The notes beneath the pieces were generated by a model, which did not search any database, was not told where the DNA came from, and worked only from the letters and a program-made list of their open reading frames with translations. From positions 310,001 through 374,000 of the forward strand of contig NZ_AXVM01000004.1 of NCBI RefSeq assembly GCF_000484635.1: a stretch of DNA of 64,000 nucleotides. Direction: 5' to 3'. Positions 1 to 64,000 of the stretch are shown one piece after another (the stretch's first letter is position 1; every line of letters starts with the position of its first letter). The position numbers and the translations under genes were made by a program. This stretch comes from Comamonas badia DSM 17552. Its GTDB lineage: Bacteria > Pseudomonadota > Gammaproteobacteria > Burkholderiales > Burkholderiaceae_C.

Positions 1-584
1 AAGCCACCGAACCCGTGGCGCCGCATGTGCGCTCCGCGCTGCACCTGAGCGTGGCGGCCGGCATCGCCACCGACAGCATCGCGCGCTGGCTGGGCACGGG
101 CCGCATCGTGCGCGCCATGCCCAACATGCCGGCGCTGATCGGCCAGGGCATCAGCGGCCTGTTTGCACGCGCGCAAGTGAGCACGGTCGACAGGGCGCAG
201 ATCGAACGCGTGATGGGCTCCACCGGCGAGCTGCTGTGGGTACAGGAGGAAGGCCAGCTCGATGCGGTGACGGCGCTTTCCGGCTCCGGCCCGGCCTATG
301 TGTTTTTCTTTCTTGAAGCCATGGTCCAGGCCGGACAGGCCATGGGGCTGAGCACGGAGCAATCGCAGCGCCTGGCGCTGGCCACCTTCCGCGGCGCGGC
401 CGAGCTGGCCCTGCGCTCCGATGAATCACCCGCCACGCTGCGCCAGCGCGTCACCAGCAAGGGCGGCACCACGCATGCCGCCATCGCCTCGATGCAGCAG
501 GCGCAGGTGCCGGAGCATTTCATCGCCGCCATGAAGGCCGCCGAGCAGCGGGCCCGTGAGCTGGCCGCCGAATTCGGCGCCTGA
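1..584 (+). CDS. proC: Pyrroline-5-carboxylate reductase, C-terminal part
   Basis: Last step of proline synthesis: NAD(P)H reduction of pyrroline-5-carboxylate to proline in the cytoplasm. The gene is cut by the left window edge and the open frame begins at base 3. What is visible is the end of the Rossmann domain (RAMPNMPALIGQGISGLF) and the whole all-alpha dimerisation domain, with the family signature ALSGSGPAYVFFFLEAM followed by VTSKGGTTHAAI. The reading frame closes one base before the stop of the convergent ubiA. Nothing looks damaged. Confidence 0.95.
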   Translation, partial: ATEPVAPHVRSALHLSVAAGIATDSIARWLGTGRIVRAMPNMPALIGQGISGLFARAQVSTVDRAQIERVMGSTGELLWVQEEGQLDAVTALSGSGPAYVFFFLEAMVQAGQAMGLSTEQSQRLALATFRGAAELALRSDESPATLRQRVTSKGGTTHAAIASMQQAQVPEHFIAAMKAAEQRARELAAEFGA

Positions 585-1472
585 TCAACCGAACGCCAGC
601 GACAGCGCAATCCCGGCGAACACCGTCGCGCCCAGCCAGTGGTTCTGGCTGAAGGCGACGAAGCAGCCTGCGCGCGTGCGGTCCCTGATCAGCGTGTAAT
701 GCCACAGCGCCTGTGCCGCGGCAACCGCAAATGCTATGTAAAGAAGAGCTGACGGCGCATGGCTGGCGGCGAAAAACAGCCATATGGCCAGATAGCACAG
801 GTAAAACAGCATGATCGCCGCCACGTCCAGGCGCCCGAGCGTGATGGCCGAGGTCTTCATGCCTATCCTGAGGTCATCGTCGCGGTCCACCATGGCGTAC
901 TCAGTGTCGTAGGCCAGCACCCAGAACAGGTTGCCCACGAGCAGCAGCCAGCCTTCCAGCGGCACCTGGTTCTGCACCGCCGCGAACGCGATCGGAATAC
1001 CGAAGCTGAAGGCCACGCCCAGTACCGCCTGCGGCATGGAAACATGGCGCTTGGCGTAGGGGTAGGCAATGGCAATCGCCAGCGCCGGAAACGAGAGCGC
1101 AATCGCCGTGGCGTTGGTCGTGAGCACCAGCAAGAAGGCAATGAAGGCCAGCACCGCGCCGACGGCCAGCGCCTCGCGCGCGCCGAGCTCGCCGGTGGTG
1201 ACCGGGCGGCGGGCGGTGCGCTTCACATGCCGGTCGAACTCGCGGTCCGCCACGTCGTTGACGCAGCAGCCCGCCGAGCGCATGAGGATGGTGCCGGCAA
1301 CGAATACGGCAAGCAGGTGCCAGCCCGGAAAGCCGCCTGCCGCCAGCCACAGCGCCGACAGCGTGGGCCAGAGCAGCACCAGCCAGCCGGCCGGGCGGTT
1401 GAAGCGGATCAGATCGAGGTAAAGCGCAAGCCGGGTGCGCTGCGGCGGGGCGGCAAGGGTGGAATCCGTCAT
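585..1472 (-). CDS. ubiA: 4-hydroxybenzoate octaprenyltransferase
   Basis: Integral membrane prenyltransferase of ubiquinone synthesis; joins the polyprenyl chain to 4-hydroxybenzoate. The protein is 295 residues, the normal size. Both Asp-rich motifs are intact: [15 protein letters not shown] at residues 72-86 and [12 protein letters not shown] at 189-200, which bind Mg-prenyl diphosphate. Long hydrophobic stretches between them give about eight or nine membrane segments. It is convergent with proC with no gap and faces the same way as dps and oxyR upstream; the dps terminator at 1492-1517 separates it from dps. Confidence 0.96.
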
Positions 1473-1491
1473 GCGCCGATTGTCGCGCCAT

Positions 1492-1517
1492 CAAAAATGC
1501 CCGCCGCGGGCGGGCAT
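1492..1517 (-). terminator. Intrinsic terminator after dps
   Basis: A perfect 9-bp stem (ATGCCCGCC, 1497-1505, against GGCGGGCAT, 1509-1517) with a 3-base loop is followed, reading the minus strand, by five U (1493-1497 as A on plus). It lies 20 bp past the dps stop and before ubiA. Confidence 0.85.
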
Positions 1518-1537
1518 GGTGGCGACGCTTCAGGCCG

Positions 1538-2044
1538 TCACTCTTGCAGCAGCGAACGCAGCATCCACGCCGTCTGCTCATGCACCGTGAGGCGCTGGGT
1601 CAGCAGATCGGCGGTGGGTTCGTCGCCCGCCTTCTCCACCGCCGCAAACAGCCCGCGCGCGGTGCGCGCCACGGCTTCATGGCCCTGCACCAGGATGCGC
1701 ACCATCTCCAGCGCCCTGGGCGGCTCGGCCGGGGCGTCGGCGACGCTGGCGAGTTTGCCGTAGGCAGCGTACGAGCCCGGTGCCACATGGCCAAGCGAGC
1801 GGATGCGCTCGGCGATCGGGTCCACCGCGTTCCACAGCTCGGTGTACTGCACCATGAACATGGCGTGCAGGGTGTTGAACATCGGCCCCGTCACGTTCCA
1901 GTGGAAATTGTGCGTGGTGAGGTAGAGCGTGTAGGTATCGGCCAGCAGGCGCGAGAGCCCCTGGGCGACGGCGGCACGGTCTTTCTCGCTGATGCCGATG
2001 TTGATGGCGATGCCGCCGGCGGCGGTTTTGCTGGTCTTGGCCAT
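1538..2044 (-). CDS. dps: DNA-binding ferritin-like protein Dps
   Basis: A 168-residue Dps-family miniferritin. It oxidises and stores iron with hydrogen peroxide and protects DNA under oxidative or starvation stress. The ferroxidase-site helices are visible: [10 protein letters not shown] near residue 45, then [22 protein letters not shown] at 59-80. The start at 2044 is chosen because it gives the family N-terminus [11 protein letters not shown] and has an AGGAA ribosome site six bases upstream; a longer open frame upstream has no family similarity. It lies directly downstream of oxyR in the same direction, in line with OxyR control of dps in other proteobacteria. A strong terminator follows. 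Confidence 0.96.
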
Positions 2045-2092
2045 GGCATTTCCTTTCTGTTTGGCAGCTCCGCAGCGCGCGGAGACCATGGC

Positions 2093-2145
2093 AAAACTAT
2101 AGCTGCAAACGCTTGATTTGTCTGTGTTCTGGCGATGAATTGTGC
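2093..2145 (+). repeat. Dispersed palindrome, copy 1 (degenerate)
   Basis: Between dps and oxyR. The left half, ctATAGCTGCAAACGCTT (2097-2114), fits the repeat's left-arm pattern ATAGCT-N4-GCGCTT well; the right half is eroded. It lies in what should be the dps promoter region. Confidence 0.45.
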
Positions 2146-2193
2146 CAATGCCAGAGATAGCCTGCGGCAATGCAGGAGACAGCGCCCCGGGCG

Positions 2194-3159
2194 CTATCCG
2201 CCGAGCATCTGCACACCTTGCAGATCGCAGGCGTGCACCGCGTTGCGCAGCGCGGCAATCGCCTCGTAGCGCGTGAAGCTGCGCCGCCAGGCCAGCACCA
2301 CGCGCCGGCTCGGCGGCGCGGCGTCGCTCTCTTCGATGATGGGCAGATAACGGATGAAGGGCTCGTCCGAACGGCGCCGGCGCACGGTGGACAGCGCGTC
2401 GTCGGGCACCGCCAGGCGCGGCACCAGCGTCACGCCCATGCCGGCCGAGACCATGTGCTTGATGGTCTCCAGCGACGAACCCTCGAAGGTGCGGCGTATG
2501 CCTTCCGCGTTGGTCGCGTAGCGCGCAAATTCCGGGCAGACTTCCAGCACATGGTCGCGAAAGCAATGGCCGGTGCCCAGCAGCAGCATGGTTTCGTTCT
2601 TGAGCTCCAGCGCCGAAACCGATTCACGCTCGGCCAGCGGGTGGCTTGAAGGCACGGCGGCCAGAAACGGCTCGTCGTACAGCGGCGCGATCGCCAGGCC
2701 CGCATCGGGGAAGGGCTCGGCCAGGATGGCGCAATCGATCTCGCCGGTGCGCAGCATCTCCAGCAGCTTGACGGTGAAGTTCTCCTGCAGCATCAAGGGC
2801 ATCTGCGGCGTGCGCTTGAGCGACTGGCGCACCAGCTCGGGCAGCAGGTAAGGGCCTATGGTGTAGATGATGCCGAGCGTGAGCGCACCGGCCAGCGGGT
2901 CCTTGCCGCGCTTGGCGATCTCGCGGATGGATGCCGCCTGCTCCAGCACGCTTTGCGCCTGGCGCACGATTTCCTCGCCCAGCGTGGTCAGCGTCACATC
3001 GGCGGCGCTGCGCTCGAAAATCTTGACTTCCAGCTCTTCCTCCAGCTTCTTCACCGCCACCGATAGCGTGGGCTGCGCCACGAAGCAGGCCTCGGCCGCG
3101 CGGCCGAAATGCCGCTCGCGCGCCACGGCGACGATGTACTTGAGTTCAGTCAGGGTCAT
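2194..3159 (-). CDS. oxyR: Hydrogen-peroxide-sensing LysR regulator OxyR
   Basis: LysR-type regulator of 321 residues. The winged helix-turn-helix (HTH) occupies residues 1-60 ([20 protein letters not shown]), then linker helix and effector domain. The two redox cysteines sit at 199 and 208 ([14 protein letters not shown]), the same numbers as in E. coli OxyR, so this is a true peroxide sensor and not a generic LysR protein. It is followed at 150 bp by dps on the same strand. In related genomes oxyR normally sits next to recG; here an accessory patch (3186-5687) separates them. Confidence 0.96.
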
Positions 3160-3185
3160 GCCTTATCTTGCCTCAAATTGCGCCG

Positions 3186-3797
3186 TCATCGCACGATTTC
3201 TTCCTCGACCTGGCGCAACCGATCCTTGCCGAAAAACATCTCATCGCCGACGAAGAAGGTCGGAATGCCGAAAGCGCCGCGCTCATGGGCCTGCTGGGTG
3301 TTGGCCAGCAAACGCTCCTTGACATCGGCGTCCTGGCTCGCCGCGAGGATGGCCGGCGCATCGAGCCCCGCCGCCGACAGTTCGGCGGCGATGACCTGCG
3401 GGTCCGCCATGGCGCATCCGCGTTCCCACATGCTGGCGTACACCGCATCCACGTAGCGCGCAAAGCAGTTCAGCTTCTGCGCCGCCACCGCGCCGCGCAT
3501 GATCTGCAGCGTATTCACCGGGAAATGGGGGTTGAACCGGAAGGCGGTGAGCCCGTGCTTGTCCACGAAGCGCTGCATTTCCAGATGCTCGTAGGCAAGC
3601 TTGTGGGGAATGTGCGCGTAGGCCTCGACGGGCGAGCGGTTGTTGGCCATCTTGAACAGCCCGCCGAGCAGAACCGGGATGTACTCGAACCGGGCGCCGA
3701 TCCTGGCCTCCAGCTGCGGCAGGACCTTGTGGCACAGGTAGGCGTTGGGGCTGCCGAAATCAAACAGGAATTGAACGTTCTTGTTCTTGGAATGCAT
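3186..3797 (-). CDS. DsbA-family oxidoreductase, 2-hydroxychromene-2-carboxylate isomerase type
   Basis: A 203-residue protein of the thioredoxin-fold DsbA/kappa-GST group. The N-terminus FLFDFGSPNAYLCHKVLP has the Ser-Pro of the hydroxychromene-carboxylate isomerases in place of a CxxC redox pair, and the C-terminal part GAFGIPTFFVGDEMFFGKDRL contains the usual cis-Pro loop. Members act on glutathione adducts or ring-cleavage intermediates of polycyclic aromatics; the true substrate here is unknown. It ends 27 bp before the oxyR start, and lies 65 bp downstream of the SDR gene on the same strand, so the two may be one transcript within the aromatic-catabolism scar. Confidence 0.8.
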   Translation of the reverse strand: MHSKNKNVQFLFDFGSPNAYLCHKVLPQLEARIGARFEYIPVLLGGLFKMANNRSPVEAYAHIPHKLAYEHLEMQRFVDKHGLTAFRFNPHFPVNTLQIMRGAVAAQKLNCFARYVDAVYASMWERGCAMADPQVIAAELSAAGLDAPAILAASQDADVKERLLANTQQAHERGAFGIPTFFVGDEMFFGKDRLRQVEEEIVR

Positions 3798-3862
3798 GGT
3801 GTTTCCTCAAAAGATGCGGGACGGTCGAACGAGGGGCGCTGGCAGGGGCTGGAAGGCGCTGG

Positions 3863-4591
3863 TCACCATGCCTCCATCCAGGGGCGGATCTCCGTCTCGT
3901 GCGTCCAGGCGTCGCGCGGCTGCTGGTGCAGGTTCCAGTAAAGGTCGGCGATGTGCTCGGGATCGACGATGCCACCCTGGTCCTTCATCGCATAGCGCTC
4001 GGGAAAGGTGGTTCGGATGAACTCGGTGTCGATGGCGCCATCGATCACCGGGTGCGCCACGTGGATGCCCTTGGGCCAGAGCTCGCGCGCCATGCTCTGC
4101 GCCAGCGCGCGCAGCGCGTGCTTGGCGCCGGCGAAGGCGGCGAAGCCTTCACGCCCGCGCAGGCTGGCCGTGGCCCCCGTGAAGATGATGGTGCCGCGGC
4201 CGCGCGGCAGCATGGCCTTGGCGACCTCGCGGCCCATCAGAAAGCCGCCGAAGCAGGCCATCTCCCACACCTTGAAGTACACGCGCGCCGTGGTCTCGGT
4301 GATGCCGTAGCGCACGTTGGCGCCGATGTTGAACACGGCGGCCTCGATGGGAGCGATCTCGGCCTCGATCTTCTGCACCAGGGCCACCATTTCTTCTTCC
4401 TTGCGCGCGTCGCTGCCAAAGCCGTGGGCCTCGCCGCCCGCGGCGCGGATCTCCTCCACGAGTGGCGCCAGCTTGTCCGCGCTGCGGCGCGTGACGCAGG
4501 CGACATAGCCTTCGCGCGCAAAGCGCCTGGCAATGGCGCCACCGGTTGCGTCGCCAGCGCCGATGACCAGAACGGCTTTCTTTTCTGCCAT
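3863..4591 (-). CDS. Short-chain dehydrogenase/reductase lacking the catalytic Tyr
   Basis: A 242-residue SDR with Rossmann glycine motif GAGDATGGAI at residues 11-20 and the conserved NIGAN (residues 88-92). The active-site Ser region is FTGATASLRG, but where the family has YxxxK the sequence reads FAGAK (residues 153-157), so the catalytic Tyr is Phe. I recall a subgroup of SDRs with Phe at this place, so this may be ancestral and not damage. The start at 4591 follows a GGGGAAA-type ribosome site; the longer open frame upstream reads out of the LysR fragment and is not coding here. Substrate unknown. Confidence 0.8.
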   Translation of the reverse strand: MAEKKAVLVIGAGDATGGAIARRFAREGYVACVTRRSADKLAPLVEEIRAAGGEAHGFGSDARKEEEMVALVQKIEAEIAPIEAAVFNIGANVRYGITETTARVYFKVWEMACFGGFLMGREVAKAMLPRGRGTIIFTGATASLRGREGFAAFAGAKHALRALAQSMARELWPKGIHVAHPVIDGAIDTEFIRTTFPERYAMKDQGGIVDPEHIADLYWNLHQQPRDAWTHETEIRPWMEAW

Positions 4592-4670
4592 GGGGTTTCC
4601 CCTTTTCCTGTTCCCTTGCACGACCGCGAATGCGGACAACACGCATCTGCAGCCCGAATTCTCCAGCGTC

Positions 4671-4915
4671 CTACTGGCTTGCCGATTCCCGTTGACGGAA
4701 CGTCTGGATGGATGCGAGAAACTCCTTGAGCACGGACGACGGGTCACCCCGTCTGAACATGCAGCGCAGATCCACATATGCCGACGGCTCGTCATTGAAG
4801 GGAAGATACACCACGCCCGGCGCCTTGAGTGCACTGACGGACTGCGGCACCAGTGCGATCCCCATGCCGCCGGCCACATGCGCCATGCCTAGACTCGGTC
4901 GCACTAGGTTGATCA
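4671..4915 (-). pseudogene. LysR-type regulator, C-terminal fragment
   Basis: About 80 residues on the minus strand match the end of a LysR effector domain: GMAHVAGGMGIALVPQSV, then a VVYLPF strand, LRCMFRRGDPSSVLKEFLAS and a stop at 4671. Upstream of about 4915 the similarity stops abruptly and the sequence belongs to a ferredoxin read from the other strand, so the DNA-binding domain and most of the sensor domain are gone. It sits upstream of the SDR gene at 3863-4591 as a divergent or local regulator would. A relic, unlikely to make a functional protein. Confidence 0.7.
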
Positions 4916-4935
4916 CGGGATTCCGGGAGCGCGGC

Positions 4936-5127
4936 ATGGACCAGTACGAAATCAGCATTCTCGAGACCAGCGAGACGGTGCGATGCAGCCCGGGGCAATC
5001 CATTCTGGACGGCATCGTCACGCTGGGCCGCAAAGGCATCCCGACGGGCTGCCGCGGCGGTGGCGGTGGCGTCTGCAAGGTGGAAATCCTCGGCGGCTGC
5101 TATGCACGCAGGCCCATGAGCCGGGCA
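4936..5127 (+). pseudogene. Plant-type [2Fe-2S] ferredoxin fragment
   Basis: Reads MDQYEISILETSETVRC from ATG 4936, then GIPTGCRGGGGGVCKVEI and a run ending RRPMSRA. This matches the small ferredoxins (DmpQ/XylT type) that reactivate catechol 2,3-dioxygenase in meta-cleavage operons. The cluster motif should read CRGGGCGVC; here the middle Cys is Gly, so the iron-sulfur cluster cannot be complete. After MSRA (about 5127) the frame leaves the family and the last conserved Cys is missing. A truncated, inactive relic. Confidence 0.72.
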
Positions 5128-5243
5128 ATCACGCGGGCACGCAGGTGGCCTGGGCGCTGGAAATGCTGCTGGCACCCGAAGCCGCGGCCATGACCGGCTC
5201 GTCGCTTATGCTGGATGCGGGCCGCAGGCGCGGCTTGCCTTGA
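5120..5243 (+). pseudogene. C-terminal fragment of a second short-chain dehydrogenase
   Basis: In a different frame from the ferredoxin relic, the sequence reads VAWALEMLLAPEAAAM then TGSSLMLDAG and stops at 5243. This is the typical SDR ending (residues preceding VDGG), about 35 residues. The rest of the gene is missing: the join with the ferredoxin lies near 5120-5130. It gives a second deletion point inside the scar, just before the intact tautomerase. Confidence 0.5.
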
Positions 5244-5255
5244 AAGACACTCACC

Positions 5256-5687
5256 ATGCCGATACTCAACATTCACCTGGTGCGCGGGCAGCACGCCCAG
5301 GACAAGGTCGAAGAACTGCTCAAGCGGTGCAGCAGGCTTTTTGCCGAAGGCTTGCACTGCCCGATCGAGCGCGTGCGCGTATTCGCCACCGAGCATGAGC
5401 CCCACCTGTATTGCGTGGGCGGCCAGCTAGTGCGCGATGGCGCGGGGCCGACGCCCTATTTTTCGTTCATCGTGCTGGAAGACCGCTCGCAGGCGGACCG
5501 CCAGATGCTGCTTGCTGGGTTCACCGAGCTGATTGCCGAGGTGCTCGGCGTCCGCAAGGCCGATGTGCGCGGCGGCATCGTGCCGGTCGCGCCCGAGGAC
5601 TGGGGCATTGGCGGAGTACCCGCCAGCGCCCTGCGCAGCGCTGAAATCGAAGCCCGCCGCAACACGCCCGGAGCCGTCAGGCCTTGA
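5256..5687 (+). CDS. Tautomerase, fused double 4-oxalocrotonate tautomerase type
   Basis: A 143-residue protein starting MPILNIHLVRG; Pro2 is the catalytic base of the 4-oxalocrotonate tautomerase superfamily. The single-domain enzyme is about 62 residues, and this one contains two beta-alpha-beta halves (1-60 and about 68-127, the second beginning near PYFSFIVLEDRSQADRQ), like the fused tautomerases. Only the first half keeps an N-terminal Pro. It would be the last surviving enzyme of a meta-cleavage pathway (2-hydroxymuconate isomerisation), given the ferredoxin relic just upstream. Its stop overlaps the convergent recG stop by 11 bp. Confidence 0.82.
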   Translation: MPILNIHLVRGQHAQDKVEELLKRCSRLFAEGLHCPIERVRVFATEHEPHLYCVGGQLVRDGAGPTPYFSFIVLEDRSQADRQMLLAGFTELIAEVLGVRKADVRGGIVPVAPEDWGIGGVPASALRSAEIEARRNTPGAVRP

Positions 5688-7797
5688 GGAATTCCGCCCG
5701 CCCACCCAGCCAGCGCTCGATGTGCGCCTGCGCCAGCGCCGGGTAGCGCGCCAGCATCTGCGGCGCCACCGCGCGCGCCCAATCGAGCAAGGCGCCGTCC
5801 TGCGCCAGATCGGCGAAGCGCAGCATCGCGTCGCCCGACTGGCGCGCCCCGAGGAACTCGCCCGGGCCGCGGATGTCCAGATCGCGGCGCGCGATCTCGA
5901 AGCCGTCGTGGGTTTGCAGCATGGCCTTGAGCCGCTCGCGCGCCGCCTGCGCCAGATGCCCGCTCTCGCCTCTGGCGTACAGCAGCACGCAGGCCGAGGC
6001 CGCCGCGCCGCGCCCCACGCGCCCGCGCAACTGGTGCAGTTGCGAGAGGCCAAAGCGCTCGGCATGGTCGATCACCATCAGGCTGGCGTTGGGCACGTCC
6101 ACGCCCACCTCGATCACCGTGGTGCTCACCAGCACGGCCGTCCGCCCCGCCTTGAAACCCTCCATCACCGCCTGCTTTTCGCCCGCTGGCATGCGCGAAT
6201 GCAGCAAACCCACCGAGGCGCCCGGCAGCGCCTCGGCCAACTCGGCGTGGGTGGCGGTGGCGTTGGTCAGGTCCAGCGCCTCGCTTTCCTCGATCAGCGG
6301 GCAGACCCAGTAGGCCTGCCGGCCCCGCGCCACCTGCTGCGCCAGGCGCGCAATGACTTCATCGCGCCGGCTGTCGGCGATCAGGCGCGTGACGACAGGC
6401 GTGCGCCCCGGTGGCAATTCATCCAGCGTGGAGACATCCAGATCGGCGTAATAGCTCATCGCCAGCGTGCGCGGAATGGGCGTGGCGGTCATCATCAGAA
6501 GGTGCGGCTCCATCTCCCCGCCGGCGGTTTTTTGCCGCAGTGCCAGGCGCTGGGCGACGCCAAAGCGATGCTGCTCATCGATCACCGCCAGGCCCAGGCG
6601 GGCGAACCGCACCTGCTGCTGGATCACCGCATGCGTGCCCACCACCAGCGCCGCCGCGCCCTGTGCAATCGCCTCCAGCGCCGTGGCGCGCTCCTTCTTT
6701 TTCTGCCCGCCGACCAGCCAGGCGACGCATTGCCCGCGCGCCTGCAAGAGCGGCTGCAGCCACTGCACCAGCTTGGCAAAGTGCTGGCTGGCCAGGATTT
6801 CGGTGGGCGCCATCAGCGCGCATTGCCAGCCCGCATCCATCGCGCGCGCCGCCGCCAGCGCCGCCACCACGGTCTTGCCCGCGCCCACATCGCCCTGCAG
6901 CAGGCGGTGCATGGGCTGGGGGCGCGCCAGGTCGTGCGCGATCTCGCGGCCCACGCGCTGCTGCGCGCCGGTGAGTGCAAACGGCAGCGCGGCCATCAGC
7001 CCCGCATGCAGGCTGCCCGCACCGTCACCCGGCGCCAGCACCGGCGCCCGCAAACGCGCACGTTCGGCGCGCGACCGGCATTGCGAGAGCTGCTGCGCCA
7101 GCAGTTCCTCGGCCTTCAGTCGCTGCCAGGCGGGATGGCTGTGGTCCTCCAGCGTGGCCAGCGCCACGTCGGGTGCGGGGTGGTGCAAAAAAAGGAGTGC
7201 TTCGCGCAAGCTCCATATGTGCAAATGGCCATTTTGACCATGAACGGCAAGCGGCGGCACCGGCCACTCGGGTGCCAGCGTTTCATCCAGCCGCACACGC
7301 GTGAGCGCCATGGCCACCGCGCGGCGCAGATAGGCCTGCGGCAGTTGCGCCGTGCTCGGGTACACCGGCGTGAGTGCCGCGGGCAACGGTCCTTCGGCCT
7401 TGCGAAACGCCGGATGCAACATCTGCCGTCCCCAGAAGCCGCCGCGCACCTCGCCGCGTGCGCGCAGGCGCTCGCCCACCGCCATGGTTTTCTGCTGCGA
7501 CGGGTAGAAGCTGAAGAAGCGCAGCTCGCAGCGCCCCGTGCCATCGTCGAGAACCACGACGAGCTGGCGGCGCGGGCGCAGCTGCACGCTGCAATCGAGC
7601 ACCGTGCCCTCGATCTGCGCCACCTCGCCTTCGCGGGCGTTTCTGATCGGCGTGATGCGCGTCTCGTCCTCGTAGCGCAGCGGCAGGTGCAGCGCCAGGT
7701 CGATGTCGCGCACCAGGCCAAGCCTGGCCAGCGCGCGCTGCGCCGGGCTCTGGTTCGGCTTCGCCGATTTGGGTGAAACAGCTGGTAACTTGCCCAC
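5677..7797 (-). CDS. recG: ATP-dependent DNA helicase RecG
   Basis: A 706-residue superfamily-2 helicase that rewinds and regresses stalled replication forks and Holliday junctions. The wedge (OB-fold) domain lies in about 60-180, Walker A is GDVGAGKTVV, the DExH box reads DEQH (VIDEQHRFGV), and the helicase C domain ends with QLRGRVGRG. Around residues 185-205 (7187-7245 on the plus strand) the reading frame passes through a copy of the dispersed palindrome, coding for AVHGQNGHLHIW just before the family segment LREALLFLHHP. The frame stays open through it. Divergent from the HD-GYP gene. Confidence 0.95.
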   Translation of the reverse strand: MGKLPAVSPKSAKPNQSPAQRALARLGLVRDIDLALHLPLRYEDETRITPIRNAREGEVAQIEGTVLDCSVQLRPRRQLVVVLDDGTGRCELRFFSFYPSQQKTMAVGERLRARGEVRGGFWGRQMLHPAFRKAEGPLPAALTPVYPSTAQLPQAYLRRAVAMALTRVRLDETLAPEWPVPPLAVHGQNGHLHIWSLREALLFLHHPAPDVALATLEDHSHPAWQRLKAEELLAQQLSQCRSRAERARLRAPVLAPGDGAGSLHAGLMAALPFALTGAQQRVGREIAHDLARPQPMHRLLQGDVGAGKTVVAALAAARAMDAGWQCALMAPTEILASQHFAKLVQWLQPLLQARGQCVAWLVGGQKKKERATALEAIAQGAAALVVGTHAVIQQQVRFARLGLAVIDEQHRFGVAQRLALRQKTAGGEMEPHLLMMTATPIPRTLAMSYYADLDVSTLDELPPGRTPVVTRLIADSRRDEVIARLAQQVARGRQAYWVCPLIEESEALDLTNATATHAELAEALPGASVGLLHSRMPAGEKQAVMEGFKAGRTAVLVSTTVIEVGVDVPNASLMVIDHAERFGLSQLHQLRGRVGRGAAASACVLLYARGESGHLAQAARERLKAMLQTHDGFEIARRDLDIRGPGEFLGARQSGDAMLRFADLAQDGALLDWARAVAPQMLARYPALAQAHIERWLGGRAEFLKA
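7187..7245 (+). repeat. Dispersed palindrome, copy 2 (inside recG)
   Basis: An A-run, then GTGCTT, a GCGCAAGC core and CTCCATATGTGCAAATGGCC followed by ATTTTGACC. Right half and flanks match the other copies (compare 41400-41459). It is antisense to recG and coded through without a stop. Confidence 0.5.
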
Positions 7798-7811
7798 GCA
7801 AAGAGGCTACC

Positions 7812-9125
7812 ATGTGGTCACCACGCTGCCCCACCCGCATGCTCAAGCGCATAGACGTCAGCCACCTCTCGCAAGGCATGTTCATCCACGAGTTCTGCGG
7901 CTCGTGGATGGAGCATCCGTTCTGGCGCACCCGCTTTCTGCTCAAGAGCGATCACGATCTGCGGCGCATTCGCGGCAGTTCCATCCAGGAGGTGTGGATA
8001 GACACGGACCGAGGCCTGGATGTGGCCCCGCATGCGCCCGCCACCACGCGCAGCGAAGCAGACGACGCCATCGACAGTGCCCTCGCCAGCATCGATGCCC
8101 AGCCTGGCGCGCTGACTGCCGCGCCCTCCGTGCCCTCCGCGCCGCGCCGCGCGGACCGCGGCCCCGCCACGATGACCGAGGAATTGCACCGTGCCAGCGC
8201 GATCTGCCATACGGCCAAGACCGCCGTGGTGTCCATGTTCCGGGAGGCGCGCATGGGCCAGGCGATCGATGCGCGCGACGCCGCTTCGCTGGTCGAGGAG
8301 ATCTCCGGCTCGCTCACGCGCAACCCCGGCGCGCTCATCAGCCTGGCGCGCCTGAAAACCGCCAACGAATACACCTACATGCATTCGGTGGCGGTATCGG
8401 CGCTGATGGTTGCGCTGGCGCGCCAGCTCGGCCTGGACGCGGCCACGGTGCAGCAGGCCGGCATGGCGGGCCTGCTGCACGACCTGGGCAAGGCCGGGAT
8501 CGCCGACGCCATCCTCAACAAGCCGGGCGCGCTGACGGACGAGGAATTCGACACCATGCGCAGCCACCCCGCGCTCGGCCACGCGATGCTGCGTCCCTGC
8601 GGCCTTGCGCCGCAGGTGCTCGATGCCTGCCTGCACCACCACGAAAAAATCGACGGCACCGGCTACCCGCACCGCCTGATGGGCAGCGGCGTACACCTGC
8701 TGGCCCGCATGAGCGCGATCTGCGACGTCTATGACGCCATCACCTCCAACCGCCCCTACAAGGCGGGCTGGGACCCTTCCGAATCGCTGCGGCGCATGGC
8801 CGAATGGACCAGGGGCCACTTTGACAGCCGCCTCTTCCAGGCCTTCGTCAAATGCATGGGCATCTACCCCACGGGCTCGCTGGTGCGGCTCAGCTCCGGG
8901 CACCTGGCGATCGTGCTCGAACAATCACCGGGCACGCTGCTGGCGCCGCGCGTCAGGGCATTTTTCTCGCTCTCTTCCGGCCTGCGGATTGCGCCTGAAA
9001 CAATGGATTTGTCCGACCCCGGCTGCGGTGAAAAAATCCTCGGGCGCGAAGACCCATCGCAGTGGAATTTCCCGGATCTGCACCGGCTCTGGGTCGAGCC
9101 CGGCGGCGCGACAATCGCACGCTGA
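7812..9125 (+). CDS. HD-GYP cyclic-di-GMP phosphodiesterase with DUF3391
   Basis: A 437-residue cytoplasmic protein. Residues about 10-70 are the DUF3391 domain ([16 protein letters not shown]), residues about 120-400 the HD-GYP phosphodiesterase. The metal-binding HD pair is H223-D224 ([10 protein letters not shown]) and the GYP signature is [11 protein letters not shown] at 276-286, all intact, so hydrolysis of cyclic-di-GMP is expected. ATG 7812 is preferred because AAGAGG lies five bases upstream; ATG 7839 begins at the first conserved residue and is possible. It sits between divergent recG and co-directional queA, apparently inserted in an otherwise conserved pair. Confidence 0.9.
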
Positions 9126-9163
9126 CCCTTTGTTGCATTGGCGCGCTCCTGCGCGCCCATCCC

Positions 9164-10258
9164 ATGCCCGACCCAACCGATCACGCCTTCACGCTCAGTG
9201 ATTTCGATTTTGACCTGCCCGGCGAACTGATTGCCCAGCACCCGGCGCCGCAGCGCAGCAGCTCGCGCCTGCTCGACGGCCGCGGCTGGCCGCCCGTGGA
9301 CCGGATCTTCCGCAGCCTGCCCGAGCTGCTGGCACCGGGCGACCTGATGGTGTTCAACGACACCCGCGTGCTCAAGGCGCGGCTGTTTGGCCAGAAGGCC
9401 AGTGGCGGCCATGTGGAGCTGCTGATCGAACGCGTGCTGCGCGAGGGCGAAGTCATCGCCCACATGAAGGTGAGCAAGAAGCCCGCGCCCGGCGCGGTGC
9501 TGCACTTTGCCGGCGGCCGGCAGCAGGGCGGCTTTGACGCGCAGATGCTGGCGCGCTGGCCCGACGCGCAGGGCGCGCTGTTTCACCTGCGGCTCACGGG
9601 CGCGGCGGGCGAATCGCCCTGGGAGCTGATGCAGCGCCACGGCCACCTGCCGCTGCCGCCCTACATAGAGCGCCACCAGGACGGCGGGCATGACCCCGAC
9701 GAGGCCGAAGACAACGAGCGCTACCAGACCATTTTCGCGCGCCAGCCCGGCGCGGTGGCCGCGCCCACGGCCGCGCTGCACTTTGACGACGGCGTGATGG
9801 CGCGGCTGGCGGCACGCGGCGTCGAGGCCGCGCAGGTCACGCTGCATGTGGGCGCGGGCACTTTCCAGCCCGTGAAGACCGAAGCCATCGCCGAGCACCA
9901 CATGCACAGCGAGTGGTACCAGGTACCGGCCGCGACCATGGACGCCATCGCGGCGTGCCGCGCGCGCGGCGGCCGCGTGCTGGCCATAGGCACCACCACG
10001 GTGCGCACGCTGGAATCCTGGGCGCTCACCGGCCGCGCCGAGGGCGACACGGACATCTTCATCACGCCGGGGTTCGGCTTCAAGGTGGTGGATCTGCTCA
10101 TCACCAACTTTCACTTGCCCAAAAGCACGCTGATGATGCTGGTGAGCGCCTTCGCCGGCCACGCGCGCACCATGCAGCTGTACCGCCACGCCATCGCTGC
10201 GCGCTACCGTTTCTTCAGCTACGGCGACGCGATGCTGCTGGCACGCGCGAGCGCATAG
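9164..10258 (+). CDS. queA: S-adenosylmethionine:tRNA ribosyltransferase-isomerase
   Basis: Adds the cyclopentene ring precursor from the ribosyl of SAM to preQ1 in tRNA during queuosine synthesis. 364 residues, normal length. Family segments are clear: [20 protein letters not shown] at the N-terminus, [49 protein letters not shown] and [15 protein letters not shown] 9164 gives the proper N-terminus ([14 protein letters not shown]); the frame is open further upstream but with no similarity. Convergent with the hemerythrin-GGDEF gene. Confidence 0.96.
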
Positions 10259-10285
10259 GCCAGGCGTCCGGCACGCTTTTCAGGG

Positions 10286-11455
10286 CTACGCCACGGCCTG
10301 GAATTTCACCGCTTTTTCTGCCAGGACGCTGCGGTCGCGCCCCGCGCCCTTGGCGCGGTACAGCGCCTCGTCGGCGCAGGCGATCAGGCCCGCGGCGCCA
10401 GAGCCGCCACGGCTGGGATCGGCCGGCGCGGGTACCCGGCTGCACACCCCGATGCTGACGGTGACGTATGGCGCCACCGGCGAATCGGCATGGTTCAGCT
10501 GCAGCGCGCGCACCGCCTGGAGCACGCGCTCGGCCACGGCGACGCTGCCTTCGCGATCGGTATCGGGCAGGACCACCACCAGCTCCTCGCCGCCGTAGCG
10601 CGCCAGCAGGTCGGTATCGCGCTTGAGCACGCCGGCCACGGCACGCACCACGACTTGCAGGCAGATGTCACCCTGCCGATGGCCGTACCAGTCGTTGTAG
10701 CGCTTGAAATGGTCCAGGTCGATCATCAACAGGCCGACATGGCGCTCCTGGCGCCAGGCCAGGCTGCAGGCCTGTTCGATGCGCTCATCGAAATGCGCGC
10801 GGTTGGCAATGCCCAGCAGCCCGTCGGTGCGCACCATGGCGCGCAGGGCCTGGTTGGCTTCTTCCAGCGCACGCGTGCGCTCGGCCACGCGCTCTTCCAG
10901 CTGCTGGTTGGCCAGGGCCAGCTGGCGGTTCTGGCTGATCAATGCGTTGTACAGGCGGGTCACCAGCTGGGTCAGCACCCGGGTGCCGGCGTCGCGCGGT
11001 TCGCCTTCGTCCTCGAACGCCTGGGCCGGCGTGCGGCCCTGCTCGACCGCACGCACTTGGCGCGCCAGCGACTGGTCCGCGCCCAGGATATGCAGCGCCA
11101 TCCACGAGGTGAGGAAATCCGTCAGCGTGACGCGCAGGTCCGGCAGGCTGGCGCGCTGGCCCCATATCGCCTGCAGGTGCTCGACGAACTGCGTGTGCGC
11201 CGCCAGATGGCTGGCGATGAAGCGCGGGTCCAGCGCCATGCGGCGCATCAGCGCCTCTTCCTCGGCAAAGTGCGATTCGGTATAGCGCAGCAAGCGATCG
11301 AAGGCATCTGCCAGCGGCCCTTCGTCCTGCACGCCGTGCACGAACAGCGCCAGGCCGAGCCCATTGAAGAGGTTGACGAGCTCACGGTGCTGCCCGTCCA
11401 TCTCGGGCAGGCCGGTGGCAAAGCTTTCGTCCCAGACAAAGGCGGTTCTCATCAT
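10286..11455 (-). CDS. Hemerythrin-GGDEF diguanylate cyclase
   Basis: A 389-residue soluble protein. Residues 1-140 are a bacteriohemerythrin domain with all di-iron ligands in place: H23, H62, E66, H83, H87, H122 and D127, so it should bind O2 or respond to redox state. A coiled linker (about 170-205) leads to a GGDEF domain with active-site GGEEL (288-292) and the product-inhibition site RxxD at 279-282. Predicted role: making cyclic-di-GMP according to oxygen. ATGATG at 11455 and 11452 are both possible starts. It lies downstream of the PAS-GGDEF gene on the same strand, 98 bp away. Confidence 0.92.
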   Translation of the reverse strand: MMRTAFVWDESFATGLPEMDGQHRELVNLFNGLGLALFVHGVQDEGPLADAFDRLLRYTESHFAEEEALMRRMALDPRFIASHLAAHTQFVEHLQAIWGQRASLPDLRVTLTDFLTSWMALHILGADQSLARQVRAVEQGRTPAQAFEDEGEPRDAGTRVLTQLVTRLYNALISQNRQLALANQQLEERVAERTRALEEANQALRAMVRTDGLLGIANRAHFDERIEQACSLAWRQERHVGLLMIDLDHFKRYNDWYGHRQGDICLQVVVRAVAGVLKRDTDLLARYGGEELVVVLPDTDREGSVAVAERVLQAVRALQLNHADSPVAPYVTVSIGVCSRVPAPADPSRGGSGAAGLIACADEALYRAKGAGRDRSVLAEKAVKFQAVA

Positions 11456-11553
11456 GACCGTTCACCACTTGGCAAGTCGCAGTGGGGAGCAAGCATACGC
11501 CCAACACCCGGGTTTGCGATGTCCGGCATAACCCTTGCCGCGGCGGCGAACGG

Positions 11554-14229
11554 TCATGCGCCATCCAGGGCCACGCGGTTGCGCCCTCCGCTCTTGGCGC
11601 GATAGAGGCTGGCGTCGGCCCGCGCCAAAAGATCGGCGGGCGTACCGTCTTCCCGGGGAACACCGCTGGCTGCGCCGATGCTGATGGTCACCACGCCTGC
11701 CGCCGGCGAGCTGGCGTGCGGCAACTGCAGCGCCTGCACCGCCGCGCGCAGGCTTTCGGCGACGGACAAGGCGCCGGCGGCATCAATGTCGGGCAGCAGA
11801 CAGACGAACTCCTCCCCGCCGTAGCGCGCCACCAGGTCATGGGCGCGCCCCAGACCTGTTCTGAGCGTCCCCGCCACGGCCCGCAGGCAGGCATCGCCCT
11901 GCTGATGCCCATACTGGTCGTTGTAGGGCTTGAAGTGGTCGATGTCGATCATCAGCAGCGACAGCGGCTGCCCGCTGCGCGCGCAGCGGCGCCACTCGAT
12001 CTGCAGCTGGTCATCGAAATGCCTGCGGTTGGCCACACCCGTCAACCCATCCACATAAGCCAGCTGGCGCAACTGGCGCTCCGTGGCCTCCAGCCGCAGC
12101 TGCTGGTGCTTGGCCTCGGTCACGTCCTGGATGTAGCCATGCCAGAGCACCGCGCCGTCGGGCTGGCGCTGGGGCCTGGCCAGCGCATGCAGCCAGCGCT
12201 CACCGAGCCGCGGCAGCAGGTAGCGGAATTCCCTGCGCCACACCTGCAGCGACTGCGCCGATGCCTGGATGCTCTGCACGCCGCCCGGCAGGTCCTCGGG
12301 ATGCACGCGGGCGAACACCGGTGCCGCATCGCGCTGCAGCTCCTCGGGGGTAAAGCCGTATACATCGGCCGCGCCCGCACTGGCGTATGGAAAATAGCTG
12401 CTGCCATCGGCGTTCAGGCGGAACTGGTAGATCATGCCGGGCACGTTTTCCGCCAGGCGCTCCAGCCGTTCGCTGACTTCGCGCCGCTCGGTCGCATCGT
12501 AGGCATAGCCATACCAGAGCACGGCGCCGTCGCCCGCCGCCTGGGGCCGCGCGGTCGCGTGGATCCAGCGCTCGCCTCGACCGGACAGCTGCACGCGGAA
12601 TTCCCGCTCCCACAGCGAGAGCTCGCGCGCGGAGACCGCCGTACTCGCCATCCAGCCAGGCAAATCCTCCGGATGGATGCGGGCCATCAAGCGCTGCGCG
12701 TCCTCGTACAGTTCCTCGGGCGTCAGGTCGTACAGCGCCGAGGCGCCAGCGCTGACGTAGGGAAAGTGCGAGCGGCCGTCGCGATCGAGCTGGACCTGAA
12801 ACAAAGCGCCGGGCACGTTCTGCAGCAGACGGTCGAGCCGCTCGCGCGCCTGGCGCGTCTCGGTCACGTCGTGAATGTAGCCATGCCAGAGCACCGCGTC
12901 GCCTTCCACGCGCTGCGGCCGCGCCATGCCGTGCATCCAGCGCACGCCGCACCCGGGAAGCTGCACCCGGTATTCATCCTCCCACACGCCGAGCGTGCGC
13001 GCCGACGTCTGAATGCTCCGCAGCACCTGGTCCGCATCCTGCGGATGCAGGCGCGCCAGCACGGCGGAGGCATCGGTGCGGATTTCCTCGGGGCTGAGCC
13101 CGTAGACCTCGCGCACGCCGGGGGTGGCGTACGGAAAGCTGCTGCGGCCGTCAGGCTCCATGCGGTACTGGTAGATCATGCCGGGCACGTTCTCCAGCAG
13201 CTGGTCGAGCATCTGGTGCAGGCGGGCGGCCTCGGCCTGCACCGCGGCCTGCTGGCGCTCCACCAGGCGGCGGCGCCGGCGCACGGCGGCCGTGCCGAAC
13301 ATGCCCACGGCCAGCGTCAGCAGATAAGCACTGCCGACCACCGCCACCTCGCTGCGCCACGCGGCAAACACCGCCTGCCAGTCGCGTCCTACGGCCGCCA
13401 CCAGCGGGCGATCCAGCGGCAGCCCGCTGCTGGAGCCGAGCGTGCTCAGCGCCACGATGCGCAGCGGCCCGCCAGGCTGCAGCGCGCCCCGCTGCACGCT
13501 GTCGGCCTGGCCGCTGTCCTGGTGCAGCCTGAATGGCAGTCCCGCCCGCGGACCGGCATCGGCCGCCGCCGTATCGCCCGACACCGTCATGAAGCGGCTG
13601 CCGTCGGCATGGATCAGGCTTGCAAGCATGTCCGGCGCATAGCGCACGGCTTCAAACCCGGCGCGCAGCTCGTCTTCTTCCAGCGAGGCGGAGACCGCCC
13701 CCACATAGGCCCCCTGCGCATCGCGCAGCGCGCGCGAGAGAATCACGGTCTGCCGGCCCAGCCCGCCCACCAGCGGTGCGCTGACCAGCAGAAGATCGGA
13801 CGAGGCCGAGCGGCGGCGCACGACATCCTCGCGCTGGCCGGTCCGCAGGCCCACCAGCTGCGGGCGGCTGGACGCGATCACCGTGCCATCGGCATCGAGC
13901 ACGTTCACCGCACGCACGCCGACGATGGCATCCTCGAAGGCCTGCAACTGCCACTGCAGCTCCTGCGCGCCGTCGGTCTGCCGTTGCCAGCGGGGCAGGC
14001 GCTCCATGATCCTGCCCAGGCCCAGGTAGATCATGCGAAAGTCCACCTGCAGCTGCTGACGCAGCACCTGCGCCTGCTGCGCCAGCACCTCGCGTTCGTG
14101 CGCCTCGGTCTGGCGGTGCGCCTGCCACAGCACCAGCGCCAGCACCGCACCCAGCATGAGCCAGGCCAGCAGCAGCCAGGAAATTTCTCCGTGGCGCTGG
14201 CGGTGGGAGGATCGCTGCGGGCGCGGCAT
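11554..14229 (-). CDS. Membrane diguanylate cyclase with three tandem PAS domains
   Basis: An 891-residue sensor. Membrane segments at about 17-36 and 297-315 flank a periplasmic domain (PDC/Cache-like by layout). Three PAS-PAC units follow with an exact 124-residue spacing, each beginning ENVPG or QNVPG (347, 471, 595) and each ending GYxxDxTE. The C-terminal GGDEF has GGEEF at 804-808 and an RxxD inhibitory site at 795-798, so it should make cyclic-di-GMP. The three PAS units resemble each other more than typical neighbouring PAS domains do, implying internal duplication. Same strand as, and 98 bp upstream of, the hemerythrin-GGDEF gene. Confidence 0.92.
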   Translation of the reverse strand: MPRPQRSSHRQRHGEISWLLLAWLMLGAVLALVLWQAHRQTEAHEREVLAQQAQVLRQQLQVDFRMIYLGLGRIMERLPRWQRQTDGAQELQWQLQAFEDAIVGVRAVNVLDADGTVIASSRPQLVGLRTGQREDVVRRRSASSDLLLVSAPLVGGLGRQTVILSRALRDAQGAYVGAVSASLEEDELRAGFEAVRYAPDMLASLIHADGSRFMTVSGDTAAADAGPRAGLPFRLHQDSGQADSVQRGALQPGGPLRIVALSTLGSSSGLPLDRPLVAAVGRDWQAVFAAWRSEVAVVGSAYLLTLAVGMFGTAAVRRRRRLVERQQAAVQAEAARLHQMLDQLLENVPGMIYQYRMEPDGRSSFPYATPGVREVYGLSPEEIRTDASAVLARLHPQDADQVLRSIQTSARTLGVWEDEYRVQLPGCGVRWMHGMARPQRVEGDAVLWHGYIHDVTETRQARERLDRLLQNVPGALFQVQLDRDGRSHFPYVSAGASALYDLTPEELYEDAQRLMARIHPEDLPGWMASTAVSARELSLWEREFRVQLSGRGERWIHATARPQAAGDGAVLWYGYAYDATERREVSERLERLAENVPGMIYQFRLNADGSSYFPYASAGAADVYGFTPEELQRDAAPVFARVHPEDLPGGVQSIQASAQSLQVWRREFRYLLPRLGERWLHALARPQRQPDGAVLWHGYIQDVTEAKHQQLRLEATERQLRQLAYVDGLTGVANRRHFDDQLQIEWRRCARSGQPLSLLMIDIDHFKPYNDQYGHQQGDACLRAVAGTLRTGLGRAHDLVARYGGEEFVCLLPDIDAAGALSVAESLRAAVQALQLPHASSPAAGVVTISIGAASGVPREDGTPADLLARADASLYRAKSGGRNRVALDGA

Positions 14230-14311
14230 GTATCAAATTGTGAACATCTGTCAAGCCCGGCGCAAGCACCCCCGGGACAGAATGCGGACTGCTTCTGAAA
14301 AACAGAACGAA

Positions 14312-14356
14312 AAAGCCGATTTGCGCTTTACAGGAAAGCGCAAGAAGCTATTTTTT
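14312..14356 (-). repeat. Dispersed palindrome, copy 3
   Basis: Read on the minus strand: AAAAAATAGCTTCTTGCGCT, a short loop, then AAAGCGCAAATCGGC and a T-run. Both arms (TTGCGCTTT and AAAGCGCAA) are intact, giving a near-perfect hairpin. Intergenic, between the PAS-GGDEF gene and the GGDEF relic. Confidence 0.8.
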
Positions 14357-14379
14357 CTATAGTATTGCAATACCATCGA

Positions 14380-14560
14380 AAGCCCCATTGCGCGCTGATT
14401 CCCTGGCGCGATGGAGCTGGGCATCGGCCTGCGGGCACCGAGGCCGCCCGCCTGGTGGCCATAGCGGTCGTTGCAGCGCTTGAAGTCGTCCACGTCGATC
14501 ACGAGCGGGGCCGCGCTCAGGCCGTTTCGGGCGCGGCGCGGCCATGCCCTCGCCAGCGTG
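14380..14560 (-). pseudogene. Internally deleted GGDEF domain relic
   Basis: On the minus strand one frame reads LVIDVDDFKRCNDRYGHQAG (the Mg-binding start of a GGDEF domain). A shifted frame immediately after it reads ADAQLHRARESARNGAF, which matches the very end of GGDEF domains (compare ADAALYRAK..GRNR). The roughly 80-90 residues between, including the GG(D/E)EF active site, are missing. So an internal deletion plus frameshift has killed a third diguanylate cyclase next to the two intact ones. Confidence 0.6.
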
Positions 14561-14673
14561 TCCGCGGGCGGGCCGGTCTCCGATGCAGGGGCGGCGGTTG
14601 ACAAAGAGGCCTCTCGAAATCGCAGCGCGCAGCGCACGCCAGCGCCGCAATTTACCCGGATTGCGGCAGGGGG

Positions 14674-15498
14674 TCAGGCAAACAGCTGCGCCAGTGCAAC
14701 GCCTGGCTGCGGCGCGCGCATGAAGGTCTCGCCGACCAGAAACGCATGCACTCCACCCGCGCGCATCGTCGCCACATCCTCGCGCGTGGCAATGCCCGAT
14801 TCCGTCACCAGCAGGCGATCGCTCGGCACCTGCGCCAACAAGCCCAAGGTGGGCTGCAGGCTGACCTCGAACGTGCGCAGGTTGCGGTTGTTGATGCCCA
14901 CCAGCGGTGTCTTCAGACGCAAGGCGCGCTCCAGCTCGGGGCCATCGTGCACTTCCACGAGCACCGCCATGCCCAGCTGCAGGGCGATGGCTTCCATCTC
15001 CGCCATCTGCGCATCCTGAAGGCACGCGGCAATCAGCAGCACGCAATCCGCGCCCATGGCGCGCGACTCGTAGATCTGGTAGGCATCGACCATGAAATCC
15101 TTGCGCAGCACCGGCAGGCCGCAGGAGGCGCGCGCCTGCTTGAGGTGATCGGGCTGGCCCTGGAAGAACTGCCGGTCGGTCAGCACGGACAGACAGGCGG
15201 CGCTCACGCCGCCCCTCTGGCCATCGCCCTCGGCATAGCTTTGCGCGATGTCGGCGGGAATGAAATCTTCGCGGATCACGCCCTTGCTCGGGCTGGCCTT
15301 CTTGACCTCGGCAATCACCGCGGCCTGACCGGCGGCGATCCTGGCCCGCAGGCTGCCGACAAAGTCGCGCGTGAGCACGCGGCTTTCGGCATCGGCGCGC
15401 ATGGCAGCGAGCGGCGTGCGCTTTTGCGCGGCCGCCACCTCCTCGCGTTTGACCTCGCAGATTTTCTGCAGGATGTCCGAAGCGGCCGGGGCGCTCAT
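14674..15498 (-). CDS. trpC: Indole-3-glycerol-phosphate synthase
   Basis: Closes the ring of carboxyphenylamino-deoxyribulose phosphate to indole-glycerol phosphate in tryptophan synthesis. 274 residues, monofunctional TIM barrel. Conserved: [60 protein letters not shown] and VTESGI. It overlaps the trpD stop by four bases (ATGA, 15495-15498), indicating coupled translation. Last gene of the trpEGDC cluster. Confidence 0.97.
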
Positions 15499-16532
15499 GC
15501 TGCGAACCTCCGGCTGAAGGCCACGAGCTGATCGAGCCGCGCGCGCGCCGCGCCGCTGGCTATCACCGCCTGCGCGCGCGCCAGGCCATCGGCGATGCTG
15601 CTGGCGACGTTGGCGGCGTAGAGCGCGGCGCCCGCATTCAGACAGACGATGTCGCGCGCCGGGCCGGCCTCGCCCTCGAGCACGCCCACCAGCATGGCCC
15701 TGGACTCTTCCGGCGTCTGCACCTTCAGCGCGCGCGTGCCGACCATGCGCAGACCAAAGTCCTCGGGATGGATTTCGTACTCGCTCACCACGCCGTCCTT
15801 CAATTCGCCCACGCGCGTGCCGGCGCCCAGGCTGATTTCATCGAGCCCGTCGCGCCCATAGACCACCAGCGCATGCTCCGCGCCCAGGCGCTGCAGCGCG
15901 CGCACCTGGATGCCGACCAGATCCTCGTGGAAAACGCCCATCAGGATGTTGGGCGCGCCCGCCGGGTTGGTGAGCGGCCCGAGGATGTTGAACATCGTGC
16001 GCACACCCATCTCGCGGCGCACCGGGGCGACGTTCTTCATCGCCGGATGGTGGTTGGGCGCGAACATGAAGCCGATGCCCACCTCGGCCACCGACTGCGC
16101 GATCTGCTCGGGCGTGAGGTTGATGTTCACGCCCAGCTGCTCCATCACGTCGGCGCTGCCGGATTTGCTGGACACGCCGCGTCCGCCGTGCTTGCTCACC
16201 CGCCCGCCCGCCGCGGCCACGACGAACATCGAGCAGGTGGAGATGTTGAAGGTGCCCGCGCCGTCGCCGCCCGTGCCCACCACGTCCACCAGATGCGTGG
16301 TGTCCGCCACGTTCACCTTCTTCGAGAACTCGCGCATCACCTGCGCGGCGGCGGTGATCTCGCCTATGGTTTCCTTCTTCACGCGCAGGCCGGTGATGAT
16401 GGCCGCGGTCATCACCGGCGAGAGTTCGCCGCTCATGATGAGCCGCATCAGGTGCAGCATCTCGTCGTGGAAGATTTCGCGGTGTTCGATGGTGCGCTGC
16501 AGTGCTTCCTGCGGGGTGATGGGTGCATTCAT
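15495..16532 (-). CDS. trpD: Anthranilate phosphoribosyltransferase
   Basis: Transfers phosphoribose from PRPP to anthranilate. 345 residues. The PRPP loop [14 protein letters not shown] and the anthranilate-side motif [20 protein letters not shown] are intact. It starts with [20 protein letters not shown] preceded by AGGAG. 67 bp separate it from trpG, and this gap is filled by a palindromic repeat copy, which may affect how trpDC are expressed relative to trpEG. Confidence 0.97.
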
Positions 16533-16542
16533 GGAATTCTCC

Positions 16543-16600
16543 TTTTGATAGCTGCTGGCGCTTTACCTATAAGCGCCAAAGCCTGGTTTGTCTTGAAATT
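16543..16600 (+). repeat. Dispersed palindrome, copy 4 (between trpG and trpD)
   Basis: TTTTGATAGCTGCTGGCGCT, loop, then AAGCGCCAAAGCC and a T-rich tail ending TCTTGAAATT. One of the best-preserved copies. It fills the only non-overlapping junction of the trp cluster and reaches the first base of the trpG stop. Confidence 0.85.
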
Positions 16601-17169
16601 CAGCGCTGCTCCAGAAAGTTGCGCAGCAGCGCATGGCCGTGTTCGGTGAGGATGCTCTCGGGGTGAAACTGCACGCCCTCGACCGCCAGTTCGCGGTGGC
16701 GCACGCCCTGGATCTCGCCATCCTCGCTGGTGGCGGTAACGAGGAGGCATGGCGGCAGAGTGCCCTGCGCAATCGCCAGCGAGTGGTAGCGGTTGACGGT
16801 GAACTGCTTCGGCAACCCGGCGAACACGCCTTTCTCATCGGTGGTGATGACGCTGGTCTTGCCGTGCATCTGCTGCCCGGCGCGCACCACCTCGCCGCCA
16901 AACGCCTCGGCTATCGCCTGGTGGCCCAGGCACACACCCAGCAGCGGAATCCTGCCGGCGAAGTGGCGGATCGCCTCCACCGAAATCCCCGCTTCCTTGG
17001 GCGAGCAGGGGCCGGGCGAGATGACGAGGCGATCCGGCGTGCGTTCTGCGATGTCCTGGAGGCTGGTTTCGTCGTTCCGCACCACCGCAACTTCCGCGCC
17101 GAGCTCGCCGAAATACTGCACCAGGTTGAAGGTGAAGCTGTCGTAGTTGTCGATCATGAGGAGTTTCAT
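16600..17169 (-). CDS. trpG: Anthranilate synthase glutamine amidotransferase subunit
   Basis: Supplies ammonia from glutamine to TrpE. 189 residues, class-I amidotransferase: oxyanion segment [11 protein letters not shown], nucleophile in [16 protein letters not shown], and catalytic His/Glu in [10 protein letters not shown]. The start ATG 17169 ([15 protein letters not shown]) overlaps the trpE stop by four bases, so TrpE and TrpG are translationally coupled; longer frames upstream lack similarity. Its last codons abut repeat copy 4. Confidence 0.97.
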
Positions 17170-18674
17170 TCCAGTCCCTCCTCGACGAGCTCGGCGGCAC
17201 GCAGCAGCGCACGCGCCTTGGCTTCGGTTTCCTTCCACTCCAGTTCAGGCACCGAATCGGCCACCACGCCGGCCGCCGCCTGCACGTAGAGCATGCCGTC
17301 CTTGACGATGCCGGTGCGGATCGCGATCGCCATGTCCATGTCGCCCGCGTAGCTCAGATAGCCGCAGGCGCCGCCATAGAGCCCGCGCTTGGTGGGTTCG
17401 AGCTCGTCGATCAGCTCCATCGCGTGCACCTTGGGCGCGCCGCTGAGCGTGCCCGCCGGGAAGGTCGCCTTGAGCACATCCATGTTGCTCATGCCGTCAA
17501 TCAACATGCCTTCGACATTGCTCACGATGTGCATGACATGGCTGTAGCGCTCCACCGCAAATGCCTCGGTCACCTTCACGCTGCCCACGCGCGCAATGCG
17601 GCCAATGTCGTTGCGCGCCAGGTCGATCAGCATCACATGCTCGGCGCGCTCCTTGGGGTCGTTCACCAGCTCGTGCTCCGCCGCCTTGTCCTTCTCGGGC
17701 GTGGCGCCGCGCGGACGGGTGCCGGCCAATGGCCGAATGGTGATCTTGGTGCCGCCCTCCACCCCTTCCACCTTCTCCTGGCGCACCAGAATCTCGGGGC
17801 TCGCGCCCACCACCTGGAAGTCGCCAAAGTCGTAGAAATACATGTAGGGCGAGGGGTTGAGCGAACGCAGCGCGCGGTACAGCGACAGCGGCGACTGCGT
17901 GTAGCGCTTGTGGATGCGCTGGCCCACCTGCACCTGCATGAAGTCGCCGGCGGCGATCAGCTCCTTGGCGCGCTCCACGGCGGCGATGTAATCCGGCTTG
18001 GCAAAGCTGCGCTCGGTCGGGTAGCTCTCGCTCGCCCGCACTTGCGGCGCGCTGACCGAATACTTGAGCTGCTCCTTGAGCTCGCGCAGCCGCTTCTTGC
18101 CGCGCGCATAGGCCTCGCTCTGGCCCGGATCGGCGTAAACGATGAGGTAGAGCTTGCCCGAGAGGTTGTCGATCACCGCCACCTCCTCGCACTGCAGCAG
18201 CAGGATGTCGGGACAGCCGAGCTGGTCGGGCGGGCAGGAGCCCTCCAGCTTCTTTTCGACATAGCGCACGGCGTCGTAGCCGAAATAGCCCGCCAGCCCG
18301 CCGCAGAAGCGCGGCAGGCCGGGGCGCAGCGCCACCTTGAAGCGCTTCTGGTACTGCGCGATGAAATCCAGCGGATTGCCCGCATGGGTCTCCACCACGC
18401 GGCCATCGGTCATGACCTCGGTGCTGGCCGCGTTGCCAAAGCCCGCGGCACGCAAAACCGTGCGCGCCGGCAGGCCGATGAAGCTGTAGCGGCCGAAGCG
18501 CTCGCCGCCGACGACCGATTCGAGCAGAAAGCTGTTGGCGCCCTGCCCCGAGCCATGGGCCAGCTTGAGGTACAGCGACAGCGGGGTTTCCAGGTCGGCA
18601 AAGGCTTCCGCCATCAAGGGGATGCGGTTGTAGCCCTCCGCGGCGAGGCTCTTGAATTCCAGTTCAGTGATCAC
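17166..18674 (-). CDS. trpE: Anthranilate synthase chorismate-binding subunit
   Basis: Converts chorismate plus ammonia to anthranilate, the committed and feedback-regulated step. About 502 residues, ending with the chorismate-binding C-terminal half ([67 protein letters not shown]). GTG 18674 is chosen because GGGAG lies five bases upstream and the protein then starts [20 protein letters not shown] as in the family; an ATG at 18722 would add 16 unrelated residues. A leader region with a Trp-containing peptide and hairpins lies upstream (18730-18872). Confidence 0.95.
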
Positions 18675-18729
18675 GGGGATCTCCCAGGTCCGGCGGCGAT
18701 GCGTATGCTGCGCCGGGTTCATCTCGTGA

Positions 18730-18782
18730 GGTGCCTTGCCCCGACAGGAGGCAAGGCTGCGATGGCACCCTGGGTCGGTGCC
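18730..18782 (-). promoter_or_regulatory. Possible trp leader hairpins
   Basis: In the RNA upstream of trpE, GGCACC and GGTGCC (18777-18782 and 18764-18769) can pair, and then GCCTTGCC with GGCAAGGC (18750-18757 and 18733-18740) form an 8-bp stem. The GGTGCC can instead pair with a second GGCACC at 18730-18735, overlapping the second stem, so the structures are mutually exclusive. No U-tract follows, so this is not a plain terminator. Confidence 0.4.
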
Positions 18783-18791
18783 AAGGTGCGT

Positions 18792-18872
18792 TCAGAGGAC
18801 AGACATGCAGCTACGCCAGGGCCAGGCTCCCCGGTCGCTCAGACCTGCAACGAACGCGCGATGGATGAACAT
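18792..18872 (-). CDS. Candidate trp operon leader peptide (26 aa)
   Basis: A 26-codon frame starting ATG 18872 reads MFIHRAFVAGLSDRGAWPWR then SCMSVL and a stop, 117 bases before the trpE start. Two Trp codons separated by one Pro (18816-18824) near its end are what a Trp-sensing leader peptide would have; Trp is rare in random frames. There is no clear ribosome site, but a TACACT -10-like element lies about 10 bases upstream, which would make the message nearly leaderless. I do not know a described relative. Moderate to low confidence. Confidence 0.4.
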   Translation of the reverse strand: MFIHRAFVAGLSDRGAWPWRSCMSVL

Positions 18873-18954
18873 GCGCGACAGTGTAGCAAAGGCTTTGGCA
18901 CGACGGGCCATTTCGCGCTACCCTGCCCCTTTGCACGGAAAAAGGAGCAATGCA

Positions 18955-19416
18955 ATGAAAAATTCCAACCGCAACACCACCGCCCGCCGCAGCCTGATCG
19001 CCGGCGGCATGCTGGTCGCCGCCACGGGCGCCCTGGCGCAGGGCAAGGGCGACGGCGTGGACAAGGTCGTCTACCACATCGACAACTGGATCACGCAGGC
19101 CACCAAGGGCCTGCGCAACGTGCGCAACCACCTGGACGTGGCGCCCGAGACCAGGATCATCGTGGTCACCCACGCCGAGGGCATCGACTTCCTGATGGAA
19201 GGCGCCAAGGACCCGAAGAACGCCAACATCGACTACGCCTCCCTGGTGAGCGCGCTCAAGGCGCGCGGCGTGCGCTTCGAGATCTGCGAAATCACGCTGC
19301 GCAACCGCAATATTTCCAAGGAAAAGTTCATCATGGACGCCGATTTCACGCCCTCGGGCGTCGTGCGCATCGGCCAGCTGCAGAACCGCGAACACTACGC
19401 CTACATCAGGCCCTGA
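18955..19416 (+). CDS. Secreted DsrE-like protein
   Basis: A 153-residue protein. The N-terminus MKNSNRNTTARRSLIAGGML then VAATGALAQG is a signal peptide; the RR before the hydrophobic run suggests the Tat route but lacks the full motif. The mature part (VVYHIDNWITQATKGLRNVRNHL, RIIVVTHAEGIDFLMEGAKD, LKARGVRFEICEITLR) has the DsrE/DsrF sulfur-relay fold pattern, with one Cys in FEICEIT. ATG 18955 has AAAGGAG seven bases upstream. It occupies, with the next gene, the place between trpE and rpe where gph is usual in relatives. Function unknown. Confidence 0.8.
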   Translation: MKNSNRNTTARRSLIAGGMLVAATGALAQGKGDGVDKVVYHIDNWITQATKGLRNVRNHLDVAPETRIIVVTHAEGIDFLMEGAKDPKNANIDYASLVSALKARGVRFEICEITLRNRNISKEKFIMDADFTPSGVVRIGQLQNREHYAYIRP

Positions 19417-19793
19417 CAGCGCCGCGCCCTGCCTCTCGCGGGAGTTGCCGGACACGATTTTACCGCAGCCTCGCCGGCGACATTCCACCAGAGGCTCCCA
19501 CGGTCCGTGTGCCGCCAGAGCAGAAGCTGGACGGCAAGGCGCGGCACCTGCAGGTGCCGCGGGCAGGATCAGCCAGGTCAGCACGACGGGCCAATACCGC
19601 TTCAGCCGCGACAACATCTGCCCAGGGCAGGCCGCGCAAAATGCAACAAATGCTTTCAGCCTTTGCAGAAATACCCAGTAACGCCCGCTGGCGCTACATC
19701 CATTCACATTTCCCCTGCCACCAACCCAGGATGCCGCATCCAACAAGCCAAACCGCCTGCGTCTGCTGGCGGTATGGACTACGGAGTTGCACC
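19417..19793. other. 377-bp gap between two small secreted-protein genes
   Basis: No convincing plus-strand gene. On the minus strand an ATG at 19617 opens a frame with a signal-peptide-like start (MLSRLKRYWPVVLTWLILPA) that runs on antisense to the DsrE-like gene without recognisable similarity; it may be a gene remnant. A short palindrome GGCACCTGCAGGTGCC lies near 19544-19559. Confidence 0.5.
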
Positions 19794-20150
19794 ATGAAAA
19801 TGTCTCGTTATTCGCTGCTGATTTCCACCGCCTTGCTGCTGGGCAGCGCCTGCGCACAGGCGGCGCCAGCGGCCGGCGCGGGCGCTTGCGCCAATGAGCC
19901 GGCGGCCAGCCGCGCGCCGTGCCTGCGCGAAATCGGCGCGGCAGCGCAGGCGGCGCGTGCCGGGCAGTTGACGAGCGAGAGCGCGGCGGACTATGAACGC
20001 AACGCGCTGGCGCGCTGCTCGGTGTTCAAGAACGCCCGGGACCAATCCGATTGTGAAAAACGCATGGGTCCGCAGGCCAGGGTCAGCGGCTCGGTCAGCG
20101 GCGGCGGCCTGCTGCGCGAAGAGACCGACACCTACACGGTCAGGCGCTGA
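19794..20150 (+). CDS. Small secreted cysteine-containing protein, unknown function
   Basis: A 118-residue protein with a clear signal peptide (MKMSRYSLLISTALLLGSA then CAQA). The mature part has four cysteines in the pattern GACANE, PCLREIG, RCSVFKNARDQSDCEKRMG, and ends in a Gly-rich SVSGGGLLREETDTYTVRR. I recall similar hypothetical proteins in Comamonadaceae but no function. ATG 19794 has GGAG ten bases upstream. Probably periplasmic with two disulfides. Confidence 0.7.
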   Translation: MKMSRYSLLISTALLLGSACAQAAPAAGAGACANEPAASRAPCLREIGAAAQAARAGQLTSESAADYERNALARCSVFKNARDQSDCEKRMGPQARVSGSVSGGGLLREETDTYTVRR

Positions 20151-20194
20151 GGCGGCCGCTCGGAGATTGAGAATAACTTGGCCGTGCCCGAGAT

Positions 20195-20289
20195 GTGCGC
20201 CAAAACGCACCCAATCGAGGCGCAAAACGCAGCCATGACGCGGGCCATGGCGAGTATTTGCAACGAAGAGTGGGTGTGTTTTGGCGTGC
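20195..20289 (+). ncRNA. Long GU-paired hairpin upstream of rpe end
   Basis: Arms 20195-20213 and 20271-20289 pair over 19 positions; 16 are Watson-Crick and the other three are G-U pairs when read as plus-strand RNA (they would be A-C mismatches on the minus strand). Inside, GCAAA/TTTGC (20222-20226, 20257-20261) and CCATG/CATGG give inner stems. The asymmetry suggests a plus-strand RNA element. Function unknown; it could also be the remains of a mobile palindrome. Confidence 0.4.
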
Positions 20290-20320
20290 AAAGCGGGCAT
20301 GGGGATTTTTTCTCAACCTC

Positions 20321-21001
20321 TCAGGCGAGCTGCGCGCGCATCGCGGCAATGACGGCGGCGTAATCCTTCTGCCCGAAGATGGCGCTGCCGGCCACGAAGG
20401 TGTCGGCACCGGCATCCGCCACGCGGCGGATGTTGTCGGCCTTGATGCCGCCATCCACCTCCAGGCGGATATCCTTGCCCGAGGCATCGATACGCCTGCG
20501 GGCGGCCTCCACCTTGCGCAAAGCGCTGTCAATGAAGGATTGGCCGCCGAACCCCGGGTTGACGCTCATGATGAGGATGAGGTCGATGTCCTCGATCACC
20601 CAGTCCAGCACATCCAGCGGCATCGCCGGGTTGAAGACCAGCCCGGCCTGGCAGCCTGCGGCCTTGATGGCCTGGATGCTGCGGTGCACGTGGCCGGAGG
20701 CATCCGGGTGAAAGCTGATGAGCCCGGCACCGGCTTGGGCGAAGGCGGCGGCGAGGGCATCGACGGGCTGCACCATCAGGTGCACGTCCACTGGCACCGG
20801 CGTACCGTCGGCGCGCACCGCATGGGGCTTGAGCGCCTGGCAGACCATGGGGCCGAAGGTGAGGTTGGGCACGTAGTGGTTGTCCATCACGTCAAAATGG
20901 ATCCAGTCGGCGCCGGCGGCGATGACCTGTTTCACCTCCTCGCCCAGGCGGGCAAAGTCGGCCGAAAGAATGGATGGGGCGATGCGGTAGGTGGTGCTCA
21001 T
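20321..21001 (-). CDS. rpe: Ribulose-phosphate 3-epimerase
   Basis: Interconverts ribulose-5-phosphate and xylulose-5-phosphate in the pentose phosphate pathway. 226 residues. TIM-barrel landmarks: [76 protein letters not shown] and LEVDGGI. In relatives rpe is followed by gph and trpE on the same strand; here gph is absent and two plus-strand genes intervene. Divergent from apaG. Confidence 0.97.
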
Positions 21002-21054
21002 GGCGCGCGATTGTCGCAGCGCCGCCGCTCCCGCGCACTGCTACCATGCGGCGC

Positions 21055-21459
21055 ATGTCCAAGTACGCTTTTCACGCCAAGGCGCAGCCGCGCTATCTGC
21101 CTGAGCACTCCTCGCCCGAACGCGGCATCTACAGCTTTGCCTACACGATCACCATCGCCAATGTGGGCGAGGTGACGGCGCAGCTGATCGCGCGCCACTG
21201 GATCATCCGTGACGCGGGCGGCGCCGTGGAGGAAGTCAAGGGCCTGGGCGTGGTGGGGCAGCAGCCGCTGCTGGCACCGGGTGAGGCGTTCGAGTACACC
21301 AGCGGCTGCCGCCTGCGCACCCCCAGCGGCAGCATGCACGGCAGCTACTTCTGCGTGGCCGAGGACGGCGAGCGCTTTGAGTGCCCGGTGGAGATGTTTG
21401 CCCTGGAAGCGGACGATGGCAACGGCGCACCGGCGCCCGCGGGCCGGGTGCTGCATTGA
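21055..21459 (+). CDS. apaG: ApaG-domain protein
   Basis: A 134-residue single-domain protein with an FN3-like fold (family named for Co2+/Mg2+ efflux phenotypes; molecular role unclear). Signature segments: PRYLPEHSSPERGIYSFAYT, ARHWIIRDAGG, VKGLGVVGQQPLLAPGEAFE and TPSGSMHGSYFC. ATG 21055 matches the family start MSKYAF; ATG 21046 in the same frame would add MRR. Followed by a GCGGCC/GGCCGC hairpin (21464-21479). Confidence 0.93.
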   Translation: MSKYAFHAKAQPRYLPEHSSPERGIYSFAYTITIANVGEVTAQLIARHWIIRDAGGAVEEVKGLGVVGQQPLLAPGEAFEYTSGCRLRTPSGSMHGSYFCVAEDGERFECPVEMFALEADDGNGAPAPAGRVLH

Positions 21460-21516
21460 ACACGCGGCCTTGAGGCCGCTCGGCGGGGCGCCTGCGCAGC
21501 CCCGCAAGGAACGAAG

Positions 21517-22779
21517 ATGAACGACTGGTCAGGATTCTGGACGCAGTGGCTGCACCTGCCCGCGGGCTTGCCCACGCTGCAATGGGCGCTGCTGCTGGCC
21601 GTGGCGGCCATGGCGGGCTATCTGATGCAGCGGCGCATCGGTCTGCCCAAGGTGGTCGGCTACACGCTGGTGGGCACGGCGGCGGGCCTGATGGGGTTTG
21701 GCGGTGCCGCCTGGCCCTTGTCCGGCACCGGGCTGTTCGTGATGGAGCTGGCCGTCGCCGTGGTGCTGTTCGAGTGCGGCGGGCGGCTGCCGCTGCGCTG
21801 GCTGCGGCACAACCCCATGGTGCTGCTGCAAAGCCTGGCCGAAGCGCTGTTCACCGGGCTGGCAGCCTACGGCGCCATGCGCTGGCTTGGCCTGGCGCAG
21901 CAGGCATCCTCCCTGCTGGCCCTGGTGGCAGTGGCGGCATCGCCCACCGTGCTGATGCGCGTGATTGCCGACACGCGCGCCGCCGGAGCGGTCACGGAGC
22001 GCGCCATCGTGCTGTGCACGCTGTCTTCACTCTATGTGCTGGTGCTGGGCGCGGCCTGGGCGCGGCTCATGACCGGGCCGGCGCAGGGCATAGGCGCCGC
22101 CATCGAATCGGCGGCGATGGTGCTGGCCGCGTCCGCCGCCATGGGCGCGCTGCTGGCGCTGGTGCTGCGCCTGGTGCTGCGCGTGATGAGCCCCTTGAGC
22201 GGAAACACCGCCATCGCCGTGCTCGCCCTGATCGCGGTCTGCACCGCGGTGACGGCGCCACTCGGCGGCTCCGCGCCGCTGGCGGCACTGCTCGCGGGCA
22301 TGCTGCTCAAGCATTTCTACGTGCGGCCCTGGGCCTGGCCGCGCCAGGCCAGCTCCGCCTCCACGCTGCTGGCCATCCTGATGTTCGTGCTCGTCTCCAC
22401 CGTCGCTGCGCAGTGGCGCTGGAGTGCCGCCGTGGCGGGCGCCGTGCTGGTCCTGGTGGTCGTGCGGCTGGCGGCCAAGGCCGTCGGCGTGGCACTGGCG
22501 AACCCGGGCAGCGGCGCCAGCTGGCTCCAGGCGGCCTGGACCAGCGGTGCCATGTCGCCGCTCTCCGGCGTGGCGCTGCTGGTGGCTTCCGGCTTTGTCG
22601 CCGCGGCGCCCGAGGCGGCGGCGCCCATGGCTGAGATCGCGCTGCCGGCCATCCTGCTCATGGAAGTGCTGGGTGCCATCCTCACCACCGTGGCCCTGTA
22701 CGGCGCGGGCGAAAGCCTCAAGCCCTGGACGCCGCAGATGCGCGAGCGCGCGGCCACCCCCGAAGGAGACGGCGCATGA
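21517..22779 (+). CDS. Cation:proton antiporter of the CPA2/Kef type
   Basis: A 420-residue polytopic protein with about twelve hydrophobic segments; early residues [20 protein letters not shown] and the helix [19 protein letters not shown] match the Na+/H+ exchanger domain (KefB-type). There is no C-terminal RCK/TrkA-N domain. AAGGA lies seven bases before ATG 21517. Its last four bases overlap the start of the ligase gene, so the two form an operon with thiL. Ion specificity cannot be told from sequence. Confidence 0.85.
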
Positions 22780-23891
22780 GCCTGGGTGCCTTTCACGATT
22801 CCGAGCCGCTCACGCTGGGCGTGGAGCTGGAACTGCAACTGGCCAACACGCACGACTACGACCTCGCGCCCTACGCCGCCGACATGCTGCGCCTGATGGG
22901 CCGCCACCAGCTGCCCGGCTCCGTCGTGCCCGAGATGACCAGCGGCATGATCGAAATTTCCACCGATGTGTGCCGCAGCAGCGCAGAGGTGCTTTCGCAA
23001 TTGGGGCAAATCCGCGACGCACTCGTGCAATGCGCCGACAAGCTCAACATCACGGTGGCCGGCGGCGGCACCCATCCCTTCCAGCAGTGGCACGAGCGGC
23101 GCATCTACGACAAGCCGCGCTTTCAGGAGCTCACCCAGCTCTACGGCTACCTCACCAAGCAGTTCACCATCTTCGGCCAGCATGTGCACGTCGGCTGCCC
23201 GGATGCGGATGCCGCGCTCATGATGCTGCACCGCCTGAGCCGCTATATCCCGCACTGCATCGCGCTGTCGGCCTCCAGCCCCTTCGTGCAGGGGCATGAC
23301 ACGCAGTTTGATTCGGCGCGGCTGAACTCGGTGTTTGCCTTCCCGCTCTCGGGGCGTGCGCCCTGCGTGCTGACCTGGGCCGACTTCGAAGCCTATTTCG
23401 ACAAGATGACCGCCACCGGCGTGGTCAGGAGCATGAAGGATTTTTACTGGGACATCCGCCCCAAGCCGGAATTCGGCACCGTCGAAATCCGCGTGTTCGA
23501 CACGCCGCTGACCATAGAGCGCGCCGCCGCGCTGGCGGGCTTCGTGCAATCGCTGGCCGCCTGGTTCCTCGCCGAGCAGCCGTTCACGCCGCAGGAGGAC
23601 GATTACCTCGTCTACACCTACAACCGCTTTCAGGCCTGCCGCTTCGGGCTGGAGGCGGAGTACGTCGACCCCGGCAGCGGCGAACACCTGCCGCTGCGCG
23701 AACACATTCTGCGCACCATCGATCGCGTCGCCCCGTACGGCGAAGCGCACGGCGCCAGCGGCGCCTTGCAACTGCTGCGCGGCGATACGCTGGCTTCCCA
23801 CAACGACGCGCGCTGGCTGCGCGAGTGCATGGCGCAGGAGGATCTGCTGGCGGAAGTGACGCGCCAGGCGGGGCTGCGCTTCAGAGGGTGA
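22776..23891 (+). CDS. Glutamate-cysteine-ligase-like carboxylate-amine ligase (YbdK family)
   Basis: A 371-residue ATP-dependent ligase of the GCS2 family. Landmarks: [12 protein letters not shown] (Mg/substrate Glu residues), [40 protein letters not shown] and [21 protein letters not shown]. coli YbdK has weak glutamate-cysteine ligase activity, and the physiological substrate is not established. It starts in an ATGA overlap with the antiporter and is followed after 4 bp by thiL. Confidence 0.9.
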
Positions 23892-23895
23892 TGCC

Positions 23896-24894
23896 ATGGG
23901 CGAATTCGACCTGATCGCACGCCATTTCACGCGCCCGGCAAGGCGCGCAGCCCTGGGCGTGGGCGACGACTGCGCCCTGCTGGCGCCGGCGCCCGGCATG
24001 CAGTTGGCGATTTCCAGCGACATGCTGGTCGAAGGACGCCACTTCTTTGCCGGCACCGACCCCGAGGCGCTGGGCCACAAGGCGCTGGCGGTCAATCTCT
24101 CTGATCTGGCCGCCTGCGGCGCCAGGCCGCTGGCGTTCACACTGGCGCTGGCGCTGCCACAGGCAGACGACGCTTGGCTGGCCGCCTTTGCGCGCGGCCT
24201 GCTCACGCTCGCCGATGCGCACGGCTGCGAGCTGATCGGCGGGGATACCACCGCCGGACCGCTCAATATCTGCATCACCGTGTTTGGCGAAGTGCCACCG
24301 GGCGATGCCCTCAGGCGCAGCGGCGCACGGCCGGGCGACGACCTCTGGGTCAGCGGCAGCCCGGGGCAGGCGCGCCTGGCGCTGGGGGCGCTGCGCGGCG
24401 AATGGGCCTTAGCCGATGCCGCTCTCGCAGCACTGCGCCCGCGGCTGGAGCGCACCACGCCGCGCGTGGCGCTGGGCCTGGCGCTGCGCGGCATCGCCAG
24501 CAGCGCGATCGACATCAGCGACGGGCTGCTGGGCGATTTGCGGCATGTGCTGGATCGCTCGCGTGCCGGGGCTACCGTATATGCGGAAGACGCAACGTTA
24601 TTGATAGCTTCAAACGCTCATACACAAAGCGCTGGAGGCAATTTTTATACCGATTTATTCGCAACGATCAGCCACAAGACCCTGCAGCAATGTGTACTGG
24701 CGGGCGGCGATGATTACGAACTGCTATTCACCGCTGCACCCGCGCAGCGGGCCGCGATCGAGGCCGCAGGGCAACACGCAGACACCCGCGTGACGCGCAT
24801 CGGGCAGATCACCTCAGCGCCGGGGCTGCGCGTGGTCGATGCGCAAGGCGCAGCGCTGGCAGAGCGCTTTGCCTCCTTCGATCACTTCGCGTGA
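23896..24894 (+). CDS. thiL: Thiamine-monophosphate kinase
   Basis: Phosphorylates thiamine monophosphate to thiamine diphosphate. 332 residues, AIR-synthase fold: GEFDLIARHF, LGVGDDCALLA, DMLVEGRHF, ALAVNLSDLAACGA, LIGGDTT, SSAIDISDGLLGDL and AGGDDYELLFTA. Between ATVYAEDA and the GGDDYE motif there is an AT-rich segment (LLIASNAHTQSAGGNFYT, about 24596-24652) that I do not recognise from ThiL. It coincides exactly with repeat copy 5, so the repeat is translated in frame as an extra surface loop. Convergent with the DUF169 gene, one base between stops. Confidence 0.94.
   Translation: MGEFDLIARHFTRPARRAALGVGDDCALLAPAPGMQLAISSDMLVEGRHFFAGTDPEALGHKALAVNLSDLAACGARPLAFTLALALPQADDAWLAAFARGLLTLADAHGCELIGGDTTAGPLNICITVFGEVPPGDALRRSGARPGDDLWVSGSPGQARLALGALRGEWALADAALAALRPRLERTTPRVALGLALRGIASSAIDISDGLLGDLRHVLDRSRAGATVYAEDATLLIASNAHTQSAGGNFYTDLFATISHKTLQQCVLAGGDDYELLFTAAPAQRAAIEAAGQHADTRVTRIGQITSAPGLRVVDAQGAALAERFASFDHFA
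24596..24652 (+). repeat. Dispersed palindrome, copy 5 (inside thiL)
   Basis: GTTATTGATAGCTTCAAACG, loop, then AAAGCGCTGGAGGCAATTTT. The sharp AT-rich contrast with the surrounding gene and the match to the other copies' order of blocks indicate an insertion that kept the reading frame. Confidence 0.75.
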
Positions 24895-24895
24895 A

Positions 24896-25693
24896 TCAGC
24901 CCTTCTTCGCGCCGTAGCTGCGCTGCATGCCGGCGCGCACATCCATCTGCACGCCGTAGGGCGGGATGGGGTAGCGCAGGCCGTTGGCCGAGAGCCGCTC
25001 CAGCCCCGCCACCGCCTTGGCCAGATCGGCCGGTTGCAGCGCCAGCAGCAGCTCATCGTCGGCCACGCCGCCATAGCGCCGCTCGGGGAAGCAGGGAATG
25101 GACAGGCTGGGCTCGCCCGTGGCCAGCGCCCGGCCCCAGGAATCAGCGCAGGCCGATTCACCCACCGCGCCCCATTCGAGCTTGCGGTAGCCGCTGTGCT
25201 GCAGGCCGTTGATGAGCAGAATCATCTGCGCCGGGTTGGCATAGACCAGCGCGATCTGCGGCGCGGTCAGGCGCCCGCTGTTCAGGGGCGAGACCGCCAT
25301 CGCCGTCCAGCGCCCGTACGGCGCGGTGTGCATGGCTTTTTGATGGGCGCTGGCGTCTTCCACCGTGTCGAACCAGACCCCGGCGAAATCCTCGCCGCGC
25401 TCGAACGCCGCATCGCGCGGCGACAGGCCCAGCACCGCGCTGCACTGCGGGCCGACGAGGTCGTCCACCGTGATGCCCACGGTGAAGCCCAGGCGCGCGG
25501 CCTGGCCGACGATCTGGTCGGTGGTGTGCACATGGCTTGGGCGCCGGATGCGCGGCACGGCCTCCATCTCGGCCACGCTGGCGAACATCTGCATGACGAT
25601 GGGCGTGGTCTTCAGGCGCAGCAGGCGCATGAGGGCGTCGGTGAGGGCTGCGCCGTCGGCGGCGGAGAGGGAGGCGGGGGCGGCGTGTGTCAT
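24896..25693 (-). CDS. DUF169 protein
   Basis: A 265-residue DUF169 protein of unknown biochemical role. Recognisable: LKTTPIVMQMF, VGQAARLGFTVGITVDDLVG, the conserved Cys in GPQCSAVLGL, and PQIALVYANPAQMILLINGLQ. A 3.4-unit GCGGT tandem repeat (25694-25710) lies immediately before ATG 25693; an in-frame ATG at 25741 upstream of it is possible but would give an unfamiliar N-terminus. It stands between thiL and pgpA, which are neighbours in related genomes, so it looks like an insertion with the next gene. Confidence 0.78.
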   Translation of the reverse strand: MTHAAPASLSAADGAALTDALMRLLRLKTTPIVMQMFASVAEMEAVPRIRRPSHVHTTDQIVGQAARLGFTVGITVDDLVGPQCSAVLGLSPRDAAFERGEDFAGVWFDTVEDASAHQKAMHTAPYGRWTAMAVSPLNSGRLTAPQIALVYANPAQMILLINGLQHSGYRKLEWGAVGESACADSWGRALATGEPSLSIPCFPERRYGGVADDELLLALQPADLAKAVAGLERLSANGLRYPIPPYGVQMDVRAGMQRSYGAKKG

Positions 25694-25778
25694 GCGGTGC
25701 GGTGCGGTGCAGAAAAATATTGAAGAAGGGCTGGGGCACACTATGCCTCTTGTCCCGGCCTATTGGAATACCCGAACG

Positions 25779-27377
25779 ATGGTTTTGCGATCGCTCCCCG
25801 TGCTGACTGCCGTCTTTGCGCTTGCGCCGCTGCTGGCCAGCGCGCAGGCCGGCAGCACGGCAAACACCTCGCGCATAGCCAGCATCACGCTCTACCCCGG
25901 CAGCGCCACGGTGCAGCGCAGCCTGCGCATTGCGGCCGGCAGCCGCACGGCCGCCTTCGCCTGCCTGCCGGCGCAGCTTGATGCACGCAGCCTGCAGGTG
26001 GCCGGCACCGGCGCCGTGCGCATCGGCGACATCAGCGTGCAGGTGATGGACCGCCAACTCGCTGAAGGCTGCGAGAGCACGCAGCCGGATCGCCTGCGCG
26101 CCGCCGAGGATGCGCTGGCGCAGGCACGCGCCGACGTGCAGGCGCTGGAGCTCACGCAGACCTACCTGAAATCGCAGGCCAGCAATGCGCCGGGGCCCGG
26201 CGCCGCGGCAGCGACCGCCACCCAGATGGGCCCGATGATGGAGGCGCTGCGCCGCCATACGCGCGAGACGCAGCAGCAGCTGCACCTGGCGCAGCGCACC
26301 CTGCAGGAAAAGGAACGCGCGCTCAAACGTCTGCAGGCCGAGCCCGGCAACACGCAGGCGGGCAAGGTGGCGATGGTGCGCATCACGCTGGCGGCACCGG
26401 CCGATGCGCAGCTGCAGCTCTCCTACCAGGTGCGCGGCCCGAGCTGGTCGCCCAGCTACCGCGCCAGCCTGGACAGCAGGACCGCCCGCGTGCGCATTGA
26501 GCGCCTGGCGCTGGTGGCGCAGGACACGGGCGAGGACTGGGGCGGCGTGCAGCTCACGCTTTCCACCGGCCAGCCGCTGGCCGCCACCAGCGGGCGCCTG
26601 CCCCGGCCGTGGACGCTGAACGTGCAGCCGCCCATGCCTGCCGTGCTGGCGGCACCCGCGCCCACCGCCCGCATGGCGGCCGCCGCGCCAGCCCTGAAGG
26701 CCGCCGACGCAGAGGCGGCCGAGCCGAGCTTCGATGTCGCCGTCAGCGAAGGCAGCTTTGCCACCACCTTTGCCGTGCCCCAGCGCGTCAGCGTGCCCAC
26801 GGGCGGCGAGAAGGTCACGCTGGCATTGGGCGAACAGACCGTCGATGCCGCCCTGATCGCGCGCACCACGCCGGCGCTGGAGCCGGCCGCCTACCTCGTG
26901 GCGCAGATGCCGCCGCTGGCCGGCATCTGGCCGGCGGGCCCGGTGGCGCTGCTGCGCGATGGCGCCTACGTGGGCCAGGGGCAGTTCAATCCGGGCGCGA
27001 GCGACTGGGAAAAAAATGGCCTGTCCTTCGGGCGCGACGAGCGCATCCTCGTCACCGCTGAGCCGGTCAAGGACCATACGGCCAATGCAGGCTTCACCGG
27101 CGGGCGCATAGAGCGCACGCTGGAACGCGCCTATCAGGTGGAGAACCGCCACGAACGGGCCATCGCGCTGCAGGTGCTGGACGCTGCTCCCATCTCGAAG
27201 AACGATGCGATCCGCGTGCAATCCAGCTACGAACCCGCGCCGCAGGAAACCGCCTGGGGCGGGCAGGAAGGCAGCATCGCCTGGCAGCGGGAGCTGGCGG
27301 CGGGCGCCACGGCGCGCTTTGCCGCGCGCCACGTCGTCGAGCACGACAAGGACGTGCGCGTACAGGAGCGCCATTGA
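25779..27377 (+). CDS. Secreted DUF4139 (mucoidy-inhibitor-A-like) protein
   Basis: A 532-residue protein with signal peptide MVLRSLPVLTAVFALAPLLA. An N-terminal DUF4140 region (IASITLYPGSATVQRSLRIA) is followed by a coiled coil (about 110-210) and the C-terminal DUF4139 beta-rich domain (SYQVRGPSWSPSYRASLD, VALVAQDTGEDWGGVQLTLSTG-like segment, DGAYVGQG). The Streptomyces relative is linked to mucoidy; the role here is unknown. ATG 25779 is chosen for the signal peptide; ATG 25743 in frame would precede it by 12 residues. Its stop overlaps the possible TTG start of pgpA. Confidence 0.82.
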   Translation: MVLRSLPVLTAVFALAPLLASAQAGSTANTSRIASITLYPGSATVQRSLRIAAGSRTAAFACLPAQLDARSLQVAGTGAVRIGDISVQVMDRQLAEGCESTQPDRLRAAEDALAQARADVQALELTQTYLKSQASNAPGPGAAAATATQMGPMMEALRRHTRETQQQLHLAQRTLQEKERALKRLQAEPGNTQAGKVAMVRITLAAPADAQLQLSYQVRGPSWSPSYRASLDSRTARVRIERLALVAQDTGEDWGGVQLTLSTGQPLAATSGRLPRPWTLNVQPPMPAVLAAPAPTARMAAAAPALKAADAEAAEPSFDVAVSEGSFATTFAVPQRVSVPTGGEKVTLALGEQTVDAALIARTTPALEPAAYLVAQMPPLAGIWPAGPVALLRDGAYVGQGQFNPGASDWEKNGLSFGRDERILVTAEPVKDHTANAGFTGGRIERTLERAYQVENRHERAIALQVLDAAPISKNDAIRVQSSYEPAPQETAWGGQEGSIAWQRELAAGATARFAARHVVEHDKDVRVQERH

Positions 27378-27394
27378 CGGCGGCCAACAACGCC

Positions 27395-27904
27395 ATGGCC
27401 AGCACCGCACGCCCCGGAATCCGTTTTCTGCTGGCGCACCCGGCGCACCTGATCGCGCTCGGTTTCGGCAGCGGCCTTTCGCCGGTCGCGCCGGGCACGG
27501 TGGGCACGCTCTGGGGCTGGCTGGCCTTCGTGGTCGTCCAGCAATGGCTCTCGCTGCCGCAACTCGCCCTCGTCACGCTGGCCGCCCTGCCCGTGGGCTG
27601 GTGGGCCTGCACCGTCACTGCGCGGCACATGGGCATCGCCGACCCGGGCGCCGTGGTCTGGGATGAAATCGTCGCCATCTGGCTCATCCTGCTGCTGGTG
27701 ATGCCCACGGGCCTGCTCGGGCAGTTGCTGGCATTTGCGCTGTTCCGCTTCTTCGATACCGTCAAGCCGGGGCCCGTGGGATGGGCGGACAAGCATTTCA
27801 AGGGCATGGGCTGGCGCGGGGGGTTCGGCATCCTGTTCGACGATGTGGTGGCCGCGCTCTGCACGCTGCTGGTCATCGCGTTCTGGCGCTACTTCCTCGC
27901 CTGA
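27395..27904 (+). CDS. pgpA: Phosphatidylglycerophosphatase A
   Basis: Removes phosphate from phosphatidylglycerophosphate in the inner membrane. About 169 residues with four hydrophobic segments. Family motifs: LGFGSGLSPVAPGTVGTLWG, DPGAVVWDEIVAIW (the conserved acidic site) and FRFFDTVKPGPVGWAD...GILFDDVVAAL. ATG 27395 is taken; a TTG at 27374 overlapping the preceding stop would add seven residues. Confidence 0.93.
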   Translation: MASTARPGIRFLLAHPAHLIALGFGSGLSPVAPGTVGTLWGWLAFVVVQQWLSLPQLALVTLAALPVGWWACTVTARHMGIADPGAVVWDEIVAIWLILLLVMPTGLLGQLLAFALFRFFDTVKPGPVGWADKHFKGMGWRGGFGILFDDVVAALCTLLVIAFWRYFLA

Positions 27905-27990
27905 GGCGCACCCGGGCGCACAGGGCTTGCGGTATCGGGAATTGGCGCTAGCATGGGCAGGCGCTGCGCACCATTACAAGGGAGGACTCC

Positions 27991-29082
27991 ATGGCCACCA
28001 TCCGGCAATCGCTTGCCACCGCCCTGACCCTGGCCGCCGCCATGGTCCTCTGCGGCACTGTTTCAGCGGCGGGTACCAGCCAGCAGGTGGAGATGGTGGA
28101 TGCGCAGGGCTTCGGGCAGCCGATGACCGCGGCCACGCTCCAGGTGCCCAGGGGCTGGCGAACCCAGGGCGGCGTCAACTGGCAGCGCGGCGACGCCTGC
28201 GTGAGCAACCAGATGCGCATCGCCTGGGTCGCCACCAGCCCCCGGGACGATGAAGCCTTTGAAGTCATGCACCCCTACGCGTGGCAGGTGCAGGGCCGCA
28301 GCATCCAGATGAATCCCTGCCCGGTGATGGCCGTCGCCTCGGCACGCGCTTTTCTGATGGCGGTGGTGCAGCAGCGCCGCCCCGGCGCACGCGTGCTGAA
28401 CTACAGCGATCGCGCGGACATCGTCGCCAGCGCCACGTCCCAGGCACCGCCGCCGCAGAACGGCATGCAGCGCAGGATCGAGGCGGGCGAAGTGGTGATT
28501 GCCTACGCAGGCTCGGGCGGCAGCGAGATCCAGGAACGGCTGTGGACCAGCGTCACCTTCACGGCAATGCAGAACTCGCTGATGGGCAATGCCGGCACCG
28601 TCTACGCCCATCGCCGCCTGGGCGGCGCGCCGGACCGTGCGGTGAGCGACCGCATCGTCGCTTCGATGAAGACCAATCCAGCCTGGATGGCCAAGGTGAG
28701 CGAAGCCAGCCAGCGCTTCGTGCAGACGCACTCCGCCAACCAGAGCCGCCAGATCCAGCAATGGCATGCGGGCGAGATGGCGCGCATCAACGCCAAGGGC
28801 GCGGCGGACAGGGCAGCCATCCGCTCCCAGACCCAGCGCGACATCGCCAACATCCACAACCAGACCCAGGCCAACACGCAGGCGACGAACGACCGCATCC
28901 AGCGGCGCACGCTGGAGGGCGTGGGCGAATACAACACCTACAGCAACACCGCGGGCGAGCCGGTGCGCTCCAGCATCCACGGCGGCGACCGCGTGCTGCA
29001 GCACCCCGATGGGACCTACAGCAGCACCAGCGACCCCTACTACCAGCCGCCGGGCAGCGTCGAACTGCAACGGGTGCGCTGA
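27991..29082 (+). CDS. Secreted protein of unknown function
   Basis: A 363-residue protein with signal peptide (MATIRQSLATALTLAAAMVL, then CGTVSAAG) and GGGAGGA before the ATG. The N-terminal half has a typical soluble domain (TAATLQVPRGWRTQGGVNWQ, FTAMQNSLMGNAGTVYAHRR). Residues about 240-310 are Gln/Asn/Arg-rich and helical, and the end (VGEYNTYSNTAGEPVRSSIH, then HPDGTYSSTSDPYYQPPGS) is low-complexity. No family recognised. It separates pgpA from pncC. Confidence 0.7.
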   Translation: MATIRQSLATALTLAAAMVLCGTVSAAGTSQQVEMVDAQGFGQPMTAATLQVPRGWRTQGGVNWQRGDACVSNQMRIAWVATSPRDDEAFEVMHPYAWQVQGRSIQMNPCPVMAVASARAFLMAVVQQRRPGARVLNYSDRADIVASATSQAPPPQNGMQRRIEAGEVVIAYAGSGGSEIQERLWTSVTFTAMQNSLMGNAGTVYAHRRLGGAPDRAVSDRIVASMKTNPAWMAKVSEASQRFVQTHSANQSRQIQQWHAGEMARINAKGAADRAAIRSQTQRDIANIHNQTQANTQATNDRIQRRTLEGVGEYNTYSNTAGEPVRSSIHGGDRVLQHPDGTYSSTSDPYYQPPGSVELQRVR

Positions 29083-29109
29083 GCCCGCGGCCGCACCTTG
29101 CCTCTGCCA

Positions 29110-29625
29110 ATGTCACTACAAAATAATGAGCTTTCAGCGCATGCCCAGCATGCACTGGAGCCACTTTTAGCTCAAATCTCCAATGCACTGCTCGCGCGTG
29201 GCCAGATGCTGGCCACGGCCGAAAGCTGCACCGGCGGGCTGATCGCCGCGGCCTGCACCGAACTCGCGGGCTCCAGCCAATGGTTTGAACGCGGTTTCGT
29301 CACCTATTCCAACGCCGCAAAGGCTGAGCTGCTTGGCGTGCCGGCGGCGCTGATCGAGCAGCAGGGCGCCGTCAGCGAGCCCGTGGCGCGCGCAATGGCG
29401 GAGGGGGCCATCCAGCATTCGGCTGCCCAGGCAAGTCTTTCCGTCACCGGCATCGCCGGCCCGACGGGCGGCAGTGCCGACAAGCCCGTGGGCACGGTCT
29501 GGTTTGGCTGGCGGGTTGACGAGCGCACGCACAGCGAGGTGCGGCACTTCGCCGGCGACCGCGCCGCCGTGCGCGCGGCGACCGTGCAGCATGCGCTGGC
29601 GCGGCTCGCCGCGCTCCTCGGCTGA
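29110..29625 (+). CDS. pncC: Nicotinamide-nucleotide amidohydrolase (CinA C-terminal domain)
   Basis: Recycles NMN by deamidation to NaMN. A stand-alone 171-residue CinA C-terminal domain: LATAESCTGGLIAAACTELA (active-site Ser), FVTYSNAAKAELLGV, AVSEPVARAMAEGA and VTGIAGPTGGSADKPVGTVW. The start ATG 29110 gives MSLQNNELSAHAQHALEPLL; this N-terminal stretch corresponds to repeat copy 6 and is not typical of the family, whose similarity begins around LLAQISNALLARG. So the translation start probably lies in or beside an inserted repeat. Confidence 0.93.
   Translation: MSLQNNELSAHAQHALEPLLAQISNALLARGQMLATAESCTGGLIAAACTELAGSSQWFERGFVTYSNAAKAELLGVPAALIEQQGAVSEPVARAMAEGAIQHSAAQASLSVTGIAGPTGGSADKPVGTVWFGWRVDERTHSEVRHFAGDRAAVRAATVQHALARLAALLG
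29118..29176 (+). repeat. Dispersed palindrome, copy 6 (first codons of pncC)
   Basis: AAAATAATGAGCTTTCAGCG, core CATGCCCAGCATG, then CACTGGAGCCACTTTTAGCT. The right half (ctGGAGCC-A-CTTTT) matches copies 5 and 10. It begins eight bases after the ATG and codes for about 20 residues. Confidence 0.6.
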
Positions 29626-29645
29626 CGGCCCGCCAACGCCGCTTC

Positions 29646-31448
29646 TCAGCGCAGGTGGTGCACCGGCGCCACCTTGTACACCGGCGTCTCCAGCCCCTCG
29701 TAGCGCGCCTTCAGCTGCAGCGAGAGGAACTGCGAGTAGTGCCGGCTCTGGTGCAGGTTGCCGCCGTGTATCCACAGCTGCTGCTGGTTGGTGGGCTTCC
29801 ACATGTTGCGCAGCTCGCCTTCCCAGGGCCCCGGGTCTTTCTTGGTGTTGGAGCCCAGGCCCCAGACCTTGCCGACGCGGTCGGCCACCTCGGGCGAGAT
29901 CAGGTCGGCGAGCCAGTGGTTCATCGAGCCATAGCCGGTGGCATAGACCAGCAGGTCGGCGTCCAGCTCGGTGCCGTCGCTGAGCACCACGGATTTGGGC
30001 TTGATGCTCTTGATTTCCACGCCGCTCTTGAGCTTGACACTGCCATTGGCCACCAGCTCACTCGCACCCACGTCAATGTAGTAGCCCGAGCCGCGGCGCA
30101 GGTACTTCATGAACAGACCCGAGCCATCCTCGCCGAAGTCGAGCATGAAGCCCGCCTTCTCCAGCCGCCCGTACAGATCGGCATCGCGCTTCTTCATCTC
30201 GTCGTAGGCGGGGATGTGGAAGGTGTGCATGATCTTGTAGGGCACGCTGCCGAAGATCAGGTCGGCCTTGTGGTGATCGATGCCATTGGCCACCGCCTGC
30301 TCGCTGTACAGCGGCCCGAGCACGATGTCCATCAGCGAATCGGACGGCGCGATGTGCGTGCTGCTGCGCTGAATCATGGTCACTTGCACGCCGTTTTCCC
30401 ACAGCGCAGCGCAGATGTCGTGCGCCGAGTTGTTGGAACCCAGCACCACCGCCTTCTTGCCCTTGTAGGCCTCGGGGCCGGGGTGCTTGCTGGAGTGGTG
30501 CTGATCGCCCAGGAAGGTCTCGGCGCCCTCGATTTTCGGCACATTGGCGTAGCCCGACACGCCCAGCGCAAACACGAGCTGCTTGGGGCGCAGCGTGATC
30601 TCCCTGCCCTCGCGTTCCACAACCACTTCCCACTCGCCCCTGGCCTCGTCAAAGCGCGCCTTCCTGGCGGTGGTCGAGCCCCAGTAGTTGATCTCCATGA
30701 TTTTGGCGTAGCTCTCCAGCCAGTCGCCGATCTTGTCCTTGGCGGCGAACACCGGCCAATCGTCCGGGAAGGGCAGGTAGGGCAGGTGGTCATACCAGAC
30801 CGGGTCATGCAGGTGCAGGCTCTTGTAGCGGTTGCGCCAGCTGTCGCCGGCTCGCGCGTTTTTCTCGACGACGATGGTCGGCACGCCCAGGCGGCGCAGG
30901 CGCGCGGCCAGCGCAATGCCGCCCTGGCCGCCGCCGACGATGAGCACATAGGGCTGGGTGGTGTGACCGAGTGCGGCGACTTCGTCCTGGCGCTGTTCCA
31001 GCCAGCTCTTGCGCCCGGGGTGCACGCCGTGCTCGGCGCTCTTGACGCGGCGCGTGCCCTTCTTTTCTTCGAAGCCCTTGAGCTCGACCATGGTGGTCAG
31101 CAGCGTCCAGGCGCGGTCGCCCGCGGCGGTCGCCTTCAGGCGCAGATGGCCGCGCCCGCGCGAGACCTTGGTCTCGAAGGTGAACCAGGCATCGACCACG
31201 CCGTCGGCTTCGGTGGCATCGCCTTCGACGCGGAAGTTGCCCGGCGCCGTCTTGGCGAGCTGCGCCGCCAGCATCTCTTCGATCGCCGCCTGGCCCTCCT
31301 GCGTGCGGATATTCCAGGTAAAGGAAACCAGGTCGCGCCAGTAGCAATCGGCGTCGAACAGCGCGCTCACGGCCTGCGGCTTGCCGCTGGTCAGCGCGGC
31401 CTCGAACTGGGCGAGCCAGGCACCGGCCCGCTCGGTAGGTGTCGTCAT
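29646..31448 (-). CDS. SnoaL-like/flavin-containing monooxygenase fusion
   Basis: A 600-residue FAD/NADPH monooxygenase. Residues 1-125 form a SnoaL/NTF2-like domain; the flavoprotein begins with the FAD motif VGGGQGGIALAARL (171-184), then FLGDQHHSSKHPG (FMO-like FxGxxxH), the NADPH-binding VVLGSNNSAHD (334-344) and the late LLVYATGYGSM. Expected to insert oxygen into an organic substrate (N-, S- or Baeyer-Villiger type); substrate unknown. ATG 31448 has AGGAG eight bases upstream; ATG 31454 is too close. Downstream of its AcoR-type activator, with a sigma-54 promoter at 31500-31515. Confidence 0.85.
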   Translation of the reverse strand: MTTPTERAGAWLAQFEAALTSGKPQAVSALFDADCYWRDLVSFTWNIRTQEGQAAIEEMLAAQLAKTAPGNFRVEGDATEADGVVDAWFTFETKVSRGRGHLRLKATAAGDRAWTLLTTMVELKGFEEKKGTRRVKSAEHGVHPGRKSWLEQRQDEVAALGHTTQPYVLIVGGGQGGIALAARLRRLGVPTIVVEKNARAGDSWRNRYKSLHLHDPVWYDHLPYLPFPDDWPVFAAKDKIGDWLESYAKIMEINYWGSTTARKARFDEARGEWEVVVEREGREITLRPKQLVFALGVSGYANVPKIEGAETFLGDQHHSSKHPGPEAYKGKKAVVLGSNNSAHDICAALWENGVQVTMIQRSSTHIAPSDSLMDIVLGPLYSEQAVANGIDHHKADLIFGSVPYKIMHTFHIPAYDEMKKRDADLYGRLEKAGFMLDFGEDGSGLFMKYLRRGSGYYIDVGASELVANGSVKLKSGVEIKSIKPKSVVLSDGTELDADLLVYATGYGSMNHWLADLISPEVADRVGKVWGLGSNTKKDPGPWEGELRNMWKPTNQQQLWIHGGNLHQSRHYSQFLSLQLKARYEGLETPVYKVAPVHHLR

Positions 31449-31499
31449 CGTCATGTCTCCTGTAGAACTCCCGCCCACGGCGGGCGGCAGACAGGGACT

Positions 31500-31515
31500 T
31501 ACACGATCCATGCCA
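31500..31515 (-). promoter_or_regulatory. Sigma-54 (-24/-12) promoter of the monooxygenase gene
   Basis: On the minus strand TGGCATGGATCGTGTA fits the -24/-12 consensus TGGCACG-N4-TTGCA with the GG and the second G at the right spacing; the -12 C is T. It lies about 51 bases before the start codon, between the gene and the activator that would need it. Confidence 0.6.
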
Positions 31516-31570
31516 CCGGGGTTTTCAGCGCAACCGGCAGGCAAAGGTGAATCAAAACCCGGGGCGCGCT

Positions 31571-31627
31571 GTCACCCTGTGACGGCATTTGAGGCGCACC
31601 AGTGACAGCTGTCACCGCCCTGTGACA
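31571..31627. promoter_or_regulatory. Three enhancer palindromes with TGTCAC half-sites
   Basis: GTCACcctGTGAC (31571-31583), the perfect GTGACAGCTGTCAC (31602-31615) and TGTCACcgccctGTGACA (31610-31627) lie 55-130 bp upstream of the sigma-54 promoter and overlap the 3' end of the activator gene. Typical position and symmetry for binding of an enhancer-binding protein. Confidence 0.65.
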
Positions 31628-33543
31628 GCCGCCTGCCCACGCCGCGGCAGCGCCAGGCCGGCGCGCTGCATGCGCCGGTACAGCGTCATGCGCGACAGAC
31701 CCAGCCGGCGCGCGGCGGCGCTGACGTTCCAGCCAAGGTCCTGCAAGACCTGCCACCAATCGGGCTCGGCGGGTTGCGCCTCGGCCATCCCTTGCGGCGC
31801 TGCCTCCTGCTGCGCCAGCACCGGCGCGTGCACCAGCCATTCGGGCAGGTCGGCCACACCCATTTCGCCTTCCGGACAGATGTGGGTGGCGTACTCCAGC
31901 GCATTGCGCAACTGGCGCAGATTGCCCGGCCAGGGGTAGTGCAGCAGCCGCTGCTGCGCAGCCGGCGAAAACCGGCGGCCCGCCACCCAGCGCTCGATCA
32001 GCGCCAGCAGGTCGCTGCGCTCGCGCAGCGGCGGCAGCGGGATGTGCGCGCCGTTCAAGCGGTAGTACAGATCGTCGCGAAAGCGCCCCTCGCGCACGCG
32101 CTGCTCCAGCGGCGCATGGGTGGCGGCAATCACGCGCACATTGATGGGCACCGCGCGCGTGGCACCGACGGGCAGCATCTCGCGCTCGGAGAGCACGCGC
32201 AGCAGCCGGGTCTGCAGCGTGAGCGGCATGTCGCCGATTTCGTCCAGAAACAGCGTGCCGCCCTCGGCCTCGGCGATCAGGCCGCGCTTGCCCTTGGCGG
32301 AGGCGCCGGAGAAGCTGCCGCCGACGTAGCCGAAGAGCTCGCTCTCGATCAGCGCCTCGGGGATCGCCGCGCAGTTGACGGCGACGAAGGGGCGCGCGCG
32401 CCGCGCGCTGCTCTTGTGCACCGCCTTGGCGAAGTATTCCTTGCCCGTGCCGGTCTCGCCGGTGATGAGCAGGTTGATCGGCGAATTGAGCAGCCGCGCC
32501 GCGCGTGCAATCTGCTGCTGCAGCGCTGCATCGCCCGCCGAAAGCTGCGCCAGTGGCGCGGGAATCGCCGCCTGCTCCACCTGCGCCGGCGCAAGCGCAC
32601 GCGCCTGCGCCGGCGGCGTGGCCGAGAGGAACAGCAGGCGCGGCCCGCCGGCGAACATCACCGCGCGCCGGTCGGACGGCTCGGCCGCGACAAAGCGCCC
32701 GATCTGCGCCAGCGGCTGGCCAAAGAGCGATTCAAACGACGCGCCCAGCAAGCCGCCCGCGCAGGCATCGGCGAGCGCCCGGTGCGCGCGCTGGTTGTGG
32801 CCGACGACGCGCCCGGCCGCATCCAGCGCCAGCAGAAATTCCGGCTGCACGTCGAGGAACTGCGGCGCGCCCGACAGGCGCAGCACCCAGTCGCGCCGGT
32901 GGCGCTGCAGGAAGGCGGCGTCTTCGATGTCGTTGGCCACGCGCTGCACCAGTTGCAGCGCCAGGTGCTGGCTGGCCTTGGGCTGCGAGGAGCTGAGCCG
33001 CGAGACATCGAGCACCGCGCGCAGCTGCCCCTGGCTGTCGAACACCGGCGCCGTGGTACAGGTGAGCGGGATGTGGCAGGCGTCGAAATGGTCGTTCAGG
33101 TGCACCGTCAGCGCCTGCCCGGTACTGATGCAGGTGCCCACGCCGCAGGTGCCGGCCACCGCCTCGCTCCAGTCCGCCCCCAGGTACAGCCCGGCCTTGC
33201 GCAGGCCGGGTTCCGTCTGCAGGTCGCCCAAAAAGTCCACCGTCACGCCGCGCGCATCGGTCAGCAGCACGCAATAACCCAGCCCCGCCATCTGGCCGTA
33301 GAGCGATTCCAGCCCATGGCGCGCGATCTGCAGCAGCGCTTCCATCTGTTCCTGGTGCTCGCGCAGGCGCTGCCGCGGCACGATGATGGCCTCCTGCATG
33401 CGCGTGGGCTCCAGGCCGTGCTCGGTCACGCAGCGCAGCCAGGATTCGCGGATCAGGCGGTCGTGCTGCACGCCGGGCGCGTTCACGCCGCGCTCCGCCA
33501 CCTGGAGCACGGTCTGGATATGGGCTTGCTGGAAAGGCTTCAT
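31612..33543 (-). CDS. AcoR-type sigma-54-dependent activator
   Basis: A 643-residue enhancer-binding protein: N-terminal GAF-containing sensor (about 60-230), AAA+ domain with Walker A GETGTGKE (362-369) and Walker B TLFLDEIGD, and a Fis-type HTH at the end (NVSAAARRLGLSRMTLYRRM). The sigma-54 contact loop, usually GAFTGA, reads GSFSGA (409-414), a conservative but uncommon variant. ATG 33543 gives the AcoR-like start MKPFQQAHIQTVLQ. It presumably senses the substrate or a metabolite and drives the monooxygenase from the sites at 31571-31627. Confidence 0.9.
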   Translation of the reverse strand: MKPFQQAHIQTVLQVAERGVNAPGVQHDRLIRESWLRCVTEHGLEPTRMQEAIIVPRQRLREHQEQMEALLQIARHGLESLYGQMAGLGYCVLLTDARGVTVDFLGDLQTEPGLRKAGLYLGADWSEAVAGTCGVGTCISTGQALTVHLNDHFDACHIPLTCTTAPVFDSQGQLRAVLDVSRLSSSQPKASQHLALQLVQRVANDIEDAAFLQRHRRDWVLRLSGAPQFLDVQPEFLLALDAAGRVVGHNQRAHRALADACAGGLLGASFESLFGQPLAQIGRFVAAEPSDRRAVMFAGGPRLLFLSATPPAQARALAPAQVEQAAIPAPLAQLSAGDAALQQQIARAARLLNSPINLLITGETGTGKEYFAKAVHKSSARRARPFVAVNCAAIPEALIESELFGYVGGSFSGASAKGKRGLIAEAEGGTLFLDEIGDMPLTLQTRLLRVLSEREMLPVGATRAVPINVRVIAATHAPLEQRVREGRFRDDLYYRLNGAHIPLPPLRERSDLLALIERWVAGRRFSPAAQQRLLHYPWPGNLRQLRNALEYATHICPEGEMGVADLPEWLVHAPVLAQQEAAPQGMAEAQPAEPDWWQVLQDLGWNVSAAARRLGLSRMTLYRRMQRAGLALPRRGQAAVTGR

Positions 33544-33662
33544 GGCGCTCTGGCAAACGGCGATTGACCATGCATGGTGCGGCAAAACGCCGGATCGCGC
33601 ATCGGTACAAGTGCCCATGCCCGCGCCGTTGGCACCGCGCTCCCCCTATCATCGCGCCGCCC

Positions 33663-34493
33663 ATGCCCGAACACGCCCGCACCGTTGATTACGCCGCCTT
33701 TCTCGCCCGGCAGGCACCGCTGCAATCGGTGCCGTTGGCCGCATACGAGTGGCAAGGGGAGCGTGTCTGGCTCAGGCGCGGCGCGTACGGTCACCGCGGC
33801 CTGCGCCGCCGCCTGCTGGGGCTGATCGCTCGCGCCGCGCGGCTGCCCATGCTGCGGCCCTCGCCCCCGGCGGATGCGCGCACCGCCATGGCCAACGAAC
33901 GCGCACGCCTTCAAGCGTTCTCGGCCCGCGGCATCCGCGTGCCCCGCGTGCTGGCGTCCGCCGACGACGCCTTCCTGATGAGCGACCTGCGCGGCAGCAG
34001 GCCCGGCGCCCCGTCGCTGCACCAGGAGATCGAAGCCGCCATGCCCGCCGGCAGCGGCGCCATGCTCACGCTCTGGCAGCAGGGGCTGCGGGCGCTGGAT
34101 ACCGCGCATGCGCAAGGGCTGTGCGTGGGCCGGGCGTTCGCGCACGCCATGGTGCGCTGCCCGGATGGCGTGATCGGCTTCACCGATCTGCGCGACGACC
34201 CTGCCGCCGCGCTGGCGCTGGCGCCGGCGCAGGGGCAGGCGCGCGATGCGCTGGCCTATCTGTTCTCCACGGCTGGCCTGCTGCACCTGGCGGGCGCGCG
34301 CGATCCGGCGCGGGCGCTGTGGGCCCAGTGGCTCGCCCAGCCGGTGCGCGGCGATGCGTTTCGCGCCGCGGTGCAGCAGGCCGCCACGCGCCTGGCCTGG
34401 CTGCGCTACCTGCCGCCCGACCAGCGCTGGGGGCACGCTGCGTGGCAGCTGCGCGCCGCCTACGAACAAGCAACGAAACTACAATATGAATAG
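33663..34493 (+). CDS. Kinase-like (Bud32/lipopolysaccharide-kinase-type) protein
   Basis: A 276-residue protein resembling bacterial atypical kinases. A possible catalytic loop is AHAQGLCVGRAFAHAMV (normally H-G-R/D..N) followed by GVIGFTDLRDDP, in the position of DFG. The nucleotide-binding end is FLMSDLRGSRPG. The catalytic HxD-like residues are poorly preserved, so activity is uncertain. The stop codon TAG (34491-34493) is supplied by the ATAGCT of repeat copy 7. Divergent from the activator gene. Confidence 0.65.
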   Translation: MPEHARTVDYAAFLARQAPLQSVPLAAYEWQGERVWLRRGAYGHRGLRRRLLGLIARAARLPMLRPSPPADARTAMANERARLQAFSARGIRVPRVLASADDAFLMSDLRGSRPGAPSLHQEIEAAMPAGSGAMLTLWQQGLRALDTAHAQGLCVGRAFAHAMVRCPDGVIGFTDLRDDPAAALALAPAQGQARDALAYLFSTAGLLHLAGARDPARALWAQWLAQPVRGDAFRAAVQQAATRLAWLRYLPPDQRWGHAAWQLRAAYEQATKLQYE

Positions 34494-34535
34494 CTGACAG
34501 CGTACGTCAGATAAGCGCAAACACGGTTTATTTAT
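34484..34535 (+). repeat. Dispersed palindrome, copy 7
   Basis: AATATGAATAGCTGACAGCG, TACGTCAG, then ATAAGCGCAAACACGG and a T-rich tail. It begins inside the last codons of the kinase-like gene, provides its stop, and ends just before the MAPEG gene's ribosome site. Confidence 0.8.
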
Positions 34536-34549
34536 TGCAAAGGAACACC

Positions 34550-34930
34550 ATGAACCCCATCCACGTCGTCGCCCTGCTGGCGGTGCTGCTCTACATCGCC
34601 TTCACCGTGCTCGTGGGGCGCCAGCGCATGCAAGGGCGCGTGGTGGCGCCGGCGACCACGGGCGATCCGGCGTTCGAGCGCGCCTTCCGCGTGCAGCAGA
34701 ACACCCTGGAGCAGCTCGTCGCCTTTCTGCCCGCGCTGTTTCTGGCGGGGCAGTACTGGTCGCCCAACGTGATCGCCGGCATAGGCGTGCTCTGGCTCGT
34801 CGGGCGCGTGCTCTACCGTTTTGAATACACCAGGGACCCGAACAGCCGCGCCGTGGGCTTCATCCTCACGCTGCTGCCCACCGTGGCGCTGGTGCTGGCG
34901 GCGCTGTGGGGCGCGCTCACGGCCGCATGA
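34550..34930 (+). CDS. MAPEG-family membrane protein
   Basis: A 126-residue protein with four hydrophobic helices and the family signature ERAFRVQQNTLEQLVAFLPA. MAPEG proteins include microsomal glutathione transferases; the bacterial ones are mostly uncharacterised. ATG 34550 is preceded by AAAGGAA. It follows the kinase-like gene by 56 bp across repeat copy 7. Confidence 0.88.
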   Translation: MNPIHVVALLAVLLYIAFTVLVGRQRMQGRVVAPATTGDPAFERAFRVQQNTLEQLVAFLPALFLAGQYWSPNVIAGIGVLWLVGRVLYRFEYTRDPNSRAVGFILTLLPTVALVLAALWGALTAA

Positions 34931-34984
34931 AGGATGACCGCGCCGCGCGGCGATGACGCGCCTTGCGGCGCAGGACAGGGGCAG

Positions 34985-35680
34985 CTACGTCAGCGCGAGC
35001 GCCAGCGCCGCCTGCAGGCGCGCGGCGTAGGTGGCTGCATCGACGAAATCCGGTTTGAGCGCGCTGCACGACACCGTGCGCTGGCGCATCGCCGCCTCGT
35101 CCGCTTCGTGGCCCAGCGCGCGGCACAGCAGCGCCCAGTCGGGCGGCGTCACCAGCGTGCCCGCCACCAGCAGTACGCCATGGCGCTGGCGCCGCTGCGC
35201 CAGACCGACCAGTTTGCGTCCGCCCGCCGCATCCACCACCTCCCATGACGCCAGCGAGCCGTAACAGGCCCAGGCGATGGGCGCGCCCAGCCGGGCATCG
35301 GCCGCTGCCACCTCGCCCGGCGGCAGCGCCCGCGCGGCAACGCCCAGCCGGGCGAGCAAATCCACGTACACCGCGCCCAGCCCACGGTAGCTCTCGTTGA
35401 TGCGGCCAGCCACCCAGGGGTGATCGGGTGGCAGCACCACCGAGCTGCTGACCATCCACGGCCCCGTGAGCACCGCACCGCCGCCCGAACTGCGCACCAG
35501 GGTCCGCACCTCGGGCACCCGCTGCACCAGACCTTCCAGCTGCTGGCGCTGCGAACAGCCCAGCACGATGGCCGGCGCGGCATACCTCCAGACGGCGAAG
35601 CGCGGCGCCTGCACCGGCTGCGCCAGCTGCTCGGCATTCCAACGCTGTTCCTCAGCGGCAGTTGCAAACCCAGGTTCCAT
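34985..35680 (-). CDS. Lipoate/biotin-protein-ligase-family protein
   Basis: A 231-residue protein of the LplA/LipB/BirA fold: PAIVLGCSQRQQLE, then VRTLVRSSGGGAVLTGPWMVS (the RRxSGGGAV lipoate-binding loop), NESYRGLGAVYVDLLARLGV and the late KLVGLAQRRQRHGVLLVAGT. The usual Lys of ligases (ARKxxG) reads GRKLVGLAQRR here, in keeping with this family. Could be a lipoate ligase or an amidotransferase; uncertain. ATG 35680 gives the natural N-terminus. Divergent from hemB. Confidence 0.75.
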   Translation of the reverse strand: MEPGFATAAEEQRWNAEQLAQPVQAPRFAVWRYAAPAIVLGCSQRQQLEGLVQRVPEVRTLVRSSGGGAVLTGPWMVSSSVVLPPDHPWVAGRINESYRGLGAVYVDLLARLGVAARALPPGEVAAADARLGAPIAWACYGSLASWEVVDAAGGRKLVGLAQRRQRHGVLLVAGTLVTPPDWALLCRALGHEADEAAMRQRTVSCSALKPDFVDAATYAARLQAALALALT

Positions 35681-35690
35681 GGGGGGATAG

Positions 35691-36740
<1,050 letters not shown>

Positions 36741-36859
36741 ACCCCTTGCGCCTATCCGACGCCCGCGCCCGGCGCGGGGAGCCAATTGGGACCCAAAGCC
36801 CCCTTGTGCTTGCCGCCGGACAGACACCCTGATTTCTTGTCTGCAGAAAGGAAGCACCT

Positions 36860-38836
36860 GTGACACAAGCCCCCGCCCCCAACGCATCGCACGACGCCTG
36901 GCCGGCGCTGTCCACCGCCGCGCTGCGCGTGGCCTTCGGCATCATCTGGATCGTCAACGCGGCTTTCACCTGGTTGCCCAGCTTCAGCGCCAACTACGCC
37001 GGCTACCTGCGCAACGCCGCCGAAGGGCAGCCCGCCTGGTCGGCCTGGTGGTTCGACACCTGGATCGCGATCGTCGAGCCCAACGCCAGCCTGTTCCTGT
37101 GGCTCACGCGCCTGGCGACGACGGCGCTGGCGCTGGCGCTGCTCTTCGGCTTTGCCAGGCGCACGGTCTACGTCATCGGCGCGCTCTACAGCCTGCTCAT
37201 CTGGAGCACGGCGGGCGGCTTCGGCGGCCCGTACACCATCGGTGCCTCCAACACCGGCGTGGGCATCATCTACCTGCTGATCTTCGCGGTGCTGATCGCG
37301 ATCAACCACCGCGGCGGCACCAGCCCCTACAGCCTGGACTACTTCATCGAGCTGAAATGGCCCGCCTGGAGCTGGGTCGCCGAATGGCGCGAGCGGCGCC
37401 TTTCGGACGCGCCGCGCGTCGGCTGGTGGGCGCAGACCGGCATCCTCGCCGGTGTCGCCGCCGTGGTGTTCTTCCTCGTGGCGGGCCTGCAGAGCAGCCT
37501 GAACGTGAAGGCGCCGACGCCGGCGGCGGCGGCCGCCGCCGTCTCGCCGCTGCAGCTGATGAGCAAGGAGCCGGTCAAGAAGGCGTACGACGCCACGCTG
37601 CCGCCGCTCTCCAAGGACAAGGAGGTGGTGCTCAACATCGACATCACCGACGAGGCGGTGGAAATCGCCAGCGGCGTGAAGTACCAGGCCTGGCCCTACG
37701 GCGGCACGGTGCCCGGTCCGATCCTCCACGTGAAGCAGGGCCAGATGGTGAAGGTGGTGCTGGCCAACAAGGCCTCGATGCACCACTCCATCGACTTCCA
37801 CTCGGCCTTCACCCCGCCCAACACCAGCTTCGCCGACATCAACCCCGGCGAGCAGATCGAATTCACCTTCGAGGCCAAGGTGCCGGGTACCTTCGTCTAC
37901 CACTGCGGCACGCCGCCGGTGCTGCTGCACATGGCCAACGGCATGTACGGCGCCATCATCGTCGACCCGATCGATGACCCGCGCCCCAGGGCCGACAAGG
38001 AATACGTGCTGGTGCAGAGCGAGTGGTACACGCAGCAGGTCTCGGGCAATCTGATGGGGCCGGACTTCGCCAAGATGCAGAAAATCCAGCCCGACATCGT
38101 CGCCTTCAACGGCGTGGCCTTCCAGTACCAGGACCACCCGCTCACCGCCGAGCCCAACGAGCGCGTGCGCCTGTACGTGGTCAACGCCGGGCCCAGCCTG
38201 TGGAGCGCCTTCCACGTGATCGGCGCGATCTTCGACAAGGTCTACCCGGACGGCAACCCGAAGCACGCGCTCAACGGCGTATCCACCTACAGCGTGGGCC
38301 CGGGCGAGGGCATCGTCTTTGACGTGGTGATTCCGGATGTCGGCAACTACGTCTTCGTTGACCACTCCTTCGCCCACCTGGAAAAGGGCGCGGCCGGCTC
38401 GCTGCGCATCGGCAACCCGGACAACTTCGTCAAGCCCAAGGTCTCCAAGATCGAAGGCCATGCGGCCGCTGCACCGGCGGCCGTGGCCCCTGCGGCCGAA
38501 GGCCCTTACAAATTCGACGCCGGGCGCGGCGCGCAGCTCTACGCCAGCACCTGCGCCGCCTGCCACCAGGCCGGTGGCGAGGGCCTGCCCGGAGCCTTCC
38601 CGCCGCTGGTGAAGAACCCCGCCGTGCTGGCCGCCGACGGGGCCAAGCACATCCGTTCCATCCTGCACGGCGTCAGCGGCGAGGTCATCGACGGCGTGAG
38701 CTACCCCAGCCCGATGCCGCCCTTTGCCGCGCAGCTCAGTGATGCCGACGTGGCCGACATCGCCAACCACGAGCGCACCGCCTGGGGCAATCAGGCCAAG
38801 CTGGTGACGGCCGATCAGGTCAAGGCGCTGCGCTGA
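36860..38836 (+). CDS. nirK: DoxX-like membrane domain - copper nitrite reductase - cytochrome c fusion
   Basis: A 658-residue three-part protein. Residues about 15-212 hold five membrane segments resembling the DoxX family. Residues about 250-520 are two cupredoxin domains of a copper nitrite reductase (NO2- to NO): type-1 copper H309, C349, H357, M362; type-2 copper H314, H348, H502; catalytic D312 and H452, all present. Residues about 548-658 are a cytochrome c with CAACH (565-569) and a Met in MPPFAAQL. Start GTG 36860 with AAAGGAAG. A small palindrome TTGGGACCCAA (36786-36796) and an inverted repeat CAGACA/TGTCTG (36821-36843) lie upstream; no clear FNR/NnrR box. No other denitrification genes are nearby. 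Confidence 0.9.
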
Positions 38837-38851
38837 CCGCCGCGCACGCCA

Positions 38852-38881
38852 GGCCGCCCGCTGGCCGGGCGGCCTTTTTTT
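38852..38881 (+). terminator. Intrinsic terminator after nirK
   Basis: A 9-bp stem GGCCGCCCG (38852-38860) with CGGGCGGCC (38866-38874), five-base loop, then seven T. Sixteen bases after the nirK stop. Confidence 0.95.
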
Positions 38882-39032
38882 GGCCGACATCGCTGGCGCA
38901 GCGCACCGTGCGTGCACACTCCGACGCACCGCCCCGGCCTCGTCATTAACCGTTAGTTACAATGCGCGCCGCGCAATGCGCCGACGAAAACGCCGCCGGA
39001 TTCATCCGGCGGACACCCTCCAGGAATTCCCC

Positions 39033-40724
39033 ATGAAAGACATGAAATTCTCGACCCGGCTGGCGCTGGGGTTCGCACTGATGTGCGCGCTGCTCATCGT
39101 CGTGGGCGGCGTGGCGCTGTACAAGAGCGCCGAACTCGCGGCCAGCGTGGCGCGCGTGACCAACGAGCGCATTCCGCGCGTGATCATGATGCACGAGGTG
39201 GAGCAGCAACTGGGCGCGATCGACGTGGCGATGCGCGACATCCTCACCGTCGCCACCGACCAGGACTTCGAGGACGCGAAGGCCCGCATTCCGCAGGCCC
39301 GTGCGCGCATCGGCGAGATCCTCGAAGGCTTCAAGACCGCGATGGCGGCACCCCAGGCGCAGCAACTGCTGGCCGCCGTGCTGGCCCAGCGCGCGCAGTA
39401 CGTCGCCGTGCAGGACGGCTTCATGGATGAGTACTACAAGAGCGGCGTGGTCTCGGCGCAGACCTATCTGGCCACCACCGCCCGGCCCGTGCTGGCCAGC
39501 TACCGCCAGGCCATCACCGCGCTGCAGTCCTTCCAGGGCCAGGTGCTCGCGAAAGAATCCGTCACGGCCCAGGCCAGCGCGCAAGGCACGCAAACGGCGA
39601 TCTGGGCGGCGCTCATCGTCGGCCTGGTCCTGTCGGCCGCGCTGGCGCTGTCGATCATCCGCGCCATCACGCGCCCGCTGCGCCAGGCGGTGCAAACGGC
39701 CGAGGCGGTGGCCGCGGGCGATCTCTCGATCCAGCTCGACGCGCGCGGCAAGAGCGAGACGGCGCAGCTGCTGGCGGCGCTGCAGCGCATGGTGCAGAGC
39801 CTGCACACGGTGGTGTCGGGCGTGCGCGGCAACTCCGAGAGCGTGGCGTCGGCCAGCGGCGAAATCGCGCAGGCCACCCTGGATCTGAGCGCGCGCACCG
39901 AGGAACAGGCCAGCGCGCTGGAACAAACCGCCGCCTCCATGGAGCAGCTCAACGCCACCGTGCGCCAGAACGCGGACAACGCGCAGCAGGCCAACCAGCT
40001 GGCGCACGGCGCCAGCACCGTCGCGGAAGACGGTGGGCAGGTGGTGGCCGACGTGGTGCGGACCATGCGCGCCATCAGCGACGACAGCCACAAGATCGCG
40101 GACATCATCTCGGTCATCGACTCCATCGCCTTCCAGACCAACATCCTCGCGCTCAACGCCGCCGTGGAAGCGGCGCGGGCGGGCGAGCAGGGCCGGGGCT
40201 TTGCCGTGGTGGCCACCGAGGTGCGCGCCCTGGCCGGACGCAGCGCCGAAGCGGCCAAGGAAATCAAGCAGCTCATCGCCGACAGCGTCGAGCGCGTGGA
40301 CCAGGGCACGGCGCTGGTGGACAAGGCGGGCACGACGATGCAGGACGTGGTCCGGAGCATTCGCCGCGTGACCGACCTGATGGGCGAGATCAGTGCCGCC
40401 AGCACCGAACAGAGCCAGGGCGTGGCGCAGGTCGGCGAGGCGATCTCGCAGATGGACCAGGTGACGCAGCAGAATGCCGCGCTGGTCGAGGAAATGTCGG
40501 CGGCCGCGGGCAGCCTGCAAAGCCAGGCCGAGGACATGGTGCGGTCGGTCTCCGCCTTCCGCCTGCAGGACGGCCCGCAGGACCCGGGCGCCCAGCCGCG
40601 CGCCCCGGCAAACGCCGCGGCGGCGCTGCGTATCGGGCGCGCCGCGCCAAACCCCGCGCCAGCGGCAGCCAAACCCAAGACCCTGCCGCATGCGCTCGGC
40701 AACGAGGAACGGGGAAGTTTCTGA
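39033..40724 (+). CDS. Methyl-accepting chemotaxis protein
   Basis: A 563-residue chemoreceptor: membrane segment about 8-30, periplasmic four-helix-bundle sensor to about 190, second membrane segment near 192-212, HAMP, then the signalling domain with the hairpin tip [20 protein letters not shown]. The periplasmic part contains [19 protein letters not shown], typical of the 4HB sensor family common in Comamonadaceae. The tail after AFRLQDG is Ala/Pro-rich and ends EERGSF, with no CheR-binding NWETF-like pentapeptide. ATG 39033 gives [14 protein letters not shown]. Ligand unknown. Confidence 0.94.
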
Positions 40725-40867
40725 CCTTGCCGATTCCGGGCGCCGCTTGAGACTGCCCCACTGGCTGGAAACCTTGCGCACCAAGGCGCTGCGCGAAGCC
40801 ACGCGCCAGCGGCACGCCAACGGGTAGCGGGCGCAGGACAGGCTGCGGGAACGGCTCCGGCTGCATT

Positions 40868-40904
40868 TATTTGCCTGAGCAGTTATTGATTATGCAAATA
40901 TAAT
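40868..40904 (+). promoter_or_regulatory. marR promoter and probable operator
   Basis: A perfect -10 TATAAT (40899-40904) ends five bases before the marR ATG, so the transcript would be essentially leaderless. An inverted repeat TATTTGC (40868-40874) / GCAAATA (40894-40900) overlaps the -10 and is a likely MarR binding site for autoregulation. Confidence 0.6.
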
Positions 40905-40909
40905 GCGGC

Positions 40910-41401
40910 ATGCCCGAAACCCTGGCAGGCGCCTGCGCTTCGCCCTCCGCCACCCCCTACGACGCGAACAGCAGCATTGGCCGGCAGTTGCGCCGCCTGG
41001 TGACGCAGCTGGCATCCACGGTGGACCGCCGCATGGAGCCTCTGGGGCTGACCGACGCGCAATGGCGTCCGCTGCTGTGCCTGCTGCATGGCTCGCCCGC
41101 CACCGCATCCGAGCTGGCGCGCCGCTGCGGCCTGGATACCGGCGGGCTCACGCGGCTGGTGGACCGGCTGCTGGCCAAGGGCCTGTGCCAGCGCGAGCGC
41201 TGCCGCACCGACCGGCGCGTGGTGGAAATCTCGCTCACGCCGGAAGGCGAGCGCGTGGCCACCCAGCTGCCCGGCATGCTCACCCAGGTGCAGCACGAAC
41301 TGCTGCACGGCTTCAGCAGCGCCGAGGAAGCGCAGCTGCGCGCCATGCTCGCCCGGCTGCAGGACAACGCCATGGCGCTGGACCAGCCACAAAAAAACTG
41401 A
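40910..41401 (+). CDS. MarR-family regulator of the efflux genes
   Basis: A 163-residue winged-helix repressor: SIGRQLRRLVTQLASTVDRR, PLGLTDAQWRPLLCLLHGSP, HTH SELARRCGLDTGGLTRLVDR, wing CRTDRRVVEISLTPEG. It is placed before emrA-emrB, as MarR proteins that control such pumps often are, so it most likely represses them and itself. Ninety-six bp and repeat copy 8 separate it from emrA. Confidence 0.9.
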   Translation: MPETLAGACASPSATPYDANSSIGRQLRRLVTQLASTVDRRMEPLGLTDAQWRPLLCLLHGSPATASELARRCGLDTGGLTRLVDRLLAKGLCQRERCRTDRRVVEISLTPEGERVATQLPGMLTQVQHELLHGFSSAEEAQLRAMLARLQDNAMALDQPQKN

Positions 41402-41459
41402 AGCAAAACCGGCATTTGCGCATATCCATCAAGCGCTGACAGCTATCTTTTTCAAATCA
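41400..41459 (-). repeat. Dispersed palindrome, copy 8
   Basis: On the minus strand AAAAAGATAGCTGTCAGCGC then TTGATGGATATGCGCAAATG and a CCGGTTTTGC tail. It starts in the stop codon of marR and fills most of the marR-emrA gap. Confidence 0.8.
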
Positions 41460-41497
41460 TCGCAGGCCACACGCCCGCACCCACTTCCGCATTCACC

Positions 41498-42751
41498 ATG
41501 ACCGCCCCCGAAGTTTCCGCCCCCGCGGCGCAAGCCCCCACCAGCCGCCGCAAACGCCTGGCGCTGCTCGTCATCGTCGCCCTCATCGGCGGCGTTGCCT
41601 GGGGCGCCTACGACCTGCTCGTCGCCAGCCACCAGGAAGACACCGACAACGCCTACGTGCAGGGCAACATCATCCAGATCACACCGCAGGTCGGCGGCAC
41701 GGTGATGTCCATCCTGGCCGACGACAACGACCTCGTGCGCGCCGGCACGCCGCTGGTGCAGCTGGACCCGGCCGACACCGACGTGGCGCTGAAGCAGGCC
41801 GAGGCCAACCTGGCCCAGACCGTGCGCCAGGTGCGCCAGCTCTACGCCAACAACGCCACGCTGACCGCGCAGATCAAGCTGCAGGAGACGAATGTCGCCA
41901 AGGCGGTTGCCGCGCAGACGGCGGCGCACAGCGATCTGCAGCGCGCCGAGCAGGACGTGCAGCGCCGCCTGCAGCTGGGGGCGCAGGGCGCGGTCTCCGC
42001 CGAAGAACTCAAGCACGCACAGAGCGCGCAGACCGCCGCACGCGCCCAGCTGGAGGCAGCACGCGCCGGCGAGGCTGCCGCGCGCGCCGGCGTGGCCGCC
42101 GCGCGCGAGCAGCTCGCCAGCAACCAGGCGCTCACGCAGGGCGTGAAGATTGCCGAACACCCCAGCGTCAAGGCCGCCAGCGCGCAACTGCGCCAGGCCT
42201 GGCTGGCGGCGCACCGCACCGCGCTGCCCGCGCCGGTGGACGGCTTCATCGCGCGGCGCAGCGTGCAGCTGGGCCAGCGCGTGGCCGCCGGCACGCCGCT
42301 GATGGCCGTGGTGCCGCTGCACGGCGTGTGGGTGGACGCCAACTTCAAGGAAACGCAGTTGCGCAACCTGCGCATCGGCCAGCGCGCCACGCTGACGGCC
42401 GATCTCTACGGCGAGAGCGTGCGCTACACCGGCAGCGTTGCCGGCCTGGGCGTGGGCACGGGCGCGGCCTTTGCGCTGCTGCCGCCGCAGAACGCCACCG
42501 GCAACTGGATCAAGGTGGTGCAGCGCATTCCGGTGCGCATCGCGCTGGACCCCGAGCCGCTGGCCAGGCACCCGCTGCGCCTGGGCCTGTCGATGCTCGT
42601 CACCGTCGATACGCGCGACCAGAACGGCGCCCAGCTGGCCACCGCACCGCGCGCCGAGCCGCTGGCGCAGACCGCCGTCTACGCCACGCAGGATGGCGAC
42701 GCCGACGCCGAGATCGGCCGCATCATCCGCGCCAACCTCGGCAGCCACTGA
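41498..42751 (+). CDS. emrA: HlyD-type membrane fusion protein, EmrA family
   Basis: The periplasmic adaptor of a tripartite drug pump. 417 residues: membrane anchor about 20-40 (RLALLVIVALIGGVAWGAYD), biotinyl-lipoyl half (TDNAYVQGNIIQITPQVGGTV), a long Ala/Gln-rich coiled coil (about 100-235), second lipoyl half (ALPAPVDGFIARRSVQLGQRV) and beta barrel. Co-transcribed with emrB 20 bp downstream. No outer-membrane channel gene is in this cluster, so a TolC-like partner must come from elsewhere. Confidence 0.92.
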   Translation: MTAPEVSAPAAQAPTSRRKRLALLVIVALIGGVAWGAYDLLVASHQEDTDNAYVQGNIIQITPQVGGTVMSILADDNDLVRAGTPLVQLDPADTDVALKQAEANLAQTVRQVRQLYANNATLTAQIKLQETNVAKAVAAQTAAHSDLQRAEQDVQRRLQLGAQGAVSAEELKHAQSAQTAARAQLEAARAGEAAARAGVAAAREQLASNQALTQGVKIAEHPSVKAASAQLRQAWLAAHRTALPAPVDGFIARRSVQLGQRVAAGTPLMAVVPLHGVWVDANFKETQLRNLRIGQRATLTADLYGESVRYTGSVAGLGVGTGAAFALLPPQNATGNWIKVVQRIPVRIALDPEPLARHPLRLGLSMLVTVDTRDQNGAQLATAPRAEPLAQTAVYATQDGDADAEIGRIIRANLGSH

Positions 42752-42771
42752 GGCACTGAAGAGAAACCACC

Positions 42772-44340
42772 ATGGCCACATCGCAAGCCGCGGGGCCCGA
42801 GCTCGCGCCGCTCTCGGGCTCGGCGCGCGCCTGGGGCACGCTGGCGCTCTCGGCCGCCACGTTCATGAACGTGCTCGATACGTCGATCGCCAACGTATCG
42901 CTGCCGGCCATCGCCGGCGATCTGGGCGTAAGCCCCAACCAGGGCACCTGGGTGATCACCAGCTTTGCCGTCGCCAACGCCATCTCGGTGCCGCTCACCG
43001 GCTGGCTGGCGCAGCGCTTCGGGCAGGTGCGCCTGTTCGTCATCAGCGTGCTGCTGTTTCTCACCGCCTCCTTCCTGTGTGGCCTGGCGCCGAGCATGCC
43101 GCTGCTCATCGCCGCGCGCGTGGTGCAGGGCTTCGTCGCCGGGCCGATGATTCCGCTGTCGCAGGCGCTGCTGCTCTCCAGCTACCCGCGCGCGCTGGCA
43201 GGCCTGGCCATGGCGATGTGGTCCATGACCACGCTGATCGCGCCGGTGATGGGGCCACTCCTGGGCGGCTGGATCACCGACAACATCAGCTGGCCCTGGA
43301 TTTTCTACATCAACATCCCCGTGGGCATCGTCGCCGCCATCGGCACCATGGCCATCTACGCCGAGCGCGAAACCGCCACGAAGAAGCTGCCGATAGACGC
43401 CATGGGCCTGGCGCTGATGATCCTGGGCGTGGGCAGCCTGCAGATCATGCTGGATATCGGCAAGGAGCACGACTGGTTTTCCTCCAGCATGGTCATAGGC
43501 TTCGCGGCCGCGGCCGTGTTCGGGCTCATCGCCTTCGTGATCTGGGAGCTGGGCGAAGAACACCCCATCGTCGATCTCTCGCTCTTCAGGATCCGCAATT
43601 TCTGGGCCGGCACCATCGCCACCGCCGTGGGCTACGGCATCTTCTTCGGCAACGTGGTGCTGCTGCCGCTGTGGCTGCAGCAGTACATGGGCTACACCGC
43701 CACCTCGGCCGGCATGCTGATGGCGCCGGTGGGGTTCCTGGCGATGGTCCTCTCGCCCATCGTCGGCAAAAGCATAGGCAAGGTCGACCCGCGGCGCTAC
43801 GCCACCGTGGCCTTCTTCGTCTTCGCGCTGGTGCTGTGGATGCGCTCGCTCTTTGCCACCACGGCCGACTTCAGCACCATCATGATCCCGACCATCATCC
43901 AGGGCGCGGCGGTGGCCTTCTTCTTCGTGCCGCTGGTCACGCTCACGCTCTCGGAGATCCCGGCGCACCGCGTGCCCGCGGCCTCGGGCCTGACCAACTT
44001 CGTGCGCATCACCGCCGGCGCGGTCGGCACCTCGGTCACCACCACGCTCTGGGAGCGGCGCGCCACCCTGGCGCACGCCAACCTGATCGAGCACCTGCAC
44101 AGCGGCTACGGGCCTTTGAACGATGCGCTGCAGACACTGCAATCGCTGGGCCTCACGCCCGCACAGGCGCTGGCGCAGGTGGAGCGCCTGGTGACGCAGC
44201 AGGCCTTCACGCTCGCGGCCAACGACGTGAACTGGGCCTCGGCGGTACTGTTTTTATTGCTCGTACCGCTGGTGTGGCTGGCCGATGCGCCCAAAAGAGG
44301 CGCGCCCGGTGGCTCGGCAGCAGCGGCGGGGGCGCACTGA
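42772..44340 (+). CDS. emrB: DHA2-family drug:proton antiporter, EmrB type
   Basis: A 522-residue 14-helix major-facilitator exporter. Motif FMNVLDTSIANVSLPAIAGD near the N-terminus and GLAMAMWSMTTLIAPVMGPLLGGW-type motif C (split: APVMGPLLGGWI) are typical of the EmrB/QacA group. Paired with EmrA it should expel hydrophobic compounds across both membranes. Substrates cannot be told from sequence. ATG 42772 with GAAACCACC upstream has only a weak ribosome site. Confidence 0.93.
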   Translation: MATSQAAGPELAPLSGSARAWGTLALSAATFMNVLDTSIANVSLPAIAGDLGVSPNQGTWVITSFAVANAISVPLTGWLAQRFGQVRLFVISVLLFLTASFLCGLAPSMPLLIAARVVQGFVAGPMIPLSQALLLSSYPRALAGLAMAMWSMTTLIAPVMGPLLGGWITDNISWPWIFYINIPVGIVAAIGTMAIYAERETATKKLPIDAMGLALMILGVGSLQIMLDIGKEHDWFSSSMVIGFAAAAVFGLIAFVIWELGEEHPIVDLSLFRIRNFWAGTIATAVGYGIFFGNVVLLPLWLQQYMGYTATSAGMLMAPVGFLAMVLSPIVGKSIGKVDPRRYATVAFFVFALVLWMRSLFATTADFSTIMIPTIIQGAAVAFFFVPLVTLTLSEIPAHRVPAASGLTNFVRITAGAVGTSVTTTLWERRATLAHANLIEHLHSGYGPLNDALQTLQSLGLTPAQALAQVERLVTQQAFTLAANDVNWASAVLFLLLVPLVWLADAPKRGAPGGSAAAAGAH

Positions 44341-44357
44341 GCGGCCGAGTATTCCGG

Positions 44358-45047
44358 TCATGCGAGGTGTTTCTCGAAAAACGCCAGCGTGCGATCGCGC
44401 GCCAGCGTGGCAGCCGCTTCGTCGTAGCTGCCGCGCTGGTCGCAGTTGAAGCCGTGGTCCGCGTCGTACAGGTGCACTGTGATCTCCGGGTGCGCCGCGG
44501 CCAGGGCCTCCACACCCTTCACGGGAATATGCGCGTCGCGCCGGCCGAAGTGCGCCATCAGCGGCACGCGCGGCTGGCGCGCGGCCTCGGCCTCGCCCGT
44601 CATGCCGCCGCCGTAGTAGGGTGCCGCGGCCGCAAGGCCGGTGCACAGCGCGGCCGCGCGCCAGGTGAGCAGCCCGCCCCAGCAAAACCCGGTGACACCC
44701 ACCTTGCGCCCGCTGGCCTGCGCCGCATGGTCGATGGCGGCCTGGATGTCGGCGATAACGCCAGGCGCCGGCAGCGCCTCGGCCTGCGCCTTGAGCGCCA
44801 CGCCCACGCCGACATCGGAGGCGCTGTAACCCAGATCCACCCCGGGGCGCACACGCTCGAACATCGCCGGCGCCAGCGCCCACCAGCCGCGCGCGGCCAG
44901 CCGGTCGGCAACGGTGCGGATATGCGCGTTCACCCCGAAGATTTCCTGCAGCACGACGATGGCACCCCGGGCCGTACCCTCGGGCGCCGCCTGCCAGGCT
45001 GGCACGGCAAAGCCGTCGGCACCCTTGATCGTGATCCACTGGCCCAT
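44358..45047 (-). CDS. Dienelactone hydrolase family protein
   Basis: A 229-residue alpha/beta hydrolase. The triad is visible: Cys in GVTGFCWGGLLTWRAA, Asp in MAHFGRRDAHIPV and His in LYDADHGFNCDQRGSYD. The family hydrolyses dienelactone in chlorocatechol degradation, though many chromosomal copies like this have other ester substrates. AAGGAGG lies eight bases before ATG 45047. Divergent from the MarC gene. Confidence 0.9.
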   Translation of the reverse strand: MGQWITIKGADGFAVPAWQAAPEGTARGAIVVLQEIFGVNAHIRTVADRLAARGWWALAPAMFERVRPGVDLGYSASDVGVGVALKAQAEALPAPGVIADIQAAIDHAAQASGRKVGVTGFCWGGLLTWRAAALCTGLAAAAPYYGGGMTGEAEAARQPRVPLMAHFGRRDAHIPVKGVEALAAAHPEITVHLYDADHGFNCDQRGSYDEAAATLARDRTLAFFEKHLA

Positions 45048-45144
45048 GCCGCCTCCTTTTTGTGACAATTGAAAGCATGCAAGTATCTGCCCTTTTCCCA
45101 CCTGCGCAACCAGCCATGGCGCCGGGGCGCGGCGAGGTCCGGTG

Positions 45145-45780
45145 ATGGAATCACTCAAGCCTTTGATCGCGCTGCTGGCCATCGTCAACCCGCTGGCGAT
45201 CGTCCCTTTTTTCATCCACTACACCGAGGGCTTCAACAGCGCGCAGCGCAAGCGCACGGTGCAGGTGGCGGCGTTCACCGCGTTCTGCGTGATCGCCGCC
45301 TGCGCGCTGATCGGCCTGCAAGTCCTGGCGTTCTTCAACATCTCGCTGGCGAGCTTTCAGGTGGGCGGCGGCATGCTGTTGCTGATCAGCGCGCTGAACA
45401 TGCTCAACGCCCACCCCGCCGAGGCCAAGCCGCACACGCAGGAACTGGAAGACGCCGCCGACAAGGCCGCGCAGGGCGACAGCATCGCGGTGGTGCCGCT
45501 CACCATCCCGCTGCTGACCGGCCCGGCCGCGATGTCCACCGTGGTGATCTACGCTGACCGTGCCAGCAACTTCTGGCAGCACCTGGCGCTGGTGGGCTAC
45601 GGCGTGGTGGTGGCGGGCGCGACGGCGCTGTGCTTCTCGCTCGCCGACCCGATTTCTCGCATCCTCGGACGCACCGGCATCAACGTGATGACGCGGCTCA
45701 TGGGCCTGATCCTTGCGGCGCTCGCCGTGGAGGTGATGGCCAACGGGCTGGTGGGGTTGTTTCCGGCGCTGCGCGGGTAA
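45145..45780 (+). CDS. MarC-family integral membrane protein
   Basis: A 211-residue protein with six hydrophobic segments; LIALLAIVNPLAIVPFFIHY at the start, FQVGGGMLLLISALNML and IAVVPLTIPLLTGPAAMSTV are MarC landmarks. The family was once linked to antibiotic resistance but its function is not established. ATG 45145 with GAGG eight bases upstream; GTG 45142 is adjacent. Confidence 0.88.
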   Translation: MESLKPLIALLAIVNPLAIVPFFIHYTEGFNSAQRKRTVQVAAFTAFCVIAACALIGLQVLAFFNISLASFQVGGGMLLLISALNMLNAHPAEAKPHTQELEDAADKAAQGDSIAVVPLTIPLLTGPAAMSTVVIYADRASNFWQHLALVGYGVVVAGATALCFSLADPISRILGRTGINVMTRLMGLILAALAVEVMANGLVGLFPALRG

Positions 45781-45788
45781 GCCAGGCG

Positions 45789-46457
45789 TCAGGGCTGTTC
45801 CAGCCACTGCGCCACTTCATCCGCCAATTGCCCGGCCGCTTCGGCCAGCGCCTTGGCACCGCCGGCGGCGTCCGGTGTCGCTGCCGGGCGCTGCACGACA
45901 AAGAGCCTCTGGGACAGCAAGCGCTCACCGCCGTGCGTGCTGCGCGCCAGCGAGGCCCGCAAGCGCGCCAGCGCGTGGCTGGTCTGCGGCGCATCGAACA
46001 CCTGGCTGAACTCCTCCAACTGCAGGCGCAGCACCTCGGGCCGCGCGCCATCGGCAAGGCGCACACCCACGCCACCCTCGGTCAGCACCGCCCGCCTCTG
46101 GCCCAGACGCTCGCGCAGCGCCTGCGTCAAAAGCTGCGCCGGCGGCTGGCTCCAGCGCGCGTCGCGGTAGGGGCGCAACTGCTGCGCGTTGGCATAGGCC
46201 AGGCGGTAATTCAGCCCGCTGTCGGCGTCCGGCATGCCGGTGCTCACCACATCCGCCAGCACGATCGCGTGTGCGGCGGCCGGTGCGGCAGGGGCCGACG
46301 CCGCCTGCTGGCCGGGTCCGAAGTCATACACCTCGGCGCGCACCGGCGGCTGCGGCAGTGATGAGCAGGCCGCCATGGCGAGTGAAAAAATCAGGCAAAA
46401 ACCCGCTTTTGCGCTTGTATGGAAAGCGCCAATAGCTACTTTTTTTGAATACGCCAT
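45789..46457 (-). CDS. Outer-membrane lipoprotein of an Mla/Pqi-type transporter
   Basis: A 222-residue ABC-type transport auxiliary lipoprotein (PqiC-like). The lipobox is AMAAC near residue 31. The signal peptide (MAYSKKVAIGAFHTSAKAGF, then CLIFSLAMAAC) is coded largely by repeat copy 9 (46393-46451), an odd origin for a signal sequence: the lysines and the hydrophobic run come from the repeat's two arms. ATG 46457 has GAGGAG eight bases upstream. Last gene of the transporter operon, 11 bp after the MCE gene. Confidence 0.85.
   Translation of the reverse strand: MAYSKKVAIGAFHTSAKAGFCLIFSLAMAACSSLPQPPVRAEVYDFGPGQQAASAPAAPAAAHAIVLADVVSTGMPDADSGLNYRLAYANAQQLRPYRDARWSQPPAQLLTQALRERLGQRRAVLTEGGVGVRLADGARPEVLRLQLEEFSQVFDAPQTSHALARLRASLARSTHGGERLLSQRLFVVQRPAATPDAAGGAKALAEAAGQLADEVAQWLEQP
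46393..46451 (-). repeat. Dispersed palindrome, copy 9 (in a signal peptide)
   Basis: On the minus strand AAAAAAAGTAGCTATTGGCG, then CTTTCCATACAAGCGC and AAAAGCGGGTTTTTGCC. It is translated as the signal peptide of the lipoprotein gene, starting two codons after the ATG. Confidence 0.75.
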
Positions 46458-46468
46458 GCAAATTCTCC

Positions 46469-47446
46469 TCATCGTGCGGCGGAGGGCGCCGCAAAGCCCG
46501 GTTCGCCCGGTCCGGGGGCAACGCGCGGCGGGCCGTAGATCAGGCTCTGCGGGTTGTCGCCCACGCCCGCAGCGACACGGCCCAGGCGCCGGGCGGCCTG
46601 TGCGGTTTCATTCGCAGCGCGATCCAATTGCGGCAGGGTGCGGTCGCCAAAGCGTTCGGCGACCCCGGTGAGCGCGCGCGCGCCCTGGCCTGCCTCGTGC
46701 AGCACGCCGCTGGGCGCATTGAGCGAGCGCACCATCTGCCCCGCGTCGGCCGCGGTCTGCGCGGTATTGACCCCGGCATCGCGCAGCGCCTGCAGGGCCT
46801 GGCGCGTCTGGCCCAGCAGCGCCGGCAGCTGTGCGATGGCGGGGTCGAGGCCGCTGGTCACGCTGTGGTTCAGGCTCAGCGCCAGCCGGTCGATGTTCTG
46901 CGCCGCCGTGCCCAGGCGTGCCAGCAGGCCGGAAAACGCCTGCAGGTTGTCGTCGCTCAGCAGGTGGTTGACGCGCTCCATCGCCTCCTGCACCTTGCCC
47001 AGCAGCAGCGGCCCCTGCTCGGCCAGCTGGCTGAAGGGCGAGGACTGCATCGGGATGCGCGGCAGGCCGTCGGCGCCCGGCGGAATTTTCTCGAACGGCT
47101 TGTCCGCGTCGTTGAGCAGGATGTGCGCCAGCCCGGTCACCCCCTGGTAGCCCAGCGTGGCATAGGTGGTGGGACTGATAGGCGCGTTGCTGTCCACGTC
47201 GATGCGGATCACCACGCGGCCAGGCGTCTTGGGGTCGAAGCCGATCGCGAGCACGCGCCCCGCCGGCACGCCCTTGTAGCGCACCGCCGCCTGCGGCTGC
47301 AGGCCGCTGACGTTCTCGGTGGTGGTGAGCTCGTAGCTCGTGTGCGGTATTTCGTCGCTCGATATCCAGTAGCCCAGCACCACCAGCAGCGCCCCGATGA
47401 GGACGATGAAGAGGCCCGCGGCGAGGGCATGTGCCTTGTTTTCCAT
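46469..47446 (-). CDS. MCE/MlaD-domain substrate-binding protein
   Basis: A 325-residue periplasmic protein anchored by one N-terminal helix (HALAAGLFIVLIGALLVVLG), followed by the MCE domain (VSGLQPQAAVRYKGVPAGRV, ATLGYQGVTGLAHILL) and a long helical tail (about 150-300) that probably forms the lipid tunnel. Component of a phospholipid transport system between the membranes. Its start shares one base with the ATPase stop (TGATG). Confidence 0.92.
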   Translation of the reverse strand: MENKAHALAAGLFIVLIGALLVVLGYWISSDEIPHTSYELTTTENVSGLQPQAAVRYKGVPAGRVLAIGFDPKTPGRVVIRIDVDSNAPISPTTYATLGYQGVTGLAHILLNDADKPFEKIPPGADGLPRIPMQSSPFSQLAEQGPLLLGKVQEAMERVNHLLSDDNLQAFSGLLARLGTAAQNIDRLALSLNHSVTSGLDPAIAQLPALLGQTRQALQALRDAGVNTAQTAADAGQMVRSLNAPSGVLHEAGQGARALTGVAERFGDRTLPQLDRAANETAQAARRLGRVAAGVGDNPQSLIYGPPRVAPGPGEPGFAAPSAAR

Positions 47447-48255
47447 CAGTGCTCCTTGGCCTGTGCAAGCTGCGTCGGCGCCGGTGCCAGCGCGCGCAAA
47501 CCGCGCTGGCCGCGAAAGAAATGGTCGATGAAGGGGTGGTCAAAACGCGCGACCTCGGCGGGCGGCGCATGCACGATGACGTGCTTGTCGGCCAGCACCG
47601 CCACCTTGCTTGACAGCGCATACAGCGTATCGAGATCGTGCGTGACCATGATGACGGTGAGCCCCAGCGCGGCGTGCATTTCGCGCAGCAGATCGCAGAA
47701 CTCGTCCGAGCCATTGGGATCGAGCCCGGCCGTGGGTTCATCGAGCAGCAGCAGCGGCGGGTCCATCACCAGCGCCCGCGCCAGCGCCACGCGCTTGATC
47801 ATGCCGCCTGAAAGGTCGGCCGGCATGCGCAGCGCGTGCTCGGGCTTGAGACCCACCATGCGCAGCTTGACCATCGCGATCTCATGCGCCAGATCGCGCG
47901 GCACAGTGTGCAATTCGTAGAGCGCGAAAGCGATGTTGTCGAGCACATTGAACGCGGTGAACAGCGCGCCATGCTGGAACAGCATGCCCACGCGGCTGCT
48001 GGCGCCGTCGCCGCCCAGCTCCGCCGCCGGCCGCCCCGCCACCGTGACGCTGCCGCCGCTGGGCGTGGTCAGCCCCAGGATGTGGCGCAGCAGCACCGTC
48101 TTGCCCGTGCCCGAGCCGCCGACGAGCGAGAGCAGCTCGCCGCGTGCCACCGTCAGGTTCAGGTGCTCGTGCACGCTGAAGGCCTGCGCGCCCTTGCCGA
48201 AGACGGTCGCCAGGTCCCGGATCTCGACGAGGGCGGGTGCGGCATCGCCAGTCAC
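47446..48255 (-). CDS. ABC transporter ATPase, MlaF type
   Basis: A 269-residue ATPase: Walker A GGSGTGKT, Q-loop MLFQHGALF, signature LSGGMIKRVALARAL, Walker B LLLLDEPTAGLDP, switch His VTHDLD. The form LSGGM is usual for the Mla group. GTG 48255 overlaps the permease stop by four bases. Energises lipid transport by the permease and MCE protein. Confidence 0.93.
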   Translation of the reverse strand: MTGDAAPALVEIRDLATVFGKGAQAFSVHEHLNLTVARGELLSLVGGSGTGKTVLLRHILGLTTPSGGSVTVAGRPAAELGGDGASSRVGMLFQHGALFTAFNVLDNIAFALYELHTVPRDLAHEIAMVKLRMVGLKPEHALRMPADLSGGMIKRVALARALVMDPPLLLLDEPTAGLDPNGSDEFCDLLREMHAALGLTVIMVTHDLDTLYALSSKVAVLADKHVIVHAPPAEVARFDHPFIDHFFRGQRGLRALAPAPTQLAQAKEH

Positions 48256-49373
48256 TGGAACCCCACGTTCTTGAACAGGATGGCGAACAGCGCATCCACC
48301 AGGATCACCACGGTGATGGCGCTGACCACCGAAGCCGTCGTGCCCTCGCCCAGGCTCTGCGTATTGGGCTGCACCCGCATGCCCCAGACGCAGCCGATCA
48401 GCGCGATCAACACACCGAACACGATGGATTTGGCGGTGGCCAGCACCAGCGTCATCCCCTGTACCGCCATGGGCAGCGACTGGTAGAAGAACCCCGGCGT
48501 GATGTGCAGCACGATGTCCGATGCCAGAACGCCGCCCGCCAGCGCTGCCGCCGTCGTCCAGGCCGAGACCAGCGGCATGGCGATGCCCAGTGCGACGGCG
48601 CGCGGCAGCACCAATCGGTAACTGTGCGAAATGCCCATGACGCGCATGGCATCGAGCTCCTCGGTCACGCGCATCACGCCGATCTGCGCGGTGATGGCCG
48701 AGCCCGAGCGCCCGGCCACCAGAATGGCCGCCAGCATCGGCCCGAGCTCGCGGATCAGCGAGATGCCAAGGATGTTGACGATGAAGGCCTCGGCGCCAAA
48801 GCGCTGCAGCTGCAGGCTCATGAGGTAGGCCAGCACGACGCCGATCAGAAAACCCACGAGCGCGGTGATCGGCAGGGCGGTGGCGCCCATCTGGTACAGA
48901 TGCCCCGAAATATCGCGCCACGGCGCCCGCCCGGGGGCACGCAGCAGCCGCCCCAGGTCCAGCAGCAGCTGGCCCATGACCTCGACCAGCTGGCGCACGA
49001 ACTGCAGCGCGCCCAGCACCATCTCGCCCAGATGTTCCAGCGCCTCCGTGCGGCGTGGCTTGCGCAGCTGCGCCCCGGGTGGGGTGAGCTGCGCGACATG
49101 TTCGAGCATCTGCCGCTGCGCCTCGCCGGCCCGCAGCTCGCGCGGCCATTGCCGGCCCCAGTGGTGCCAGAGCAGCTGCGCGCCCACGTGATCGAGCCGC
49201 CCCAGCCCCTGCACGTCCCAGGCCTGCCGCACATCGGTGCCGCGCAGCGCTGCCGTTAGGGCGCGCCAGGTCGGCCGATCGGCCAACGCGGCCGCCACCC
49301 AATCGCCGCGCAGCCGCACGCACGGCGCGCCGCCCTGCTCCAGAGTCAGCGTGGGAGGGGAAAACATCGGCAT
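48252..49373 (-). CDS. STAS-MlaE permease
   Basis: A 373-residue permease. Residues about 8-110 resemble a STAS-like domain fused in front (the role MlaB plays as a separate protein), and the MlaE part begins near QMGATALPITALVGFLIGVV, with the family segment ELGPMLAAILVAGRSGSAIT and the conserved EELDAMRVMG. ATG 49373 or 49367 may be used; neither has a strong ribosome site. First gene of the operon permease-ATPase-MCE-lipoprotein. Confidence 0.9.
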   Translation of the reverse strand: MPMFSPPTLTLEQGGAPCVRLRGDWVAAALADRPTWRALTAALRGTDVRQAWDVQGLGRLDHVGAQLLWHHWGRQWPRELRAGEAQRQMLEHVAQLTPPGAQLRKPRRTEALEHLGEMVLGALQFVRQLVEVMGQLLLDLGRLLRAPGRAPWRDISGHLYQMGATALPITALVGFLIGVVLAYLMSLQLQRFGAEAFIVNILGISLIRELGPMLAAILVAGRSGSAITAQIGVMRVTEELDAMRVMGISHSYRLVLPRAVALGIAMPLVSAWTTAAALAGGVLASDIVLHITPGFFYQSLPMAVQGMTLVLATAKSIVFGVLIALIGCVWGMRVQPNTQSLGEGTTASVVSAITVVILVDALFAILFKNVGFQ

Positions 49374-49545
49374 GGGTGCGAGTGTCACACAAGCGCGGCG
49401 GCGCAACGGCGCGGCTCTGCGCAAACAGGTGGATCGCGCATATGGTACAAGCGCAGGCAACTATGAATTCAATAGTGTCATGGTTTTTTGCCGGACCCGC
49501 CGCGCGCGACGCACAATCGCCGGGTATCCGCAAAGGCTCCGCCCC

Positions 49546-51213
49546 ATGAGCGACACCACGTTTGACACCATCATCATCGGCGCCGGCACGGCCGGTTCGC
49601 TGCTCGCCAACCGCCTGAGCCAGGATCGCAACCGGCGCGTGCTGCTGCTCGAAGCCGGACCGCGCGACAACTACCACTGGATCCACATCCCCGTCGGCTA
49701 TCTGTACTGCATCGGCAATCCGCGCACCGACTGGCTCTACCAGACCGAGCCCGACCAAGGTCTGAACGGGCGCACGCTGCGCTACCCGCGCGGGCGCACG
49801 CTGGGCGGATGTTCGAGCATCAACGGCATGCTCTACCTGCGCGGACAGCAGCAGGACTACGAGCACTGGGCCGAAGTGACCGGTGAAGACGCATGGCGCT
49901 GGGGCAATGTGCTGGAAACCTTCAAGCGCCACGAAGACCACTGGCGGCTGGACCGCCCCGACGGCGTGGATGCGCACTTCAGGCAGCTGCACGGCAATTT
50001 TTCCACCGGCAGCAGCGGCGAGTGGCGTGTGGAAAAGCAGCGCCTGCGCTGGGAAATCCTCGATGCCTTCGCCGCCGCCGCCGTGCAGGCCGGCATACCC
50101 GCCACGCCGGACTTCAACACCGGCGACAACGAAGGCGTGGGCTACTTCGAAGTGAACCAGCGCCGCGGCTGGCGCTGGAACACCGCCAAGGCCTTTCTGC
50201 GGCCGACCTGCGAAAACCGCCCCAACTGCACGATCTGGACCGGCGCGCAGGCGATGAGGCTCATCACCAGCACCACGCCCAGCGGCAAGAAGCGCTGCAG
50301 CGCGGTGGAAGTGCTCAAGGGCGGCGAGAAAATCACCGTGCATGCGGTGCGCGAGGTGATCCTGAGCGCCGGCGCGGTGAATTCCCCGCAGCTGCTGCAG
50401 CTCTCGGGCATAGGCCCGGTCGATCTGCTGCGGCAGCACGGCATCCCTGTCGTGCATGCGCTGCCCGGCGTCGGCGCCAATCTGCAGGACCATCTGCAGA
50501 TCCGCGCGGTGTTCAAGGTGCAGGGCGTGCAGACGCTCAATACCCTGGCCAACGACCCGTTCGGCAAAGCATGGATCGGCCTGCAGTACCTGATGAACCG
50601 CAGCGGGCCGATGAGCATGGCGCCCTCCCAGTTGGGCGCGTTCACGCGCTCCGACCCGGACCGAGAGCGGGCCAACCTGGAGTTCCACGTGCAGCCGCTC
50701 TCGCTCGACGCCTTCGGCGAACCGCTGCATGACTTCCCGGCCTTCACCGCCAGCGTCTGCAACCTGCAGCCCACGAGCCGGGGCACGGTGCGCATCAGAA
50801 GCGCGAATTTCAAGGATGCACCAGCGATCGCACCCAACTACCTCTCCACCGAGGAAGACCGGCGCATCGCCGCGAGCAGCCTGCGCGTCACGCGGCACAT
50901 CGCCGCCCAGCCGGCGCTGGCGCGCTACCGCCCGCAGGAGTACAAGCCCGGCGTGCAGTTCCAGAGCGACACAGAGCTCGCGCGCCTGGCGGGCGACATC
51001 GCCACCACCATCTTTCACCCCGTGGGCACGACGCGCATGGGCCGCGCCGCGGACCCGATGGCGGTACTCGACCCGCACCTGCGGGTGCACGGCATGGACG
51101 GACTGCGCGTGGTGGACGCCGGTGCCATGCCCACCATCACCAGCGGCAACACCAACAGTCCGACCCTGATGATGGCCGAGATGGCGGCCGGCTGGATCAA
51201 TGCAGGCCAATGA
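49546..51213 (+). CDS. GMC-family FAD oxidoreductase
   Basis: A 555-residue flavoenzyme of the glucose-methanol-choline family. FAD motif DTIIIGAGTAGSLLANRLS near the start, GMC signature 1 YPRGRTLGGCSSINGMLYLR, signature 2 GAVNSPQLLQLSGIGP, and the late catalytic His region FHPVGTTRMG with the final NTNSPTLMMAEMAA. Likely oxidises an alcohol (choline-dehydrogenase-like); substrate unknown. ATG 49546 gives the correct N-terminus MSDTTFDTI. Confidence 0.92.
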   Translation: MSDTTFDTIIIGAGTAGSLLANRLSQDRNRRVLLLEAGPRDNYHWIHIPVGYLYCIGNPRTDWLYQTEPDQGLNGRTLRYPRGRTLGGCSSINGMLYLRGQQQDYEHWAEVTGEDAWRWGNVLETFKRHEDHWRLDRPDGVDAHFRQLHGNFSTGSSGEWRVEKQRLRWEILDAFAAAAVQAGIPATPDFNTGDNEGVGYFEVNQRRGWRWNTAKAFLRPTCENRPNCTIWTGAQAMRLITSTTPSGKKRCSAVEVLKGGEKITVHAVREVILSAGAVNSPQLLQLSGIGPVDLLRQHGIPVVHALPGVGANLQDHLQIRAVFKVQGVQTLNTLANDPFGKAWIGLQYLMNRSGPMSMAPSQLGAFTRSDPDRERANLEFHVQPLSLDAFGEPLHDFPAFTASVCNLQPTSRGTVRIRSANFKDAPAIAPNYLSTEEDRRIAASSLRVTRHIAAQPALARYRPQEYKPGVQFQSDTELARLAGDIATTIFHPVGTTRMGRAADPMAVLDPHLRVHGMDGLRVVDAGAMPTITSGNTNSPTLMMAEMAAGWINAGQ

Positions 51214-51370
51214 CGGCTATTCGGGAAAATACCGATGCGCGCTATCGCATAAGTGACTAAAGTCACGACACTCAAGGCGCTCCCCCAGGTGCGCACCGAG
51301 GGCCGGGGAGACACGCCAGCCAAACAATACGCAATGCCAGGCGCCCGACAAGAGGCGCCAAATTTTTGAG

Positions 51371-51399
51371 AAGCACCTGCCAGTCAGGTGCTTTTTTTT
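51371..51399 (+). terminator. Intrinsic terminator
   Basis: Nine-bp stem AAGCACCTG (51371-51379) / CAGGTGCTT (51385-51393), five-base loop, eight T. It stands 158 bp after the GMC gene. The intervening stretch also holds a palindrome GTGACTAAAGTCAC (51253-51266), so a long 3' UTR or a small RNA ending here is possible. Confidence 0.93.
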
Positions 51400-51437
51400 C
51401 GCCCCCATTGCGATCGCCCGCTGCGACAATCGCGGCG

Positions 51438-52196
51438 ATGGACTCCATCCTCGTCGCCCTGGCCTCGCTGCTGGCCGGCTTTGTCGATTCCGTCGTTGGC
51501 GGCGGCGGGCTGATCCTGCTGCCGGCACTGTTCGCCACCTACCCTGCCGCCATCCCCGGGGATCTGCTCGGCACCAACAAGAGTGCCGCCATCTGGGGCA
51601 CCGGCGTCGCCACCGCCCAATACGCGCGGCGGGTGCAGATCCGCTGGCAGGCCATGCTGCCAGCGGCCGCCACCTGTTTCGTCGCGGCATTCCTCGGCGC
51701 CTGGGTCGTCACGCTGGTCTCGGCCGAGGTGCTGCGCAAGCTCCTGCCCATCATCCTCATCGGGCTGCTGGTCTACACACTGGCGCGCAAGGAGTTGGGG
51801 CGGGTGCATGCACCATTGCTCAGCCAGGCCCATGAACGCCTGGTGGCCTGCGCGATCGCCGCGGTGATCGGGTTTTACGACGGCTTCTTCGGCCCCGGCA
51901 CCGGCAGCTTCTTCATCTTCCTGTTCGTGCGCTTCCTGGGCTACGACTTTCTCAACGCCTCGGTTTCGGCCAAGCTGCTGAACCTCGCCACCAACGCCTC
52001 GTCACTGATTCTGTTCGCCGCCAAGGGCCATGTCTGGTGGCACCTGACGCTGTGGCTCGCCGCCGCCAATGTGCTCGGCAGCGTGCTGGGGGCGCACATG
52101 GCCCTGCGCCATGGCGCGGGCTTCGTGCGCACGCTCTTCATCGCGGTCGTCAGCCTGCTGATCCTGAAGACAGGCTACGACGCCTTCCTGCGCTGA
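51438..52196 (+). CDS. TauE/SafE-family (TSUP) membrane exporter
   Basis: A 252-residue protein with about eight membrane segments: LLAGFVDSVVGGGGLILLPA, LLGTNKSAAIWGT and IGFYDGFFGPGTGSFFIFLF are the two conserved repeats of the family. Members move sulfite, sulfonates or other anions out of the cell; specificity unknown. ATG 51438 lies about 40 bp after the terminator. Convergent with mrdA. Confidence 0.9.
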   Translation: MDSILVALASLLAGFVDSVVGGGGLILLPALFATYPAAIPGDLLGTNKSAAIWGTGVATAQYARRVQIRWQAMLPAAATCFVAAFLGAWVVTLVSAEVLRKLLPIILIGLLVYTLARKELGRVHAPLLSQAHERLVACAIAAVIGFYDGFFGPGTGSFFIFLFVRFLGYDFLNASVSAKLLNLATNASSLILFAAKGHVWWHLTLWLAAANVLGSVLGAHMALRHGAGFVRTLFIAVVSLLILKTGYDAFLR

Positions 52197-52229
52197 CCCA
52201 GTGAGCCGGCAGTCGGCCGCCTCACTGGG
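52197..52229. terminator. Hairpin between convergent tauE-like and mrdA genes
   Basis: CCCAGTGAG (52197-52205) pairs with CTCACTGGG (52221-52229) across a 15-base loop that itself contains GCCG/CGGC. It overlaps the mrdA stop. No T-run on either side, so termination may need Rho. Confidence 0.5.
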
Positions 52230-54165
52230 CCGCAGGCAGCGCCACCTCGTCCGCCCGCCTGGGTGTGCCGAGCGGCACGCTCGCCTGCCCGCGCGCCACG
52301 GCGGCGATGTCTTCCTCGCTCGGGTACTGGCCCGCCAGCCAGTAGTCGAACACCCGCCGCACGATGGGCGCGGCAGCCGCGGCGCCAAAACCGGCGTTCT
52401 CCACGATCAGCGCGACTGCGATCCGCGGGTGCTCCAGCGGCGCGAAGGCGGCAAACAGCGAATGGTCGCGCTGGTGCTCCTCCAGCAGCTTGGCGTTGTA
52501 CTTGACGTTCTGCCCCAGGCTCATCGCCTGCGCCGTACCGGTCTTGCCGGCCGAGGTGTAGGGCGCACCGGCAAACACGCGCCGGCCGGTACCCGCTTCA
52601 TTCACCGCGGCCAAAGCATTGCGCACGATGGCAAGGTTCTTTTCCTTGAAATGCAAGTTCTCGCCGGGCGGCTCCTCCAGCGGCCTGACGGTGCCTGTGA
52701 TCTGGTCCTTCACCGCCTTGGCCACGTGCGGGCGGTAGCGCGTGCCATCGTTGGCCAGCACGCTCTCGGCGACGGCCAGCTGCAGCATGGTGAAGCTGTT
52801 GTAGCCCTGGCCTATGCCGAGCGACACCGTCTCGCCCGGAAACCACTTCTTCATGTCGGCGCGCTTGTAGGCGTTTCTTTTCCACTCGGTGCTGGGCAGG
52901 ATGCCGCGCACCTCGCCGCCCAGATCGATGCCGGTGCGCTGGCCAAACCCGAGAGGCGCCATGAAGTCGTGGATGGCGTTGACGCCCATGTCCACCGCCA
53001 GCGAATAGAAATAGGTGTTGCTGGAAAACTGGATGGCGCGCGTCATGTCCACGCCGCCCAGGCCGCCTTCGTGGCTGCGGAAGGTGCGCCCACCGAAGTT
53101 GTAGAAGCCCGGGTCGTTGATCACCAGCTTCGGGTCGCGCTTGCCCAGCTGCAGCGCGGCCAGCGCCATGAAGGGCTTGTAGGTGGAGCCCGGCGGATAG
53201 GTGCCGCGCAGCGCGCGGTTCAGCAGCGGCTTGTTGATCGATTCATTGAGCTGCTGCCAGTTTTCCTGGTCGATGCCGTCGACGAACAGGTTGGGGTCGA
53301 ACGTGGGCTTGGAGACCAGCGCCAGCACCTCGCCGTTGCGGGGGTCGATCGCCACGAGCGCCCCGCGCCGCTCGCCGTACAGGTCTTCAATGAGCTTCTG
53401 CAGCTTGATGTCGATCGACAGGATCACCGTGTCGCCCGGGGTCGCCGGATGGTTCTCCAGCCGCCGCACCGCATAGCCGCCGGCCGAGGTCTCCAGCAGC
53501 TCGAACCCCGTCTGTCCGTGCAGCTGCGCTTCATAACTCTGTTCCACGCCGAGCTTGCCGATGTAATCGGTGCCGCGGTAATTGGCGGCATCGTCGGAGT
53601 CCTCGATGCGTTCCTTTTCTCGCTGGTTGATGCGGCCGATGTAGCCGATCACATGGCTGCCGGCCTCGCCCAGCGGGTAGGAGCGAAACAGCCGCGCCTT
53701 CACCTCGACCCCCGGGAAGCGCCAGCGCTGCGCCGCGAAGCGCGCCACCTCTTCGTCCGTGAGGCGCGTGCGCACCGGCAACGAGTCGAAGCGGCGCGAC
53801 TCGTCCATCAGCCGCTTGAAGCGGCGCTTGTCGCGCGGCTGAATATCGACGATCGCCGAGAGCGCTTCTATCGTCGCATCGACATCGATGGCGCGCGAAG
53901 GCGTGATCTCCAGCGTATAGGCGGAATAGTTGGTGGCCAGCACCACGCCGTTGCGGTCCAGGATCTGCCCGCGCATCGGCACGATGGGCACCACCGCGGT
54001 GCGGTTGCTTTCGGCCTGTTCGGCCAGGTCTTCATAGCGCACCACCTGCAGCACATACAACCGCCAGGCGATGAGGGCAAACGCCAGCAGCACCAGGGCG
54101 CCCACCACCCATACCCGCAGGCGAAAGCGCCCGGCGTCCTGCTCGGCATCGCGCAGTTCTGTCAT
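52222..54165 (-). CDS. mrdA: Penicillin-binding protein 2 (elongasome transpeptidase)
   Basis: A 647-residue transpeptidase that cross-links peptidoglycan during rod elongation. Membrane anchor about 15-38, dimerisation domain (MRGQILDRNGVVLATN), then active-site SxxK PGSTYKPF, the SSN motif IQFSSNTYFY and KTGTAQAM. Start ATG 54165 shares one base with the mreD stop. In many relatives rodA follows directly; here mrdA ends against a convergent TSUP gene and rodA is not in the window. Confidence 0.95.
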   Translation of the reverse strand: MTELRDAEQDAGRFRLRVWVVGALVLLAFALIAWRLYVLQVVRYEDLAEQAESNRTAVVPIVPMRGQILDRNGVVLATNYSAYTLEITPSRAIDVDATIEALSAIVDIQPRDKRRFKRLMDESRRFDSLPVRTRLTDEEVARFAAQRWRFPGVEVKARLFRSYPLGEAGSHVIGYIGRINQREKERIEDSDDAANYRGTDYIGKLGVEQSYEAQLHGQTGFELLETSAGGYAVRRLENHPATPGDTVILSIDIKLQKLIEDLYGERRGALVAIDPRNGEVLALVSKPTFDPNLFVDGIDQENWQQLNESINKPLLNRALRGTYPPGSTYKPFMALAALQLGKRDPKLVINDPGFYNFGGRTFRSHEGGLGGVDMTRAIQFSSNTYFYSLAVDMGVNAIHDFMAPLGFGQRTGIDLGGEVRGILPSTEWKRNAYKRADMKKWFPGETVSLGIGQGYNSFTMLQLAVAESVLANDGTRYRPHVAKAVKDQITGTVRPLEEPPGENLHFKEKNLAIVRNALAAVNEAGTGRRVFAGAPYTSAGKTGTAQAMSLGQNVKYNAKLLEEHQRDHSLFAAFAPLEHPRIAVALIVENAGFGAAAAAPIVRRVFDYWLAGQYPSEEDIAAVARGQASVPLGTPRRADEVALPAAQ

Positions 54166-54683
54166 CAGAGCGGGCGGTTCTCGTCCTGGTCCGGCGGGCG
54201 CCGCTGCGGCGCCAGCAGCAGCACGCTGGCCAGCGGCCAGATCAGCGCTTCCAGCAGCGGCGCGAGCAGGCTTTGCCAGCCCGGCGCCACACCCGAACCC
54301 AGCACGCCCACGGCCACGGCCAGCAGATGGGCACCGGCAAACAGCGGCAGCAGCTGCAGTGCCTGCCACAAGGGGTTGAACCAGAGCAGACGCCGCTGCA
54401 GCGCCTGCGCGCCGAACACCAGCAGGCAATAGACCAGCGCATGCTGCCCGAGCAGCGTCGATTGGTGCACGTCGATCGCCAGCCCCAGTGCAAACGCCAC
54501 CCCCATGCCCACGTAGCGTGGCTGGTGCATGCTCCAGAAGGCCAGCAGCACCATCAGCCAGTCCGGCGTCCACGTCACACGCCCCAGAGGAAGCAAATCC
54601 AGTGCCAATGCGACGAGCAAGCTGGCCACCATGAAGGCCGGGCTCACCGGCAACAGCAATTGCTGGCCCCTGGGCAGGATCAT
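54165..54683 (-). CDS. mreD: Rod-shape-determining protein MreD
   Basis: A 172-residue inner-membrane protein with five or six hydrophobic segments; WTPDWLMVLLAFWSMHQPRY and FALGLAIDVHQSTLLGQHAL are MreD landmarks. Couples MreBC to the wall synthesis machinery. It starts in an ATGA overlap with the mreC stop, and its stop overlaps mrdA. Confidence 0.93.
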   Translation of the reverse strand: MILPRGQQLLLPVSPAFMVASLLVALALDLLPLGRVTWTPDWLMVLLAFWSMHQPRYVGMGVAFALGLAIDVHQSTLLGQHALVYCLLVFGAQALQRRLLWFNPLWQALQLLPLFAGAHLLAVAVGVLGSGVAPGWQSLLAPLLEALIWPLASVLLLAPQRRPPDQDENRPL

Positions 54684-55618
54684 GGCCGCGCCCCCCGGTC
54701 GCTGCGCGGCGCCGTGGCCGTCGGCGCGGTGCGCGGGCTCGCCGGCGGCCGCTCGGCATCGGACTGCACGGGCTGCAGGACCATGACCTGCTGCGCGCCC
54801 TGCATCTGTGCCAGCGGCGCGCAGTAAATCCGGGCGAAGGTGGTGTCGGCACGGCGCTCGATGTGCGCCACCCGCGCCACCTGCAGCCCGGGCGGATAGA
54901 CGCCGTCGACGCCACTGGTGGTCAGCAGATCGCCTTCCTGCACATCCGCATTGCCCGGCGTGAAACGCAGCTCCATGCCGCCGTCGTGGCTCACGGTCGG
55001 GTCGCCAAAGGCGATGCTGCGCGCACCCGAACGCGCATTGAGTACCGGAATGCTCTGGTCACGGTCAATGAGCAGCGTCACTTCGCTGAGCGCCGGAAAC
55101 ACGCGCGTGACCTGCCCGAGCACGCCGCGCGCATCCACCACCGGCGAGCCCGGCTGCACGCCCGCGAGCTGCCCCCGGTCTATCGTGACCTTGCGCGCGT
55201 ACGGGTCGGGCGTGTCATAGAGCACCTCCGCGGCAATCGCCGGCGCATTGATGCGCTGGCGCAGCGCCAGCAGCTCGCGCAGCCGCGCGTTTTCATGCTG
55301 CAGTTGCTCCGTCTCACCGGCGCGCACGGCCATCTGCGCCATCTGGCGGTGCGTTTCGCGCAGCGCCTCCTGCGCGTCATCCAGCGACTGGAAATAGCCG
55401 GCGCCGCGGCCGGCAAACTCCACCGGCTGCAGCATCAGCCACTGCAAGGGGTAGAGCGCCGTGGCAACCACCTGGCGCAGCGGTTCCGTGACGTGAAAAC
55501 GCGCATCCGCCACCATCAGGAAAAGCGCCAGCGCGCCATACAGCACCAGCCGCGAAAGCGCGGACGGCCCCTGCCGGAAGAACGACGGCGCCCTGCGCTC
55601 CAAGGTACCCAAAGGCAT
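54680..55618 (-). CDS. mreC: Rod-shape-determining protein MreC
   Basis: A 312-residue bitopic protein: cytoplasmic tail, membrane segment about 21-40, coiled coil about 75-120 (ETEQLQHENARLRELLAL), then two beta domains (VTIDRGQLAGVQPGSPVVDA, GVLGQVTRV, LLTTSGVDGVYPPGLQVARV). Scaffold between MreB and PBP2. A Pro/Ala/Arg-rich tail of about 35 residues follows the family domain. Confidence 0.95.
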   Translation of the reverse strand: MPLGTLERRAPSFFRQGPSALSRLVLYGALALFLMVADARFHVTEPLRQVVATALYPLQWLMLQPVEFAGRGAGYFQSLDDAQEALRETHRQMAQMAVRAGETEQLQHENARLRELLALRQRINAPAIAAEVLYDTPDPYARKVTIDRGQLAGVQPGSPVVDARGVLGQVTRVFPALSEVTLLIDRDQSIPVLNARSGARSIAFGDPTVSHDGGMELRFTPGNADVQEGDLLTTSGVDGVYPPGLQVARVAHIERRADTTFARIYCAPLAQMQGAQQVMVLQPVQSDAERPPASPRTAPTATAPRSDRGARP

Positions 55619-55655
55619 GGATGCAGCCCCCGCCCCCCGCGCCCGCCAATCCGGA

Positions 55656-56777
<1,122 letters not shown>

Positions 56778-56902
56778 TCAATGACCAGCGCGGCGCGGGG
56801 TATTGCGGCAAAGCTCGGATAATACTGCATCCCTGTGTATAACTTGGCTCTCTCTACAGCCGATTGCATTGTTTTGCAAGCGGTTACGACGCCGCCCCAC
56901 CC

Positions 56903-57202
56903 ATGGCACTGACCCCCGAAGACATCACGCGCATCGCCCGGCTGGCGCGGCTTGAATTGAGCGACGCCGAAGCCGATCGCATGCGCAGCACGATCAACGA
57001 TTTTTTTGGCATCGTCGCGCAGATGCAGGCGGTGGACACCACGGGCGTGAAACCCCTGGCCCACCCCCTGTCGGCCGTGCAGCAGGTAGCGCTGCGCCTG
57101 ATGAACGACGCGGTGAGCGAGCCCAACGAGCGCGAAGCCTATCTCGCCAACGCCCCTGCGGCCGAGCGCGGCCTGTTCCTCGTGCCACGCGTGATCGAGT
57201 GA
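56903..57202 (+). CDS. gatC: Glu-tRNA(Gln)/Asp-tRNA(Asn) amidotransferase subunit C
   Basis: A 99-residue belt subunit that wraps GatA and GatB. Family pattern: [45 protein letters not shown] and the terminal LVPRVIE. A TATAAC -10-like element lies about 70 bp upstream in the divergent mreB-gatC region. gatA follows after 4 bp. Confidence 0.95.
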
Positions 57203-57206
57203 CGCC

Positions 57207-58694
57207 ATGAACACCGAACTGCATCAAATGGGCGTGGCCGCGCTGGCCGCGCAACTGCACCACAAACACATCAGCAGCGTGGAGGCGGCGCAGCACTTCC
57301 TGGCACGCGCGCGCCAGCGCCAGAGCCTGGCGGCCTTTCTGGCGATCGACGAAGAAGCCACCCTGACCCAGGCACGCGCGCAGGATGCGCTGATTGCCAG
57401 AGGCGAAGGCGGGCCGCTGGCGGGCGTGCCCATCGCGCACAAGGACGTCTTCGTCACGCGCGACTTCACCACCACCGCCGCCAGCAAGATGCTCGCGGGC
57501 TACCGCTCGCCGTTTGATGCCACCATCGTGCGCAATCTGGCGCAGGCCGGCTGCGTGACGCTGGGCAAGCTCGCCTGCGACGAATTCGCCATGGGCGGCG
57601 CCAGCGAGAACGTGGGCACTCCGGCCATGGGTTTTGAGGCACCGCAGCCGGTGCGCAACCCCTGGGACACCGCGCGCGTGCCCGGCGGCTCCTCGGGCGG
57701 GTCTTCGAGCGCCGTGGCCGCGCGCCTGACGCCCGCCGCCACCGGCAGCGACACCGGCGGCTCGATCCGCCAGCCCGCCGGTTTCTGCGGCATCACCGGC
57801 ATCAAGCCCACCTACGGACGCGCCAGCCGCTACGGCATGATCGCCTACGCTTCGAGCCTGGACCAGGCAGGGGCGCTCGGGCGCTCTGCCGAAGACTGCG
57901 CGCTCATACTCTCCGCCATGTGCGGACCGGATGTGATGCACGACGCGACCAGCGTCGATCGCCCGGCCGAGGACTACACGCAGGCCTTGGGCCAGCCGCT
58001 TGATGGCCTGCGCATCGGCGTACCGCAGGAGTTCTTCGGTGAAGGTCTGGCCCCGGACGTACGCGCAGCCATCGACGCCGCGCTTGCCGAATACGAAAAG
58101 CTCGGCGCCCGGCGCGTGGCGATCTCGCTGCCGCGCACGCATCTCTCGGTGCCGGTCTACTACATCATCAGCCCGGCCGAGGCCAGTTCCAACCTCTCGC
58201 GCTTCGATGGCGTGCGCTACGGCCACCGCGCCGACAAGTACACCGACCTGCTGGACATGTACCAGAAGAGCCGCGCCGAGGGCTTCGGCGAGGAGGTCAA
58301 GCGCCGCATCATGATCGGCGCCTACGTGCTCTCTGCAGGCTATTACGACGCCTACTACCTGCAGGCGCAGAAGATCCGGCGCCTGATCGCCGACGACTTC
58401 CAGCAGGCGTTCAAGGCGTGCGACGTGATCGCCGGGCCCGTGGCGCCGACGGTGGCCCCCGCCATAGGCGCGCAGACCGACCCGGTGACGAACTACCTCG
58501 CGGACGTCTACACCCTGCCCGCCTCGCTCGCGGGCCTGCCCGGGCTCTCGCACCCCGTGGGCCTGGGCGCGCATGGCATGCCCGTGGGCCTGCAGCTCAT
58601 CGCCAACCATTTCCAGGAAGGGCGGCTCCTGAACGCGGCGCACGCCTTCCAGCAGGCGACGGACTTTCACCTGCGCCAGCCCGAGGGTTTCTGA
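57207..58694 (+). CDS. gatA: Amidotransferase subunit A
   Basis: Glutaminase/amidase subunit of 495 residues that releases ammonia from glutamine for Gln-tRNA(Gln) (and Asn-tRNA(Asn)) formation. The Ser-cisSer-Lys triad is present: K79 (IAHKDVFV), the [15 protein letters not shown] loop around 161-173 and [17 protein letters not shown] (nucleophile about S186). Two bases separate it from the gatB start. Confidence 0.97.
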
Positions 58695-58696
58695 AC

Positions 58697-60142
58697 ATGA
58701 CCACACCACTCATCGCAGGCTACGAAGTCGTGATCGGCTTCGAGACGCACACCCAGCTGGCCACCGTCTCCAAGATTTTCAGCCGCGCCTCCACGGCTTT
58801 TGGCGCCGAACCCAACACGCACACCAGCCCGGTCGATCTGGCGCTGCCTGGCGCACTGCCGGTGATGAACCGGAAGGCAGTGGAATGCGCTATCAAATTG
58901 GGATTGGCACTCGGCTCCCACATTGCGCCAGAGAGCATTTTTGCGCGCAAGAATTATTTCTACCCTGATCTGCCCAAGGGCTACCAGATCAGCCAGTTCG
59001 AGATTCCCGTGGTGCAGGGCGGCAGCGTCTCGTTCTACCTCGGCGAGGAAAAGAAGACCGTGCGCCTGGTGCGCGCGCACCTGGAGGAAGACGCGGGCAA
59101 GAGCCTGCACGAGGACTTCATCGGCCAGTCCGGGATCGACCTGAACCGCGCGGGCACGCCGCTGCTGGAGATCGTGACCGAGCCGGACATGCATTCGAGC
59201 GCCGAAGCCGTGGCCTATGCCAAGGCGCTGCACCAGATCGTCACCTGGATAGGCATCTGCGACGGCAACATGCAGGAAGGTTCGTTTCGCTGCGATGCCA
59301 ACGTCTCGGTGAGGAAGCCCGGCGAGCCGCTGGGCACACGCCGCGAGATCAAGAACCTGAATTCGTTCAAGAACATGCAGCTGGCGATCGACTACGAGAT
59401 CCGCTGGCAGATCGAGCAGCTCGAAGACGGCCACGCGATCCGCCAGGCCACGGTGCTGTTCAACCCCGACACCGGCGAAACGCGCGCCATGCGCACCAAG
59501 GAAGACGCCGCCGATTACCGCTACTTCCCCGACCCCGACCTGCCGCCCCTGGTGATTGCCGAGGACTGGATTGCGCAGGTGAAGGCCGGCATGCCCGAGC
59601 TGCCGCAGCACATGGCCGCGCGTTTTGTAGAGCAGTACAACCTGCCCGAATACGACGCCACCACGCTCACGCAGAGCCGGGCGATGGCGGCCTACTTCGA
59701 AGAGACAGCGCAGGCCTGCGGCCAGGCCAAGCTGGCGAGCAACTGGGTGATGGGCGAGATTTCGCGGCGCCTGAACCTCGAAGAGATCACCATGGAGGCG
59801 GTCAAGGTTTCGAGCCTCCAGCTGGCGCAGCTCATCACCCGCATCCACGACGGCACGATCTCCAACAACGCGGGCAAGCAGGTGTTCGAGGCGCTGTGGA
59901 GCGGCGAAGGCAGCGACGTCGATGCGCTGATCGCCGCCAAGGGCCTCAAGCAGATGAACGACAGCGGCGCGCTGGAGGCAATCATCGCCGAGGTGATCGC
60001 CGCCAACCCCGCCAACGTCGAGCAGTTCAAGGCGGGCAAAGACAAGGCCTTCAATGCCCTGGTCGGCCAGGCCATGAAAGCGAGCAAGGGTAAGGCCAAC
60101 CCGCAGCAGGTCAACGAGCTTTTAAAGGCCAAATTGGCCTGA
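58697..60142 (+). CDS. gatB: Amidotransferase subunit B
   Basis: 481-residue kinase/transamidase subunit: [62 protein letters not shown], and the C-terminal YqeY-like tail. The last codons (LLKAKLA and the stop) run into repeat copy 10, whose GGCCAAATTGGCC supplies them, but the length and ending are normal for the family. The AT-rich stretch near 58885-58955 is conserved GatB sequence. Confidence 0.97.
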
Positions 60143-60182
60143 ACCACTTGACCAGCAAGCGTCAGGAGCTATCAAAATTCAG
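60123..60182 (-). repeat. Dispersed palindrome, copy 10 (gatB 3' end)
   Basis: On the minus strand GAATTTTGATAGCTCCTGAC, GCTTGCTGGTCAAG, then CAGGCCAATTTGGCCTTTAA. It covers the end of gatB and the space to the next, convergent gene's stop. Confidence 0.8.
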
Positions 60183-60856
60183 TTTCTTGCAGCGGGGGGC
60201 AGCAGCGTCTCCTGCGCTGCCCGCTGCTGCGCCCAAAGCACGCGCAGCTTGGCCAGCTCGGCATCGAAGCGCTCGTTGATGCGCTGCTTTTCCTGCTGCT
60301 GCGCCGCGATGAAACGCTCCTGCTCCTCGATCGCATGGTCGCTGTCGGCGAATTGCCGCTGCAGCTTCACGGGGGCCTTGTACAGCGCGCCGCTGTAGAA
60401 CTGCAGTTCCTCGTCCAGCGCCTTGCGATCGGTGCGCAGATCGGTGATGCGCTTTCTCGCCACGGCGATGACTTCATCGACCTGGGCGAGCGCCTGTTCA
60501 CGCTCGGCCTGGTGCGCAGCCTGATCGGGGTAGCGCGTGATCAGCACCCGCTCGGCGCGGCGCTCGGCGAGCACGCGCGCTTTCTCCTGTGCCTGCTTGC
60601 GCCGCTGCGCTTCCTGCGCAGAGCGCTCATGCTCCGTCAGGGACGGGCCTATGCGCCGGCGCTCGGCGCCGGTCGCGTCCAGCACCCGCTGTTCACGGTC
60701 ATTGCATTCGGGAATCAGGCGATCGGACGTCAGCTTCTTGCCGTTCTTGTCGATGCAGGTATAGACCTCGCCCGCTCCGCCCGTGGTCTGCGCGAACACC
60801 GTGACACCCACACTCGCCGCAAGCACCACCATCCATAACCTACGCCCATGCGCCAT
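60179..60856 (-). CDS. Secreted DUF4124-type coiled-coil protein
   Basis: A 225-residue exported protein: signal peptide (MAHGRRLWMVVLAASVGVTV), a short DUF4124-like segment (VYTCIDKNGKKLTSDRLIPE) and a long Arg/Glu/Gln-rich helical region (about 80-215). Found widely in betaproteobacteria, function unknown. ATG 60856 is taken; a TTG at 60880 overlapping the pyrE stop (TTGA) and a GTG at 60862 are alternatives, the latter better spaced from AGGAAGGG. It is probably co-transcribed with pyrE. Confidence 0.8.
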   Translation of the reverse strand: MAHGRRLWMVVLAASVGVTVFAQTTGGAGEVYTCIDKNGKKLTSDRLIPECNDREQRVLDATGAERRRIGPSLTEHERSAQEAQRRKQAQEKARVLAERRAERVLITRYPDQAAHQAEREQALAQVDEVIAVARKRITDLRTDRKALDEELQFYSGALYKAPVKLQRQFADSDHAIEEQERFIAAQQQEKQRINERFDAELAKLRVLWAQQRAAQETLLPPAARN

Positions 60857-60876
60857 TGCCACGCTGCCGCCCTTCC

Positions 60877-61575
60877 TCAATCCGCGACGCCGTAGCGTGC
60901 ACGATAGGCCTCAACCCGTTCGCGATGCGCCTGCATCCGCGCATCGCCCCCGTTCACGGACAGATAATGCAGCAAATCCCCCAGATTGGCGATAGCGCAG
61001 ACCTGCATGCCAAGCGCCTGGCGCACATACTGCACCGCGCTGTGCGGCACATCCTGGCCGTTTTCCGTGGCCATTTCCTGCCGATCCAGCGCGATCGCCA
61101 TCGCATGCGGCGTGGCGCCGGCACCACGAATCAGCGCAATGGCCTCGCGCGCGGCGGTGCCGGCACTCATCACGTCATCAACGATGAGCACGCGCCCTTG
61201 CAGCGGCGCGCCCACCAGCGTCCCGCCCTCGCCGTGGTCCTTGGCCTCCTTGCGGTTGTAGGCAAACGGCACATTGCGCCCCAGGCGCGCGAGTTCGATC
61301 GCCACGCTGCTGGCCAGCACGATGCCCTTGTAGGCCGGGCCGAAGACCATGTCGAACCCGATGCCGCTGGCGAGCAGCGCCTGTGCATAGAATTGCGCCA
61401 GCCGCCCCAGCCGGGCGCCATCATTGAACAGGCCCGCGTTGAAGAAATACGGGCTCATGCGCCCGGCCTTGGTCTTGAACTCGCCAAAGCGCAGCACGCC
61501 GCATTCGAGCGCAAAGCGCACAAACTCCTGCGCCAGGCGCTCCTGATCCGTCGCTTGCACAGAACCCATCGCCAT
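60877..61575 (-). CDS. pyrE: Orotate phosphoribosyltransferase
   Basis: Makes OMP from orotate and PRPP in pyrimidine synthesis. 232 residues with [55 protein letters not shown] and the PRPP motif [16 protein letters not shown] 61575 is chosen for AGGAG five bases upstream; ATG 61569 is the alternative. The start codon shares its CATG with the start of the divergent exonuclease gene. Confidence 0.95.
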
Positions 61576-62386
61576 GCCCACTCCTCGTTTCATTCTGACC
61601 AGCCTGAACCTCAACGGCATCCGCTCCGCCACCAGCAAGGGGCTGGAACCGTGGCTGCTGACCAGGCGCCCGGATTGTATTTGCGTGCAGGAGCTCAAGG
61701 CCCAGGCCGGTGACGTGCAAGACCGCTTCGAAGTGCTTGCCGGGTTGAAAGGACACTTTCAGTTTGCCGAGAAAAAGGGCTATTCCGGCGTCGGCATCTA
61801 CACCCGCCATGAGCCGAGCGATGTCGTCATCGGTTTTGACGCGGGCGAATTCGATGCCGAAGGGCGCCTGGTCGAGCTGCGCTTCGACACCCCGGCGCGC
61901 AAGCTGTCCATCCTGAGCGCCTACTTCCCCAGCGGCTCCTCCGGGGAAGACCGGCAGCAGGCCAAGTACCGCTTTCTGGATGCGATGGCCCCGCACCTGG
62001 CGCGCCTGCAAAGCGAGCGCGAGTTCATCCTCTGCGGCGATCTCAACATCGCGCACCAGCAGATCGACCTGAAAAACTGGCGCGGCAACCAGAAAAACAG
62101 TGGCTTTCTGCCCGAGGAGCGCGCCTGGATGACGGCGCGGCTCTCGGCCGGCGCGACGGCAGCGCTGGTGGATGTTTACCGCCGCCTGCACCCCGATACG
62201 ACCGATGCCTGCTACACATGGTGGAGCAATCGCGGCCAGGCCTGGGCCAACAACGTGGGGTGGCGGCTGGACTACCACCTCGCGACGCAGCAGATTGCTC
62301 CCCTGGCGCGCAACGTTTCGATTTACAAGGACGAGCGCTTCTCGGACCACGCACCGATCACGGTGGAGTACGCCTTCGCGCTTTGA
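61574..62386 (+). CDS. xth: Exodeoxyribonuclease III (AP endonuclease)
   Basis: A 270-residue AP endonuclease of base-excision repair. Mg and catalytic residues lie in [33 protein letters not shown] and the final [13 protein letters not shown], all intact. ATG 61574 has no ribosome site and overlaps the divergent pyrE start (one CATG serves both), so it may be translated from a leaderless message. Confidence 0.94.
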
Positions 62387-62394
62387 TCCGGAAC

Positions 62395-63426
62395 TCAGGT
62401 TTGCTCGAAGGCAAATTTCTCGGTATCCACCTCGCGCTGTCCGGTGAGCGCATAGCGGTCACCCTCGATGCGTTCGGGGGCAAACAGAGTGCCGAGCTCA
62501 TCCAGGGTCAAGGGATCGAGCGCGATCGCCGCGGCGCCCAGGTTCTCGTGCAGGTGCGCCACCCGCGTGGTGCCCGGCAGCGCAACCACGTGCCCGCCCT
62601 GGTGCAGCAGCCAGGCCAGCGCCAGCTGCGCGCGCGTGCAGCCCAGGCGCTCGGCGACCGTCTGCAAGGGCGCGAGCAGCCGGTGGTTGCGCGCGAACAC
62701 CTCCGGGGCAAAGCGCGGCATCTTCACGCGCAGGTCGCCGCCGTCAAGCCCCTGCACGTCGGTCATCGCGCCGGTGAGAAAACCGCGCCCGAGCGCGCTG
62801 AAGGCGACATAGGCCACGCCCAGCTCGGCGCACGCCGCGAGCGTGCCGAGCTCGGCATTGCGCGACCAGAGCGAATACTCGCTCTGCAGCGCGGCGATGG
62901 GGTGCTCCGCATGGGCCCGGCGCAAGGTGGCGGCACTGACTTCGGACAGGCCCAGCGCGCGGATCTTGCCCTCGTCCTTGAGCCGTGCCATCGCGCCCAC
63001 CGACTCTTCAATCGGCACGCGCCGGTCCCAGCGGTGCAGGTAGTACAGATCGATCACGTCGGTGCCCAGGCGCTGGAGGCTGGCCTCGCAATGGCGCCGG
63101 ATCGCCTCGGGGCGGCCGTCCATCACGCGGCGCAGCACGCCATCCTCGCCGGGCTCACCCGCCAGCCCGCCCTTGCTGGCCAGCGTGATGTGCTGGCGAT
63201 GGGGCTTGAGCACCGGGCCGACCAGCGATTCGTTGGCGCCAAAGCCGTAGAGCGCGGCGGTGTCGAACAACGTGACCCCGGCATCCAGCGCCGCATGCAG
63301 CAGCGCCTTGGCCTGCGCTGCGTCGGCGCGCTGGCCGTAGCCATGGCTCAGCCCCATGCAGCCCAGCGCGATGGCTCCGACGCCGAACGGGCCGATCGCC
63401 CTTTGCGGCAGGGATGTATCAGGCAT
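62395..63426 (-). CDS. Aldo/keto reductase
   Basis: A 343-residue NADPH-dependent (beta/alpha)8 reductase of the YhdN/AKR13-like group. Catalytic residues: Asp and Tyr in VTLFDTAALYG, Lys in TLASKGG, His in LYYLHRWDR. Substrate unknown. Its start overlaps the livF stop by eight bases, so it is read at the end of a branched-chain-amino-acid transporter operon, an unusual passenger. Convergent with xth, eight bases apart. Confidence 0.9.
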   Translation of the reverse strand: MPDTSLPQRAIGPFGVGAIALGCMGLSHGYGQRADAAQAKALLHAALDAGVTLFDTAALYGFGANESLVGPVLKPHRQHITLASKGGLAGEPGEDGVLRRVMDGRPEAIRRHCEASLQRLGTDVIDLYYLHRWDRRVPIEESVGAMARLKDEGKIRALGLSEVSAATLRRAHAEHPIAALQSEYSLWSRNAELGTLAACAELGVAYVAFSALGRGFLTGAMTDVQGLDGGDLRVKMPRFAPEVFARNHRLLAPLQTVAERLGCTRAQLALAWLLHQGGHVVALPGTTRVAHLHENLGAAAIALDPLTLDELGTLFAPERIEGDRYALTGQREVDTEKFAFEQT

Positions 63427-64000
63427 GCGTCACCTCCCCCTGGCCGCTGCCGGCGCTTGACCCCGCGCCCAGCCAGCCATCAAGCCTGGCGCCATCGGCC
63501 AGCAAGGCATCGCTGGAACCAAAGTAAACACCGCGTCCACGCTCCAGCACCAGTGCGCTCTGCGTGATCGGCAGGATCTGGCGCGCGTGCTGCTCGACCA
63601 GAATCACCGCCATGCTGCCCTCCAGCACCATGCCGTGGATGATGTGCAGCAGTTCCTGCGCGATCAGCGGCGCCAGGCCCTCCAGCGGTTCGTCGAGCAG
63701 CAGCATCTTCGGGTTGAGCATCAGCGCGCGGCCGATGGCCAGCATCTGGCGCTCGCCGCCCGAGAGCTGGTTGCCCATGTTGCCGCGGCGCTCGCGCAGG
63801 CGCGGGAACACGCCGTAGACGCGCTCCAGCGTCCACGCGCCCGGCCGCGCCACCACCGTCAGGTTTTCCTCCACGGTGAGCGACTCGAACACGTCGCGCT
63901 GCTGCGGCACCCAGCCCAGACCCAGGTGCGCGCGCTGGTGGCTGGGCATCCGGGTGATGTCCACGCCATTGAAGGCAATGCGGCCACGGCGCAGACGCGT
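63419..64000 (-). CDS. livF: Branched-chain amino-acid ABC transporter ATPase LivF, C-terminal part
   Basis: The N-terminus and Walker A lie beyond the right window edge. Visible: FNGVDITRM, LGLGWVPQQRDVFESLTVEE, signature NQLSGGERQMLAIGRAL, Walker B KMLLLDEPLEGLAPLIAQ and the switch ILVEQHARQ. This matches LivF-type ATPases of the hydrophobic amino-acid uptake (HAAT) family; EPLEGL for the more usual EPSEGL is a small variation. Last transporter gene before the coupled aldo/keto reductase. Confidence 0.9.
   Translation of the reverse strand, partial: TRLRRGRIAFNGVDITRMPSHQRAHLGLGWVPQQRDVFESLTVEENLTVVARPGAWTLERVYGVFPRLRERRGNMGNQLSGGERQMLAIGRALMLNPKMLLLDEPLEGLAPLIAQELLHIIHGMVLEGSMAVILVEQHARQILPITQSALVLERGRGVYFGSSDALLADGARLDGWLGAGSSAGSGQGEVTHA

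Follow-up and report, generated by a model that had tools for sequence, protein, structure and literature searches.

Dispersed palindromes in bacteria are usually viewed as selfish or species-specific, and those of enterobacteria, the REP/BIME sites, bind gyrase or IHF. Chromosome-wide protein sites include gyrase-binding BIMEs, matS and Chi. Here, we have analyzed a dispersed palindromic element in a window of 64,000 nucleotides (the whole stretch of Comamonas badia DSM 17552 under study), in the rest of that genome and in its relatives. Like gyrase-binding BIMEs, matS and Chi, it forms many fixed short sites, some of them in genes, that are kept as nucleotides; unlike them, it is longer, composite and biased to the 3' ends of genes, and its binding protein is putative.

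According to Di Nocera 2013 (PMC3733652), REP/BIME elements comprise GTAG and CGTC families with units of 20-40 bp, compared with 66 bp for the present element. The two are alike in high copy number, imperfect palindrome, presence of some copies in genes, preference for tandem and convergent gaps, and placement downstream of genes (PMC3733652). However, most copies here lack the tags (GTAG 22, CTAC 12, CGTC 1 and GACG 2 of 412 copies), a search for PF01797 found no cognate RAYT (REP-associated tyrosine transposase; Nunvar 2010, PMC2817692), and copies keep their position from genus to genus, in thiL at any rate; the element is not a canonical GTAG/CGTC REP. The Beta-proteobacterial repeat element, BRE, is also dispersed, occurring in Bordetella and some Comamonadaceae, usually between genes and sometimes in coding sequence, and is described by Hot 2011 (PMC3110155) as 75-91 bp long, often tandem and of 69% G+C in Bordetella, whereas our element, set apart from it by description only, has 66 bp and 46% G+C and is mostly single. 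No description of this element was found among the titles listed from the open-access literature (in two cases the best 15 of 256 and the best 15 of 37), where sequence strings are matchable only if printed in full text.

The core, ATAGCT-N4-GCGCTT-N7-AAGCGC, occurs with at most two mismatches at 159 sites in the genome of 3.68 Mb, 80 of them forward and 79 reverse, and the same pattern read backwards at one. The imperfect palindrome described in an earlier note, AT-rich, dispersed and built of ordered blocks, is thus confirmed and is well above chance. The length of about 55 bp given there is too short, the conserved span running from about -12 to +53 (66 bp) with fixed spacing. Loose fuzzy matching of the core, which gave 22 matches in the window and 9-58 in ten simulated sequences, was dropped in favour of profiles; a sequence-only profile, built from 70 copies with at most one core mismatch that were aligned without gaps over 71 columns, has at least 150 matches in the genome. 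Further statistics refer to 412 copies with a matrix score of at least 20 and a 7-base loop (93 from this genome, 194 from named loci, 87 from genus relatives and 38 from genomes G015 and G146), which are not independent because orthologues and loci fetched for a core match are included. Their mean G+C is 0.455, and the conserved unpaired blocks are ATAGCT, CT at -11/-10, GCC and TTT. At +39..41, 354 copies read TTT and 54 read AAA; the run thus prefers one strand of the element but shows no preference with respect to transcription.

The profile identifies nine clear copies in the window; a position matrix at a score of at least 10 likewise gives nine matches, whereas the window when reversed and 396 kb from relatives, reversed as well, give none. 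These copies, the gene holding one of them and one weaker site are as follows.

2080..2150, plus strand: copy 1 of the earlier note, which we read as decayed, between genes 1538-2044 (minus) and 2194-3159 (minus)
14298..14364, minus strand: copy in a 444-bp gap between two minus-strand genes (CM 38.9 bits)
16535..16601, plus strand: copy taking up the whole of a 67-bp gap that separates two genes on the minus strand (CM 49.6 bits)
23896..24894, plus strand: AIR synthase-related gene holding an element (Pfam PF00586, E 1.4e-30; PF02769, E 1.7e-7)
24592..24656, plus strand: copy in the thiL frame, 22 codons from residue 232 (CM 21.0 bits, matrix 44.8)
29115..29180, plus strand: copy with arms GCGCAT/ATGCAC between 27991-29082 (plus) and 29206-29625 (plus) (CM 29.2 bits, matrix 44)
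34477..34533, plus strand: copy giving the upstream gene its stop, the TAG of ATAGCT, by our gene call (CM 14.6 bits, E 0.0012, matrix 28)
41393..41457, minus strand: copy at the upstream stop, between two plus-strand genes (CM 46.2 bits)
46386..46448, minus strand: copy between 45789-46343 (minus) and 46469-47446 (minus) (CM 33.9 bits)
49412..49477, minus strand: copy between divergent genes (CM 18.6 bits, E 6.5e-5, matrix 22)
60122..60177, minus strand: copy at a convergent gene pair, whose plus-strand member ends inside it (CM 21.5 bits)

Eight of the ten copies listed earlier are supported by the profile, that at 34477 being the weakest and those at 14298 and 16535 having belonged to the training alignment; the copy at 49412-49477 was absent from that list. 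For the copies at 24592, 29115 and 49412, the profile match is placed at 24596, 29129 and 49436. The supposed copy at 7187 lacks support, as it reaches 2.4 bits over part of its length and lies inside a predicted gene. The site at 2093 is weak when taken alone (CM 8.6 bits, E 0.086, confined to 2093-2117), and we read it as a decayed copy because two relatives, of four scored, reach 20 (G202) and 19 (G095) at the orthologous junction, where G196, G201 and G204 have no element. The copy at 24592-24656 is intragenic, within thiL.

Positional conservation was observed within the genus. At junctions with an element here, relatives have one in 36 of 46 comparisons, and at junctions without it in 4 of 351 (34/46 versus 2/351 when a single cut-off of 20 is applied on both sides). 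The 46 comparisons represent 11 junctions, 9 of which have an element in at least one relative, and strand agrees in 34 of the 36 shared cases; the 29115 junction was unmapped in relatives. The 16535 copy has the identical place and orientation in six of six relatives and is absent from G200, and the 41393 copy keeps place and strand in five of five. Among mapped relatives, an element is present in 4/4 at both 46386 and 60122, in 3/4 at 49412 and in 3/5 at 34477; none was found at the 14298 junction in G202, G196 and G201. Compared with five more distant genus members (83-84% gene identity), the 23 conserved columns are 76-90% identical, the variable columns 45-51%, near the 37% of unrelated copies, presence having been called by a family-trained matrix that inflates conservation in the kept columns. 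From these alignments, copies are judged to be inherited at fixed places; kept in place among orthologues, the element is therefore probably functional.

Constraint was also analyzed in ORF 23896-24894, which we take to be thiL, encoding thiamine-monophosphate kinase. Of 25 carrier genomes that could be read, 22 (13 genera) have the insertion at the identical codon and in the identical frame, and of 8 non-carriers none has it. A genome was counted as a carrier if it had the core pattern with one mismatch or none, some genus members being known by profile only; judged from this distribution, the copy predates the split of the 13 genera. Inside the element, Ile is ATA in 19/27 cases, compared with 5/193 elsewhere in thiL (p 6.6e-17), and Ala is GCT in 60/101, compared with 34/1174 (p 7.5e-51), the last 4 of the 22 element codons being pooled with the rest of thiL in these counts; GC3 is 0.38 inside and 0.87 elsewhere, and the use of AGC for Ser is unchanged (27/50 and 152/288). 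Constraint on nucleotides is thus seen in thiL itself, and because rare codons are retained within the element, selection is considered to act on its nucleotides. Conservation merely as ordinary gene or promoter sequence, an outcome that the earlier note had allowed for, does not fit, since the motif codons are preserved and much of the encoded peptide varies. In carriers that have lost the motif from thiL (G146, G200 and G190), loop GC3 is 0.76-1.00, compared with 0.46-0.67 in seven genus members keeping it. An AT-rich loop is not always the sign of an intact element, because the non-carrier G064 has one as well (GC3 0.28, score 13).

Among the genomes sampled, a single GTDB family has the element more often than expected by chance. 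Most of the carriers with names, among 80 stretches listed of at least 120 that match, are Comamonadaceae, in agreement with the similar motifs that the earlier note mentions for that group; the names include MAGs with odd labels, one of which, assigned to Bacteroidaceae, is probably contamination. One member species of the genus, G200, retains few copies, with 22 profile matches compared with 146 to at least 150 in seven other members. Phage contigs also contain the element. Plasmids gave no match with one copy as query, a weak test since copies differ.

As the best explanation, with moderate confidence, we propose an ancient, fixed family of ~66-bp cis-elements under nucleotide-level purifying selection, which would work as protein-bound double-stranded DNA. 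The element must have spread at one time, because hundreds of copies share one fixed layout, and since then it has been inherited in place. It may constitute a composite site, made up of CT...ATAGCT, GCGCTT-N7-AAGCGC, GCC and a short run of A or T, to which a putative protein of these bacteria would bind; its role would probably lie in the architecture or topology of the chromosome close to the ends of genes, by analogy with REP/BIME. Action at the DNA rather than the RNA level is favoured by the independence of orientation, wobble and loop direction from transcription: tandem copies are ++ in 128 cases and -- in 114, wobble shows no bias toward the transcribed strand (47 versus 43), and the loop words TGG or CCA, which 215 of the 412 copies contain and 78 would be expected to, occur equally in both directions (110 and 105) with no relation to transcription. 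Counting against a DNA site, the +39..41 run has a preferred strand within the element, a weak covariation is seen in the stem (below), and divergent gaps are avoided and stop codons hugged, which suits an RNA or 3'-end role too.

Such a role, in which a hairpin transcribed downstream of the stop would protect, process or partly terminate the upstream message, is unlikely, although several features agree with it. Among 337 intergenic copies with both neighbours called (62 others of the 412 were called inside genes and 13 had one neighbour missing), 242 lie in tandem, 73 in convergent and 22 in divergent gaps; the median distance between stop codon and element edge is 0-8 bp, and in roomy tandem gaps the element is closer to the stop 54 times and to the start 27 times, all of these counts being approximate because gene calls came from a codon-usage script trained on the window. 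In phages, some copies have a recT-like gene on one side and a recE-like gene on the other, and others are located between an anti-repressor gene and, by eye, a canonical-looking terminator. The mean folding energy of the 412 copies is -15.1 kcal/mol, compared with -9.0 for 200 mononucleotide-shuffled sequences. However, the element is conserved within the thiL coding frame, wobble and loop direction are unrelated to transcription as noted above, and the RNA consensus of the 70-copy alignment has four pairs, no compensatory change and no signal above shuffles. Arm covariation would be invisible in that set because training copies had at most one core mismatch; in the 412 copies, a less biased set, weak covariation appears at 2 of 10 stem pairs (14-24, p below 0.001; 10-28, p 0.017), and the palindromes that flank the core on either side do not covary above expectation. 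By eye, a few orthologue pairs have double changes that preserve pairing. Rfam has no match to the element or elsewhere in the window; in five other loci it gave three microRNA-family matches below the gathering score, at one place in L263.

Another possibility, which we regard as rather improbable, is that the repeat is what remains of a mobile element, of REP/REPIN or MITE type, and persists by inertia. Hundreds of copies of the same layout imply former spread, Y1 transposase genes are common in the family, mostly single-copy, and in 5 of 12 readable carrier Y1 loci an element copy follows the Y1 stop codon. Against this, positions are old and motif columns constrained. Y1_Tnp (PF01797) occurs in 16 of 20 carriers and also in 19 of 24 non-carriers searched, so the RAYT hypothesis was rejected, and this genome gave no Y1_Tnp match when searched at E 0.001; no transposase was seen in the element, as the earlier note had observed, and the mobile repeat which that note implied is at odds with inheritance at fixed places. 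The element was not found on both sides of a Y1 gene in the 12 readable carrier loci (one side at most), 10 of 24 loci being uninformative for want of a frame recognised by motif, and several Y1 genes, where read, are instead flanked by a different inverted repeat, GGGGTCAGA. The 18 candidate empty sites, too diverged for their ends to be read, yielded no readable target duplication.

It is still less probable that the palindrome is maintained by mutation, with template switching at hairpins repeatedly correcting the arms and no selection. Loop heptamers do form 326 reverse-complement pairs, compared with one reversed and one complemented, and unrelated copies share loops both ways (9.1% same, 8.1% inverted). 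Nevertheless, orthologue loops are the same in 49 pairs, inverted in 7 and otherwise different in 98 (excluding 47 pairs with unclear arms and 10 in opposite orientation), and the conserved unpaired blocks and the recoding of thiL after element loss are left unexplained. A canonical bidirectional intrinsic terminator is very improbable: A/T runs flank the GC hairpin, convergent gaps are preferred and canonical terminators are scarce beside elements (3 of 388 gene ends just past them; 0 of 14 element gaps versus 5 of 76 element-free gaps around the window, divergent gaps excluded), but only 2 of 337 intergenic copies satisfy the rule of a hairpin with an immediate T-run (by a strict scanner that missed one of two test strings), and copies lie in mid-gene in thiL and inside a phage recombination gene pair.

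Returning to a protein-bound DNA site, a wider version is more tentative: a family-wide DNA address system of up to several hundred fixed sites, already in place in thiL when the 13 genera split and kept there as nucleotides within an enzyme gene, also carried by phages, served by a putative reader and nearly all lost in at least one species. The thiL copy provides a codon-level test, across 13 genera, for nucleotide selection on a dispersed repeat. If the address system is real, species with near-wholesale loss could reveal the reader protein, and the comparison of element-rich with element-poor sisters (G200 and its genus, G146/G015, G178/G072) would make a trans-acting factor searchable by gene content.

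The core of the element, ATAGCT-N4-GCGCTT-N7-AAGCGC, was found at 159 places in the 3.68-Mb genome at up to two mismatches (80 on one strand and 79 on the other) versus one match for the reversed core pattern, the control in the same genome, so the ordered blocks described in the earlier note are real. Its ten copies in the window were borne out only in part: the window holds nine clear copies, 2093 is a decayed copy, and 7187 is unsupported. An ungapped stack of 30 exact copies of our genome and 130 of other genomes showed conserved columns which, counted from the A of ATAGCT, extend from approximately -12 to +53; the flanks outside were not conserved. The majority consensus of 93 own-genome copies is nctnnnnaattgATAGCTgccaGCGCTTgnnngncAAGCGCtnnagcCnnnTTTnnntnnaa. 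Copies are diverse, with a mean pairwise identity of 55% in an alignment of 70 copies and 71 columns, in which the most similar two share 53 columns. Three copies in a row, spaced by approximately 164 bp, occur in a comparison genome (G015:C1:1018214-1018609). Among 412 copies, the loop (+16 to +22) gave 326 reverse-complement pairs (controls, 1 and 1) and contained TGG or CCA far above expectation. The pairing pattern looks as though the core flips in place; between orthologues, only 7 of the 154 pairs whose arms are clear show an evident loop inversion.

Inheritance in place was assessed in a 221-kb region that surrounds the window. Where our genome has the element, relatives had it too in 36 of 46 comparisons, which involve 11 junctions in six relatives and are hence not independent; where our genome lacks it, they had it in 4 of 351. 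These counts apply a score of at least 20 for our genome and 16 for relatives; a cut-off of 20 on both sides gave 34 of 46 versus 2 of 351. Two of the four exceptions fall where our genome has the decayed copy at 2093. The element was present in at least one relative at 9 of 11 junctions. At 16,535, six genus relatives have it in the same orientation and G200, of the same genus, lacks it. In named-genome loci, 16 pairs could be aligned on either side of the element, and it was at the matching junction in 11 of these and ambiguously in one more (coordinates read by hand), a softer test because these loci, 73-84% identical and not necessarily of the same genus, were fetched for holding an element.

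At variable columns, the orthologous copies of our genome and G201 are 46% identical (unrelated copies, 37%), and at conserved columns 79% (unrelated copies, 79%); thus, orthologues diverge at variable columns nearly as far as unrelated copies, while conserved columns stay. Since matrix detection favours kept columns, a stronger test of selection is provided by thiL:

23896-24894, + strand: thiL, thiamine-monophosphate kinase gene
24592-24656, + strand: element copy, in frame within thiL

The gene was obtained from 29 of 30 genomes searched; with the split G003 gene left out and five in hand added, 33 genes were compared. At a score of at least 16, the element was present in 22 of them, comprising 22 of 25 carriers (core at up to one mismatch, or genus members known by profile; 13 genera) and none of 8 non-carriers. 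The non-carrier G064 scored 13 and has an AT-rich loop, and the thiL loop is clearly shorter at this site in 6 of 8 non-carrier genes. The encoded peptide differs at many positions among the 22 genes, but codons TTG, ATA, and GCT are kept in 17, 18, and 18 of them; outside the element, thiL avoids ATA and GCT. Fisher p values for this codon contrast overstate independence because the 22 genes share descent. The three carriers lacking the thiL element are G200, G146, and G190: loop GC3 is 0.77 and 0.76 in the first two, and in G190 the loop is almost as long as in the other carriers and encodes a similar peptide, with codons recoded to a GC3 of 1.00.

Gene calls in our genome placed 63 of 70 copies between genes (49 in tandem, 9 in convergent, and 5 in divergent gaps). 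The 412 copies from many genomes comprised 242 tandem, 73 convergent, and 22 divergent ones, 13 that had a neighbour on one side only, and 62 inside predicted genes (convergent versus divergent gaps, p 1.5e-7). The element often takes up the whole gap and may provide the upstream gene's stop codon. Of the in-gene copies, 10 are at a gene edge and 49 of the other 52 lie in three of six frames. Two locus pairs from relatives (L180/L309 and L299/L306) hold other copies inside genes whose encoded peptides are almost identical, likely further conserved in-gene sites beside thiL.

The exact core was also present in 74 viral-contig stretches, 73 of which score at least 25. Some are in a clear phage setting: in two IMG/VR contigs (L343 and L360, of L329-L402), a RecT-like gene stops 14-15 nt before the core and the ATG of a RecE-like exonuclease gene lies 55 nt after the core start, a stop/ATG spacing shared by several other viral contigs, and in L354 and L386 the element lies after an anti-repressor gene and, by eye, ahead of a hairpin with a T run. 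Other stretches may be host DNA at prophage flanks.

With regard to distribution, a sample of 200 genomes from the GTDB family contained 45 with the core at up to one mismatch; counts reach 535 and vary within a genus (535 versus 19; 182 versus 8). Part of the first difference is divergence, as a laxer profile gave 110 matches in the 19-copy genome. Named carriers among the matches listed include Acidovorax, Simplicispira, Giesbergeria, Comamonas, Ottowia, Alicycliphilus, Rhodoferax, and others. Elsewhere in the order, 4 of 146 genomes had 1-4 matches and the reversed control matched in 6, that is, chance level.

No Rfam family reached its gathering score within the window. The element resembles REPs (GTAG/CGTC palindromes) in placement and copy number but is separated from them by tag and size, and a search with PF01797 (Y1_Tnp) did not support mobilisation by a RAYT, the REP-associated tyrosine transposase. 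It differs in size, base composition, and arrangement from BRE, the Beta-proteobacterial repeat element, as described in print (Hot 2011, PMC3110155). Y1 transposase genes are common in the family (L407, L408, L419-L430), and inverted repeats of GGGGTCAGA lie on both sides of several of them. Of 12 readable carrier loci, 5 have one element directly after the Y1 stop codon.

Element orientation is free of transcription direction, as is the run at +39 to +41 (TTT in 354 and AAA in 54 of 412 copies), and loop words are equally common on either strand, hence the same in duplex DNA and different in RNA, which places the DNA level ahead of RNA. An RNA role, ranked second, appears rather improbable given this indifference to transcription and the copy within thiL, where a terminator or 3'-end signal would presumably be harmful. 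The thiL position, free orientation, and strand-equal loop words together rank first a DNA-level role, in which the element would act as a site for a putative protein; we give this leading reading an even chance of being correct. G200, with 22 profile matches versus 146 to at least 150 in seven other genus members, is a lineage with near-complete loss of copies (its listing gives 5% contamination), which fits loss of a putative trans-acting partner followed by decay of the elements.
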